A stretch of 64,000 nucleotides of DNA. Origin: Ulota crispa (lineage: Eukaryota; Streptophyta; Bryopsida; Orthotrichales; Orthotrichaceae). The stretch's first letter is position 1. Each line of letters begins with the position of its first letter. The notes beneath the pieces are model-generated. The model was not told where the DNA came from. It did no database searches and saw only the letters and a list, made by a program, of their open reading frames with translations. Below are positions 1 through 64,000 of the stretch, one piece after another. The DNA lies in NCBI GenBank assembly GCA_963920765.1, contig OY987245.1:17872727-17936726 (forward strand), written 5' to 3'. Position numbers and translations under genes: made by a program.

Positions 1-2485
1 TTTATTTGGAGCGGTTTCATCCCTTTATTATTAGAATTTTTTAGAAAAATATCATTTATGATTCTATGGGATATTCTATCATAACAGAAAAGTGAAAATC
101 TTAAAAACACTTCTATGAGCATGATTTCATAATGCAATTCACGTTATTAAATGATTGTTTAGTTCACTAATAAGTATTAGGAATAAATCACAATTACATG
201 TAATTACTTACTACTTACAAAATGTTTCATGTTTTTGAACACATTGATATGAAATAATTCAATTTTTTCATACATCATATTAAATTGGTTGAAATTTTGT
301 ATTTAGGTTTTAATGAGAGTAGTTAAATTTTGCATTTTAACATTTGTACCTCACATTCTTCTTAAAATCTTTGTCTTCCTCTTTGAAATTTTTGATAAAG
401 CTCATTGATTATCAAACCAAATGTGTCCACTACAATAAAATAAAAAACATCAAATTCTAATTGTAATATGTGTAATTTAAAACAATAATATGGTAGAATA
501 AATGAGCTTTGTTTTATTGTTATCATAAAGACTACCAAGAAAATTGAATAAATACAAACTTGTTCATAATGCTAGTATTTTTGTTAGGATTTCATATTCT
601 TCTTTTTTTTGAAAATAACTCACATTCAAAAGAGTTCTACACACAAAAAATTGATTGATCACTAAATTGACAAACTTTGGTTTTAAATTTTTTGGAACAA
701 GCACACTTTATTTTGTTTAAAATCTTCACTTGTAATAAGTGACAAATTTTGAATTTGGTACTCCATCACTCCACATTGATTATGGGCTTTTGGCATGATT
801 GAAGGCTATTTATTTTATACTACAAGATTTTATACTCGTATATTTTGAAAATGAATAAAATCTTACAAGTTGACTATTGTTTGAATTGGACTTTTACATA
901 CTATATCAATCAAGCCCTATCTTTGTAAATGTACCACAAATTGTATGCAAACAAATTACTCAAGGGCATATCGAGAGAAATAGTTTATTTTATTTTTATA
1001 AAGTCATTATTTTGAACTTTTTGATTCTAAGCTCTTTTTTGACAATCTTATTAGCTACCCCTTTTTAAGTGCAACTTACAAAATTTGTTGACTTTCTTGT
1101 AAATTGACAAAACCCTAATTCTTGGTTGATTTCCTTGTTTTCTATGTAAGCTTTATTAATTGAAAGGAATATACTCAATCAACACCCAAACTTTCTTAAT
1201 ATTCCTATAGATTCAAAATTTGAAACATTTAGCAACAAAAGAATGATACATGAAGAAGAAATTACCCAATCAACACAAGAGTTCAATTCCATCTCATCTT
1301 TTTTGAAATGTGGATTTGCAACCTCAAGTCATTGTGCACCATTGACATTATGTCAACACTCATATCAACTATGAAACTTAGCTATTAAATGATACTTTAT
1401 ATCAGCTAAATTAAGTTCACTTTGCTTTGTGATCATTTTCATAAACAAATATTGGTACAAGACAACTCATATATAGATCCTATCCATGCAATTGAATTGA
1501 ATTATATTTCTTTCATATATTTCATAATAAATTGTAAATGAGAAAGACTTCTTTTCAAAACTTGACCTAAGATTGAATATCACCAAAACCTACACAAAAT
1601 TCATTAGCTGTATTCAAATTGCAAAATCCTAAATTGAATATTTTCTAAATTAAATATTGTTAAATTTTACAATTCTTTTAGCCAAGAAAGCTGAGAGGTG
1701 ATGTAAAATATCCTTGTGCTTTTTGAATTTTAGAAAATTGTACAAGGCTCGTTTGAAATTACAACTAACTAAAAACAAATTTCCATTTTTTTCTCAAAGG
1801 AACAAGTTCAAATAAGTGAATTGGCAAACTACTATATTTTGGGTGATAGTATTGAACCCTAGCATTTATTTATTTTTTATGTTCACGGTTTGTTATAACT
1901 TTAAAGTGAGTTTATCAAGTTTTAGTTAGTATATAGGATAAACTTTGAACTCAAGTCAAAATACAAGCTTCACTTGTAAAATATACACTCAACTTCCAAG
2001 AAGGAATGAGTCTTTTTAAAGTTTATGCCATTTGAATATATTAGTGGAGAATGTTGTGAAGAATAGAGTTTGGATAGAGCCTTGTTTGACTTCATTTTGA
2101 ATTTGGATCAATCCTCGATCCTCATAAATTATATCGAAAGCTTTCGAAAGTAACCTTTGAATTTTTAGTACTTAAACCAAAAACTTAATGAAAAGAAAAA
2201 TTGCAAAAGTTTACGTTCTTTGAGTGGGGATTTTTTCGTGCCAAATTTCCAAAATCCCATATCCCTGGAGTATTACTGGAGAATTCAAATTTCCTTGAAA
2301 AACATTAATCTACCTATGATTTTGTTACTTATAGTTATCTTTATAATGGTTATAGTCTACTACCATTTTTTTTATGACTTTTGGCTTCAATGTCAAATAC
2401 GCAACAACTATGAGGTCTTTTGATGCATGAAATTTTTTGGACTTACCTTTATGTTTAATAATATTTCATATACAAACATATTAAA
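1..2485. other. AT-rich intergenic sequence, nothing recognised
   Basis: Strongly AT-rich sequence with short chance reading frames only. I see no coding bias, RNA gene, tandem array or transposon terminus that can be defended. Confidence 0.6.
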
Positions 2486-2488
2486 ACT

Positions 2489-2618
2489 CACTACAAGGAA
2501 ACCATGGTCAAATTTACAAAAAGTTGACAAAGATTGTGACCTAATTTACAATATAATGTAGATTAGGTCACAATCTTTGTTAACTTTTTGTAAATTTAAC
2601 CATGATTTCCTTGTAGTG
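2489..2618. mobile_element. CACTA-type hairpin MITE, 130 bp
   Basis: The element begins CACTACAAGGAAACC and ends TTCCTTGTAGTG. Its two halves (about 2489-2550 and 2555-2618) are near-perfect inverted copies, so the whole element can fold into one hairpin. It is flanked by the direct repeat ACT (2486-2488 and 2619-2621). CACTA...TAGTG ends with a 3-bp target duplication are the hallmark of the CACTA (En/Spm) superfamily. There is no coding capacity, so it is a non-autonomous miniature copy. Confidence 0.8.
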
Positions 2619-2621
2619 ACT

Positions 2622-3858
2622 AATACAATGAACTACTAGAAGAAAAATTAAGTTAACCATTAAATCCATTACAAATAGTTTAATAGAAGAAGATGTGGGT
2701 ACTATATGTTCATTGTATAAGCTTAAGAAAAAACCATAAAAGATTTATTTTGTGAACAAAGTAAGAGACTTCAAGGAAATATTACTCGAGCCATAAAAAT
2801 GAGTCAGCAGCGCATTTTTGTTCTATAAATTAACCTCATAGTATTCAAATCAAAATAAATCAATTTGTTATCTTCAAAATTACTTTCGAATCAATTTATT
2901 TACATAATATTTCATGAAATATGCCTTTATATTAACTCCTAAAGCACTAAGCTCAATTTTCACCAAAATCGCTCAAGAACTATTATTTCTAATACAAGTA
3001 ATAAATTATTAAAAGAAAAAATATTTTTTGTCAAATGTAGCCATAAGATCTTGTACAGCACTAGTATCAAAAGATATTAGAAAAATTCAGGAGTTTTCAC
3101 CATGTAGATTGTTAGATATTTGTTTTTGAATTGACAAAAAGCCATTTTTGTCTTTGCAAAAATTTGGGCAGTAGCACTTCACAAGGTCATATTTGTATGA
3201 GTTTTTTTCCAAAATGGTTGTAACTTTTTAGGCTTATTCTTCAAAGTAACTTGGGTACACACTTGAAAATTTTCAAATCATTTGGAATTGTAAAACACAT
3301 GGAAAAACAATAGTAAGTAAATATGTAGAGAATGATTCAAACCACTAAATTGTTAAGAATTTAATTAGGGAAATAAAAAATTCCGACCCCAATGGTTATA
3401 ATGTTGTGATAAACAAACTACATTTTTTGGTTTTTTTTTTTTCTAAAATATTGAAAATTGAGTTAATCAATAGACTTTAAAGTTTATTTTAGAGTAGAGT
3501 ATCCATAATTGCCCGCAGACAAAAACTCCTCATATATAACTTTCATCTCATTGATCAAAATGAAATGATTCAAAGCTTCCCATGTATATATAAATCTAAA
3601 GAACCAATTTCAAAAAAGCAAAGTTCAAAAACTGTAATTTAAAAAAAAAATTGGATGCTTGCCAAGCAAAGAAAACTACATATCATGCAATAACTTTTGA
3701 ACCATGAAGTCAAAAGTTATGAAAATTGTTGGGCCTTAAAGTTGCTCCTTGGACACATCATATGTGAAAACTTCAAAGACAAAAAATGAAAATTTCATTG
3801 GTAGTGAGCTGCCCAAAATTGCTATGTTGCCAAAAAAGGGTGTTCAGGGCTTTAGGGG
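2622..3858. repeat. Degenerate repeat tract ending in a TTAA-family terminus
   Basis: No gene seen. Around 3391-3470 the sequence matches positions near 7671 and, inverted, near 32,290, so it is part of a dispersed repeat. The tract ends at 3851-3862 in TTTAGGGGTTAA, the right terminus of a TTAA-family element whose left end I could not place. Confidence 0.5.
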
Positions 3859-4818
3859 TTAATCCCTAAATGCTCAAGGCCATTTTTTTCTCAATATACA
3901 CTCAAAACTACCGTTTTTCTCAAAAAATACTCTAAAATGCCATTTTCAAATATCTTGTTCTAAGAGAAATACCTTTCTTTTCTCTACAAGTCTAACTATA
4001 GGATCTTACATAAGACTTATGTAGAAAGCCATGGTGAAAATTTCTTGAAGTTTGACTGCACAAATTGAGAGATATGATTATCTAAAGTTATAACATATAG
4101 TTGTTTTTTACCTTTGCCCAAAATTTTCAAACCCCTTTGACCACATGTTATGTACATTATTTGCAACATGAATATTGTAGAGAATTGTCCAACATGCTCG
4201 ATATTGTGTTAGGCATATTCCACAAATTTCTAAGACCAACAAAGATGTGGAACACACCCTCCGTGGTTGGCATTGCAAACATGTGCTTCAAATGCACACT
4301 ATAATGGGATTTATTGCTTTGGATATACTTCAATGAAGGGTCATGCCTTCATTGGTTGCTTTGGGAGAAGTTAACCCCTGAACGGCCCATCGGCCATTTG
4401 TGGCTATATGTACAGCCATATTTGAGATGCTTTGAGGGCTTTCCAAAAAAATTTATGCACCCACCATTGTACAACCCTTCAATATGTATGGTTGTAACAC
4501 TTAATTTCCAACTAATTCAAACTTTTGAATATTGGTTGCGACCGTATTTGGTACCGTATCTCTAGAGCCCAAGGGCCCTTCAGGGGTTAATGAAAAATGG
4601 TTTGCCCAAGTTGCCCCTTGAACAAAAAAAACTCTTAAAACACTAATAACTTTGGAATAGTAACTTTAATTCCAATAAAAACTCCACTCATGCTTAGTCC
4701 TTGAAAAATTCTACTTTCAAGTTAAATTTCAGAGAAAATGATCAAAAATCCCAATAGGACAAGGTTGCCCAAAATCAATTTTATCCCCCATAGGAACAAT
4801 GGGCTTTTAGGGATTTGA
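3859..4818. mobile_element. TTAA-family element (subfamily 3), host of a nested copy
   Basis: The left end is TTAA followed by TCCCTAAATGCTCAAGGCC. The right end near 4800-4818 is degenerate (GGGCTTTTAGGG then TTGAA). It aligns over most of its length with 49560-50458, sharing for example the stretch around ATGCCTTCATTGGTTGC. It is interrupted at 4371-4590 by a smaller element with the same type of ends; the 49.5-kb relative lacks that insert. The left TTAA (3859-3862) is shared with the right end of an abutting element. Confidence 0.65.
4371..4590. mobile_element. Nested TTAA-family miniature element, 220 bp with target sites
   Basis: The ends are TTAA-CCCCTGAACGGCCC and GGGCCCTTCAGGGG-TTAA, a 14-bp terminal inverted repeat with one mismatch, inside a duplicated TTAA. 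It lies within the 3859-4818 element. The relative at about 50,216-50,236 runs straight through the site without an insert. No coding capacity. Confidence 0.85.
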
Positions 4819-4907
4819 ATTTGTTAAACAAATATTTGCACATATTAAAAAAGATGCTTTTGTATTACATACCTTTCAAATAGTTTTATACTAATTGTGT
4901 AATTCAT

Positions 4908-5837
4908 TTAACCCCTAAAGGACCAAAGTCCCCTCAGGGGACAAATGGGATTTTGGGCATGTACCTATGGCTAAACTACTTTGCGTGATTTTCTGAAACT
5001 TTTATGAAAGGCGAGGAATTCAAAGATCTACATGGGAATGTAATTTTTTCTTCAATCTAACATTTATTGAAGAAGTTATGCATAAAAATATGAAAAATGC
5101 TGCTCCCTGGGTAGCCAAAAACTTCTTTAAAATTTTCATTTTTTTCAAATAAAAATCTGAAATAGGTTCTTTAGATTTATATAGACGTGGGGAGCTTTGA
5201 ATCATTCAATTTTGATAGATGAGATGAAAGTTATGAGAAGTTTTAGTTTGCGGGTAGGTGTGGTTTTGCTATGAAAAAATAACTTATAAACTTCATTTTT
5301 GAATGCAAATTTAACATTTTTGCAAAAAAAACTATTGGAATGGGTGAAGATTGCTTGCTAGAACAATCTCATCATTGGGATTTTTGTGAATCAATTCCAT
5401 TGCAAGGTTATTAACAATGTAAGATTTTGTTCAATCTCAAACCTTCTTCTATTTACTGTTTTTTTTTAAGAATGAAAATTAAGTATTTTTTGTTTTGGTT
5501 TTTTTCCAAAGATTCTCAACTCAATTCCCCACCATAAAAAATAAACCTCAAAACTCCATGGTGCAAAAATTTTAAGTTAAAAAAGTTCAAAGTCAAATAA
5601 TCTAGTCGTGCAAGGTGCAAAAAAGCTTGTTTTTTACACTTTGAACACAAATATCTTGCAATCTGTGCAAACAAAGTTTTTAAGTTTTGAATAACACATT
5701 CTTATACAAGTCTAGTACAAGACGCTACAATTAAACATGCAAAAAGACCAATCTTCAAACTTTTTACTCTTTGCCATAGAAGTGGCAGTTTTGAATGTCT
5801 TTTGACAAAATAAAGGCCATGGTCCTGTAGGGGTTAA
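4908..5837. mobile_element. TTAA-family element (subfamily 1), 930 bp, piggyBac-like ends
   Basis: Complete copy: TTAA (4908-4911), CCCCTAAAGGACCA at the left, TGGTCCTGTAGGGG at the right, TTAA (5834-5837). The subterminal palindrome GTCCCCTCAGGGGAC follows the left end. Related copies lie at 35791-36735, 40267-41184 and 31845-33213, with partial copies at 6272 and 20668. The interior has only chance frames, so no transposase is encoded. A TTAA target with ends starting CCC fits the piggyBac superfamily; Kolobok also uses TTAA and is the alternative. Confidence 0.85.
5411..5414. other. Empty TTAA target site (matches filled site at 14890)
   Basis: Here the subfamily-1 interior reads GGTTATTAACAATGTAAG with a single TTAA. 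The equivalent position at 14,884-14,977 carries a 79-bp TTAA-bounded insert. This is direct evidence that TTAA is the target and is duplicated. Confidence 0.8.
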
Positions 5838-6271
5838 GTTTTACGCATTTTTACTCATATGATACTTGAGTTTGCAATATCATTATATTATAAAATCAAA
5901 AGTAACGCTCTTGAAAGAAATTATTTATTGCATCTATTATTCTGTAGATTTTCACCATATAAGACCAAGTTGTAGAAATTATAAATTAAAAGTCATTATT
6001 GATTGGAAATCGCTAATAGATATTCATACTTAAGTGTTCATTGATAAAGGTATCAAGAGCTATATTGTGGATGATTATTGTGGAATATCATTGTGAGATT
6101 AATCATAGAACAAGAAAACTGGGTGATATATTTTGAACTCCAAAATTTTGCATCAATTCATGGCTTTGCAACAATCAATTATATAATGCAGACACTTGAG
6201 TGTTTAAATGGTTACAAGCCTATAACATATTAGTGAATGATTTTGCTATTTTTTTCCAATATATATTTAAC

Positions 6272-6566
6272 TTAATCCCTAAAGCCCTGCCCCTTGAGGG
6301 ACAAATGGGATTTTGGGCAAGTGCCTGCAGCCTCAATTTTTATTTTGATTTTTTGAAATTTTTTTTGAAGATAGAAAAACACTTTAGCTTTTGAGGAATA
6401 TAATTTTTATTCTAATCAATGCCCAAAAGTAAAAGCTATGTCTAGATAAGCACAAATTTATGGAGATTGGGCAACAAACTTTTTTTTACAAAAACTTGAA
6501 TTTTTAAAATTTTCTTTCTTTCTCATAGGTTATAGTTCTGTCTACATCTAAAGTTTTGACTCATTC
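6272..6566. mobile_element. Truncated left part of a TTAA-family subfamily-1 relative
   Basis: It starts TTAA-TCCCTAAAGCCCTG, followed by the subterminal GCCCCTTGAGGGAC and ATGGGATTTTGGGCA. It follows the 40267 copy up to the CATTCCATTTGGA stretch (about 6564), where it is broken by a short-repeat tract rich in GAGCTTGTGAGC. The preceding 5838-6271 is AT-rich and holds nothing recognised. Confidence 0.6.
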
Positions 6567-7219
6567 CATTTGGATTAGCTACAGGGTTGCTAGCAGGCAA
6601 GCCTGTGAGCATGAGCTTGTGAGCTTGTGAGCCTATGAGCAAGAAACTTTTTAAGTAAATTTTGGAGTGAAGTACCTCTGACCGTGGAACTTTCATACAA
6701 ATATGAAATAATAAGTAGGTCATATTGTAAGGGAACTTGTGGAATATATGAAACAAATTGAACATCCTAATCAAATTTTTCAAGTTTGTTGTAGACTTAT
6801 ATAAAGCATATAATAATTAAAGAAACTAACAAATGCAAGAAAGAAATATGTAGCCATAAAACAGAAAAATGTTAAATTACAAAAAAACCATACACGGACC
6901 ATTTTGTGAATTATAGTCTCACATGTCTAAGTCTTAGTGGACTTACTAGATGAGTCATTAGTATTAGGCATGTTTGAAGATTGCTCTATGTCAAAAGCCA
7001 TTCCACCAATAAATTCAAAGATGGCTGTTCAAAGTATAAGTATCACAACAACATCTAGGTTTAAAGAATCATAAGCTTCAAACACCGAGGCCATTTGCTG
7101 TGCATACAAACATAGTGAAAAATTCTTATCTAGGCTAATTCAAAAGTCCTTAATAGTGTTGGTTAGAGAATTTGTCATTGTCATCAATCCACAATTACTA
7201 TTTAAATACATTCAATATA
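6567..7219. other. Short-repeat tract and AT-rich spacer
   Basis: 6590-6645 carries degenerate direct repeats of GAGC(T)TGTGA. A similar tract is at 14,615-14,690 and around 21,110-21,345, each at a break in another element, so it is probably the end of a further transposon family. The rest holds no supportable gene. Confidence 0.45.
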
Positions 7220-8134
7220 TTAACCCCTAAAATTCTTTTGTGTTTAGAGGCCCAAAATTGCTTCAAAATGCTAGTCCTCAACCAAGGTCAATAAGTTTCA
7301 CTTATTTTTTAACAAATCCAACCATAGGATCCTTTGGTTGACTTGCACAAGTATATTGTCCCAAAATCTTAGGATAGACATCCCCACCAATTGCAAGATC
7401 AATGTGCCTAAACTTCAAAATGTAGGCTTTTCTAGTCCTTCCAAAAGGTGAAGTTTTGTTTTTCAAACTTTTTAGAGAAAAACACGTATGTTGTATTTCT
7501 TGTGCAACTTTGGCAATATGTCAGAAAATGGGTTGAAAGCATATATATAAAAATTTAACCAAAAAAAATTTGGATTCATTTCTACAAAAATTGTAAAGTG
7601 AAAGGTATTGATGAATGAAAGATATTACTAATATGATAATAAGTTTTGGAAGAATTTGAAAATTGTTAATCCCAATGGTGAGAATGTTCTAACAAACAAT
7701 TAGTAACTTTCTTTCTCATTTTCATTTGTAATTTTTCAAAATTGAGAGTAAAAGATAACTTTATATGTTTTTTCTACCTTCTTCCTACCTCCATTGCCCG
7801 CAAGAGAAAATTCCTTTTAACTCTTACCTCATTATTTGGAATTGAGTGATTCAATTTTTCTTGAGTAGGTATCAATTTATACAATTCTATTAAAAATTAA
7901 AAAAAAAAAATTAGAATATAATTTTTGCTGCTCAGTTTGACATTGAAATTGAAAAAACCTTCTAACTTTTGCAATACTTATCCAAATGACTTGAAATAAA
8001 GCTTCACATGTAGATTATGATGAGTAGCATCCACCCTAGAAATTTTAGGAAAAATTTCCAAATTATGAAGTCAATAGAACTTGCCCGAGTTCTCATAAAG
8101 CCCAAAGTGGGCTCCTTGGGCCTTTAGGGGTTAA
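7220..8134. mobile_element. TTAA-family element (subfamily 4), 915 bp
   Basis: TTAA (7220-7223) is followed by CCCCTAAAATTC. The right end is GGGCCTTTAGGGG before TTAA (8131-8134). The inverted match is clear only over the outermost bases. No coding capacity. Confidence 0.75.
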
Positions 8135-9404
8135 AGTCAATTCAAACATAAAATAATGCATTAAAATTTAATAGAATGATGAAAGATGAAGACTTACTTA
8201 CCAAATTAGAATTTTGTGCAAATGTTTGAGATAATACATGGATATCATTTGGATCTTCTGTAGTCACTATTGAAGATGGTTCCTCCTTATCTACTATGGC
8301 TGACAAGGTTTGCATCATGGATTTTTATACTGCAACAAAAACATCTTCGTTTTCCTCTAATTCCAAAATATGATGGTCTATACTACAACAAGCTATAATT
8401 GCTGCACTCGTAAACAAAATAGAAACCACTAAGCAAAAATAAGTTGAAAACAAAAAGAAGGATACAAAAAATATAACAATACAACTAGTGATCATACTAG
8501 TTGAGGTTGTGCAATCCAAAATAACATCACTTTCAAGCAATACGGCTTCAATGAGAAGCTGAATGAACCTAAGATCTTTAATCCATGGTCCTCTGAGCCA
8601 TGGTTTAATGCCATGCAAACCTAAATTGTTTATCCATGTAAAGTTCATGAAATTATAATCTCATGCAATGTCCAAGCCTACTTTCTCCATTGTCTCTTTG
8701 TGTTTGAAAGAGAAATTGCATTTTTGTACCCCCTTCAAATCCTTCACCAAGTGGATAAATCCAAATTTTTGTGTCCAAAAAACCAGCCATGCAACTAACA
8801 AACTACTATACACACATAAAATAAAATAAAAACAACAAATCAGAGAAGGAAAAATGTAAAAGACTCATGTTGCAAGAGGTATCAAAAAATAAAGTCAAAT
8901 ATAGTCAACTTGTGCTCATCTACTCTTTCACTATCAACATACAATGTAGTCTTTTGTATTTCAAGGTTGTCGTGTGATGGTTATTTGATTTTTTTTAGAA
9001 CTTTGACAAAATGATCAAAATGTACTTCACATAGTTTTGTTTTTACTAAGAAGCATTTGCAAGACTATGGCACAATTGTTGTTGTTTATTCTTATTTTGC
9101 TGATTCTAAGGTTAGTATTACAAGGCTTTGCAAAACTTATCATAAAACAAAACAACAAGGGATTGTAATCTAGCATAACACCATATCCTAAATCACATAA
9201 CATTTGAGCAAGTATATGACATTTTAATTGTTTAAATGTAGCTAGACAATATGGTTCTTTGCACTATTGCTATTAAAAAGATGACAATAGTCCAAAGTAA
9301 ACATTTTTTTAATCCTTAAAGGACTCTACTTTAAAAAAGATCGAATTACGTGCGGAAAAGTATGATAAAAAAAAGGCATTTGTGTTTCTAAAAAGTGACA
9401 AAAA
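8135..9404. other. AT-rich spacer with an unassigned 107-codon frame
   Basis: The longest frame is on the minus strand (8325-8648). It has a hydrophobic run rich in S, F, I and V in its middle, but no recognisable domain or splice context, so I do not call a gene. The surrounding sequence is AT-rich and otherwise featureless. Confidence 0.4.
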
Positions 9405-9410
9405 CTTAGG

Positions 9411-9470
9411 CATTGACAACTAGGCTCCCGGAGGTGCGCCTAGTGACCCCCAATTTTCAACCATCAAATA
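9411..9470. repeat. Isolated half-unit of the hairpin satellite
   Basis: The stretch ACTAGGCTCCCGGAGGTGCG and the following CCCCCAATTTTCAACCAT match the right arms of the array at 11.24-12.96 kb, about 1.8 kb away. It is followed by an (AT)n run at 9473-9489. Confidence 0.55.
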
Positions 9471-9539
9471 CTATATATATATATATATACTAAGTGGGAG
9501 GATTTGGACTCCATGCCATTTTCTAGAACCTTCTAGAAC

Positions 9540-9622
9540 TTTCGGGTGGAAGCTGAAGCAATAGAACTTTTTGGTGGAAGTTGAAACAATAAAACTTTTT
9601 GATGGAAGTTGAAGCAATAAAG
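9540..9622. repeat. 28-bp minisatellite, three copies
   Basis: Units start at about 9545, 9573 and 9601. The unit is close to GGTGGAAGTTGAAGCAATAG plus AACTTTTT. The period of 28 is not a multiple of three, arguing against a coding repeat. Confidence 0.8.
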
Positions 9623-10379
9623 GCACTACAAGCACCAAACGCCCTCCAACAATGACAACTCTGATAGATCTTAAAACAAAGCATTTCTCTATTGAAGGTC
9701 AATGAAGTGGATGTTTGAGTTGTTGAAGCAAGCGTTCCAGCTTGCACGTATAGAAACGCTACGCTGACGATTGTTTTTGTATGGGTATGGTCGTGAAGAC
9801 AAACTGCACAAATTTTTGGTGGGATGTGACCACTTCAGTATGACTTTCCATTCTACCCATGAATTTGACGAGGTTAGTTTGCTTGACTGAAGCTCCTTGG
9901 TGGAGAGCTTTTTTGTTGTACTCTGGTTGTAATTGCATTTCTGTTGTATATCTTATATACTGGTTGATGAAAGCTATCAATTGATCCGGCAATGCACAAA
10001 GACGACGGGATTCTTTTGCACAGCCATCAAAATTTGTGTCTGATCCAAAGATAAGTTAAATCCCCCCTTTGCGAGTGCATGCGGCTGGTGAAAGTCAGGT
10101 TCTTCTACGATACCTGGTTCTGAAAAACGAATGCTCAGAATCAGTTTTTTTACAATACCTGGCAACAACTTGCATTCGAAATCTCAACTCTAAATATTGT
10201 ATTCTGTACATGAAAAAACGAATTACTAAACCCACTAGAAATTGTGAGAAAACATAACCTGTGGTCTTTTGTTATAGAGTGAGAAAGTACAAGGCTTCGG
10301 GAACACATATTGCAGACGTTTTCACATGAGTTTTTAACTCAATAATATGATGTAGCGCTCACGGCAGAGACATCTGGAA
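9623..10379. other. Higher-GC island, no gene assigned
   Basis: Base composition is more balanced than the surroundings, and there are several 60-77-codon frames on both strands (for example minus 9759-9992). None shows a domain I recognise. It may be a decayed coding segment joined to the fragment that follows. Confidence 0.35.
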
Positions 10380-10415
10380 AATGAACAAGTTGGTCATGCC
10401 TTGACCTAAAATCTA

Positions 10416-10833
10416 CAACACACGAAGGACGTGCTGCAAGAGCCGCCAAGTACTGTGAAAAGCGTGCTGCTGAAGCATCGACGACAGCAGAAGAGAGAAG
10501 GAATGCAGAACGTGCTAGGTGGCAACAATGACGAGATCACAAGACAAAAACAGAAGCAGAAGAGAGACGGAGAGCAAATCGTGGTCGACGACTTCAAGAA
10601 CAACTTAGCAAGACATTGGTGGAGGCAGAGGAACAAAGAAATGTTGGACGTGCTTGCAAGCGAGCCAAGCACCAAAGCACCACTCCCTGTGCACCTGGTA
10701 GGATCTGGTCTGCAATAAATTTCTACGAAGATCCAAAGTTTGACATCCATCGCCTTGCCACACCGACTGCATGTGGTTCATGTTGCGGGAGTGTTTGGAC
10801 TCGAAATGTAGTCTATACAGAGGCATTGTTGTA
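10416..10833 (+). pseudogene. Degenerate coding fragment with E/R-rich repeats, possibly Helitron-derived
   Basis: Read on the plus strand with frame changes, this gives repeated motifs of the kind TAEERRNAERAR, EAEERRRANRGR and EAEEQRNVGRAC. A more ordinary tail containing a CGSCCGSVWTRN stretch follows (frame open 10616-10834). Rows of (E)xxEQRxxRL repeats followed by a C-x2-C...W segment occur upstream of the helicase-like domain in some Helitron proteins; this resemblance is from memory and weak. Internal stops and frame shifts show it is broken. No Rep or helicase motif is visible. It could equally be a fragment of an unrelated host gene. Confidence 0.3.
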
Positions 10834-11239
10834 GAGTACATCAAATAATACATAGCAAGAGTGATAACCCTCTCTCTCGCACTTCTAGAGCAGCCTTTCA
10901 GCTTTCGAACACTAAAAGAAGAACGTGCATACATTCCTTTGATCAACGTTGAAGATTATTTATGGCCTCTGTAAGGCATTGCAGTGGGTTTGGTATGCCC
11001 CTAGAATAAACTGCAAATTTTGTCGACACTTGATGACAGCACCTTGAGGTGCTAGGAAGTGTGGCCAGTTCATTATGTGTTTCCAAATTATGAAGCTTTT
11101 CTACCTCTAAATTTTGACCTCTATCAATTAATGATTAAAGGTTAGTTTGCTTCACTAGATCTCCTTTCCAACTCGCACAAAGTGCTTGCTGATGTACTAC
11201 TATCTATATATCTATATATATAAAGCAATCATTTGTGAA

Positions 11240-12960
11240 ATTTGAGGATGGTTAGGCATACCCCAGGAGCTTATTTGAGAACAACTAAGCTTTTGGAAAT
11301 GTGCCTAGCCACTCCCAAATTTTCAACCATAACAAAATTAAAGATAGAGGATATATACTTGTGCACTTAAGAGAGGGTTGGGTACACCTCCAAGAGCTTA
11401 TTCTTGGAAGAATGAGGTCTTACGGGTGTGCCCAACCTCCCCTAATTTGCACAAATTCATGAAAGAGCATAATAAAAGTCATGAACTTTTGCAAAATGTT
11501 TGCAGTTGGGCACACCCTAGGAGCACATTTGTGGATGAAGGTGCTCCTAGGGGTGTACCTAACTGCAACCATTTTGCAAAAATTCATGAAAAAACATAAT
11601 ATAATTCATGAATTTTTGCTAAATGTTTGCAGTTGGGCACACCCCTGGGAGCACCTTTGTCCACAAAGGTACTCCCAAGGGTATAAAAAAATTAAAAAAT
11701 TAAAAAAAAATTTAACCCTTGGGAGTACATTTGTGCATGAAGGTGCTCCCAAGGGTGTGCCCAACTGCAAGCATTTTGCAAAAGTTCATGATTTTAATAT
11801 TTTTTCATGAATTTTTGCAAAATAGCTTTAGTTAGGTACACCCCTAGGAGCACCTTTGTTCACAAATGTGCTCCCAAGGGTGTGCCCAATTGCCGCCATT
11901 TTGCAAAAATTCATGACTTTTATTATGTTCTTGCATGAATTTTGCAAAATGGTTGAAGTTAGGCACACCCCTAGGAGCACCTTCATCCATGAATGTGCTC
12001 CCAAGGGTGTGCCCAATTGTCACCATTTTGCAAAAAATCATGAATTGTATTGAATTTTTTCATGAATTTTTGCAAAATGGTGGCAATTGGGCACATCCAT
12101 GGGAGCACATTCTTCCAAGAAGGTGCTCCTAGGGGTGTGCCCAAATGCAACCAATTTGCAGAAATTCATGAGTTATTTTTAAATTTTTCATGAAGTTTGC
12201 AAAATGGTTGTAGTTTGGCACAACCCTAGGAGCACCTTTGTTCAAGAATGTGCTCCCATGGGTGTGCCAAATTGCAACCATTTTGCAAAAATTCATGAAA
12301 AAATAAATAATCTAAGCCATGAATTTGTGCAAATTGGAGGTGGTCGTGCACACCCGTAGGAGCACATTCTTGGACAAAGGTGCTCCTAGGGGAATGCCCA
12401 AGTGCCTCCAATTTTGCAACCATAAGCCAATAAATAATATAAGATATGTATTTGTGCATTTTGGAGATGATTGGGGACACCCTTAGGAGCTCATTCTTGG
12501 ACTACAAATTAGCTCCTATGGCTGTGCCTAGCCACCCCCAAGTTTTCCACCATCCAAAAAAAATGATAAATGGAGGTTATTTGTGCACGTTGGAGATGGC
12601 TGGGCATACCTCAAGAGGTCATTATTCCAAAAATGAGGTCTTGGGGTGTGTCCAATCACCCCCAATTTCTCAACCACAACAATTAATGAAGATAAAGGGC
12701 ATTTTTTGTGCACTTTGGAGATGGTTGGCAAACCACAAGGTGCTTAGATTTAGACAACTAAGCTTCTAGAGGTGCACCAGGCCATTTTGCGGCTTAAGTA
12801 GCAAATGAAGTACATCACAAAAGGCATTCATTTTAGCAATTTTGGAGGTGGCCAATCACTCATTAAAGAAATTTGAAGGTGGCCAAACATATCTCTAGGA
12901 GCTTAGTTAGGGATGTCTAGGGTCTTGGTGGTTTGCTGAGGCACCTCCATTACACTATTT
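11240..12960. repeat. Tandem array of about 14 near-palindromic hairpin units
   Basis: The array has a period of about 120-130 bp. Each unit reads roughly: ATGAATTTTTGCAAAATGG, TTGCAGTTGGGCACACCC, CTAGGAGCACCTTTGT, then the inverted copy of all three. Approximate units are 11240-11336, 11357-11455, 11479-11589, 11606-11690, 11700-11790, 11806-11915, 11934-12041, 12060-12170, 12189-12298, 12320-12425, 12448-12555, 12580-12680, 12708-12800 and 12840-12950. Central units are most alike and the outer ones most diverged. The fourth and fifth are disturbed by an A-rich insertion. Because units are palindromic, mirrored open frames appear on both strands; these are not genes. Confidence 0.85.
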
Positions 12961-13902
12961 AGTAATAACTAAATTTGAATATAGCTAAGTTCTAGCTATT
13001 CAACCCTTGCATGCAAAAAAGTCATGGTCATTCTCTAACATGATTGTTTTAGTATTTTAACAAGTTAAGTGTATTGCTAGTGGTGAATATGAATAACTCA
13101 CAAGTCAATCATTGTTACAGTTGCTTTGAAGATATACTAGAAATGATTGCATTTCACTTGACTATGTTCACATTGGTAAGCTTTTTCTTTTTTTGGGTAG
13201 GCTGAACTTCATTGTACTGTTTAGTGTTTAGCCTTGAATGCCCAAGGCACTAAATTTTGGTGTCCAAAAAATTTCAAGAAGTTTGAAACTTTGTGGAAGG
13301 CACAGATTTGAATATTAAAAGGTGAGTTTTTGGGAGAGGTCTTGAGCTAAATTTAGCTTCAACATTCAATATTATCTTCCTCAATCTCTTATTGTTGAAA
13401 AAAAAAAGTTTCTAACTACCTTCTTCATGTGTGATTTTGTTTTGTTGAGTCTTCAATTTATGTAGAAGAAGATAAGATCTCTAAAAGTGATGAACATATA
13501 CAATCGGTTCCAATTATCAAGTCTATGGAACAAGATATGAAGTTCTAGAATTTATATTGTAGTTTTAGAGTGTATATTCTCCTTCTAAGTTTGATTTCAA
13601 TGTCTATTTTGAAACCCAATTGGCCATTAGGTGGTTCAAGTATTGACATGCTTTATGTACATTTCACAAAGTCTCCTAATCTACCAAAAAGGAATGTAAT
13701 TTTACACGTACTCTCTTTTAGTGTGGCATAATTGAATGAATAGTTTTTTGTAAAAGCTTTCTCCCCTTTGGTATGAGTTGAAATTTTCTATATATTGATA
13801 TTCAAAACCCTCTTCTTCCTCATTGTAGATTTCATATGAAAAATCAAAACAAGTGTTGGAGTGACATTGCTTTTGTACAAATGTTGTATGTCAATAATTA
13901 TC
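12961..13902. other. AT-rich spacer, nothing recognised
   Basis: No gene, terminus or array could be supported. Weak resemblance to the hairpin satellite fades out by about 12,960. Confidence 0.5.
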
Positions 13903-14220
13903 TAAAAAGAAAATTTCATAAATACCCTTGAAGTTTGCAATATTTTTATAGATATTTCTTCTTTTATAGAAACATCACAAATACCCTTGGAACAAAAAAT
14001 TTAGGTGTTTGTTTTGTTATGCATGCCACTTCCCTTCTTCCTTTGTGCGCACACTACTTTTTCCTTGTTATGCATGCTTACAAAGGAAGGAAGGAAGTGA
14101 CATGCACAACAAAAAAAAATGCCTAATTTTTTTGATCAAAGGGTATTTGTGGTATTTCTAGAAAAGCAAGGGTATCTATGAAAATATTGCAAAGTTTAGA
14201 TGTATCCATGAAATTATCCC
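13903..14220. mobile_element. Foldback element, about 315 bp
   Basis: The left arm contains CATAAATACCCTTGAAGTTT, the right arm the inverted counterpart around GGGTATCTATGAAAATATTG. Nested inner arms (ATGCATGCCACTTCC against GGAAGTGACATGCA) allow a long hairpin. A relative lies at 16112-16774. Target duplication not resolved. Confidence 0.6.
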
Positions 14221-14889
14221 TCATCTAAATAGTCATATTTTGTATTTTACCGCAATAATAAGGATGCTTCTAGTTTAGCTTAGAATGAGCATAAAGAGGA
14301 AGGCCTTCTGTTTTACATGTGTTTATAAATTATATTATGTCATTTTCTTATATTTCAATTATTCAATGATCCATCTTTTGAATGGTTGTACATGAAGCTC
14401 ATAACTCACTTTGTAACTTTGAAATTATTCTTTATACAATATTATCACCAAATTGGCTTTTAACAAAATATTTCACATTTCCATGGTTGAGGTATAGAAA
14501 CATGTCCGAGGTCATAGGTCTTCAAACTTTCTATAGATAGAAAAGTTTGTTTGAATTTTACTAATTTTTTTAAGAAATATGAAGTTAATTTATGGTTTTT
14601 GAAAGTTTTAAAGTTCAAGGCTCATAAGCTCATGGTATTCACGCTCAAGGCTCACAAGCTCGCCACTCAAGGCTTGCATGCTAGCATCGTTGCATTAGTT
14701 ATGAGAAAGTTATGGACAATCTTGTTTTTCAAAGAATTCAAGCATCTTCTCAAAAAAATAACTTATAAACCTCAATTTTGAATGCAAGTTTAACATTTTT
14801 TCAAAAAAAATTGTTGGAGAGGGTGAAGTTTGCTCTCTAGAACAATCTCAATGTTGGGTTTATTGTGTTTCAATTCCATTGTAGGGTTA

Positions 14890-14968
14890 TTAACCCCTAA
14901 ATGCCCATGACACTAGAGTCTGGTATTTTTAACATTGAATTCTGGTACCATGGGCATTTAGGGGTTAA
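14890..14968. mobile_element. 79-bp TTAA-family micro-element
   Basis: TTAA, then CCCCTAAATGCCCATG, about 39 bp of interior, CATGGGCATTTAGGGG and TTAA. The terminal inverted repeat is perfect over 16 bp. The same host sequence at 5401-5424 has a single TTAA and no insert, so the boundary and the 4-bp duplication are proven within this window. It is among the smallest mobile-looking units here, and the internal sequence between the repeats is dispensable. Confidence 0.9.
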
Positions 14969-14990
14969 CAACTTAAGTTTGGGGATTGAT

Positions 14991-15369
14991 ATGTCTACCA
15001 CACCCTTTCAACTATTCTACCACACCCCCGGGGTAAATTTTAGATTTCTACCATCAAAAGGCTAAATTTGAGAATTTGGATTTCAGATTTGGATTCAGAG
15101 ACCGTGATTAGTCTAGAATCACAAAACCAATGAAAAAGCTTATCTTTTTTATAAGCAAAAGTTAAAGTAACACTTTCCCCAAGCTAAGCTTTTTCATTCG
15201 GTGCTATTCAATTACAACCTTTTTGTATGGTTCTAGACAAAATCAAGGTCTCTAAGTCCAAGTTTGAATTCCAAATTCTCAAATTCAACAATTTGATGGT
15301 AGAAATCTAAAATTTACCCCAAGGTCGTGGTAGAATAGTTGAAAGGGTGTGGTAGACATATCAATCCCC
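14991..15369. mobile_element. Foldback element with GGGGATTGATATG ends (Mutator-like?)
   Basis: The left end GGGGATTGATATGTCTACCA and right end TGGTAGACATATCAATCCCC are inverted copies. The match continues inward for about 110 bp per arm with gaps (CTACCATCAAA near 15,050 against TTTGATGGTAG near 15,298). The flanks CTTAAGTTT and TTCAAGTTT look like a decayed 8-9 bp duplication. A relative is at 34317-34734. Confidence 0.7.
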
Positions 15370-15771
15370 TTCAAGTTTCTATTCAATCTCATACCTTCTT
15401 CAATCTAATGTTTTTTTAAAGAATGAAATAAAGTATTTTTTGTTTTGGTTTTTTTCTAAAGATTCTCAACTCAATTTTCCACCATAAGGAAATAAACCTC
15501 AAAACTCTGTGGTGCAAAAAATTTAAGTGAAAAAGGTTCAAAGTCAAATAGTATAGTCAAGCAAGGTGCAAAGAAGTTTGTTTTTTACACTTCAAACACA
15601 AATATCTTGTAATTTGTGTGGTCAAAGTTTTTGATTTTTTTCCACATTCTTATACTAGTCTAGTACAAGATTTTGCAATTAGATATGCAAAAAGACCAAT
15701 TTTCAAACTTCTTTACTCTTTGCAATAGAAATGGTGGTTTTGAGTATCTTTTGACAAAATAAAGGCCTTAG

Positions 15772-16041
15772 AACACCATATTTGTTAATTTGGGAAAAAT
15801 CCTACATTTTGGGACTTTCAAATTTTGAGGTGAAAGTTTTAGGAGGTCTCCTAAAACCTAACTTGCAACCTTTTTTTTTGTACACGTGTCCTCACTTGAG
15901 AGGAGGAATTTGCAAGGGAAAAAATCTTAGTGGCTCAGACTAAATTTGATACCTTTGAATCTAGTTTAAGGTAATTTTTTGGGTTTAAGGTGGAGTACAA
16001 AGTGGGACACTTGTTTTTTCCAAATTAACAAATATGGTGTT
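15772..16041. mobile_element. AACACCATATT MITE, 270 bp (complete reference copy)
   Basis: The ends are AACACCATATTTGTTAATTT and AAATTAACAAATATGGTGTT. Seven relatives occur in the window, and this uninterrupted copy sets the normal length. It sits near the right end of a TTAA-family element, splitting its AAAGGCC...AGGGGTTAA terminus. Confidence 0.8.
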
Positions 16042-16111
16042 TTAGGGCTTAGGGGTTAAACATCAAAAAGTTAATACAACAAACTTCATAAAGAGCTAGG
16101 TTGTTTCATTT

Positions 16112-16774
16112 TGCCTTTTCAAAAATTACACAAATACCCTTGGACCATAATTTTAGGCATTTATGTGTTGTGTTTGTACTTCATTCACAATCAATGTTGA
16201 AGAAGGAAATGTAATGATACAAAAAAGAAACAATATGTGCATAAAGGAGGAAAGGAAGCATGGTTGTCATATTGGACCGCCAATCTGTCTGTCCAATTGC
16301 TTGTCCAATTGCCTATCCACCCAAACTTCCCAAAGTGCCTGATTGAGCTCATGTCCGTTCAATGTAGTCAACTCATAGTTGACTTCAAAACAAAAAAAAA
16401 TGATGAAATAAACTTACTTTGTACATGTTGGTGACATTGATTGTTGCCAATATGAAGTTAAAATGTAGGATTAAATCAATATTATGTAGTAAAAATGAAA
16501 AATAGTGATTTGATTCTTCTCTTTTCAGGTCAAAAACCCTAAAAATGCCCTAAAAAACATGAGCAGACAGATGTGTCTGCCCATTTGGTCCAATTTGTTT
16601 GTCCACTCGTTCTGTCCGATAGCCTCAACTTGCCCAAAGTAACAACGCTATTTGTGGCATGCACAACAAAACAAATGCTTGGAAATGTCCAAGGGTATTT
16701 GTGTAATTTCTGAAAAAGTAGGGTGTATATGTGTAAATATTACAAACTGTAGGGGTATCCATAAAATATTCCCT
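16112..16774. mobile_element. Foldback element, relative of 13903-14220
   Basis: It shares the paired ends around ACACAAATACCCTTGGACC and CAAGGGTATTTGTGTAATTT, and the inner GTGGCATGCACAACAAAAC segment. The middle is longer and different, including a low-complexity run of CCAATTGCTTGTCC-like steps (16,285-16,310). 16,775-17,197 is AT-rich with nothing recognised. Confidence 0.55.
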
Positions 16775-17584
16775 TGATAAATTATATAGAATTTTTTTTG
16801 CAAAATTTATTTAATACTAAAATTTATAATCTAAACTTCCAAAAAATACATGTATAAAGTAAATGAACAAATATGAAAATAACTCAATGATTTTATTGTA
16901 TAAAACCAAAATACAATGAAAATTGAGTCTTCAAAAAAATCTAGGATTATTTTAAAAATATTATTTTTAATTGCTATTTGACAAAAATCTAAAGAAAAAA
17001 TTTGCTACCCACTACTTCAGTGTCTTTATCAAGCTTCATATTGTATCAACAACAATTTCACCAGCAAGACAACAAACTTTACCTAAATACATAATTTAAT
17101 CAAAATTAGCATTAAACTTTCTTTCAGTCATTTTACCAAGGAGGGCATTTTTTGTGTCGGTATGAGCACAAAGAATTTTTCAATTTAGGCAATCACTTTA
17201 ACCCCTTAACCCCTAAATGTCCAAGGCCTTTTTGAACTTCTTGGCATTTTCAGGAAAGTGAATAATCAACCAACCTTTTCATAAATCTCATTCAGTTTCT
17301 TAAACTATAACCGTACAAAGTTAAACTTGACATGTTAGAGATTACATGCACTAGTAGAAAATTTGATAGAAAATCAACAAAATTTCAACTCAAAATTGTT
17401 GATTTCATATGTTTATTTGGTCAAGTTGATTCAGGTACTTTTCAACAAGAGTTTGTTGATTTTCTGTTGTTTCTTTGTTGTTTTCTGTTAATTTTTGCTT
17501 ATTTTTCAATTAATTTTTGTTGTTAATTTATTTTTTTCATCATTTTTTTTTTCATAATAATTTTGTGATGCTAAAAATTTAAAA

Positions 17585-17737
17585 AAGAAAAGTCTTAGCC
17601 GGCTGGAGGCTAGCTATGACTGTAGCGGCCCGCCAAGGGCACTGGCTGCAAAGCGTCGAGGCTGGGGGTTGAACCCAGACCTTGTGCCTCCCACCGGTGG
17701 CCCTTCCCTCAAGTTCCTTGCCACTACACCACTCATC
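17585..17737 (-). ncRNA. tRNA-derived Pol III unit (SINE-like) inside the CACTA element
   Basis: On the minus strand, an A box-like TAGTGGCAAGG (17716-17726) is followed about 50 bases later by a B box GGTTCAACCCC (17665-17675). The B box sits in an intact T-arm, stem CTGGG/CCCAG with loop TTCAACC. A TTTTCTTTTTT run (near 17580-17592) would end Pol III transcription. The segment is GC-rich inside a very AT-rich element. Acceptor and anticodon stems of a real tRNA are not apparent, so a SINE head or captured tRNA-related RNA is more likely than a functional tRNA. Confidence 0.65.
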
Positions 17738-19539
17738 ACCTCATGTGTGTGTAGGAGGATATGAAAAGTGTATTTAAACATTACATAAGGTTACTTTTAA
17801 TTACTTTGCAAAGTCAGTAGACTTTGAAGCCTATTTCGGTCTTGTAGAGGACTTTTTTTCAAAAAGCTCAAACATACAAAAAGTTGGTTAATGTAGTCTA
17901 CTTTCACCTCCAACAATTTTTTTTTAGATTTTAGATCTTTAATAAAAAGTTATGGGCAAAAATCAAAGAAGGTGTTCAGAAATTTTTAAAAATTATTTAT
18001 TTCCACCCCTTTGATTTTTGATTATAAATTTTGATTGAAAAGCATAAATCTCAAAAAAAATGTTGCAAGTGAGAATCAGCTTCATTTTTTAATTTTTTTT
18101 AGCTTTTATTTTTCTTGAAAACAAAACTTTTATTAGATAAAAGTAGCATCCATAGTTTGCTAGCTTCAAAAAACATCAAATTTTGAATAGTTATAGAATT
18201 AAAAAGTTGTAATCATACAATCAAAATTTCAAAGTATCCAAAAAATTAAAAAAGATTCTATAATATTTTGAAGATTTTTGAATCTTTTATAAAGATTCCA
18301 AAAATATTTTGTATGATTTAAAATTTTTTGTTGATGTGATTCACAAAAGAAGGGGAAACATTATAAATGCTCTTTAGTTGTTTCAAAATATTAAATTTAT
18401 CCCTTAATGATTTAAAATATCAAAAATACTCTTGTTTTTTGTTAGAGTATCAACTCTACCCCTAGTATTTTGAGATAATATAAAAAATGCTCTTTTGTTT
18501 TGAAATAGCAAATACACTTGTGTGTTATTTGAAATATAAAAATCACCTTTCATTTTATGTAAGAACATCAATTAAACTACACCCTTAGTTATTTTTGAAG
18601 CTATATCAAGTTCCCATAATTCACTTTTTCTATTGCAATTTTTTGTAACTACTAGAATGACAATGAAAGTTACTAAAAATAGAGGCAATTTAATTGCAAA
18701 CTCAATCTTATAGTCAAGTTGTTCAAACTCTTTGTAGAATTTTTGCCTATAGATTTATCATTGCAAAAACTAATGCATCAACTGCATAGTGATATTTGTA
18801 TTTTTAATATAATATTTAAAATACAATTGGACGAAAAAGGCACAGAAAAACTAGAGGAATTTATGATATTTACAAAAACTAAGAATAAAGATTAATTGGC
18901 ATTTTTACACTAAACCAAAGGTAGATTTTTTTTTTCAAACTACTCAAGGATTTATTCATTAATTTAAAATAGTTGAGGAGCATTTTTAATATTTTCCCAG
19001 TATATTATAGCTAGGCACTATTGATATTTTTGCAAAAAGCCAAGGGTATTTTTGATACTCTTAAACTTTGAGGGACATATATGATTTTATGAAAGAATTG
19101 AGGGGCATTTTTTATACTTTTTCATAAAGAAATTTTGGTATTTAAAACAGCAAATGTTGTACTTTTTATATAAAATTTTGTTGAACTAATGAAATTGTGT
19201 TCAAAAGTGTCCAAATCAACAAAAAAATGTTGACACTTCGTTGTTTTGGCCATGTTTTTAGTAGACTTTGAAGGCTACTAATGTTAAACCATATATACCA
19301 AATTGTGAAAAATGAAGAAAAAAGCCACACTCAAAATTCTAAAAGATTCTAATTTTCTTGAAAACTTCTTTTATTTTGAAAAACTTCAAAATATTTTCAT
19401 GTAGTCCACAAATATTCTAGAAAGATTTCAAAAACAACCCAAATTATTCTATTAGTTTTTTATGGAAAATATTCTAAAGTATTTTAATGATTTATAAAAA
19501 GATTCTAAAACAACTCTAATTGAGTCTAAGAGATTCTAT

Positions 19540-20000
19540 TTTTATAAAGATTTTGAAGTCTTTTAACAAATTACATAATCAAAGATTTCAAAAAGAATCT
19601 TGAAGATTCCAAAGAAGATTGTTGAGATTCCAAAGAAGATTATTGAGATTCCAAAAACATTCTTAAAGATTCTTTAAAACATGCAAAAGATTCTCAAAGA
19701 TTCTTTAAAAAATCTCAAAGATGATCAAAGATTCTCAATTTTTTGAAAAGATTCTCCAAAGATTCTCATAGATTCTTAAAGATTTCAAAAAGATTCTTAA
19801 ATATTCCCAAAATATTCTCAAAGATTCCCAAAGATTCTCAAAGATTCTTTAAAACCTAAAAAGATTCTCAATGATTATTTAAAAAATCTCAAATATTCTC
19901 AAAGATTCTTAATTTTTTGAAAAGATTCTCAAATATTCTCATAAATTCTTAAAGATTCCCAAAAGATTCTCAAAGATTTCAAAATAGATTTTGAAAGATT
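19540..20000. repeat. Degenerate AAAGATTCTC direct-repeat tract
   Basis: Dozens of copies of AAGATTCTCAAAGATTCT-like steps in one orientation, with variable spacing of about 10-22 bp. The tract fills the right interior of the CACTA element and may be an expanded subterminal repeat or a simple slippage product. Confidence 0.75.
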
Positions 20001-20667
20001 CTAAAATTTCTGTTGATTTGGACAGTGGTGTCCAAATCAACATAACGTAGGTAGTTTTTTACAGAATTTTGTTAAATTAGTCAATTAGCGTGTGCAAGTG
20101 CCCAAATCAACAAGAAACTATTGGATTTCTGTTGTTTTGGACGGAGTTTTCTACTAGTGATGGAAAAAGAAAACACAACAATATCATTTATAGCTTGATA
20201 GATTATAATGTTTAAACATGAGGGTGTTAAAACTGCAAAAGTGACTTGAAGTTTTTTAATCCTCATTTCACATGTCAAATCTAAAAAGTTGGTCATCAAA
20301 AAAATATGAGGTTTAAGGTCATTACATGTTTTACCTCAACCAAATTACGGCTTTCAAAATCTACTCCTTGTGTTTTTTTTAAATGGATTTCTAATGCAAA
20401 TTTTCTCCAGGCTTTGGTGTATTTGAGGCTCATTTTCAAGATCTTCCAACACTAGAATACTCAAGATTGCAGTGGACACCCTTGTACAAAATATTGAATA
20501 GAAAAATCATGAACATTCATTTTCAAAATCAGATTTTTGCTATTGAAAATAAACTTCAAAACAATCTTGTGTTCCTTAGAAAATACCAATAATAGCGATT
20601 TGATAAAAATTTATTTGTCTTCAAAGTTTTGCAAACACCCAAATTGGGTGCCTTGGGCATTTAGGGG

Positions 20668-20927
20668 TGAAGGACCAACTGTCCCCTCGGAAGAAGAATG
20701 AATTTTGGGCATGTTCTTGGAGCTAAACTACTTTGTGTGATTTTTTGAAACTTTTATGAAAGATGGAGATTTTAAAGACCTACATGCGCATCTATTTTTT
20801 TCTTCATTCCAATATTTATTTGAAGAAGTTATGCATGAATTTCTGAAAAACATGGAGGGCAGGCAACTCAAGAAAAAAATTAAAATTACTTTTTTGAAAA
20901 ATAAAAAATCTATAATTGGTTCTTTAG

Positions 20928-20968
<41 letters not shown>

Positions 20969-21010
20969 GAAAGCTTTGAACCATTCCATTTTTATTGATG
21001 AGATAAAAGT
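20668..21010. mobile_element. Partial subfamily-1 TTAA element with (TA)n expansion
   Basis: The left end directly abuts the 17206 element and has lost the CCCCTAAA. GGACCAACTGTCCCCT and ATTTTGGGCATG then follow as in 4908. A (TA)n run of about 35 bp (20931-20965) replaces the TTTATATAG of the 4908 copy. The element stops near 21,010, where unrelated sequence begins. Confidence 0.6.
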
Positions 21011-21355
21011 GTAGTGGCCAATGGGATGGCTACAAGATTATGTCCAATTGAGTGCTCTTTTTTTCATGAGCTTTCAAGTGGGCCTAGATAGATCATAGAC
21101 AGGTAATGCTATTTTGTGAGCTAGGATCCGTGAGATGTGAGCCGTGAGCCTAGAGTTTTTGTCAAAATATTCAATTTCACCTATAACTATGTACATAGGG
21201 TCCTATAATTGTGCATTTTAAACTTTTATCTTTTGAAAAAGTTAACCTTTTAAAGGTTTTTCATTGATTTTGAGATCAAAAATGATTCTTGCTCACCAAA
21301 TCTTGGCTCACTGCTCACAAACTCACCATTTTATGCTCACAAAATAACGTCGTCC

Positions 21356-21926
21356 CATTCAAAAGTAATTTTTTCAAATCATAATTACTACATTAGTTAC
21401 TAAGATTTTGAAATTATTTTCTAGAAGTAATCAACTCAAAACCTACACAAGAGTAACTTTTGTTTTAGGCTCAAGAGCTTAATTTGCATGCGTGGTTCAC
21501 AAATGAAGCCCAAACAAGTGGACCAAGCAAGAAGTATGATTTTTTTTTCTAGCCGTGCAACTCTTATTCCTTTGTGAGCTCAATCAATGAAGCTAGACCA
21601 ACTTGATCAAGGTGCAAGTGAAAGTCAATCAAATTCAGCTAAGGAGGCTAGGTCAAAATTTATACTTGTTGGTAGGTAAACAAGATTTCTTTTGGAACAA
21701 TTGCCTTTGTGGAGTGAGCGTTGCCCGGCCAAAACAAGAAAATCATACTTCTTGCTTGGTTCACTTGTTTGGGCTTCATTTGTAAACCATGCATGCAAAT
21801 TAAGCTCTTAAGCCTAAAACAAAAGTTACTCTTGTGTAGGTTTTGAGTTGTTTACTTCTAGAAAGTAATTTCAAAATCTTAATAACTAACATAATAATTA
21901 TGGTTTGAAAAAATTACCTTTGAATG
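21356..21926. mobile_element. Large foldback element, 571 bp with arms of about 185 bp
   Basis: The left arm runs CATTCAAAAGTAATTTTTTC onward to about 21,545; the right arm is its inverted copy from about 21,740 to GAAAAAATTACCTTTGAATG. The arms match closely, including AGCAAGAAGTATGATTTT. The loop is about 200 nt. No coding capacity. A transcript would form a long double-stranded hairpin. The 21,011-21,355 stretch before it holds short GTGAGC/GCTCAC repeats. Confidence 0.75.
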
Positions 21927-21974
21927 TACAATTTTCCACGTTGTTGATCAATCACTCACTACAAATGCACAATA

Positions 21975-22233
21975 AAACACGTTATTCTTTAAATTGGGAA
22001 AAAGAGTACATTTTGGGACTTTTGAAGGTTTCAAGTGACCACCTCAAACCGAGCTCACAAAGCTTTTTTTGGAACTTATGCCTTCACTTGAGAGGAGGAA
22101 TTTGAGAGGGAAAAAATCTTAGTGGCTTAGATTGAATTTGATACCTTTGAATTTGGTTTAAGGTGGCTTTTTGGGTTTAAGGTGAAATACAAAATTATAC
22201 CTCCATTTTTCCCAATTTAACAAATAACGCATT
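21975..22233. mobile_element. AACACC-type MITE, diverged copy
   Basis: The ends AACACGTTATTCTTTAAATTG and CAATTTAACAAATAACGC match the 15772 family. The inner GAGAGGAGGAATTTG and TTTGGTTTAAGGTGG blocks are retained. TAA precedes the left end. Confidence 0.65.
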
Positions 22234-23164
22234 ATAAGCTATTTGCCCAAGAACAAAAGTTGTTCTCCTATAAACTTTGAGCTATTTTTGTTCATTTTTT
22301 TGTTCAAAATCAAGATGGATCACCCTCTAAATGTGATTTCAAAATTAAGCCTTTATGCACTAAACTAGAAGTTATGTACTCTTTCTTTTTGGTATTATAC
22401 AATACCAAAAAGAAAAAGAATACATAAGTCCCTTTCATGGCATTCATAAAAGTCGGTATAACAAAGAATGTAATTGGCATTTTATCCTCAAATTTTTTGT
22501 ATGTGATCCTCGTGCAATCATGATCAAGCATACCAAGTTTCAGTTACTAACAACCAAACTCCTGTTTTTGGTAAATAGTTTGTGTCAAAATCATGATTTT
22601 CCAAGAAAGTAGATTAAAAACCATCAGTGATAAATTTTTGAGATTTAATTACATGGATATGTAGGAGACATCCATATGCACATCTTTGTTTTGAACAAAC
22701 ATTTCCAAAAAGTTTTGAAATTCCTTCTATAGAGATTTTAATGTTAGGGTGATCATGACCAAATTTAGTGAAATAAATATTTCTTTATGAAAATTATTTT
22801 TATTATTTGACTCATACATTGTGACTAAGTTTATACCTTTAAACATGATGATATGTTTATTTTGCCAAAAACTAATTTATTTATATTACAAACTTCTTTG
22901 AATTCCATAAGAGGGACTTATGTACTCTTTCTTTAGGGTAATGTACAGTACATGAAATACGCACCTCTAAGCGGAACTTCTTGTTTTTCTAGCCCAAGGT
23001 CTGGGAAGAACCAACCGCTAGTTCAATGCTAGCCAATTGAAACAAGAAAAAACCATTTGCAATTTACAAACTTTGGCTAAAAATGGGTCAAAAATCTTTA
23101 AATTTTTTTATTTACTTATAATATGAAATAGAGAAATTAAACAAAAAGCTCCTTGGTAAACTAA
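22234..23164. repeat. Repeat tract, inverted relative of 33,770-34,310, with a short hairpin
   Basis: 22,690-22,760 matches 33,960-34,030 in reverse orientation (around TCTATAGAGATTTTAAT). A hairpin at 22373-22430 pairs ATGTACTCTTTCTTTTTGGT with its inverted copy. At 22,920-22,950 the sequence TTTCTTTAGGGTAATG is a likely empty site for the foldback found filled at 34317-34734. No gene seen. Confidence 0.5.
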
Positions 23165-23418
23165 ACGCGCTATTTGTTAAATTGGGAAAAACAAAGGTCC
23201 CATATTGTACCCACCTTAAACCCAAAAAGTTACTTTACACCAAATTCGAAGGTATCAAATTCCAACTGAGCCACTAAAATGTTTTCCCTTGCAAATTTCT
23301 CCTCTCAGGTGAGGAAACGTGGACCAAAAAAAATGATGTGAGCTCGGTTTTAGGAGTACTCCTAAAACTTTCAGAGTCCCACTTTGTAAGCATATTCCCA
23401 AATTAACTAATAACGCGT
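23165..23418. mobile_element. AACACC-type MITE, 254 bp
   Basis: It begins ACGCGCTATTTGTTAAATTG after TAA and ends AATTAACTAATAACGCGT before TAG. The inner blocks match the 15772 copy in reverse orientation. Confidence 0.7.
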
Positions 23419-24106
23419 TAGTGGTTCAATACAAGAATTCAAGGAAATCTACCGAAAAATCTCAAATATTTCCCGGACCCTGCTCCAGCCTTTCTGGCGT
23501 TGCACAAGCTCAGGAACTGGGCAAGAACATGCACTCCTCCCTCCCTTGGATTCCTCATCCACGGTACGAATTCAATGAACCAGGGTTGGGGGAGATTTTT
23601 GAGCTTCACCGTCTCAAATCCAACCTTTTCAACTGATACTTCACGGGCATGCACCAGATAGATATCTCCTGTAATTGTAGCGAGCTAAGGTTAATCGATT
23701 TTGGGAGGTTTTTATCCGGTAGTTTTAAATTTCAACCGGGTCTTCTTTCCAGTTCTCCCCGAACATTGCAGTGAAGCACCAATATGAGAGTGAAAGTGTG
23801 ACATGCATGGCTTTGGATCACAATATCACTACAGCCAGCTTGTCCAGACATCCCAAGTCCTAACTGTAACTGCTACGTACATGCATTGGAGTCAGTGGCT
23901 GAAAGGGTAGAAGGAATTTTCTGTGTCGGGGGGCCGCATGGGCGTCTGGCCTGACTTTCCAACGCAGCCAAGCTTTGTTGTGTAGAACTACAAGTAGACT
24001 CTAGAACCCCCGTGCTCTCCCTACTGAGCTGTTAGAAGTCAACGCCGTGCATTCGTGCAAACTAAGTGGGCATGCACTCTGGTTAGAGCATCAGATGCTA
24101 TATTCA
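23419..24106. other. Higher-GC island, no gene assigned
   Basis: The balanced composition stands out from the flanks. Overlapping 71-codon frames occur on both strands (23421-23636 plus, 23439-23654 minus), but neither has a recognisable motif or convincing splice context. It could be a decayed exon or old single-copy sequence. Confidence 0.35.
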
Positions 24107-24760
24107 TTAACCCCTCACCGCTCAAAGGGCCCAAATCGGGCCCCTCCAAATTTTATTTCAAGATGCACAACCTTTCTAGAAGATTTTTTTAGTGATTATT
24201 ATTAATTTTAAACTCTTATTAAAGTATAATTTCAACATTAGGAGTCTGATTTTGAAAATGAAATAAAGTGATTTGTCTATTCAAGATTTTTTGCAAGGGG
24301 TGTCCATTGCAAATCTTCACTTTCTAGTTTTGAAGGCTCTTGAAATTGAGCCTCAAGTACACTAGAATTTGGAGAAAAAATCACATTAAAAATTTAATTT
24401 AAAAAATTGTAGAATAGATTTTGAGAAGCCGTAAATTGATTGGGGTTATGCATGTTATACTTTACATACTCATATTTTTTTGGTACCCTCAGTTTTAGGT
24501 TTGAGATGCAAAAAGAGGATTGAAAGGCTTCAAATCACTTTTGCAATTTGAACACCCTCATGATCAAACATTATAATCTTTCAATCCTTAAATGATATTG
24601 TTGTGATTTCTTTTCCTATGTGATCTATAAAATGTCTACTTTGAACTTGTACGGTTGTGCTTCAGAGAAATTTGATAAGATTGATCAAAATGCCGACAAT
24701 TTGTTCACTTTCAAGCAAATTCTAAGATACTCCAAACTACCATGGGTGGTGAGGGGTTAA
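24107..24760. mobile_element. TTAA-family element (subfamily 2), 654 bp
   Basis: TTAA-CCCCTCACCGCTC at the left and GGGTGGTGAGGGG-TTAA at the right. The outer bases CCCCTCACC pair with GGTGAGGGG. It aligns with 37548-38193 and with the split element 17206-20671. The site equivalent to the CACTA insertion (about 24,626) is empty. Confidence 0.85.
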
Positions 24761-25364
24761 TTTAGGAATTCTAGCACATTTTGGGACTTCTAGCCACATT
24801 TTCATTTCATGCCACACTCATTTTATTTCCACTTCTTTGTGACTAATTTGGATCTAGACATCTGTCATTTGTAAAGTATCAATTGTTTTCACACAGGTGT
24901 GCCAAACAAGATTAAGATGAGATTTTCATATTAAGGAGACATATAAATTGGGAATTGCCATTTCCCAAATCAATGAATATTGTGTTATCTCCATTGGTCG
25001 AGACTCGCTCAAAGTTTTCCATCTAGTATGGCTAAGCCTAAAGGCTCTCAATCTCCACCCATGCTCTTTGAAAAGGTGGCCTTACACTCCAACACACCCC
25101 ATAAATAAGCAGTTGACTACTTATCTAAGGAAGTAGAGAATAAACCTCACTAAACTTAGGGTGAATAGTGCATGAATAATGGCTTGGAGAGTGTCTTACT
25201 AGACTCGCCAAATAAGAGAGTTTGAGAGGGGCATGAGCAGGGCCTGGCTACTTTTCATCCACTTTGAGAGCCATCAGTAGAGATGCTCTAAGTAGTCAGG
25301 TGTAGTAATGAACAACTAAGATGCTAGCTAGAATCTTTTGTATTTTTTCAAAGGTCGCTGGACA
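24761..25364. other. Spacer, one possible MITE right end
   Basis: CCCAAATCAATGAATATTGTG at about 24,964-24,984 resembles the right terminus of the AACACC MITE family. No other feature is supported. Confidence 0.35.
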
Positions 25365-25373
25365 TGCACACTG

Positions 25374-25549
25374 ATGCCGCACAAATGTATCCACGGCTTT
25401 CATTTCAATCCTTAAATCTAGGCGCTCCATAGATACCTTATCTTCTGTGACATAGAAGATAAGGTATCTATGGATTACCTAGATTTTAGGATTAAAATGA
25501 CCACCATGTCAGCATGGGTACATTTGTGCTGCATTAGTTGCATAGTCAG
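25374..25549. mobile_element. Hairpin MITE with a 20-bp perfect inner stem
   Basis: The inner arms are CCATAGATACCTTATCTTCT and its exact inverted copy, separated by about 7 nt. The middle arms (AATCCTTAAATCTAGG against CCTAGATTTTAGGATT) and outer arms (GCACAAATGTATCC against GGGTACATTTGTGC) also pair, so the 176-bp unit forms one long stem with small bulges. The geometry resembles an miRNA-like or hpRNA precursor, but transcription is unknown. Confidence 0.7.
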
Positions 25550-25863
25550 AATTGGATATGTCTTATTTGTCTACCTTAGAGCAATACGCAATGACGCATC
25601 CTAGCATGCGAGCATGTCAAAAAAATTGGATAGAATTGGATAGAATCAACAATGTTTGCACGTTCATCCATAAAATCTACTAATAATTAGTACCTTTCAT
25701 CCAAAATTTGGCAAATCCGGTGCAAACTTGGGGAGGGATTTGGCAAATTCATCCATTTTTTCAATAATTTTTTCTAGTGTTGTTGTTGCCATGCTGATTT
25801 TGAGGTAAGATTTAGGCAAATTTTCACCAAGAAAATTTTCAGTAGCCAAGCCACACCAAACTA

Positions 25864-26421
25864 AGGGCTGGTTTACACTAGAACTTAAGGCCACAAAAAT
25901 GTGGGACCATTCTAGCCAAAAATTTAGCCCAAATGGCCTCAAGAATGGCTCCAAGAGCCCATTAGAATATGAGTATAGTGGGGCTAACTCTCTTGTGTGT
26001 AAAAGCTTTGAGGCCAAAAAGTTGAGCACACTAGAGCAAATTCTGAAAATTTCAAGAGAAAGGGGATTAAAAAAAAGATTTGGGAGAGCTGTTGATGTTT
26101 TTACTCCATCCTACAATGTTGAGTATCTCAAAAGAATGTTTTTAATTGAAAAAATCATATTCAAATGAAATTTGAATACAACCTTGGGGCAAGAATTGGC
26201 TTCACATTTTTAGGAGATCCAATTTTTGGAGTAGAGGCCAATGGGCCATGTCAAATCTTGTCTTTTAAAATTAGAACATGTTTTGAAAAATTAGCTCTCA
26301 ATTGACTCCTAGTGTAAACTAAGGCCTTGAGGTTGTTTTTAGAATATGAACCAAATAGATTCCGGTATTGTGTGTGTTAGAGGATGGGAAATAACCTTCA
26401 CTCATAGTGTAAAGCGGCCCT
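25864..26421. mobile_element. hAT-like MITE with TTTACACTA ends, 558 bp
   Basis: The left end AGGGCTGGTTTACACTA pairs with the right end TAGTGTAAAGCGGCCCT. An inner CTAGTGTAAACTAAGGCC at about 26,305 suggests a second, partial terminus. The short outer inverted repeat with CNGGGC-like start recalls hAT elements; the 8-bp duplication is not clear. The frames inside (25697-26029 minus, 25899-26168 plus) are not genes. Confidence 0.6.
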
Positions 26422-26444
26422 AACTTTGGAGTTTCTCAACAATA

Positions 26445-26950
26445 TTTTGTAAAAACAAATGACTATATCTATTGCTTAGTGTAAAAGTAGGTTTTTTGAT
26501 TTTATACGCCCCCTTTTCTTATTTGTTTAGAAATTAGAACTAATATTTTTGAGAGTTCAACAAACTGGCATCTCAAACCTCCTGCCCTAGAATGGTGGAG
26601 AGTAGAATAGTAGATTAAACCTTGGAAAAGTGATTGTCTCCTAGTTTTCCAAAAATATAACTTACTTCTTCATTTGTTTTGAAAATACAAATGGCGACAT
26701 TTACTTCTCTGTGTAAAAGTTGTTTTTTTGATTTCTTACATCCACTTGTCTAGTATGTTCTATCTTAACAATTTTGAATGTTCACAAACTAGCATTTCCA
26801 ACCTTCTACCCTTGAAGGCTTGAATGCTAAAGAGGTTCTTTTTAGTAAAACAATGGATGAAGCCTTGAGAAAGTGATAATCCCCCAATTTTTCAAAAATA
26901 CAATTTAACATCCATTACAAACAATTTGTTTTGGCTTGTGTGACTCCACA
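26445..26950. repeat. Tandem dimer of a roughly 300-bp dispersed repeat
   Basis: Two successive partial copies of a unit also found as a dimer at 51360-51990 and singly near 59,620-59,950. Shared blocks include CTTGGAAAAGTGATTGTC-like and TTCATTTGTTTTGAAAATAC-like stretches. Superfamily unknown. Confidence 0.55.
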
Positions 26951-27038
26951 TTGAGAATGCATGCAAGTCAAGTAGAAATAGATAGAAACATCCATGCAAG
27001 CACATTCATTGACGTAATCATTCTACTCATATTAATTA

Positions 27039-27443
27039 GGGAATGACTAGGGAGACACCTCCCAATTGTTACGAGGACACCCCCTATAGTCCAACTTATT
27101 AAATTTGAGATTATTATTACATTGAAATATGAAATAAAACCAAAATAATATCTTAGCACACAATTGTGTCTAAAAATGTTGCAAACATACAACAAATATG
27201 TCTCATTTGTGACATGGTCAAGAGTTAAACTTATAAATGAAGTGAATACTAGTTTAACTCTTGACTATCTCACAAATGAGACATATTTGTTATGTGTTTG
27301 CAATGCTTACAGATGCAGATGTGCGCTAAGGTATTGTTTTAATTTTATTTCAAATTTCAAAATAATAATGATCTCAAATTTAATAGGTTGGGTTAAAGGG
27401 GTGTCTTTGTAGCAACTAGGGGGGTGTCTCCCTAGTCATTCCC
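27039..27443. mobile_element. Foldback transposon with 7-8 bp target duplication (hAT-like), 405 bp
   Basis: The left end GGGAATGACTAGGGAGACAC and right end GTGTCTCCCTAGTCATTCCC are perfect inverted copies over 20 bp, with further pairing inward. The flanks are ATTAATTA (27031-27038) and ATTAATTC (27444-27451). A second copy is at 32361-32769. The 8-bp flank supports hAT. No transposase. Confidence 0.8.
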
Positions 27444-27451
27444 ATTAATTC

Positions 27452-28087
27452 ACATCTTTCAAAACTCCTAGAGTTTGTTTGAGAAATTTTTGGCAATTTC
27501 ATCCATTTAGTTGCCCACTTCATTAGAGAATATTTGAGCCCTCTACAAGGTCCCTAAGAACCCCTTTCAAGGGATCTCCTTAATTGTTTTAATTTGTACT
27601 TTGGGACAAAATAAATTCCTTACACCCTACTATGCCTTTGAGTACAATCATGGCTCACTTTAGCATGTCCAATTTTCATTGAGCATCACAATTACATGTA
27701 CATATTACCATGGTCCTTTTTCTCTATATTAAAACCTTTAACCTAGTACTTGTGAGGGTAACATTAGTTATGATTGTGTACAATAGTAGGAGAATAATTA
27801 AGAAATTGTGACATGGTACTAGATAGCCATTTTCTATTCATAGTTTTAGTGATGTACGTCATACGAGGTAGAGACACTTCACACACGCTTTTAATGTACC
27901 CACTCTAGGCCCAATAAATGTTAGAGAGACCATTCTTGAGGGCCTTGTGGAGGGTTCATACTTTTTCTAATGTGTTTTTGCATTCATGTAGCCAGTGTCA
28001 ACTGAGGTAAGATTTTGGACAAAATTTGTTATTAACAAATCAATGGATGTTGTAAGCTTTACAAAACCTCAAAACCTCACTAAGCTT
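27452..28087. other. Spacer, nothing recognised
   Basis: No gene, array or terminus seen. Confidence 0.5.
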
Positions 28088-28513
28088 AAGGTAGGAGCAT
28101 CCAATTGCAACACCAGCCGTTTTCAGACATCTAAAATTAAACCTAAAGTAGACAAATTTGCACCCAAACAAGACACAAATGCACCCAAATAAGGCATAAA
28201 TGCACCCAAATCAGATACGCAAGTTGACATAAAGGAACAAAAATTGTGTAGGTGGCAGTTTTTGATTGGGTGCGACATGCGCATGACATGGTCTTGTTGT
28301 TCACTTTTTCAGGGGTCTAGTGTCTACAATAGGTAAGTCTAGGGAGTTGTCTTCAACAATTCATAATTTATTCATAGGGTCTCAAAAAATTCCAAAAACA
28401 ATTTTCCTTACATCTGTATCCATTTCCTAACAAGCCCATGCCACTAGATTCTCAAAAGACCCTCCCAATTACCACATTTTAGGTAAGTGTTGCATTTGGG
28501 TGCTTCTACTTTA
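28088..28513. mobile_element. Element with AAGGTAGGAGCACC-type ends, left member of an inverted pair
   Basis: It begins AAGGTAGGAGCATCC and ends GGGTGCTTCTAC. 30154-30574 is a reverse-orientation copy, recognisable by TTGTGTAGGTGGCA against TGCCACCTACACAA and by the block around CCTAGACTCACCTATTGT. Together they enclose 1.6 kb. Confidence 0.65.
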
Positions 28514-28666
28514 GCTTTTGCTTTGAGGTTTTGCCAAAGCTTCACGTAGTGCATGGCTTGTTGCCCACAAATATTTGCCTGGCTTCCTCATGCCAGGATA
28601 CCCTGGGAGGATTCATGGTTTTTGAGGGAGTACCTACAGGGGTTAATTACAATTCATAACATTCAT

Positions 28667-29425
28667 TACACTATTTATGGTATTTAGTGTTATGTTATCA
28701 ATAGTGTTACTTGCATTTTTACTTCACTTACTCTAAATCTCAACTAGTTTGCATTTAGAATTGCCTTCTTTTTGTGCACACTTGAGTGCACACCACTCTT
28801 TATTGCCTCCTCTCCTTATCCTAAACCTCTTGTAGGGGCAAAGACTACAAGTTCCAAAACTTTGGGAACTTTGGGAATGTCATGTGGGAACTTTGAGAAG
28901 TCACGCAAAAACTTTGGGAACATCATGTTGGAACTTTGGGAACTTCATTAGGAACTTTGAGAACGTCAAATTATAACATTAAAGAAAAAATTTAACTTTT
29001 TTTTTGAGAAAAAAAGTTATGACCTTTAAGAAATAATGACTTTATCTTTATTTTAATGTCTTTGTTTTCAGATTTTGGATTTTTGGATTTTTTTTGGATT
29101 TTTTTAATCATTTTTCATTAATGAATAGTGACAATGATTTTAATCTAATGGACAAACTCAATCCGGCCCAAGTTTGTAGTTTGCACCAAATAGTTGTCTA
29201 GATATTAACTCATAAATTCAATTTATACTTTTTTGTTGTAATAAAAATGAAACAATTTCTAACACTAAATGTAAACTTGTAAAAAAATTACTCTTAAAAA
29301 TTTCAACAATTGACACATAGTGTTAGGTTGACATTCAATGTCGGTAACAATAAGGGGGTTATTGACATTTAGTGTTGGGGTTTGTAATTAGTGTTGCCAA
29401 CACTAAATACCATAAATAGTGTAGC
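28667..29425. mobile_element. Element with TACACTATTTATGG ends, 759 bp, containing a minisatellite
   Basis: A 25-bp terminal inverted repeat: TACACTATTTATGGTATTTA at the left and TAAATACCATAAATAGTGTA at the right. The outer TA could be a 2-bp duplication, or the CACTA/TAGTG ends could make it a CACTA relative. Inside, 28850-28975 carries direct repeats of GGAACTTTGGGAACGTCATG-like units. An orphan AGGGGTTAA end lies just before it at about 28,638-28,646. Confidence 0.6.
28850..28975. repeat. Minisatellite of GGAACTTTGGGAA units
   Basis: About five imperfect copies of 20-26 bp, each with GGAACTTTGGGAAC followed by a TCATG-like spacer. Confidence 0.75.
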
Positions 29426-30153
29426 CTGTAGAGAGGTTGCCTTTTCCTCTCTTTAGGTATCATCTATGAACTTCATCTTAACAAAATAAATAAAATAAAT
29501 AAATAATAATAATTATTATTATTCTTTTCTTTTCTGACATGTTTGGCCCTTTACATTGACATATGTGCATTGAACTGAGCCTCCCTTTCATAAACTTTGA
29601 CAAATTCAGCCAAGTGTCCCCATAGCTAAAGAATGGTACGGAATATTCCACACCATTTTGTTGCAGGGAGGGCAGCCTTTGGAAGTGCTATTTAATGTTA
29701 TGTTGGCTACAAGAATTGCCTAATATACGGCTGTCAAGTTGTGTGCAAGAAATGCCAATGTTCCTCACTTGCACTAAATGTTGCATTTAGATTGCCTTAA
29801 TAGTTAGGTTGCTTTTAGCTTGGAGAGTTACTTCAAAACTTATTGTTTGACCACTTGATGGTACATGTAATTATTTAAATTCTAGGATTTCACATGATTT
29901 ACAATTTAGATGTTGCTATTTTATTTTATTTTTTTCTGTAGCATCATTGTTGTTGCCAAGACCTTTGAAAATGGCTTATTGCTATAGTTTCTAATGATTA
30001 TTTTTGTAGCAGCAATAAATTGCAAAATACCAAGAAATGTGGAGCAACCTAAATGCAATATTTAGTGTAGCCAAAGTTGTAGTTGTAGTATGGTACAGAG
30101 ACATTGACTTGTACATGAATCTATTGCATCTTGCAATGAAAACACCCCATGTT

Positions 30154-30574
30154 AAGGTAGAAGCACCTAAATATGACACTTTTGTTAAATCAATTCACTA
30201 GGAGTGTGCATCAAGATTCTAAAATTGTAGAAGGTTTAGGAAATCAGCAAAGAGTGCTAAAAAGTTGTTTTTGGAATTTTCTGAGATTGTATGAATAAAC
30301 TACAAATTGTTGAAGGTAACTCCCTAGACTCACCTATTGTGAACAATAGACCTTCATTGAAATGGTCGTATTGAAATGAAAAAATGACCACATAAAGACC
30401 ATGTAACATGCAATCCTAAATTGCCACCTACACAATTTGTGTTCCTATGCTCAATTATGGTAACAGCTTAAGCTAATTTGCTTGTCTGATTTGGGTGTCT
30501 CTGTTGCATCACATAATGGTTCATTTCTAGGTGTTTGTAAACAAATGATGTCAGATATAGGTGCTTCTACCTTA
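30154..30574. mobile_element. Element with AAGGTAGAAGCACC ends, right member of the inverted pair
   Basis: The ends AAGGTAGAAGCACC and GGTGCTTCTACCTT are perfect inverted copies over 14 bp. The interior is the inverted counterpart of 28088-28513. 29,426-30,153 contains a GAGCAACCTAAATGCAATAT terminus (about 30,042) of the TACACTAAATATT family and otherwise nothing recognised. Confidence 0.7.
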
Positions 30575-31370
30575 CATAGAGTTTAGAACAAAAAATTCTA
30601 GTTCTCACTCAAACCCCTCCCAAGTAGTCGACTCTCTACCAAATCCAAAACTAATTATATTATTGAAAATTCAAAAAAGACCAAATGCCTTAAAAATTTG
30701 AATGATATATGATGTCTAATCAATCCTTTAAACCGTGGCAAGATCAATTTTGCACAGATGCGTATGCCATACTCATTGACTTCCATCAGCACCTTTGTGA
30801 TCCTTAATTGCCTTTTAGAGTATGATTTTGCTTCATCTTAAACAGATTGAGAATAGATTGAGAACATACCGATCATAAGTTGGTGGTGAACTTGTAGTGA
30901 TTTCAAGAATATTTAAACCATAATTTGATGTTGCACGCTATACATTCATTGTTTTATTAATTTTTGACAAATTGCCTTGTAGAAAATATACAGATTATCA
31001 TAACTTAATTTTGTTTTAAATTAGTGTAATAAAGTAAGTCAATCTGTCATGCAGTGTAAAAGGAAGCAATTAGATAATTATATTGATTAATATGGTTTGG
31101 AGTAGGAAAAATCAAGAAAGGAATGGAACCACCTAATAGCAGCCGTAACATAGAGGAGCAACATGGCTTGTATAGTTGATTTTAGTTTCATTATCTTTTG
31201 AGCTTATGTTGATTACTTATCTCCTTATCAATTTGATTTGATTTTTTAAAATAATATGTCAACTCACAACTTATCTTTTGTTTCTGTGTAATTCCAATGA
31301 TTGGCATTGTTATTTTTTCTCTTGTTTGAGACAAAATGCCAATGATTGGAAGAGTGTGTGTGCTTGCAAG
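30575..31370. other. Spacer, nothing recognised
   Basis: AT-rich and without a supportable gene or terminus. Confidence 0.5.
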
Positions 31371-31654
31371 CACAAGGAAAAGGGCCATTTTTGATTAAGG
31401 ATTTTGACTATCAAAACACTAAGACAACTACACTTTGTGACTAGTATTTATGACCACATGTAGTCATAAATAATTTAATTTATGACTATGTGTAGTCATA
31501 AATTAAATTATTTATGACAAAATGAAATTATTAAATCATAAATTGATTATTTATGACTACTTGCGGCCATAAATACTAATCACAAAAGTGTAGTTGTCTT
31601 AGTCTTTTTTGTAATCAAAATCCTTAATAAAAAATGACCCTTTTTCTTGTAGTG
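31371..31654. mobile_element. Hairpin element with a CACTA-like right end, 284 bp
   Basis: The right end CCCTTTTTCTTGTAGTG and left end CACAAGGAAAAGGG are inverted copies, the left having lost the CTA of CACTA. Arms continue inward (GACAACTACACTTTGTGA against TCACAAAAGTGTAGTTGTC), with a central palindrome of ATTTATGACTA steps. Probably a CACTA-derived MITE related in its ends to 2489-2618. Confidence 0.65.
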
Positions 31655-31844
31655 TTGTATGTAAAACTTGAGATTGGAGAGTTGACTTGTATGTGAGTGA
31701 GTAATGCCAATGATTGGTAGTGATGAAGAAAATTACACTTGGTGAACAACCTATCGTATAGATTAATGGACGATGAGAGTGATTTTGTTGAATTAGAGAT
31801 TGGCAAAGGCAAGTGGTTACAACTATAAGCCAACACTAAACGCG

Positions 31845-33213
31845 TTGAACCCTGAAAGGACCAATTGTCCCCTTGAGAGAGTCCGGGGACAAGCAATACT
31901 TTCACACTTTGGGCATATATTTTGGATATGCTATTTTTGTAATTTTTTGAAACTTATATTGAAGCTGGGGAATTCAAAGACCAACAAGGCATTTGATTTT
32001 TTTTGTCATTCCAACATTTGACAAAGAAGTGAAAAATGAAATTATGAAAATTTGGGGACAATTGCCCATTTGGGCAACCTAAAAAACTTCTTAAAAATTC
32101 AAGTTTTTTAAAAACAAAAACTCAAAATTGATTCTTTAAATATTTTTATACATGGAGAGCTTTGAATCATTCAATTTTGATAGATGAGATGAAAGTTATG
32201 AGGAGTTTTTGTTTGCAAGCAATTATGGATTCTCTACTCTAAAATAAACTTTGAAGTCCTTTATTTTACTCAATTTTTAATATTTTGGAAAAAAAATTAA
32301 AAGGAAGGAAGTAGATTGTTTATCACAACATTATTACTGTTGAGATTTGCATTTTTTATTGAGAGCAACTAGGTGGATACCTCCCAATTGCTACGCAAAC
32401 ACCCCCTACAGCCAAATCTATTAAATTTGAGAGTATCATTATGTTGAAATATGAAATAAAATCAAAGCAATACTTTAGCATACATCCGCGTCTACAAGGG
32501 TTGCAAACAAACAACAAATTTGTCTCTTTTGTGACATGGTTAGGAGTTAAACAAGTTGTTCCCTTCATTTATTGGTTTAACTCTTGACCTTGTCACAAAT
32601 AAGGCAAATTTGTTGTAGGTATGTTTGCAGCGCTTGTAAATGCAAATGTATGCTACAGTATTGCTTTGATTTTATTTCACATTTCAACATAATAATAATC
32701 TCGATTTTAGTAGGTATATCTGTGGGGGTGTCCGCATAGCAACTAGGGGGTGTCCGCCTAGTCACTCCCTTTTCATTTCAACAATTAAATTCTTAACAAT
32801 TTTATGTTTTGACTTATTCTCTACTTTTTTTTTACTTACTATTTTTTTCCCATGTGTTGTATAGTTCTAAACTTCTAATTGATTTGAAAATTCTCCCACA
32901 TATACCTAACTTGATCTCCTACATGGAAAAATAAAAGCTTAACTTTGGGTAAAGCAATTTTTTTCATGTAAAGGTGGTTAAAGGCTTCTAAAGTTTACTA
33001 ATAGCAAGGAAAAAAACCTTTTTTCCTTCATTTTAGATATAAACATCTCCCTTCTCTCCATCTAATGACCTGATTTTTTCCCACAAGTACCTCTTCTAGC
33101 ATAAGCCAAGATCCTACAATTAGATTTCCAAAAAATAAAACCCACCTTCTTACTCATCCTCTAAAAGTGCAATAATTTTGGCACAAAAAAGGGCTTGGTC
33201 CTTTAGGGGTTAA
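31845..33213. mobile_element. TTAA-family subfamily-1 element carrying a nested foldback
   Basis: The left end is degenerate (TTGA-ACCCTGAAAGGACCA) with TGTCCCCTTGAG after it. The right end is GGTCCTTTAGGGG-TTAA (33210-33213). Removing the nested 409-bp element and one 8-bp flank leaves about 952 bp, close to 930 and 945 bp for other copies. Confidence 0.75.
32361..32769. mobile_element. Second copy of the hAT-like foldback, 409 bp
   Basis: Ends GAGAGCAACTAGGTGGATAC and GTCCGCCTAGTCACTCCC. The flanks TTTTTATT and TTTTCATT are an 8-bp duplication with one mismatch. It matches 27039-27443 in its outer parts and in ATGTTGAAATATGAAATAAA. Confidence 0.75.
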
Positions 33214-33393
33214 AGAATTGTGATTAGTTTAATAAAAGAAACTACGCTTAAGTCCATTAGCTAGGGACTGACAATATGTGTGTGAAGACAAACAGACATG
33301 AGGAAGTTTACAAATTCGTGCTTATTAAGTTATGAGAATTGAAGTGTAAACATAAGGGTTTTAATAGTTTAAAATTGATAAATGGACTAGGAC

Positions 33394-33647
33394 CTAGTCA
33401 TTCGTTAATTTGGGAAAAACGGAGGTACTATTTTGTACTCCACTCAAACCCAAAAAGTTACTTTAAACTTGATTCAAAGGTATCAAATTTAGTTTGAACC
33501 ATTAAGATTTTTTCCCTTGCAAATTCTTCCTCTCAAGCCAGAGCACATGTACAAAAAAAAACACAAAGCTTGGTTTTAGGTGATCACCTCAAACTTATGA
33601 AAGTCCCAAAATTTATCATTTTCTCCAAATCAATGAATATTGTGTTA
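33394..33647. mobile_element. AACACC-type MITE, diverged copy
   Basis: It retains TTCGTTAATTTGGGAAAAAC at the left, the AAGTTACTTTAAAC and CTTGCAAATTCTTCCTCTCA blocks in the middle, and CCAAATCAATGAATATTGTG at the right. The outermost bases are degraded. Confidence 0.6.
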
Positions 33648-34316
33648 GGTAAAGATTGTTGTTAATGAGTGCAGTCAAAGTTTTCTTGATAATTGATGAC
33701 ATGATTTACAAAGAATTAATTGAGCTAATAATTAGTGTATTTACAACTTAACCCTTAAACATCAAAAAGGCCCTTTGCGACTAGTACAATATGGGGTATT
33801 TTTCTTGTATTTGGAATGGAGCCACACTTCTACTACATTTGAGATCAACAAAGAAGTTGGAATATACATAAACACAATTCTAGTGAGCTATTTGAGATCC
33901 CAAGTTAGAATTTCAAACAAGAAAACTAACTACCATAAAAATTTGTCTATTTTACTAAATTTGGTCATGATCACTCCCATATTAAAATCTCTATAGAAGG
34001 AATCTTGAAACATTTTGAAGATGTTTGGCAAAGCAAAAGATGTGTGTATGGATGTTTTCTACATATCTCAGCAATCAAATCTCAATAATTCATCACCCTT
34101 GTTTTTCAATAAATTATCATATAAAACCAATTGTTGTAATTAAAATAATTCACAAAAGATACAATTTCTATTTTTAGTAATTGAAATTGAGTACGCTTGA
34201 TTGGGATTGCATGAGGATCATATACCAACAATATGAGAATGAAACTCTCATTATCTTATATTATACAATCTTCTTGTGAATGCTATATATAAGAGGGAGT
34301 ATGTATACTTTCTTTA
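33648..34316. repeat. Repeat tract, inverted relative of 22.4-22.95 kb
   Basis: It shares AAATCTCTATAGAAGGAAT and GGTCATGATCAC (inverted at 22,690-22,770). An orphan TTAACCCTTAAAC at 33,749 may be a worn TTAA-family end. No gene. Confidence 0.45.
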
Positions 34317-34734
34317 GGGGAATTGGTATGAGTACCACACACTTTGAACTATTGTACCACACTCCCAAGATAAATTTTAGATTTCTACCATCAAAAAGCT
34401 AAATTTCAAAATTTGGAATTTAGAATTTAGATTTGGACTTAGAGACCATGCTTTAGTCTAGAACCATTAAAAAAGTTGCACCTCAACAATACCCAATGAA
34501 AAAGTTTAGCTAGGGAGAAAAATGTTACTTTTACTTTTGTTTGTAAGAAAAGATAAGTTTTTTCATTGGGTGTTGTTGAATTGCAAGTTTTTTTATGGTT
34601 CTAGACTAGATCATGGTCTCTAAGTCCAAATCTAAATTCAAAATTCTCAAATTCAGCTTTATGATGGTAAAAGTCTAAAATTTATCCCAAGAGTGTGGTA
34701 CAGTAGTTCAAAGGGGATACACATATCAATGCCC
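34317..34734. mobile_element. Second copy of the GGGG-ended foldback, 418 bp
   Basis: Arms GTACCACACACTTTGAACTA and CAGTAGTTCAAAGGGGATAC, and CTACCATCAAA against ATGATGGTAAAAGTC, match the 14991 element. Flanks TTTCTTTA and TTTTTTTA give an 8-bp duplication with one mismatch; 22,930-22,946 (CTTTCTTTAGGGTAATG) looks like the unoccupied site. Confidence 0.7.
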
Positions 34735-35092
34735 TTTTTTTAGGGTATTGTACATTTGAGGAGGTGGACGGTTTTAAAGCCCTATGCCACTTCAACTTCA
34801 AAATGTTATAACTAATTTCACCAAACTCCAAAAAATATGAAACAACGTGGGTTAAATGCCAATTTTTCTTATCTTTGAAGGAAAATTTACTAAAAAGTAT
34901 TTCAAGAAGTTTCACCTCCCCAAAATTTAGTTCTAGCTTTTAGATGGTCGATTCATGAGCCTCCTACCTTTCCCTACTTTAGGTTTTCAATACTTTCAGG
35001 CATTTCATGGGTATCAACTCTCAATGTGCACCACTATGAGTTTGGAGGATCCCTTGTTACAAACGGATAAATCTTCAATAAGCTCACCCTTA
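34735..35092. repeat. Dispersed repeat, copy of 58,310-58,560
   Basis: Long similarity with 58.3 kb, for example ATATTTCAAGAAGTTCCACC-like and TATGAGCCTCCTACC-like stretches. No coding potential seen. Confidence 0.55.
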
Positions 35093-35660
35093 AGGCTCGC
35101 TTCACACTATGGCTGAAGGTTGAGAGGACGTTGGTTTGCACCAATTAGATTGCAAGAAACCGAGAGTACAGCCATTCAACCCTTCACACTAGACTGACTA
35201 GAGGCCAAATTCCAAAGGCTATCATCCTCTAAATGTCTATATGGCAGCACTTTATCATCCAAAGTTGAGAGCCTCTTGGCAATAGTTTGGGTCAAGCAAA
35301 AATGGAGATTCAAACTGTGGTTGAGAGGCCGTCACATTGTTTTCATAAAATAATCAATAACTTACAAGATCTTGGCCATTAGATTTAGAAAGTCTAATAA
35401 ATGCTATGGCTTTGGACTTTGGGCTTGGCCTTTGGAGGCTTCACACTATGGCCATTCAAGTTGAGAGTCCGTGGAAGCTCATTGCCAAGAGTTTGGCCTT
35501 TAGTCTTAGCCTTTGGAGGCTTCACACTAAGGATGGCCAAAGGTGTCAAAAATGATAATTTCATACCTATTTTTAGCCCATTTTGTTGGCTTCTCACCAA
35601 AGTTTGGCCACTCAATCCCACAGCCACTTGACTTGGCCGATCATAGTGTGAAGCGACCCT
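35093..35660. mobile_element. hAT-like element with CTTCACACTATGG ends, 568 bp
   Basis: Left AGGCTCGCTTCACACTATGG, right CATAGTGTGAAGCGACCCT. Inside, an approximately 82-bp segment with GCCTTTGGAGGCTTCACACTA is repeated in tandem (about 35,427 and 35,510). The motif resembles the ends of 25864-26421. Target duplication not resolved. Confidence 0.6.
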
Positions 35661-35790
35661 AACACTCAACTTACATTCATGGGACTATATTAATTATGGA
35701 ATTTGTGAATTCTATATCTAGTTAAATACGACATTACGGCTAGGAGTGGTTGGTAAGGCCTTCACACAAGAGAGAAAACGCCTCACTCTT

Positions 35791-36735
35791 TTAACCCCTA
35801 AAGAACCAACTGTCCCCTTGGGAGACAAATGGACCTCGGGCATGTACCTATGACTAAACCAATTTTTATAAATTATTGAGACTTTTGAGGTTGGCGGGAA
35901 ATTCAAAGATGTATGTGCACATCTAATTTTTTCTTCATTCCAACATTTATTGAAGAAGTTATGCATGAATGTTTGAAAAATAGGGGAAGGTGGGAAGGAG
36001 GGCAATCCGGGCAGCCCAAAAAACTTCTTGAACAATTGCATTTACAAAAAAAAATTGGAAATTTATTCTTCAAATTTTTATGTATGTAGAAAGATTTGAA
36101 TCATTCAATTTTGACTGGTGAGTGAGAAGTTTTAGTTTGCGGGTAGGTATGGAACTCCCAAACCTCCATTCCTTTTGCCCCTTGTTAAATTTGGTGCTTT
36201 GATTTTTTATTTGACTTTTTTTTCCAAGTTGTAGTAGATTAAGGTTCCTTGGTTTTCACAATTTGGATCAAAGTAATTCATATTTCTCAATTTTACATAA
36301 ATCCTCCAATCTTGCCTAGTGTATATGCAAATTTCATGGCCTTACGGCATTGCAAGATTTTACAAAGTATGATTTACACCTCCAATTCATTTGAAAATTC
36401 TCTCACACTTACCTAACTTGATCTTCTACATGGAAAAATAAACCTCAACTTTGCGTATACTAAGTTTTTTGATATAGGAGAGGTCAAAGGCTTCTGAAAC
36501 ATTTGGGCAGCAGGGAAAAAAACTTTTTTGTTTCACTTTAGATATCAATATCTCACTTCTCTACATCTAGAATGAGCTGATTTATTTCCTACAAGTACCT
36601 CGCATAGTCTAGGGCAAAATCCTACAATTGAATTTCCCAAAAAAACTTTTTTTCCTACCCTTGTACTCATTCCCCCAAAAGTGGCAGTTTTCAATGATTT
36701 TCACATAAAAATAAGGTTGGTCCTTTAGGGGTTAA
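35791..36735. mobile_element. TTAA-family element (subfamily 1), 945 bp
   Basis: TTAA-CCCCTAAAGAACCAACTG at the left, with TGTCCCCTTGGGAGACA as the subterminal palindrome. GGTCCTTTAGGGG-TTAA at the right (36732-36735). Uninterrupted copy, aligned with 4908-5837. Confidence 0.85.
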
Positions 36736-36870
36736 GTTATAATACCAAGTAATTGATTCTATTTTTGAGGTTGTATGAGCTAGATTTTTGGTTAAAAAAA
36801 CAATTACAATTTTGATGACTTTATCTCCACAAGTAAACTAGTTGTTCATAATTTTTTTGCCCATTACTAA

Positions 36871-37333
36871 AGCTCCCTTTACGCTTCAGGTGAGAAGTCG
36901 TGAAGAAAATCTCTCATGGGTCATAGCTTGTCCTTGAAAGACTAGATTTTGGAGGTAATGGCCTTTGGTTGTAATGTGAAATGAGAATGGGCCATGAAAT
37001 CAAATTTTGTTTCTTTAGGATAATATTTCCTAACAAAATATTAAAAAATGAAATTAATCAACTGCAACAATTTTGGCTAAATGGTCCCCAAAATTGTCTA
37101 CCTCTTTTGATAGACCTCATACAAATCTCCAAAGACCCAATAATTGTGCACTTTCATCACCGCAATGGACAAAAGTGTTGTCCACCTCATTTTTTCTTTT
37201 TTCTTGTACTTTAGAAGAAATTTCCAATAACAAAGCAACATTACTTGTTCTTCTCGATTTCTATAGTTTTTATTGGCTGAAATTTTGCTCACCATGGCTT
37301 CTCACCTGATCACCTCTAGTGTAAAAGGAGCCT
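36871..37333. mobile_element. Terminal-inverted-repeat element, 463 bp
   Basis: Left AGCTCCCTTTACGCTTCAGG then TGAGAAG; right CTTCTCACCTGA ... GTGTAAAAGGAGCCT. Imperfect inverted repeat of about 27 bp, related in its outer bases to 35093 and 25864. 37,334-37,547 is unassigned. Confidence 0.55.
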
Positions 37334-37547
37334 CAATTCCTGGTAGTAAATATCTAACCCCCTGACGCATTTACAAGATTTCACCTCATGGAAATGGACA
37401 CGTTGGTCCATACCATATATTAGGCACCAAGAGGGTGAACCGGTGAAGGCGTGAAGGATTGCTTGAAACCGTCACTTTTTCATGGAAATAAGAAGGGTTG
37501 GCCAGCCTGGATGTGGCAGGGACTGCGGCAGCGAATACGGTCATCCA

Positions 37548-38193
37548 TTAACCCCTAAATCCTAAGCGACCAGATTTGGGTCTTTAAAGATGAATAAAAC
37601 CTTATCAAATCATTATTTTCAGTATTTTTTTTTTTTCAATATAAGTTTGTTTTGAAGTCTACTTTCAACACTAAAAATCTGATTTTGAAGATGAAAGTTG
37701 ATGATTTTTTATTCAAGATTTTGTACAAGGGTGTCCATTGCAATCTTGAGTTAACTTTCTAGTGTCGGAAGATCTTGAAAATGAGCCTCAAATACACTAG
37801 AGCTTGGATAAAAGTCCACATTAGAAATCCATTTAAGAAAAATGCAGGAGTAGATTTTTAAAACCATAAATTGACTAGAGTTAGACATGTAATGACCTTA
37901 AACCTCATATTTTGTTGGTGACCAACTTTTAGATTTGACATGTGAAATGAGGATTAGAAGACTTTAAGTCATTTTTGAGTTTTAACACCCTCATATTCAA
38001 ACGTTATAATCTTTCAAACTATAAATGATATTGTTGTGTTTTCTTTTTCCATATAATCTAAAACATGTTTTGTTTAAATTTGTACGGTTACAATTCAAAA
38101 AAACTTGATGAATTTTTTGAAAAGGTTGATTGATTATTCAATTTCATGGGAAGTCCAAGAAGCTCAGATAGGGCTTGGGCATTTAGGAGTTAA
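37548..38193. mobile_element. TTAA-family element (subfamily 2), 646 bp
   Basis: TTAA-CCCCTAAATCCTAAGC at the left and GCTTGGGCATTTAGGAG-TTAA at the right (38190-38193). It carries the empty CACTA site as a single CAT at 38050-38052 within TTTTCCATATAATC. Confidence 0.8.
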
Positions 38194-39198
38194 AAGCTGT
38201 TCGCTAAGCTTACTTTGCTGAACTCGAAATGAGCCACCAGATGGAGGGTGCCCCTCTTCCAGATTTGCATTAGTGGTAGTCACAGTTTGACTTTTATTTT
38301 TCTCAATCTTCACAGAAACCAACGTGGCGATTTGTCCGCAATTGGCGCTCAAGGTTTTCCATAAAGATTGAGAATTTTTTTATCCTCGCTTAGGCGTGGA
38401 GAAATGGTGCCCTTTAGAATTTTGTTAGAGAACTTTTACTTCTCGTAATTCTAAATTCATCTTGTGTTGCTGCTCCCAGCATATTGGCTCGTACTTTCAC
38501 TTTGCCATTTCTCAGGCTTCACAGAAATCTGAATGTCAGACCAACCGTGACTACCACTACTGGCACGAAGCCGTGACGTCCAAATTTGCATTTGAACTGG
38601 GGCTCGCTGCTCGCAGGTCAAAGGCTCCAGTCCAGCGTCTAGATTCTAGGTCTTACAAATACAGTATGCATGTCAATACCGGATGCCAACTGCATCCCCA
38701 TTTCATGCACAAAACCAATTCATGCGGTTGGTTGCGCAACCTCGGTCACCAAAAGACTTAACCGACACACCCGCAGGTGAATACCAACACTTTCCAATTT
38801 CCATGCAGCACTTGGTTTGCTACGGCACCCCTGGAGTGTGCTCTTTTGCTGGCCCTCCGACACTCCGCACCTAAAATGAGAGTCCATTTCATGATGCATT
38901 AAATACAAGTTGTGGGCCAGACTCGGTATCCTATGCTGTAGTGTAGTGCTACAGCGCTCTCTCTCTATCTCTCTTTCGAACGAGAGTGGACTGCAAACTT
39001 GGAATTTCCAAAGTGCTCACTTGCAAAAGTCCACTCGCAAAAGGTTGAGCTCAGCTACTGCTGCTACTGCCCCCAATATAGCTTGCTCAACCTCGGAATA
39101 CTTTTTGTTTTTCGTTGGTTTAGCGACATGCACCCGAGAATTCAAGCAGGGAAGGAAAAATCATGGATATCCAAGCATGCACGTTCATTTATAAAATC
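38194..39198. other. Higher-GC island, no gene assigned
   Basis: Balanced composition and several 60-99-codon frames on both strands (for example plus 38462-38761), without domain, signal or splice pattern that I can defend. A pyrimidine run TCTCTCTCTATCTCTC is at about 38,957. Confidence 0.35.
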
Positions 39199-39503
39199 TA
39201 TACTAAATATTGCATTTTGGTTGCTCCACACTACTTGTGCAACATTCTACACTGTATATACTTACAAATATTACAAGTAATTTTCATTAATGATTACTGC
39301 AATGAACAAATTTTGAAGGACTTGACAACAACAACAAAGTTGTAGAAAATTAAACTAATAACATTCAACTTGTAAACTTTGTGAAGTACTAATATCTAAA
39401 AAGTTGCATGCACTTCCAAGTGGGCAAGCTATGAGTCATGAGGTAATTTTCCAAAATAAGATAACCTGATTGTTAATGCAACCTAAATACACTATTTAAT
39501 GTA
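39199..39503. mobile_element. TACACTAAATATT-family MITE, 305 bp
   Basis: Left TATACTAAATATTGCATTTT then GGTTGC; right GCAACCTAAATACACTATTT. It aligns with the outer parts of 55829-56702 and with 60337-60785. 39,504-40,054 holds nothing further recognised. Confidence 0.65.
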
Positions 39504-40054
39504 TAACTACTATAATTACTATATCTCATCCAAAATCTGGCCAGTCTGGTGATTATTTGAGAAGGGTTTGGCAATCAAATTTGTCCCTAAACCGAATTAG
39601 CCAGTGTCAAAATGAGACGTACTAACTGTAAGAATGAGGAAAATCGCCTAGAATTAGAAAAAATTCTCTTTACTCAACTGTGAGTCCAGTTGGGTCCAGG
39701 GGGCACCACTGAAGTCGGGAGCACGTGTATCTGTTGATTCGGTTCCGTTCCCTATAGCCAACATATTCCCAGAATACCGCAGCCACTTTCGTGCATCTTG
39801 TAGCCGTCCAGAAATGAAAGGGGAAACCAGGGATTTTTTTTCGGTTTGGTCAGGGCGGACTGGCGGAGCGACCCGCACCCCAGAATGCACGGAGGTAAGG
39901 AAAATTGGCTAAAATTGGAAATAACGGATGATGCGTGTAAGTTCATCCAAAAAACTATTAATATAAGCTATTTTCATCCAAAAGCTCGTAAATTGGGTAC
40001 TTGTTCAAAGAGAGATTTAGCGATTTCATCCACTTTTCATCCAAATTTTTTAAT

Positions 40055-41237
40055 AACACCATATTTGTTAATTTGGAAAAAACGGTACATTTTGGGTCTT
40101 TCAAATTTTGAGGTGAAAGTTTTAGGTGATCACCTAAAATCGAGCTTAGCGTTTTTTTTTTTTACATGTGTCCTCACCTAAGAGGAGGAATTTGCAAGGG
40201 AAAATATCTTAGTGGCTCCCACTGAATCTGATACCTTTGAATCTGGTTTAAGGTAACTTTTTGGGTTCAACCCCAAAAGGACCATTTGTCCATTCAACGC
40301 AAATGAGATTTTGGGCAGGTACCTACGGCCTCAATTTTTGTCCTGATTTTTTGAAACTTTTTTTGAAAATAGGAAAATACGTTAGCTTTTGGGGAATCTA
40401 ATTTTTATTCCAATTGTTGCTAGGGAGAAAAAGTTATGCCCAAATAAGCATTAATTTGGGGACTCCAGGCAGCAAAAAATTCTTATAAAAACTTGAAAAA
40501 AGAATTTTTTTTTTTTTTTTTTTTTTTTCTCATAGACTACATGTTTATCTACATCTGAAGCTTTGGTTCATTCCATTTGGACTAGTTATGAGAAAGTTAT
40601 GGACAGTCTTGTTTTTCAAGCAATTCAAGCGTCTTCTTGAAAAAATAACTTATAAACTTCATCATTTATTCAAAAAGAATTAGTTGAGAGTGTGAAATTT
40701 GCTTTTTAGAACAATCTCACCATTGGGATTATTGCGTTTCAATTCCATTGCAGGGTTATTAGCAATTTAAGTTTTTGTTCAATCTCATACCTTCTTCTAC
40801 CAAATGTTTTTTTATAAAGAATGAAAATTAATTAATTTTGTTGTTTTTTTTTCCCAAGATTACCAACTCAACTTCCCACCATGCCAAAATAGAATTCCAA
40901 ACTCTGTGGTGCAAAAATTTCAAGTTAAAAAAGTTCAAATTCAAATAATCTAATTAGGCAAGATGCAAAAAAGCTATTTTTTACACTTTAAATGCATATA
41001 TCTTCCAATCTGTGCGGTCAAAGTTCTTGAGTTTTTTATGACACACTCCTATACTAGTTTAGTACATGATCCTACGGTCAAATATGTAAAAAGATTAATT
41101 TTCAAACTTTTTACTTTTTGCCATAGAAGTGACAATTTTGAGTGTCTTTTGACAAAAGAAAGGCCATGATCCTTTAGGGGTTAAGGTGGAGTACAAAATA
41201 GGACACCTATTTTTCCCAAATTAACGAATATGGTGTT
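40055..41237. mobile_element. AACACC MITE split by a TTAA-family element
   Basis: The ends AACACCATATTTGTTAATTT and AAATTAACGAATATGGTGTT match 15772-16041. The interior block TTTTGGGTT is broken at 40267 and resumes as AAGGTGGAGTACAAAAT at 41183. Deleting the insert plus one target copy leaves 269 bp, against 270 bp in the intact copy. Confidence 0.85.
40267..41184. mobile_element. TTAA-family element (subfamily 1), 918 bp, nested
   Basis: TCAA (worn TTAA, 40267-40270) then CCCCAAAAGGACCATTTGTC; right end GATCCTTTAGGGG-TTAA (41181-41184). The uninterrupted host at about 15,980 reads GGGTTTAAGGTGG, so the target was TTAA. A long T run is at about 40,507-40,528. Confidence 0.85.
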
Positions 41238-42466
41238 TAGTATAATGGTAGCTCGAGGCAGTTTGAGGTAAGATTTAGGCAAAAATTCTCCAGAAAATGG
41301 AACCTTGCCGGGAAGGTAACGGCTAAACGCCGAGTGGCCGAGTGAGACGGAGGGAAGTTCGTCGGAGATACGGGCCACGGTCGTAGGTGGGGCTGACTCG
41401 GTTGAAGGGTCTGGAATCCCAACTGGCATGGGACACTAGGACGTCGACGCAAGGTGTTTTGAGTCGAGCACTGTTCACGTCCTTCAATATAGAAGCGCCA
41501 GCGCTTTGATCGGAGGCGACGTCGCGATGCGTGGTTGTATTCTCCGTTTGGTGCGGAGCTCTAGCTCTTACAAATTTAACGAGCTCCACCCCCCCGTTTG
41601 TCGCCACTGGCAACCGCAGCGTCACGAGCTCATGGCAGCCTGGCCAGTCCCCTCAAACTGCCTCAACATGTAGTTATAAACTAGCACCAGTGCATCCAGC
41701 ATGCACTTATAACTACAGAGTTTTACATGCTTGCTGTAGCGACTACTTCGCAATCACTTCAGTCCCGGTACTAACTTCCCCATGTGGCTCAGGTAGCCGA
41801 TGTTGTTCACGTTTCTCACGTTCATGTGGTCGTTGATAGAATTCTGTAGAGTCGAGAATCCAACTGGCCAACTAATGCACGTACCACTGCGGAGATTCAT
41901 TGATTTCGCGCCGAGGACTTGTGGAGTTGTGTGTGGTGTTGGAGTCTAATGATGTGCTTCGTGTTTACGTAGACTCAACAACTTTGTAGAATGTGCTGGC
42001 ATAAGTAGGTTTGGCGGTGGACTTGTCATCTAGACCCGTGGGCTTTATGACCTTAAATGCCCTTCGTTAGCAATTGTTTGTAGTACGATAATCCCGTACT
42101 AAATCTGTGCTCTTCCAGTACCTGAGCCAAATTTCAGCTACTACAGCATCCAACTTTTCAGTACATTGTTTAGTTTGTACCGCAGAAACATTGGCTGTGC
42201 TCCTCGAGGGAGGTCCTCGTGCACGATGCAAATACAGAGGAGTTGCAAATTTGATCAGAAAATTTAGCAGATACTTGTAACGATTCCCATATAGCTGAGC
42301 GTTCGGGACATATGAAGTAAATTAGTATTGTAGTATCCCATTAAGACTAGCAACAGTTCGCACTGAAAGTATAATTCTTTAGTCTGCACATCCAGTGACA
42401 GGATGATACAGTACAACACCGTGGTTCCGGGATCTGGTTTTTTGAAAGCAAATCAAGGGTGGCTCC
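41238..42466. promoter_or_regulatory. Upstream region of the glycosyltransferase gene
   Basis: Composition rises to about half GC. Contains an 11-bp inverted repeat TGTAGTTATAA...TTATAACTACA (about 41,670-41,715). Frames of up to 101 codons exist on both strands (41531-41836 plus), but none is convincing. I read it as promoter and old intergenic sequence; no specific factor site is claimed. Confidence 0.35.
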
Positions 42467-42474
42467 TATAAAAG
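42467..42474 (+). promoter_or_regulatory. TATA box of the glycosyltransferase gene
   Basis: TATAAAAG lies about 155 bp before the start codon, which puts the transcription start near 42,500 and gives a leader of about 120 nt. There is no ATG between the box and 42,622, so translation should begin at the first ATG. Confidence 0.7.
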
Positions 42475-42621
42475 CCGCTCAGAAGACAACAGCAACTTTT
42501 GTTGCTACACTGAAGTTCTTTCAAGTCAACCTAGCTCAGGAAGGGAGCACTGCCGAGGCAGAGCTGACACAATTCAGAGCTGCATCAATTTAGTCCAAGC
42601 TAGGATATTGCTGTTACTGAA

Positions 42622-45600
42622 ATGGCCACGCGTAATCTTTCGGCCGATTCGAAGACACTGGCCCGGGCAATGTCTGAAGATATGTTCAGCATCTCGATCA
42701 AGGCGCCTCAGCAGCTCTTCTCCGAGAATGCCGACTTCGTGACAAGTCCTCCCGACATCAGCAAGCAAGGGCGGCCAAGTCTAGCGCCAGGTCGGATGTC
42801 AGGTAGCTGGAAGAGTGCGGGCTCCATGCGACTGGCATTCCTGCTCACGTGCTTGCAGTTCGGATGTGTCGTGTACGCAACCTTCCTCCTCTTCTTTCTC
42901 AGCCCGTCCATGCCCGACGTCTCGGGAGTTGGGCTTGAAGCGGCCGAGTGGGCAAAGGGTCCACAGCAGCTCCTATCTCTCTCCGCAGAGCATCAGACGG
43001 TGAGACGTGTGAGTCTGGAGCTGCCGCAGTCGCAGCTTATAAGCGGCGTGTGCGAGACAGAGGAGATTTCTTTCGAGCAGAAGAAGTCGAACAATACGAA
43101 AATGATCGATATCAAGACGAGCCTGTTCAGGTCAGCCATTGCAATGAACCGTTACTTACCCTCAAGTGCTCCACCACATGGCTCTGATACCACAATGCAC
43201 CCATTCTGATAGTACATTTTATATACATGTCCTGTTTTTAAACTTTATGTTACACTGAGGAATGTAAAAATTATTATATATGAAGGATTTGACAAGTCAA
43301 CGCGATCCACAGCACCGTTATTGTAACATTTAACTGCTGATATCTGCTAAAGTACGATTGCTGTAGATCTATGTTTCCAGTCAGACGCCATAAAAGTGCC
43401 ACTTTGTTGAAGTTTGACCATTTCATAGACTTTAAACTTCTGTTATTATCCCGCTTGCTTCAGAGCGCGATATTGTAATCTAAGAATTGGGACTGCCGTA
43501 GATTTGATATTCCAGTTAGGCGAATGAAACTCTGTTAGTTTGTCATTTTAGCAATTATGAGGTTGGCCATATCAAGACTTTGAAATGGACGTTGAGGTGG
43601 TTTCCAATTGGATACGTGCAGGGAGGTGATGGAGTTCCAGCAAGAGAAGCGGGGATGCGAGACGCTGGAAGAGCTCATGAGCATGCCCTCGTCCGCCGAT
43701 GCTGCCAAGGTGACAGTAATTCTGAACCATTTCCAACGGAAGACGCTGTGCGCACAGCTGGATGCCCTGCTGGAGCAAACGCTGCCCTTCCACGAGGTCT
43801 GGGTGGTGGCGTTCGGCAGCCCGATGAGAGACTCCCTGCGAGCAATCGTGGAGGCTTACAATGATACGAGGATCAGCATTGTGGAGTCAGCATATGATTA
43901 CAAATACTACGGAAGATTTCAGCTGGCGCTCCAGGTACTGCAGTCACTGTTGACTCACTCATGCTTCAGGGGCTTCAATCCCTGGCCATACCCGTGCTTT
44001 TACTAAAAATTTATTGCCTCTTTTTCTCCTTTGCATAGGATTTTTGAACATTAAATCGGTGTTTGCCATAATGAGATGCGCAAGTGGTAAATCTACATGC
44101 TTTGAGTCGATTTATACTGTTGCATGTAATTGCAATTACTAGTAGGAGGCTCAAAGGAACTTTTTCTGGTGGTGGTGATAGGCTCAAGAAGCGGATTTCG
44201 TGTACTTGATTGACGATGACATGATTCCTGGGAAGAAGGTGCTTGAAATCTTCGCTCACACGGCTGGGACCGAGAAATACCGGAACTCTGTGCTGGGCAG
44301 CATTGGCCGAATCCTGCCCTTCCGACAGAAGGATTTCAGTTTCCCGAGCTACCGAAAGTTTGGGTCGAAGGAGGCGGGTCTCTACTTACCAGATCCAGCG
44401 TACGACATCGTCCTCGACAAGATCGTGAAGGTGGATTTTCTGTCAAGCGGCTGGTTTCTCTCTGCGGAGCTTGTGAAGACCATCTTCATCGAGACGCCCG
44501 GGACCTTCTCTACTGGCGAGGATCTCCATCTCAGGTATATCAGCAAAAACTTTTCAAGGGATTTGCATATGAATTCCCTGTGTCTTAACAAGGAAATGTG
44601 CGACAGGAAAAATCATAGTAGAAATAGACCTGAAATGTCCAATAACTCACATGACAAATGTGAAGTATTCCTGAAATGTCACAGGGAAATCCAAAAAACT
44701 TTGCTGTGGTACATCCATGTCGCAGTTTGCATGTTAAGTCACGACGACAAGCATCCAACTGGTCATTTTTGAGATTCAAAAAGCTATGATCTTTCTGGTG
44801 TTAACAGATATTCACTTGTCGCATTGCAGCTACCAGCTTCAGAAGTACAATGGCGGAGGCTCGTATGTTTTGCCCGTGGATGTGAACGACAAAGACACGT
44901 GGGCGGACAAGGAGCATCGCCTTGCGCAAGTTTCAGAGACTACTGTTGTGCATAAGGACATTGTAGAAGTGCGGGACAATCAATGGTGGCGAGTGTTCGC
45001 CAGGGGATATGTCACGCAGTGGGCGGAGATGCATCCCCAACGCATCGAAGCGCTTTTCTACGCTCACAGCATCGATGACGTGAAGGATCTGGGGCCCATG
45101 TTGGAGCGCTTCCGTGCCATGCCTGGCCGGAAAGCATACTTGGTCATCAGTGGGGGCCAGTTCTGCTCTTGCACAGAGACTGCCGACGTCCTTGGGTGGA
45201 GCCATGCCTCGTGCACAGAGCGTCGCTTCAAATTGTTCGACCTCGAGGTACATTATACTTCAACCTTTATAATACATCAGGATTTTCTAACTAAGCCTTC
45301 TAAATTATGAATCTCTGTGTGTTCCTTTAGGGGTAATCGAGGTACCGATGCTGAGTTTCATGTTGTTGTGCAGACGGGTTCCATTCACAGAGGATTCTCC
45401 GAGACGCCCATTGTTCAAGAGATCTCTGCAGGAGTTCGGGGTTTGATGAACATCTTTTCGCCATCCCTTATGATCACTGTCAACGACCTTCCTCCCGCTG
45501 TTTTGGAAGCTTTAAAATTGGCTACTAATCAAGCAGCTTGCAACACATCCATCGTGCAGATTCCTCGTTCCTCGCTCCCTCATGCTCTCTGGATAGCTGC

Positions 45601-48600
45601 AGTCCCTCCTGCGTCCCTTCCATGTAAGCCTTTTCTCACCAGAAAACCAAAACTTCACAGAAGCTTTAGAATGAGAGTAAATACAATATTGCATTGCTTC
45701 CTGAAAACCCTTGGAATTTAGAGTCTGTTTGTGCTCAGTCAGAGGCGGGTGTGGCCAACATTGGAGTTTTTAACTTTCTTTCATGCAACTCTTAATCGAT
45801 ATATACATATACACACACATGTGGGCGAATTGTGTGTTTAACAAGGGAATGAAAAACTTCAAAAATGGGTCATTAGGCTGAAATCTTTTGTTGCTACCGT
45901 GTGTAATGGCACGAACTGTTCAGCATTGTTTTGACTTGGAACATGATAACCTTGGTTGACCAGTTTGGAGCCAAATTCGAATTCAAATCAACATCATAAC
46001 CCAGAACAGAGCCACCTCGCTGTTGCGCCTGCTGCAATCGCTGTCGAATGCTCATTACGTGGGTGATACCATCGACGTGTCATTCAACATGGACAGCGCT
46101 GTGGACAGCCAAACTCTAAACGTTGTGAACTCGTTCGCCTGGCCTCACGGGAAGAAGATCGTGCGGCGTCGAATCATCCAAGGAGGTCTCATCCGAGCTG
46201 TGTGCGAGAGCTGGTAAGAAAAAAGGGTCAGAAAAAAGGGTCACACTTTTCCTTCAAAAAAAAATTGGCCAATTTGTTCTTAAACCCAACTTGGTAATCC
46301 AGGGCCAACTGAATGAAAGAAATTCTGTTTGCTGGTCAGAACAGGACACGGAATGACGTTCTCAAAGTGTTTGGTATCCACTACCTCATTGCATTCCTGG
46401 GGTAGTTTGCTGAAATTGAGTACAGCTGATTTTTCATTTAAATGACGAAGCTTTAATATACGATTCTTGTTCATTTTTACAGGTATCCTGCATCTGATGA
46501 TGATTTCGGACTGTTGCTTGAGGACGACATTGAAGTATCACCCTTTTACTACATGTGGCTCAAGTATGCCCTCCTGCAATACCATTACAATCCCAACGTC
46601 AACCTTCCGGAGCTCAACGCCATTGCGCTCTACACTCCTCGAGTGGTGGAGGTGGTGAAGGAGAGGCCGCACTGGAATGCCACGGAGTTCTTCAGCGATG
46701 TGCATCCCAACACTCCATACTTGCACCAATTGCCATGCAGCTGGGGTGCATTGTTCATGCCCAAGAAGTGGCGAGAGTTTTACAAGTACATGGGCATGCG
46801 ATACACCGAGGATGCCAAATCCAACCCCGTCAAGATTCCCAAGTCACGAACCAATGGATGGCAGGTCAGTCCTCTCTCACACTTTCAGCCTTTCGCCATT
46901 CAACTAGTCTCTGGAGATCAAATTTTCTTCATCACTCCTTTTACTATATCCTCTACCTGGAGTGTCACACATTGACAGAGACTCTTAATCACGACTCTGT
47001 CGATCGTGTGATGGTGATTGTATCCACATGCTGTTTTGGTTATGGAGGTTGAGCAAAGCGTATTGGTGGGATAATGACAGGCATCGTGGAAGAAGTTCCT
47101 GATTGATATGATGTACTTGCGAGGACACGTCACCTTATATCCCAACTTTCCCAACCAGACGAGCTTCAGCACAAACCACATGGAGCCTGGGGCTCACATT
47201 GGGGCGGCCGCCAACAAACTCGCCCACAACCGAATTGACTTCGTCGTCCCTCTCTTGCAGGTTTGTATTATTTCATACCTTCAGCAACCTCTTTTTTTTC
47301 CAAGTTCATGCAAGCCCTTAGAGGTTGGATATGGTCAAAACACCGAAATTTTTGCACGTGTTGAATGGTAGAGGATACATGTAACAATAAACGCCATATT
47401 CGTTAATTCGGGAAGAAACCCTGATTTTGGGAGTTTAAGGTGACCACCTTAAACCGAGCTCGAGGAGTAAGGTGAGTACAACTCGGGAATCTGGTTTTCC
47501 CAATTTAATGAATATGGCGTTAATACCTTAGATAAAATGGCTGTATGACGGCCTAAACACAAACTTCAGGCCGGTCCCAGTTTCTGGACACCTTTCTGAG
47601 AATATAAATCACTGTTTTTGCACATGAATTCTGCCAATTTTGATAAAATTGACGTTAGGTACGTCTTTAAGCATTTGACACAACATGTAGGAGTATCATT
47701 TTTGAGAGATCATTTTAGTATGAGATTTGAAATCTCAAAGTGAGAGGTTTTAGACCACTATGAAGGGACTGTTGACAACCAAATTTTGTATTTCACTAGT
47801 GCTTAAACTATTTGCTAATGGAAGTATTGCTGACCCTGCAGGAAGATTTTGTCCCACTGTTGCCGAACGGTAAGCTTCCGGAAGCTAAAAAACTGCCAAT
47901 TATCAATCTTTTCAATCATGTGGCGTCCCTTCGAGAACTGAAGACGGCAGGGGCGATGCTCCAGCAAGACGTTTTCAACTGCAGCACCACGCACGTGGTG
48001 GTGGTGGATGACAGAACAGGGGAGCCATTTTCATGTCAGCAATTCTAACTGGAACATTTGAAATGTACAGCGTTTTGTGATGCGCGCCTCGACAATAACA
48101 CTGGTCACAGCCACCATGCATTTGTTGCATGTTGTGCCATTTTAACGCTACAGCATGCTCATATGAGTCTTATCCCATTCACGTACTGTATAGCAATTAT
48201 ATTCCTTCATAGTTACTGCAATGCCATTTCGCACATGAGCACTAACTAGGTAGTTAGCTTATATTATTCCCAGTGAAACCGAGGGTGGGTGATGAGCCTC
48301 TGGCCAGTGACATGTTGTACTATCGGTGGAGAAAACATGTCTCCTCGCCAGGCATTCTGGTTTTTGAAGAGATGAACATTCTTGACACTTCAGGATGCAC
48401 ATTAGATAGTGTCGCAGAAACAGCTAGAATGATAGGATTGGAGCCAAAGGAATTGCAGCTCTTGCACTTTCCTTCGTTAGCTTTTGTTTCACTGAGACCT
48501 GTGTCGTCTAAACGGTGTGGTGAACATCATGTATTTATATTTATTCATTTATTTACTGAAATATCTACTTCTGAATCTGCATACGAAGCCCACACTGGTG

Positions 48601-48698
48601 TAAGCATTTTGTGCCTATTCTATGCAACAAAAATAGTGCAACTTGGAAGTATTCCTTTCAACTTTCATACATATCCAAGGTATTTTGAGAATCCTTAA
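42622..48698 (+). CDS. Two-module GT-A-type glycosyltransferase, type II membrane protein
   Basis: Ten exons joined by GT-AG introns keep one frame of 1,090 codons: 42622-43130, 43622-43934, 44182-44534, 44830-45247, 45374-45623, 45964-46213, 46483-46864, 47081-47260, 47842-48034, 48274-48698. Residues 71-93 form one membrane helix after a 70-residue N-terminal tail, the usual Golgi type II layout. The first GT-A-like module (about 198-470) has the metal-binding-type motif YLIDDD at 282-287. The second (about 615-900) has LLLEDD at 708-713 followed by IEVSPFYY. The second half resembles plant proteins annotated as transferring glycosyl groups (Arabidopsis AT5G12260 type, from memory). The donor sugar and acceptor are unknown. 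The start has GAAATGG context. The last ~50 residues after SLRPVSSKR are untypical, so the 3' end may differ. Intron 8 carries a MITE. Confidence 0.85.
47391..47520. mobile_element. AACACC-type MITE within intron 8, 130 bp
   Basis: ACGCCATATTCGTTAATTCG at the left and CAATTTAATGAATATGGCGT at the right, flanked by perfect TAA (47388-47390 and 47521-47523). This is the cleanest target duplication in the family and points to the PIF/Harbinger group. It is about half the normal length, by an internal deletion. The splice sites of the intron are untouched. Confidence 0.85.
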
Positions 48699-48705
48699 CC
48701 TTTCT

Positions 48706-48711
48706 AATAAA
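48706..48711 (+). terminator. Possible polyadenylation signal
   Basis: AATAAA eight bases after the stop codon assigned to the glycosyltransferase gene. It is unusually close, which may mean that the real stop lies upstream, or that another signal is used. Confidence 0.35.
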
Positions 48712-49559
48712 TTTCATCAACATCAAAAAGAATGCACAAAGCTCCATGCTTAGTACTTTGAAGGCTTCTCTCTACAAAACAGAGCAGGTCTGGACTTGTT
48801 GAACCGTGTAGCACGCTGAGCTGAGCTTCGTGTTTGCTCTTGATAAGCGGGGGTAAATGCACTTTCCTCCTGCTCATCCTGTGCTGAACTATTATTCTTC
48901 GTCCTCACCAAATTCACTACTAAAACAAGCCCTCCGGTTTTTCTTCAGGCAATCGCCAACTTTTGTGGTTATCTCTTATTCTCAATCAAAACTAAGAACA
49001 TTTTCAATTCAAAACACGCACTGTGAACACAGAGTAATGCGAGTAATGTGTCAGTTGTTGGTTGGTTGGAAATTTGGCGAGTTTGTTTGGATGCATGACG
49101 CTTAAATTAAAGCAGGCGTAGAAAAAGGAGCAAAACAGGCACTTTTATGCATTAAGGCAAGGTTGCTCCTCTTCATCTGAGAGATCATTTTCTTTGCGCA
49201 CAGTAAATCCCTCTGTCATTGTCTTGTGTGTTGACAAAGCTTGCATGTGCAACATACAAGGCATTGCAAAGTATTCTGTGAGAGAGAGAATTTTGCAAAG
49301 CATCATACGAAAAAAGCAAGGAGCCGAACTTGTTAGAACATCATCAATGCATAACTCTCATGAACTTACTAAGTATATTTACTATCTTTTGCTTGTTTTG
49401 AAATCGAAACTTGTGATTATTTTATTGGAAGCTCATAAAAAAACTCTTTGCATAAACACAAAGTAAGCTTAATTGGATTTGTAAATGGGATTACCAAGAA
49501 AGAGTTTATTGAAAGCAAAATAAAAGACAAGAAACATAATGTGCTATGGCAAATTATGC
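48712..49559. other. Spacer downstream of the glycosyltransferase gene
   Basis: Probable 3' untranslated and intergenic sequence. No second gene or repeat terminus supported. Confidence 0.45.
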
Positions 49560-50458
49560 TTAATCCCCAAAGGCCCAAATTCATATTTTTTCTCTTAAAA
49601 ACACTCAGAAGTGTCATTTCTAGTCATTTGATTCGAAAAACCATTTTTTTTCTATTTTGTATAGATCTAACCATAAAATCTTGCACTACATTTATGTGTA
49701 AAGGCATCGTGAAAGTTATGTGAGGTTTGATTGTACAAATTTAGAGATATGATTACTTGACATTAGATAAAATGTTATTTTTGACCTTTGTCCAAAATTT
49801 ACAGGTTCTTTTAATCACACATTGTGGACATTTTTTTGTAACAAGGGTGATTCCACACAATAAATCATGTTAGGCATATCTTCACAAGTTTTCTAAGTCA
49901 ACATAGACATGTAAGTTATATAACACACCCTACATGGTTGCATTGCAAACACGTGCTTGAAACTCACACTACATTGATATTTTTTGCAAACTAAACTTTT
50001 GAGAGCATTTTTTGGAAAGTAAAAACCCAAATGATGGATTGACAAACTTTACCTTGATTAGCAATCACACAAAAAAGACATGAAAAAAAACCAAATCTCT
50101 ACTACCAATTACATTTCAAAAGCTATTGTAGTTATTTAACACAATAATGTATTATATTAGTACACTATTGCTATGGATATACTCCAATGAAGGATCATGC
50201 CTTCATTGGTTGCCCTTGGCAAAAATAAATGGAAAATGGTATGCCCAACTTGCCCATTGCACAAAAGAAAACACATAAAACACTAATAACATTCACACTG
50301 TAAATATGATTTCAATAAGACTTTGTATCTCCATGTAACATTTATAAAACTCTATTTCATGAAAATGCTCAAAAAAATTAATCAAAATTCCCAATAGAAT
50401 AAGCTTGTCCAAAATCAATTTTGTCCATTGTAGGGACAATGGACGTTTAGAGGTTTAG
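49560..50458. mobile_element. TTAA-family element (subfamily 3), about 0.9 kb
   Basis: TTAA-TCCCCAAAGGCCC at the left; right end GGACGTTTAGAGG before a worn TTAG. It aligns with 3859-4818, lacks that copy's nested insert (site near 50,216-50,236) and has about 150 bp of its own around 49,980-50,165. Lies less than 1 kb from the gene. Confidence 0.65.
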
Positions 50459-51359
50459 AAAAAAAATCCATGAAAGTGGCACAAAAAATTCAGAATTTAT
50501 CATGTCATTTCCATGGATTTTCTTTTTTAAGCATGATTTACAATAGTACATTGTCTTTTTTTGTTTTAGATTGCTTTCAATGGACTCCCTTTTTGTTGTC
50601 CAATTTTCAAATTCAAATATTTATGTGTTTGTTCACAGAGTTGTTGATGGAGCTCCATCGATAGTAAACTCAAATTGATGATGACGCATATTTGACATCA
50701 TAACTTTTAAAGCTGATAGAAAATCGAAGTGTTCCTTTCATTATTGTCTGAAGATTAATATTAATTTTGTTATTTTATGGAAACGGAGTTTATACCTTAA
50801 ATAATTTGGAAAACAAATTTCATTTTGTTACTAAAGTTTTTATATTTCACGAGTGTTTGCTGCATGTAATTTAAAAACACCAGCTCTTACGGACATCCTT
50901 CTTAGTTTTGCTTTAGTGTCGTAAAAAAACTTGAATTTCTTTGTTAAAGGGTGTTTATTTATTTATTGTTGTCTTTAAGAACACCTACGAGACTAGATTG
51001 TGAGGGGATTGATGTTGAGGGTTGGTGGATGCACTAAAGCAAAAGTTGGTTTTTCCAAGATTAATAATTTAAGTTACTTTTGAGGTTTCTTTTGTATTGA
51101 AGATTGCTTTTGGGTGACCATTTGTGCTCATTTCGGGTTTTAGTTACTTTTTCATTTTGAAAGGGTTGCTATTGGAAGTCTTGTGGCTTGCTTTTTAGCA
51201 AGAGTAATTGTTGTATTCTTATGATTTAATTGCTTTTAGGCCTTGAAAGCACCCCAGAGGTTAATTTTCCCATTTGGCACCACTACACAACCATCTATTA
51301 CATTTGAGAGCCTTGTGCTTTTGCTTTTCCATCCAACCTAAAGAGCAAACTTCACAACA
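50459..51359. other. Spacer, nothing recognised
   Basis: AT-rich, no gene or terminus seen. Confidence 0.45.
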
Positions 51360-51990
51360 CGGCTTCAAGGTGAGGTCACACCAAAATAAACCGATTTTCA
51401 AAATGGCTTTTTGTAAAAAAAATAGGTGGTGATGTTTACTTCTTTTGTGTGAAAGCTGATTTATTTATTTTTTGGTCTGTTCTAAACCAACAGTTTTTGG
51501 GGTTTACAAACTAACGTCTTCACCTTCTTGTTCCTTGAATGGTGGAAAGATTATCTTTAGTAGAACAATAGATAAAAGCCTTGAGCAAAGCAACTGTCCT
51601 CAATTTTCCAAAAATACAATTTACTTCTTCATATGTTTAAAATTGGTTGTTTTGGCTTGTGCGGCCCCGGCATCAAGGCTAGGCCACACCAAGCAAAACC
51701 AATGTTTGAAAACTTCATTTTGTAAAAAACTGGTGGCGGCTATTACTTTTGGGTGGAAAAGCATACTCTTTGACTTTTTACTTCTAATTTTTGTCTATTC
51801 AAAACTAACAAATTTGAGAGTTCAAAATTGGCGTCTCAAACCTCCTACCCTAGAATGATGGAGAGGTCATCTTTAAGAGCACAGTGGATGAAACTCTGAA
51901 AAAATGATTGTCCCCCACTTTTCCAGAAACACAAGTGACTCCTTCATCCGTTTCAAACCGGCTGTTTTGGCCTGTGGCCCCGGCATTAGT
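51360..51990. repeat. Tandem dimer of a roughly 310-bp dispersed repeat
   Basis: Unit 1 (about 51360-51665) and unit 2 (about 51666-51990) share GGTCACACCAAAATAAACCG-like starts, a TTTTTGTAAAAAA stretch, TTTTCCAAAAATAC and a GTTTTGGCCTGTG...CCCCGGCAT end. Same unit at 26445-26950 and about 59,620-59,950. The 128-codon frame here spans the repeat and is not regarded as a gene. Confidence 0.6.
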
Positions 51991-52534
51991 CAAGCATGAA
52001 AAGAGCTCTATAAAAACACTTCATGGTGGAGCACACCTGAGCCGTGCTTGCTTTCAAATCTCTCCCCCAAAGTCAGGGATGCAAAAGCACTAACTTCTAA
52101 AATTGTGCATATGGAAGAGATGATCGTGTGCGCAAGATCTGTTCCAACCAAAAATTCACAGGTTCATGCAGCTGATGAAACTGCAGAATGGACAATTGGA
52201 CACTAAACGGCGTACTGGATGGCATGGTGAGCAATGCTTTTGAGAAGGCAAGGCAAGGCAACTCTGGAGGGGGAGGTGAGCCCGGGATAGGAATGGCGAG
52301 ATGTTTTATTGGATGAGTCGTGGGGATGCAAGGAGCACTTGATGATGGATGTGCATTGTGCAACATTCCACCTGTTCAACAGGCTCAATTACGAGGGATG
52401 GATGGGCATTGGGCGACGACGGCGACGCTCTTCGGAGTCTCGGACACGCTCATGACCTATTCTCACTGGCACGTTCACTAAGTCTATTGTGAACACTATT
52501 TCAGATGAGTTACTAGACATCATTAGACATCATT

Positions 52535-53230
52535 AGGGGCTTCAAACTTTAAAAAAATTTGGTGATTCACTAGAGAATTCACTTATGTGAATGTGAATTC
52601 TCTAGTGAGTCCCATGGTTTATCACTTGTCATATCCCCTCCTAATGTGATTCACATTATGAGGGAACTCCAAAAACTCACTCTCACGTCTTCGCGGGGCT
52701 CGTCGCTTGCCTTCTTGAAGCACTGTTTTTGGTTAGGGTTTGCTTTTGGCTATTTTTGGTTTTTGTTTGCTGCAACTTTTCCTTTGTTTGCGGAAGGTGA
52801 CGGAGTGAGATCGACATGGCTGATTTGATTCAAGAGTTGCGAGAGTGAAATTGGAGGTGAAGGAAGGTGATAATACTGCCTGTCACCATTCTCAATCCTA
52901 AATAGAAAACCTTTCTCAACTAAACCTAATCTAGCATACACTCCCACAAATTTCCAAAAATTCCAAGCCTCCACAATCTAGCATACGAGAAAATGAACCA
53001 AGCAAGACCCCCAACTTCTGCAGAATACCCTATTTGAGGCAAAACGCAAACTTGGGAGTGTTTCAGAACACTCAGAGTCCAACTTGTGCACAAAACTCAC
53101 GTCTACCTTACCAAAAACTCATGGGGGTCTCAAACTTAGAGCACGTGAGTGGACAAAAATCATCCACTAGTGACCTGAAAATGTGTGAGGTGAGAAACTT
53201 GTAAGACTCATTTCATGTTTGAAGCCCCCT
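52535..53230. mobile_element. AGGGGYTTCAAA-ended element, 696 bp
   Basis: Left AGGGGCTTCAAAC, right GTTTGAAGCCCCCT, flanked by ATT on both sides. Near the left end is TTCACTTATGTGAATGTGAA. The inner frames (for example 52646-52828) show no recognisable protein. Confidence 0.65.
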
Positions 53231-53840
53231 ATTGGCAATAAACGTTAGAGGAACAAACATGACTAAAAAACCATAAACAAAGATAAAAACACAAAAAGTT
53301 TTATTAGCCCCACCACTTAGAAGGTCCCATTTGATTACTCTCTTCTTTTAAGATCACATGGCATCATCCCATTGATTGCTGAAAATGGGGGAATGCGTCA
53401 TTTGATCAAACATTTTTCAATGACCCATTCTTTCAGACCCAAGGAAAAGGTCAAAACTCCCCTCACCAAAATGGATTTGATGGTCTAATGAGAACGAGCC
53501 TTCAGCCAACGTTTCATTTTTTGGCAAAAATTTGATTAAATCTTACCTGAAAACTTGAGTGGCTAACATAACGCTAGAAAATTTCCTGAAAAAAATGGAT
53601 GGATTTGCCAAATCCCTTCCCACATTTGCACTAGATTCGCCACCTTTTGGATGAAAGCTACTAATATTAGTAGATTTCTTTGATGAATGTACAAACGTTG
53701 TTAATTCTGTTCTAGTCTATCCAAATTTTCCTTACCTGCTAGCATGGTGGGGTGCATGTCGCTCTTCCAAGGAAAAACCAAAAACTAAACACTACCTTCA
53801 GCAAGCTTCAAATCCAAATGAGGGGGGTGGAGCTAGCATT
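53231..53840. other. Spacer, nothing recognised
   Basis: No gene or terminus supported. Confidence 0.45.
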
Positions 53841-54030
53841 TGGGGGTTTCAATTATGCCATTCTGCACCAAAATCATTCACATAAATAAGATTTGTGAAA
53901 GATGTGGGCAAGTCACTTTGTGAACGAGCCATGACAACCTCTTGGAGTTTGTCATAGTGTATTCACCGATGAACAAAAACTTGTTCACAACCATTCATTC
54001 ACCGTTTTTTTAAGATATATGAAACCTCCT
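53841..54030. mobile_element. AGGGGYTTCAAA-family element X, 190 bp
   Basis: Left TGGGGGTTTCAATTATGCC, right ATATGAAACCTCCT, flanked by ATT (53838-53840, 54031-54033). It shares the right flank with the next element. 54649-55166 is its longer, inverted relative. Confidence 0.65.
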
Positions 54031-54033
54031 ATT

Positions 54034-54474
54034 AGGGGATTTCAAACATAAAATCTAGCCTATGAGTTTCTCACCTCACAGGAATTCTAGTCATTAGTGA
54101 ATTACTTTTGTTCAATCACATACCCAAAGTCTCAAACATCTGTGAGTTAGCGTTTAGGGTTCTACTTTTGCAACAACAACGCTGCAAGAGTAGGATCAGC
54201 ACAAGCACAAGCAGCGCAAGTACAAGGAGCGCAAGTACAAGGAGCAAGGCAAGAGTAGAAACACGATGGGTGGGTGGCGACCTCCATCAGCATTCACGGT
54301 TGTGTCCAAACTGGTGCTCACCGAAGCCAAGAAGGTGGATTTCTGGAGTTCACTCTTAAGGTGAATCACCTTAGGAGTGAACTTCAAAGGTGAGTCACCT
54401 CCCTATTCACTAGTGAATACATGGAGTTGAATGACAACATGAGTCACCTAAAAAAGTTGATGTTTGAAACCCCT
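54034..54474. mobile_element. AGGGGYTTCAAA-family element Y, 441 bp
   Basis: Left AGGGGATTTCAAACATAAAA, right GTTTGAAACCCCT, flanked by ATT (54031-54033, 54475-54477). Contains a strong inner hairpin (TTCACTCTTAAGGTGA...TCACCTTAGGAGTGAA) and the palindrome TTCACTAGTGAA. A (CAAG/GCAAG)n short repeat lies at about 54,180-54,245. Confidence 0.7.
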
Positions 54475-54628
54475 ATTGTTTCTGGCATGCATGGGCCTTG
54501 GAGGTGGTGGTCAAATCACTTGAATGAATGAAGGAATGTTCTATATTGGGTTCTGAAGCAATTTGGCGCTTTGTCTAGTCCCACTTGGAAGTGTAGTGCT
54601 AGAGCCAAACTATTGGTTCATTCATCAA

Positions 54629-55471
54629 TGGGAGTTCAAACATAAAATAGGGGGTTTCAAATATCTCAAAAAACCGCTAACAAGTGGTTGTGAACAAATT
54701 TTTGTTCACAAGTGAACATGAAGTCACCAAAGTAAACCACCCATAAGGACCTCCAGGAGGTCCTCATGGGTGGTTCACACGTGAACAACGTGAAAGCGTG
54801 AAGCCTCTCCCTCTAGCTCTTGTTCTTGTCTCAGCTCTCGCACATGTCCTTGTCGCTTCCCACCTCTAGCTCTTGCTCTCACTTCCAGCCTCTTGCTCTC
54901 ACTCCACGTTGCCAAGTTACAAGCACTCAAAGGTTCAAGCTGAGGGGACTTGGATTAGAAGCGGCAATGGTGGAGCTCAAGGGATTCGGATTAGCTTACG
55001 AGATTGGTGATTTTGGGCAAAGTTGGAGGGGTGGTGTGTAGTTCACTAAAATATGGATATTTGAATGGGTGAAGGAGAGGACATGAACGGTGGCTTCACT
55101 AAGTTGTTCACCAAATTTCATTCACGTGAACAAAATTGGTGCAAAATGGTATAATTGAAACCCCCTAATATGGCCTATGAACACCTCACTAAACCCCCGT
55201 TCATTATTGAATTATTTTTGTTTACTCGCACGCCCAAAATTTAACACATTTGTGAGTTTGCAATTAGGGTTTTGTGCACAAGTCGGGGGTTTAAGCATTT
55301 AAGACACCGGAGAGGATGAGTTGCGTGAAAATGAGTTTCTGAAATTCACTCCTAACGTGCATCACATTAGGAGTGCATTTCAAAGGTGAATCACCTTGTT
55401 GTTCACTAGTGAATTCGCCAAGGTGAATTGCAACGTGAGTCACCTAAAAAAGTTGATGTTTGAAGGCCCCT
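54629..55471. mobile_element. Element Y' split by an X-type element
   Basis: Y' begins GGGAGTTCAAACATAAAAT (54,630-54,648) and resumes as ATGGCCTATGAAC after the insert, as in Y (AAAATCTAGCCTATGAG). It ends GTTTGAAGGCCCCT at 55471. The insert (54649-55166) has AGGGGGTTTCAAA and TTGAAACCCCCT ends and AAT on both sides (54646-54648, 55167-55169). Confidence 0.7.
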
Positions 55472-55828
55472 AATTATGCAAGTTAAGCCGTGAGTTAAGC
55501 ACGGAGAAGAATCATTCTTTCTTTTCCATGAGGCATCGGCTTCCTTTTCGAATTTCGATGCAGAGATGCATGGAGCACCCGTGTCTCGGGAGTTGTGTCA
55601 GGGGTCAAGCCTGCCTTGCATCCAACAGAACAGTATTTGCACCGAATTAGCAAAGGGCATTGGGGAGGGTGCAGCAGCAAGGCAGGGCAGGGCAGGCAGA
55701 CAAGGAGGGAGCGCGGGAGAGAAAGGCCTAACTTTTGAACATGATGAGTGCAACGTTCTCGGTGACCAAGTCTACCCACCACCCTTGCGGCCTTGCCCCC
55801 CTCCCACCCCTTTGTATCCGCCGCACAC
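55472..55828. other. Small higher-GC island, no gene assigned
   Basis: Frames of about 100 codons on both strands (55495-55782 minus, 55566-55874 plus) with GGCAGGGCAGGGCAGGCAG low complexity. No recognisable product. Confidence 0.35.
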
Positions 55829-55933
55829 TACACTAAATAGTTCTTTTAGGTTGCCCCACCGTCTAATTTCTTGACAGCCCACAATAAATAGATACTACTG
55901 ATTTTACAATTACTGTTACAAATAATTCTTAAA

Positions 55934-56185
55934 AACACCATATTTGTTAATTTGGGAAAAAAGGTATATTTTGGGATTTTCAAGAAGTTTGAGGTGATCA
56001 CCTCAAATCGAGCTCAGCATTTTTATGTACACGTGCCCTCACCTGAGAGGAGGGATTTGTGAGGGAAACAATCTTAGTGGCTCAGACCAAATATGATACC
56101 TTTGAATTTGGTTTAAAGTAACTTCTTGGATTTGAGGTGGAGTACAAAATGGTACCTCTGTTTTTCCCAAATTAACAAATATGGT
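55934..56185. mobile_element. AACACC MITE, about 252 bp, nested
   Basis: AACACCATATTTGTTAATTT at the left and AAATTAACAAATATGGT at the right; the interior blocks GAGAGGAGGGATTTG and TTTGGTTTAAAGTAAC match the 15772 copy. Confidence 0.75.
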
Positions 56186-56266
56186 AATTAAAGGGTTTGA
56201 CAAAAACAACAAAGCTACAAAAAAAACAAACTCACAACGTCTCGATTGTAAGTTATGTGATATCTT

Positions 56267-56590
56267 GGGCTGTTCAAACTATGTCCCACATCCCACGTGA
56301 CAAAGTCCCATGCATGGAAGTGCAAAATCCCATCTTTCTAGGCTAGAAAAGATGGGACTTGGGCTCAAAGTTGGGACTAGCATTTTGGTAAACTCAAATC
56401 TTAAGTGAAGTTCCACTTTTTTTGACGCCAATAATTCCAAAAGTGCTGCCATGTAGGCGCCATGTAAGCAAGTGGGATGTGGGATTTGAGGCATAGTTTG
56501 AAATGCAAAGTCCCATCTTTTGCCTCTCCAGCAATCAAATTCTCATATTGAAGTGGGACTTGGGACGTGGGATATAGTTTGAACCACCCC
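56267..56590. mobile_element. GTTCAAACTAT-ended element, 324 bp, nested
   Basis: Left GGGCTGTTCAAACTATGTCC, right GGATATAGTTTGAACCACCCC. The same CAAACTATNTCCCA module recurs internally in both orientations (about 56,490), giving several possible hairpins. GGG-starting ends suggest hAT or Harbinger; no clear duplication. Confidence 0.6.
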
Positions 56591-57176
56591 TTAGTATTTA
56601 AAGAATTGTATGCCCCTCCAAGAGGCTAAATGATGAGTTATGCAATAGCTTTCCAAGATAAAGCAACCTAATTATCAAGGCTACCTAAATGCACTATTTA
56701 GAAGCAATCCAAAGGTGAGTATTTTTAGTAATTGGAGAATCCTCCTTCATTTGTCCCATATCTTTTCTATTCTTTCAAATGGGTTGAAAAATATTTGTGT
56801 AGGACAACACTAAAATTTAAAAAATTATCACAATAAGTTGAATCTAGGAATTTTGAATTCATAGTTGGATTCAGAGGGCTTGATATCATCATATGGTATA
56901 GAAGGATATCCAATTGACCAACTCCAAAATAGGGGCGAGTCTTTACTTTCGTCCTTGTTTGTAAACGAACATGAGTTATTTGAGTGTGTTGTGTACCAAG
57001 TTGGAGCCCCAAGCATCCATTGCAACTTTGCAAGGGTGTAAGGCTGCGCACTAGAAGCAATCTAGAAGTGAGTTTTATTTTAGGAAACATAGAAGCCACT
57101 TTGATCTTTCCTTGAATCCCCATTTTTCCTTTACGTTAACCCCAAGATGAAATTTTTTTTTTTACGCTATCAACCC

Positions 57177-58061
57177 TTAATTCCTAAGGCACGAAATTTT
57201 TGTGTTTAAATTTTTTTGAGTCCATGCTAAAAGCAAAGTTTTAAATCTTTTAAAATTTGTTTTTTTTGGAGAAGTAATGGTTTGAAATTAACTTCATTGT
57301 TCAATTTGAATGTCTTCCATATTATATTCCAATTGATTTTGGTGCAAGTTAAATTGTAAGCATGCCGGCTACGTACTAAAAAGTGTGTTAAATAGTGTCA
57401 CTAAAGAGCCTATGAGAAGTTGCCACATTGGAAAAACAATCAACAAGTTGAAAATAAGGTCAAGTTCTCTCCCCTTGAGAGGTGAGGGCCTCTATATCAA
57501 AAGTTCATCATTTAGTAAAATCCACATATATTTTTGTGCTAATTTCACTTTGAATGTCTCTCTTATATGAATAAGAATCCATCCACCATTGGATTCTCTT
57601 TATTCATCATGGTATTGGTCAATAATTGGAGCTAGATTTATCTTTGTGTTAAGTGGTATCTCATAAATTGTTGCATTGAAGGCTCATTTATGTAATTGTA
57701 ATCACGGATTTGGAAGGAAATTCATTAGTTTTGAATTATCAATAATAAGTACTAAATCATCATAAGTGGTTGTCATCCAATTTTGTACCCAAAAGTTTCT
57801 GTTTTGACAAAACAAGTTGTAGGGGTTACAGAAAAAACAAAGAATTTTGTACTCATCCACATTCAATCTCATATATCTTAATATCCATGTGACTTTTTGG
57901 AATTTTTTGGTAGCACCATTTAGAAGCCTCGATGTTCAAAACCCTAAGGTTACAAATTTGTTTCAATTTTAGAACAATGATCTTATAAACAGAGTTTGAA
58001 AACTTTCAAAATGCCTATCCGGAAGATGAAAAAAAAGGAGCCTTGGGAATTTAGGGGTTAA
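57177..58061. mobile_element. TTAA-family element, 885 bp, worn left end
   Basis: Left TTAA-TTCCTAAGGC, right AGCCTTGGGAATTTAGGGG-TTAA (58058-58061). The left CCCC has been lost. 56,703-57,176 before it is unassigned apart from a TTAACCCC at 57,136-57,143. Confidence 0.6.
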
Positions 58062-60336
58062 GGAAAAAGGTAAAAATTTGCCCATATTGTGAAATTGTTC
58101 ATTTTTACCTAACTTAACCATGGTAAACAAATGGAGGCTCTCTGAAACCTGCTGTATTGTTGTAAATTCAAATTTTCCAAATTCAACTTATCATGGTGCA
58201 TTTTTGGATTGTAAGGTAGGAGGCTCAAAAACCTTCCAAGCTCTAAAACCGCTCACCCTCTGAAATGAACTCTTTTTGTACATGTTTTTTTCCATAGATT
58301 TCCAAAATACGCAAATTGGATGCATTTGAGAAGGTGGACAATTTTAGAGCCCTTTACCATTTTTATTTCAAAACTTCATAAATAATTCCACAAAGCTCCA
58401 AAAAATATGAAATAACTTGGGTTAGATACCAATTCTTCTTGTCTTTCAAACAAAATTTACTGAAAAATATTTCAAGAAGTTCCACCTCCCCAAAATACAG
58501 TTTCAGCCTTTAGATGATCGGTTTATGAGCCTCCTACCTTACCTTCTTCACCGAGTTGAAACTTGTGAAAATTTTCACCTTGTTTCCACTCGAAGGAAAA
58601 GAAGGGATGAGGGGAAAGATGGAGGCGGACCTTGTGTTTACTAAAAAAATGCTCATCTCGGAATTGCTGTCGACTGGTGAGGGACGCAGTGCGGGGAGGG
58701 GCGCAAGCATTCGTGCGGAATTACTGGACCAGGGGCGGTGATTCCACCAAATCGGATTCCTTTGAAGCAGAGATCCATTCGGCTCGCCACCAAACGTACG
58801 GTCAGTGGCCCTGTAGGATTCACGAACTGCACTCTGATTTCCGGCCTATGTTATTGCACATTTTCACAGCAGTGCCATGCCTACAGTGGGTGTCAAACCT
58901 TTGATTTTTGGTGATTTTTGGATAACTTCCATTCACTCAAAGTTACGGTGTGGTTTCTCATTCAACAATTTACAATGTTGTCATCATTTCAAACTTCACA
59001 AATCACTTGATAACTCTAATTGCTTTCCTGTGCATAATTTCTTCACATAAAGTTAAAATATGATATTACAGAGGTAATTGTGATTTTAGTTGTATGATTA
59101 GTAATAACAAGGTTAGCTTACTAGAAGAGAGTTACAAGATCACTTGATAATTTTTTATAAACAAAGAACATAACTAGTTTGAGTTATCACTCACCTCTAA
59201 AAGTGGGTGATAAAGTTATTAGGCTTGATAACTTGCAAAAATGATTGAGTTATGGGGTGAACCTTACTAGAGTTATTGGGTCAAAAACATAAAAGTTTGA
59301 CACTCACTAATGGAGCCCAGTAGCACAACGCCATGGTATGCTGCACACAGGCTGGGGTTAGATGGTATACCGCTGTGGGGCCAGGGTGGAAAACTTCAAA
59401 TCTTTTCACAAACACAAGTAACAGTAATAACCTGCCCAGTATGTTGGAGTTGATCAATTTATCCTCAGTGATTCCAGACAAAAACAGGATCTATGAGTGC
59501 AATTAAGAATTCAACCTTCTCAAACGTAATCTCGTAATGGTAAATATCTAGATTCTTACATTTTCTGCCGTGGCGTGTGAAAAGTTGGATTTTTCACCCT
59601 AACCCCACACAAAGACATGTCATCAAACCTCAAAGGTTAGGCCACCACACCAAAATACACCGGCTTTTTGTAAAATAAAAGCGACCACATTTACTGTTGT
59701 GTATAAAAAGTAAATTCTTTAAATGTTTACGCCCAATTTTTTGGTTCGTTTCAAATTGACACTTTTGACTATTTACAAACCAATGTCTCCAACCTCTCAC
59801 CCTTGAATGGTGAAGAGATTATCTTTAGTAGAACAACATATAAAACCTTGACCAAAGTGATTATCCCCTGAATTTTCCAAAAGTACAATTTTTACTTCTT
59901 TCATTTGTTCCAAACCGGCTGTTTTGGCCTGTGTGACCATGGCATTAGCCGGCATGTCATCTGATCCCAGTCATAAGCTTAGCAGGCCACCAGTCTGAAA
60001 GGGCGAGTTTGATAACAAATTTCATGTCCACTTTCTGAGAGACGGATTCCGGATCAGAAGATGAGCACTAAGACTCCCAGTCTCTCCCGCCAATCACTGC
60101 AACTTTCTATCGATCACACTCGCACTTTCTGCAAATCATTGCGAGTTTTTTAATATTTTCTTCGGAAGTCGGAGGCAGTGATTGAAAAGAGGACCCACCG
60201 AATGGGCTGAACACTTGACTGGCACACCCATTTCTAGACATGAAAGCCAATTGTAGAAAGTCGAGATTCTATATAGACCATCTGATTCCGTTTTCTATTA
60301 ATAAAACGTGACAGACAGAATCAAAGTTCCTCTTAC
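58062..60336. repeat. Mixed repeats and unassigned sequence
   Basis: 58,310-58,560 is a copy of 34735-34990. 58,560-58,910 and 59,980-60,330 are small higher-GC islands without an assignable product. 59,620-59,950 is a single copy of the 51360 repeat unit. No gene is supported. Confidence 0.45.
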
Positions 60337-60785
60337 TACACTGAATATTGCGTTTAGGTTGCCCCACACTAATTCTCATATCTTACACTTTTACTGCTCA
60401 CTAATTAATGCAAAAAAATCAGTTTTAAAGGGCCTTGCAACCGCTATAATGCTGCTGCAGAAAACACTAGCAAGGTTCAAGTTGTAAACCATGTGAAATT
60501 TAAGCATGGTCAACCATTAGTGTGGGGCAACCTAAATGCAATATTAACCCCTGAGCACCCAGAGTTATTTTTGGATTTAGGAGAAAATGGGGGGTTTAAT
60601 GGCCATCACAGTTTGGAAAATTACATTCAAAAAAAGTGACCATAGGATTTGAAAAAGGACTACATTCTCTACTGATGGGGACCAACCATGGCTGTTTTCA
60701 CCATACAAATTTTTTTTTAAAATGAAACAAAGTTTTGGGCCTCATTGACAGTATACTATCGATGGGGCGCTTAAGGGTTAAGTGT
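60337..60785. mobile_element. TACACTAAATATT-family MITE interrupted near its right end
   Basis: Left TACACTGAATATTGCGTTTA then GGTTGCCCCACACTAA; right arm TTAGTGTGGGGCAACCTAAA then TGCAATAT, split by the TTAA element that follows, with GTGTA after it. Confidence 0.7.
60544..60781. mobile_element. TTAA-family miniature element, 238 bp
   Basis: TTAA-CCCCTGAGCACCCAGAG at the left and GGGGCGCTTAAGGG-TTAA at the right (60778-60781). Inserted in the terminal repeat of a MITE: GCAATA-TTAA before it and TTAA-GTGTA after it rebuild the expected GCAATATTTAGTGTA with one base changed. Confidence 0.75.
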
Positions 60786-61869
60786 ATTGATTGTGCATTG
60801 AATATTAGAGATGATTTGTTTTGTCAAGAACGTGAAAATTGCACATATGAGTTTTTTTTGGAACATTTTGAATGATTTGCTTATGAAATAATTTTTGAAG
60901 GGTCAATTTTTGGATTAAGTGAGTTAATTATTGATGTGAAGCACCTTTACATTCTTGAACTTATGGAATGTAACCACATTTCCATCTAGATTCAGGAACT
61001 TGAAAAGAAAAAAAAATTTCCAACGTGAAGAACTTTGAATAATTTTTATTGGATGGAACCAAATCCATCTTGAGTGACTATGTTTCTTGCACAGATTACA
61101 ACATATAACTAGTTTTAATACATTTTGTTATTTGTATTTCTAGTAAATGTTTCTTACCTTGTATGCTTTATGAGGACGGTATCAACTAGAGCCTATCCTT
61201 GATAACATAGTTTTTTGAATTATTGCCATTCAATAATGAAAAGAGACGTTTAATTAAACTCGAGTGGTTTCTCATGATTCCCCACGAGGATCTCTCTGAG
61301 CCAAGAAAAAGCGACCTTGATACCTCCACAATAATTGGTGAGTTTTTTATGTATGAATTTGAACTACGTGGCTAGAAGAAATTTTCATGGAAGTAGCTTT
61401 TGCAACAACAATAGAATGTTAAAATGAGCCTAAGAATGTACAAGTATAGTAAGTTTTTACAAACTTAAGTTATCAATGGATCCAAAATGTTCTATTTTAT
61501 AGCTATCAGAAGTTAAAGGCTGTAAGGGTATCATGAGTATTGATATAAAAAAAGTACTGACACTGATGACCAAGAACAATCCACTATGAAGTGCGATAAG
61601 TCTAATCTTGACCAAGTGTCCAGCCACCCACCTTGAGCAGTACTTAGATATACAAAAGTGAACATTTTGCAATAAGCACAAGTAACTCCTAATCTCCTCG
61701 AAATAATCGTGAAGAATCCTCTTGCGCACCATCTCTCTTCCAAGACTGACTGATATGTACAAAAATCAAAGGTACGAATAAATATCATCCATCAGGGAAC
61801 GGCCATAACCCAAAGTCCCACGTCCTTTTTCGTGACTACATCTCCGCCCCACTGCATTTTTTTCTGTTG
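60786..61869. other. Spacer, includes probable 3' region of the RopGAP gene
   Basis: No repeat terminus or separate gene supported. The part just below 61,870 is presumably the 3' untranslated region of the minus-strand gene. Confidence 0.4.
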
Positions 61870-63471
61870 TTAACGTTCACATGGCCCACCCAGCCACCGG
61901 TCTGCTTTTTGGTTGTTGCGGTCGATCTTGTTTACCAAATTTCTGTATCCGACCTTGGGTTCGACAACGTCCTTGCCTGGGAATACTATTCGTCTTGAAT
62001 AATGTTGCTTCACTACTGTGGCCTTCTCGAGTTCTGAATTGCTACGCTCCTGTCCAATGAGAACGACTTTGGTGCAGTCTCTGACAGGCGATTCCCCCTC
62101 CAAAGCCTCGGACCGCGGTTCCCCTTTGGCCTGCCCTAGCAGTAACGCTTGTCTGCTTTTCAAGGTTCTCAGCACAAGCCTCTTCAGCAAGTTCATGACT
62201 TGAACTGCGTGCATAAGAGCAGCGAAAGGATCAGCCATCTGCAGACACAACAGAAGAGGGCTCTGTAAATGGGCATACCACATTGCAATGTGGATATCTG
62301 CGATACTATATTTCTTGGTAAAAACACCGTTCAGATTTGTTAGTCATTGATAAGTTACTACAACAATCCTTAACACTGGCCAACATCCACTCAGATTCGT
62401 ACTGTGTGACCTACCTGAGTCATGTTGGGGGCAAAGACCATTGCAATGTTGTGGGCATTCATTTTATTGACCACTTCGTCTTGGACGACGTCCGCCATCA
62501 AATTCACGGCCCAGTCGAGCAGAGCAGCTTGCGTGGGGGGTAGGAGCTTGACGAGAGCTACAGTGTCTTCCTCAGAGTGACACTCCAGTACTTGCGCCGG
62601 AGTGAGTTCATCCAGCACGCCTTGCGGTAGTTCCCTGAACCAGGCCTGGAAGGAATCAAATTTTCAATCCCGATTAGATATGTGTTTCTAAAGGATACTG
62701 AAACCGTTGAAGACCTAGTCCCTTGTCCAATACCGACTAATGTTTCAACAGCAACTCATCTGCTCATTCTCAAGGTTAGCTTTCCATTAGCAAGTTGGTA
62801 GCTGCTCTGAGAATGGAAATGGGTTGTACAAGGTCATTTATGGTGGTCTATAACCCTCCCGCTTTGAATGACACAGAAATTCATAAGCGGCGATGAACAT
62901 TTCGTGTCAAGAGAGTTCAGCTCTTGAACCCAAAGTGGTCTCTCCAAAGATCCATAGCAATCTCATAAAGAAAGCACATTTCTACCTATTGGGTATAACG
63001 CTTGAATTGACGCAAATAGTATCCTCTAGCATAAGTCAATGAACCCGATTCTGTTCGACCTCTAGTAGCGCTGCCTCAAACTCAAATTCGGTACAATGTA
63101 ATAAAAAGTGGACATTTTTAGTGACTTATGAGCTACCTTGATGAGCCCGGCAAGGCAACACGAGTCGATGTCCATGGGTACAATGCCCTTGTTCAGTTGG
63201 TCCCTGACGTATTTAGAATGGCTGTTTTCTGCGGACATCCTGAAAATGCCTTCCACCTGGAAGTAGAATGATTCATTAGAACGTTAAAATGAATCATAAA
63301 CGGGTACGAAGCTATATCAATGAAGCAGCAAAAGGAGAGTTGGTAATGACGGACCTTGAGGCCTCCTTGATGATACAGCCGCTCTTGCATGAGCAATAGG
63401 ATGGTCGGAACCCTGTTGCCGTTATGATCAATCGAGCATTGTACAGACTCGGCCGACACGCCGAATACACT
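61870..63471 (-). CDS. RopGAP (plant RhoGAP-domain protein), 5' part not identified
   Basis: Four exons on the minus strand, all joined in phase 0 with GT-AG introns: 63355-63471, 63137-63256, 62415-62645, 61870-62238; 278 residues, then stop. They begin SVFGVSAESVQ and cover the RhoGAP domain of plant ROP GTPase-activating proteins. The arginine finger is the R of VEGIFR (residue 45 of this stretch); KMNAHNIAMVFAPNM is the conserved late helix. Such proteins speed GTP hydrolysis on ROP small GTPases at the plasma membrane and shape polar growth. Most have a CRIB motif just before the SVFGVS segment. It is not seen up to 64,000, so it is either beyond the window or absent. An open frame continues upstream to an ATG at 63606, which could give a CRIB-less start. 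The C-terminal ~90 residues are basic and not conserved in a way I recognise. Confidence 0.85.
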
Positions 63472-64000
63472 CTGACAGCATTCACCCAGACCGTAATCCC
63501 AGCTCCGGCTGTAAGGGTGCTCAAATTTACAATCATTCGACTCAAGCTGGCGCACCTCGAGCGCCTTGGGACCGCATGAAAATGCCAACCTCACTAAAGT
63601 TATCATATCGTCCCTCCTATCTCCTACAGAACCCTCTCAAGTGTCAAGTCTGTCAAAGATAACCAAGATTGTCACCGAAAAATGAGAGCAGGTGTATCTC
63701 AAGATAGCCCCGCTTCAGGAAGTCGATAGCAGATCTATCCCAAGTTAGCCTTGTTTCCGGGAATGGACAGTGAGCAATCAAGGAAATGATTAGAAGGGGT
63801 CACCCAGAAAACCAGGTTGCGTTAAGGTCTAAACTATAATTCGGTGATGAGATGCGACTTGTCGTCTACACCTGCCATTGCACGAACCCTCTTCCATGGT
63901 ACTGTATGAGCAATTGAGCACTCTCTGCAGTCAAAAAGTAACTATGGTCAACGGAAGAAGCAGCGCCAACTACCATTAGGTCTATCGAAAGTTTAAGGTC
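63472..64000. other. Probable intron or 5' region of the RopGAP gene
   Basis: On the minus strand an acceptor TGCTGTCAG precedes the GAP exon. Scanning this stretch for a CRIB-like IS.PT..RH..H motif found nothing. The frame 63472-63606 (starts MITLVRLAF) is open but has no recognisable domain. Confidence 0.45.

What the first reader, a model, noticed from the sequence alone, without database searches (positions are those of the whole stretch)
3859..60781. Large family of TTAA-targeted elements with CCCCTAAA...TTTAGGGG ends in a plant genome
About 14 elements of 79 to 950 bp share TTAA on both sides and ends starting CCCCT(A/G/C)A: 3859, 4371, 4908, 7220, 14890, 17206, 24107, 31845, 35791, 37548, 40267, 49560, 57177, 60544. 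There are at least four subfamilies whose interiors differ, so several lineages mobilised by one enzyme type are likely. A TTAA target plus CCC-starting ends is piggyBac chemistry (Kolobok also uses TTAA). As far as I know, piggyBac-type elements are scarcely described in land plants. No transposase is in the window.
Basis: partly seen in the sequence, partly recalled or inferred. Interest (0 to 1): 0.88.

Follow-up and report, generated by a model that had tools for sequence, protein, structure and literature searches.

The report
piggyBac transposons swarm a moss genome
A moss chromosome is peppered with short mobile DNA elements that insert at TTAA, and the same genome holds larger relatives carrying a piggyBac-type transposase, an enzyme family known mainly from animals and hardly described in land plants.

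Summary
Genome-wide, TTAACCCCTNANNGMCC occurs 20,665 times, the reversed control 2; 3,038 of 3,614 perfect 16-base ends follow TTAA. Of 5 clean related empty sites, 3 have relatives with a single TTAA. The host is most likely a moss. The genome has 120 matches to the piggyBac transposase family PF13843 (best E 1.3e-73), 110 of them with stops, none in the window; 14 control genomes have none. Ten of these loci were fetched: 6 are enclosed by TTAA-CCC ends of the same kind, 5.0-6.3 kb apart; 1 has only its right end; 3 had too little flank. An open transposase frame matches piggyBac in sequence, catalytic triad and predicted fold. These are piggyBac-superfamily MITEs and their larger, mostly broken relatives in a land plant. 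Conserved upstream coding segments without a Pfam match hint at a plant-specific architecture. Activity is not shown.

The parts
2936..3858 (.). MITE, 923 bp, about-930 class; TTAA both sides
   Evidence: ends and homology
4375..4586 (.). MITE, 212 bp; TTAA both sides, CCCCTGAA ends
4912..5833 (.). MITE, 922 bp, about-930 class; TTAA both sides
7224..8130 (.). MITE, 907 bp; TTAA both sides
14894..14964 (.). MITE, 71 bp class; TTAA both sides
16055..16055 (.). unpaired right end, followed by TTAA
17210..20667 (.). element of the about-640 class, probably split by other sequence; TTAA / TGAA
   Evidence: homology at 17210-17348 and from 20160
24111..24756 (.). MITE, 646 bp, CCCCTCACCG ends; TTAA both sides
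31850..33209 (.). MITE of the about-930 class with about 410 bp of other sequence inside; TGAA / TTAA
   Evidence: homology 31850-32360 and 32769-33209
35795..36731 (.). MITE, 937 bp, about-930 class; TTAA both sides
37552..38189 (.). MITE, 638 bp, about-640 class; TTAA both sides
40271..41180 (.). MITE, 910 bp; TCAA / TTAA
49564..50453 (.). probable element, 890 bp, weak ends; TTAA / TTTA
58057..58057 (.). right end, followed by TTAA; left end near 57177 poor
60548..60777 (.). MITE, 230 bp, CCCCTGAGCACCC / CCCTTAAGCGCCCC ends; TTAA both sides

Best explanation
The elements are non-autonomous piggyBac-superfamily transposons (MITEs) in a moss. Larger piggyBac elements of 5.0-6.3 kb in the same genome encode, or once encoded, a transposase with a DDD catalytic core that works on short ends of the form CCC(C/T)TNANNG(A/C)C. 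By the mechanism established for piggyBac (recalled), the enzyme cuts at the ends, excises through hairpins made from the TTAA overhang, restores the old site and inserts into a new TTAA, which is thereby duplicated. The short elements keep only the ends and are moved in trans. Shown here: TTAA target and duplication, shared end motif, transposase family, triad and predicted fold. Inferred: mobilisation in trans, hairpin chemistry, seamless excision, any present activity.
For: TTAA: 3,038 of 3,614 perfect ends genome-wide; single TTAA in relatives of 3 of 5 clean empty sites. Enzyme: 120 PF13843 matches, 14 control genomes none. Shared ends: 6 of 10 fetched transposase loci enclosed by TTAA/CCC ends (4 with exact TTAA on both sides, C and L033 with one mutated copy); 10 of 13 listed ends fit CCCYTNANNGMC. 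Right ends of the related loci D, L031 and L033 are alike up to the TTAA and look unrelated beyond it. The subtype end CCCCTCAACGCCCC of element C also bounds short MITE units. L030 frame: PDB piggyBat 2.6e-24 and piggyBac 7.6e-20 with three aligned aspartates; model pLDDT 84, best structural matches piggyBac and piggyBat, TM on query 0.75-0.77, Tn5 next at 0.36.
Against: MITE ends are so common that a random pseudo-locus in MITE-rich stretches finds an end pair scoring 19 or more in 94 of 400 trials, 20 or more in 64 of 400; in that script B scored 20, C 21, but A only 15 because its CTCC end fails the filter. L030, L032 and L034 gave no end pair; L031 lacks a proper left end. Of 142 TTAA-flanked ends in the sample only 69 fit CCCYTNANNGMC strictly, 98 loosely. 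No transposase element with the commonest MITE end, CCCCTAAAGG, was found among the ten. A TA duplication within TTAA cannot be told from a TTAA duplication by these data. 110 of 120 transposase matches carry stops.
Confidence: 0.93

Rival explanations
1. The MITEs belong to another superfamily that uses TTAA (Kolobok, or Sola3, both recalled), and the piggyBac elements merely live in the same genome.
For: TTAA is shared with those superfamilies; no transposase element with the exact commonest MITE end was found among the ten loci fetched.
Against: The transposase elements carry the same end motif next to TTAA, and element C shares a 14-base end with short MITE units. No search for Kolobok or Sola transposases was run: I had no profile.
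Confidence: 0.04
2. Tc1/mariner-like or Harbinger-like MITEs with a preference for TTAA: the true duplication is TA (ends ACCCCT...AGGGGT).
For: The palindromic TTAA makes a TA duplication look the same in filled and empty sites. Tc1-like elements are known in the moss Physcomitrella (PMC4054914, passages).
Against: Those moss elements end in CAGT, not CCC; the enzyme found between such ends is PF13843.
Confidence: 0.02
3. The PF13843 matches are host genes derived from old transposases, not the source of the MITEs.
For: Ten of 120 matches have no stop inside, and L030 and L034 showed no transposon ends in the flank fetched.
Against: 120 matches spread over contigs C1 to C11, 110 with stops, and six of ten fetched loci with transposon ends, among them the stop-free L033, fit transposons better.
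Confidence: 0.01

Closest known systems
piggyBac superfamily (Trichoplusia ni piggyBac, PDB 6x67; bat piggyBat, PDB 9c0f)
   Same: TTAA target, ends beginning CCC, PF13843 transposase with DDD triad, same predicted fold.
   Different: Land-plant host; elements of 5.0-6.3 kb against about 2.5 kb (recalled); the transposase domain starts 2.3-3.3 kb from the left end; conserved upstream coding segments without a Pfam match; about 22% identity to the solved proteins.
Insect piggyBac-type MITEs (iMITEdb, PMC5199201, passages)
   Same: Short non-autonomous elements with TTAA duplications.
   Different: Moss host; over 20,000 recognisable ends in 275 Mb.
Tc1-like elements of Physcomitrella (PMC4054914, passages)
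   Same: A DNA transposon family long known from animals and fungi and later found in a moss.
   Different: TA duplication, CAGT ends, DD34E enzyme.
PiggyBac copies in the fern Ceratopteris (PMC6890710, one table passage)
   Same: PiggyBac label in a land plant: 1,230 copies, 122,417 bp.
   Different: There a line in an automated repeat table; no ends or transposase in the passage I saw.

Membership tests
piggyBac superfamily | TTAA target duplicated on insertion | tested here: met
   3,038 of 3,614 perfect ends follow TTAA; single TTAA in relatives of 3 of 5 clean empty sites, TTGA or ATAA/CTAA in the other 2. A TA duplication inside TTAA is not separately excluded.
piggyBac superfamily | short inverted ends beginning CCC | tested here: met
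piggyBac superfamily | PF13843 transposase inside elements with such ends | tested here: met
   120 matches; 6 of 10 fetched loci enclosed by end pairs, 1 right end only, 3 unresolved; see the control. The transposase elements do not carry the commonest MITE end.
piggyBac superfamily | DDD catalytic triad (positions 268, 346, 447 in T. ni, recalled) | tested here: met
   L030 has D at all three aligned positions; L033, L034 and L029 show the same motifs; L031 has N at the third
piggyBac superfamily | fold of the catalytic domain | tested here: met
   model pLDDT 84, best matches 6x67 and 9c0f
piggyBac superfamily | C-terminal cysteine-rich domain | tested here: inconclusive
   Cys-rich frame after the domain in element A; Pfam gives only a sub-threshold B-box-like match
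piggyBac superfamily | seamless excision through TTAA hairpins | not testable with these tools
   needs an assay
Kolobok | TTAA target | tested here: met
   as above
Kolobok | Kolobok-type transposase in elements with these ends | not tested
   no profile at hand; the six enclosed loci hold PF13843
Tc1/mariner | CAGT-type ends as in the described moss members | tested here: not met
   ends are CCC(C/T)T against CAGT

The most novel reading that the evidence does not exclude
Mosses, perhaps with other green lineages, carry an old clade of piggyBac transposons of their own whose coding capacity includes an extra N-terminal module: a conserved segment (..QIAKLLGW..) in several copies and, in one lineage, a predicted small beta-barrel. 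They have lived in mosses long enough to split into at least two lineages and to seed one of the genome's largest MITE populations.
Probability: 0.4. Interest if true: 0.8.

Novelty: new member of a known kind. Interest (0 to 1): 0.68.

Why it matters
A 2022 review of land-plant transposons counts six TIR superfamilies in plants and does not mention piggyBac (PMC9033089, passages). A moss genome with 120 transposase matches and over 20,000 MITE ends brings piggyBac into land plants on a large scale. It makes two questions testable: is the family old in the green lineage or acquired by transfer, and do native plant piggyBac enzymes still move their MITEs? The latter would be of practical use, since piggyBac excision is seamless in animals (recalled).

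Tried and rejected
Loose pairing and nearest-pair listing produced spurious long pairs such as 5954-8130; one search replaced them. With about 2 kb of flank, the first six transposase loci gave no convincing end pair; in the loci resolved later the domain starts 2.3-3.3 kb from the left end. The model of the full-length environmental relative P0125 is poor overall (pLDDT 55); only a small beta-barrel at residues 131-191 is suggested, and it was not searched against structures. PMC10619864 matched 'piggybac' through 'piggybacking' in the one use that I saw (2 occurrences, passages). The tree cannot date the family: the environmental sequences mixed with the moss ones have unknown hosts.

Literature searches behind 'hardly described in land plants' (open-licence PubMed Central, listings only unless stated): 0 papers; 20 of 313 listed; 2; 2; 15 of 51 listed; 12 of 52 listed; 1; 5 listed of 6; 12 of 2,734 listed. 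Against it: a fern repeat table lists PiggyBac (PMC6890710, passage), and one review names PiggyBac among plant superfamilies with a general citation (PMC10794571, passages). Repbase and subscription papers were not searched.
Full report
HOST. The window is C4:17872727-17936726 of an unnamed assembly of 274.8 Mb in 157 contigs. Its glycosyltransferase gene (about 42.6-48.7 kb) is most like Ceratodon purpureus among named proteins (68% identity over 75% of the query), then Sphagnum and Marchantia (58 and 56%; best 120 of 379 hits listed). The host is most likely a moss; the species is unknown.

INVENTORY. TTAACCCCTNA occurs 20 times against 0.24 expected. The elements collected (37, of which 3 are from the window, so 34 others) cover 8,673 bp of the window by homology. 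Size classes near 71, 640, 720 and 930 bp recur in 20 stretches of C1, which were chosen because they hold the pattern.

TARGET. In 288 kb of local sequence, most of it chosen for the pattern, 131 of 216 CCCCTNA sites are preceded by TTAA and the other flanks are scattered. Genome-wide, CCCCTAAAGGACCAAG occurs 3,614 times (reversed control 0), 3,038 of them after TTAA. TTAACCCCTNANNGMCC occurs 20,665 times (control 2), and TTAACCCCTAAA followed by TTAA within 20-50 bases 2,342 times (control 27). Joined flanks of the 37 elements gave spanning relatives for 7 and clean ungapped ones for 5. For three (L015, L020, L023) there are relatives with a single TTAA, besides others with TTGA; for one (L009) TTGA, the relative being the interior of the same element; for one (L017) ATAA or CTAA. 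This fits duplication of TTAA, but a TA duplication inside TTAA would look alike.

ENZYME. PF13843 gives 120 matches, all above the cut-off, best E 1.3e-73; 116 of 528 candidates were scored, so this is a lower bound, and a few rows are pieces of one locus. The 14 control genomes have none. 110 of 120 carry at least one stop. Flanks of 10 loci were fetched. Six are enclosed by paired ends: A C4:4126485-4132486 (CTCCTAAGCGCCCC / CCCCTAAGCACCC, 6002 bp), B C3:13130266-13135284 (CCCCTCATCGCC / CCCTTCATTGCC, 5019 bp), C C1:27657026-27663360 (CCCTTCAACGCCCC / CCCCTCAACGCCCC, right TTAA mutated, 6335 bp); D C8:446270-451847 (CCCTTTAGGGACC / CCCTTTAATGACC, 5578 bp), E C2:15046199-15051292 (CCCTTGACCGCCC / CCCTTCACCGCC, 5094 bp); and the L033 locus C8:19568198-19573845 (CCCATTAAGGATC / CCCTTTAAGGACC, right TTAA mutated, 5648 bp). 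L031 has its right end, but its left terminus is rearranged. L030, L032 and L034 are unresolved with about 2 kb of flank. Ten of the 13 listed ends match CCCYTNANNGMC exactly.

HOW STRONG IS THE LINK. MITE ends are common, so pairs also arise around random pseudo-loci in MITE-rich stretches: score 19 or more in 94 of 400, 20 or more in 64 of 400. In the same script B scored 20, C 21 and A 15, because A's CTCC end fails its filter; D and E scored 19 and 20 under a slightly looser filter. End pairs alone are therefore moderate evidence. Stronger is that the right ends of the related loci D, L031 and L033 are alike up to the TTAA and look unrelated beyond it. The 14-base end of element C also bounds units of 80 bp (TTAA included) such as C1:1424892-1424971; TTAACCCCTMARCGCCCC occurs 320 times, control 0. 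Against: none of the ten transposase loci shows the commonest MITE end, CCCCTAAAGG, and only 69 of 142 TTAA-flanked ends in the sample fit CCCYTNANNGMC strictly (98 loosely).

PROTEIN. The uninterrupted L030 frame (389 aa) matches piggyBat 9c0f (2.6e-24) and piggyBac 6x67 (7.6e-20), with D at the three catalytic positions. The L031 frame matches 6x67 at 4.1e-20 but has N at the third position. The L030 model (pLDDT 84, pTM 0.84) finds 6x67 and 9c0f first, TM on the query 0.75-0.77, then Tn5 at 0.36. Searches with one member of each of two lineages gave 14 and 36 relatives; the only one with an organism's name is a fish piggyBac-derived protein at 28% identity. Only relatives sharing short exact words are found, so the absence of named plant proteins is weak evidence. 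In a tree of 43 proteins (5 moss, 38 others of at least 380 aa), the five moss proteins and 13 environmental ones form a 100/100 group split into two well-supported parts, with moss proteins in both.

EXTRA SEGMENTS. Upstream of the transposase domain a segment like ..RYLFYRQIAKLLGW.. is conserved among A, B, C, D, E, L030, L031 and L033 and has no Pfam match over a cut-off. It was not found in L032 or L034. L031 and L033 also carry a segment matching the N-terminal part of environmental relatives P0123 and P0125, where a small beta-barrel is predicted with modest confidence. Whether these segments belong to the transposase or to a second protein is open.

VERDICT. piggyBac-superfamily MITEs and their larger, mostly broken relatives in a moss: a known kind of element in a host group where I found it hardly described. 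Present activity is not shown.

Noticed in passing
window 3859-3862; L023 5294-5297; L024 7864-7867: Neighbouring end structures of this kind share a single TTAA (right end of one, left end of the next), as if later insertions used the TTAA made by earlier ones.
   Followed up: no
L013 9062-9782, L018 6123-6762: The 720-bp and some 640-bp elements match themselves in inverted orientation, so they look like long hairpins (alignments).
   Followed up: no
L029, L030, L031, L033, L035, L036, L040, L042: Conserved coding segments upstream of the piggyBac domain without a Pfam match over a cut-off, one with a predicted beta-barrel in environmental relatives.
   Followed up: partly
window 42604-48698: Multi-exon glycosyltransferase gene, best named match Ceratodon purpureus.
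   Followed up: partly
window 11453-12419: Tandem array with a period of about 127 bp that also forms inverted repeats.
   Followed up: no
window 21356-21926: Long hairpin: 191-bp arms, 93% complementary, 189 bp apart; not one of the TTAA-CCC elements listed.
   Followed up: no
window 19582-20007: Degenerate tandem repeats built on AAAGATTCTC, lying inside the split element 17210-20667.
   Followed up: no
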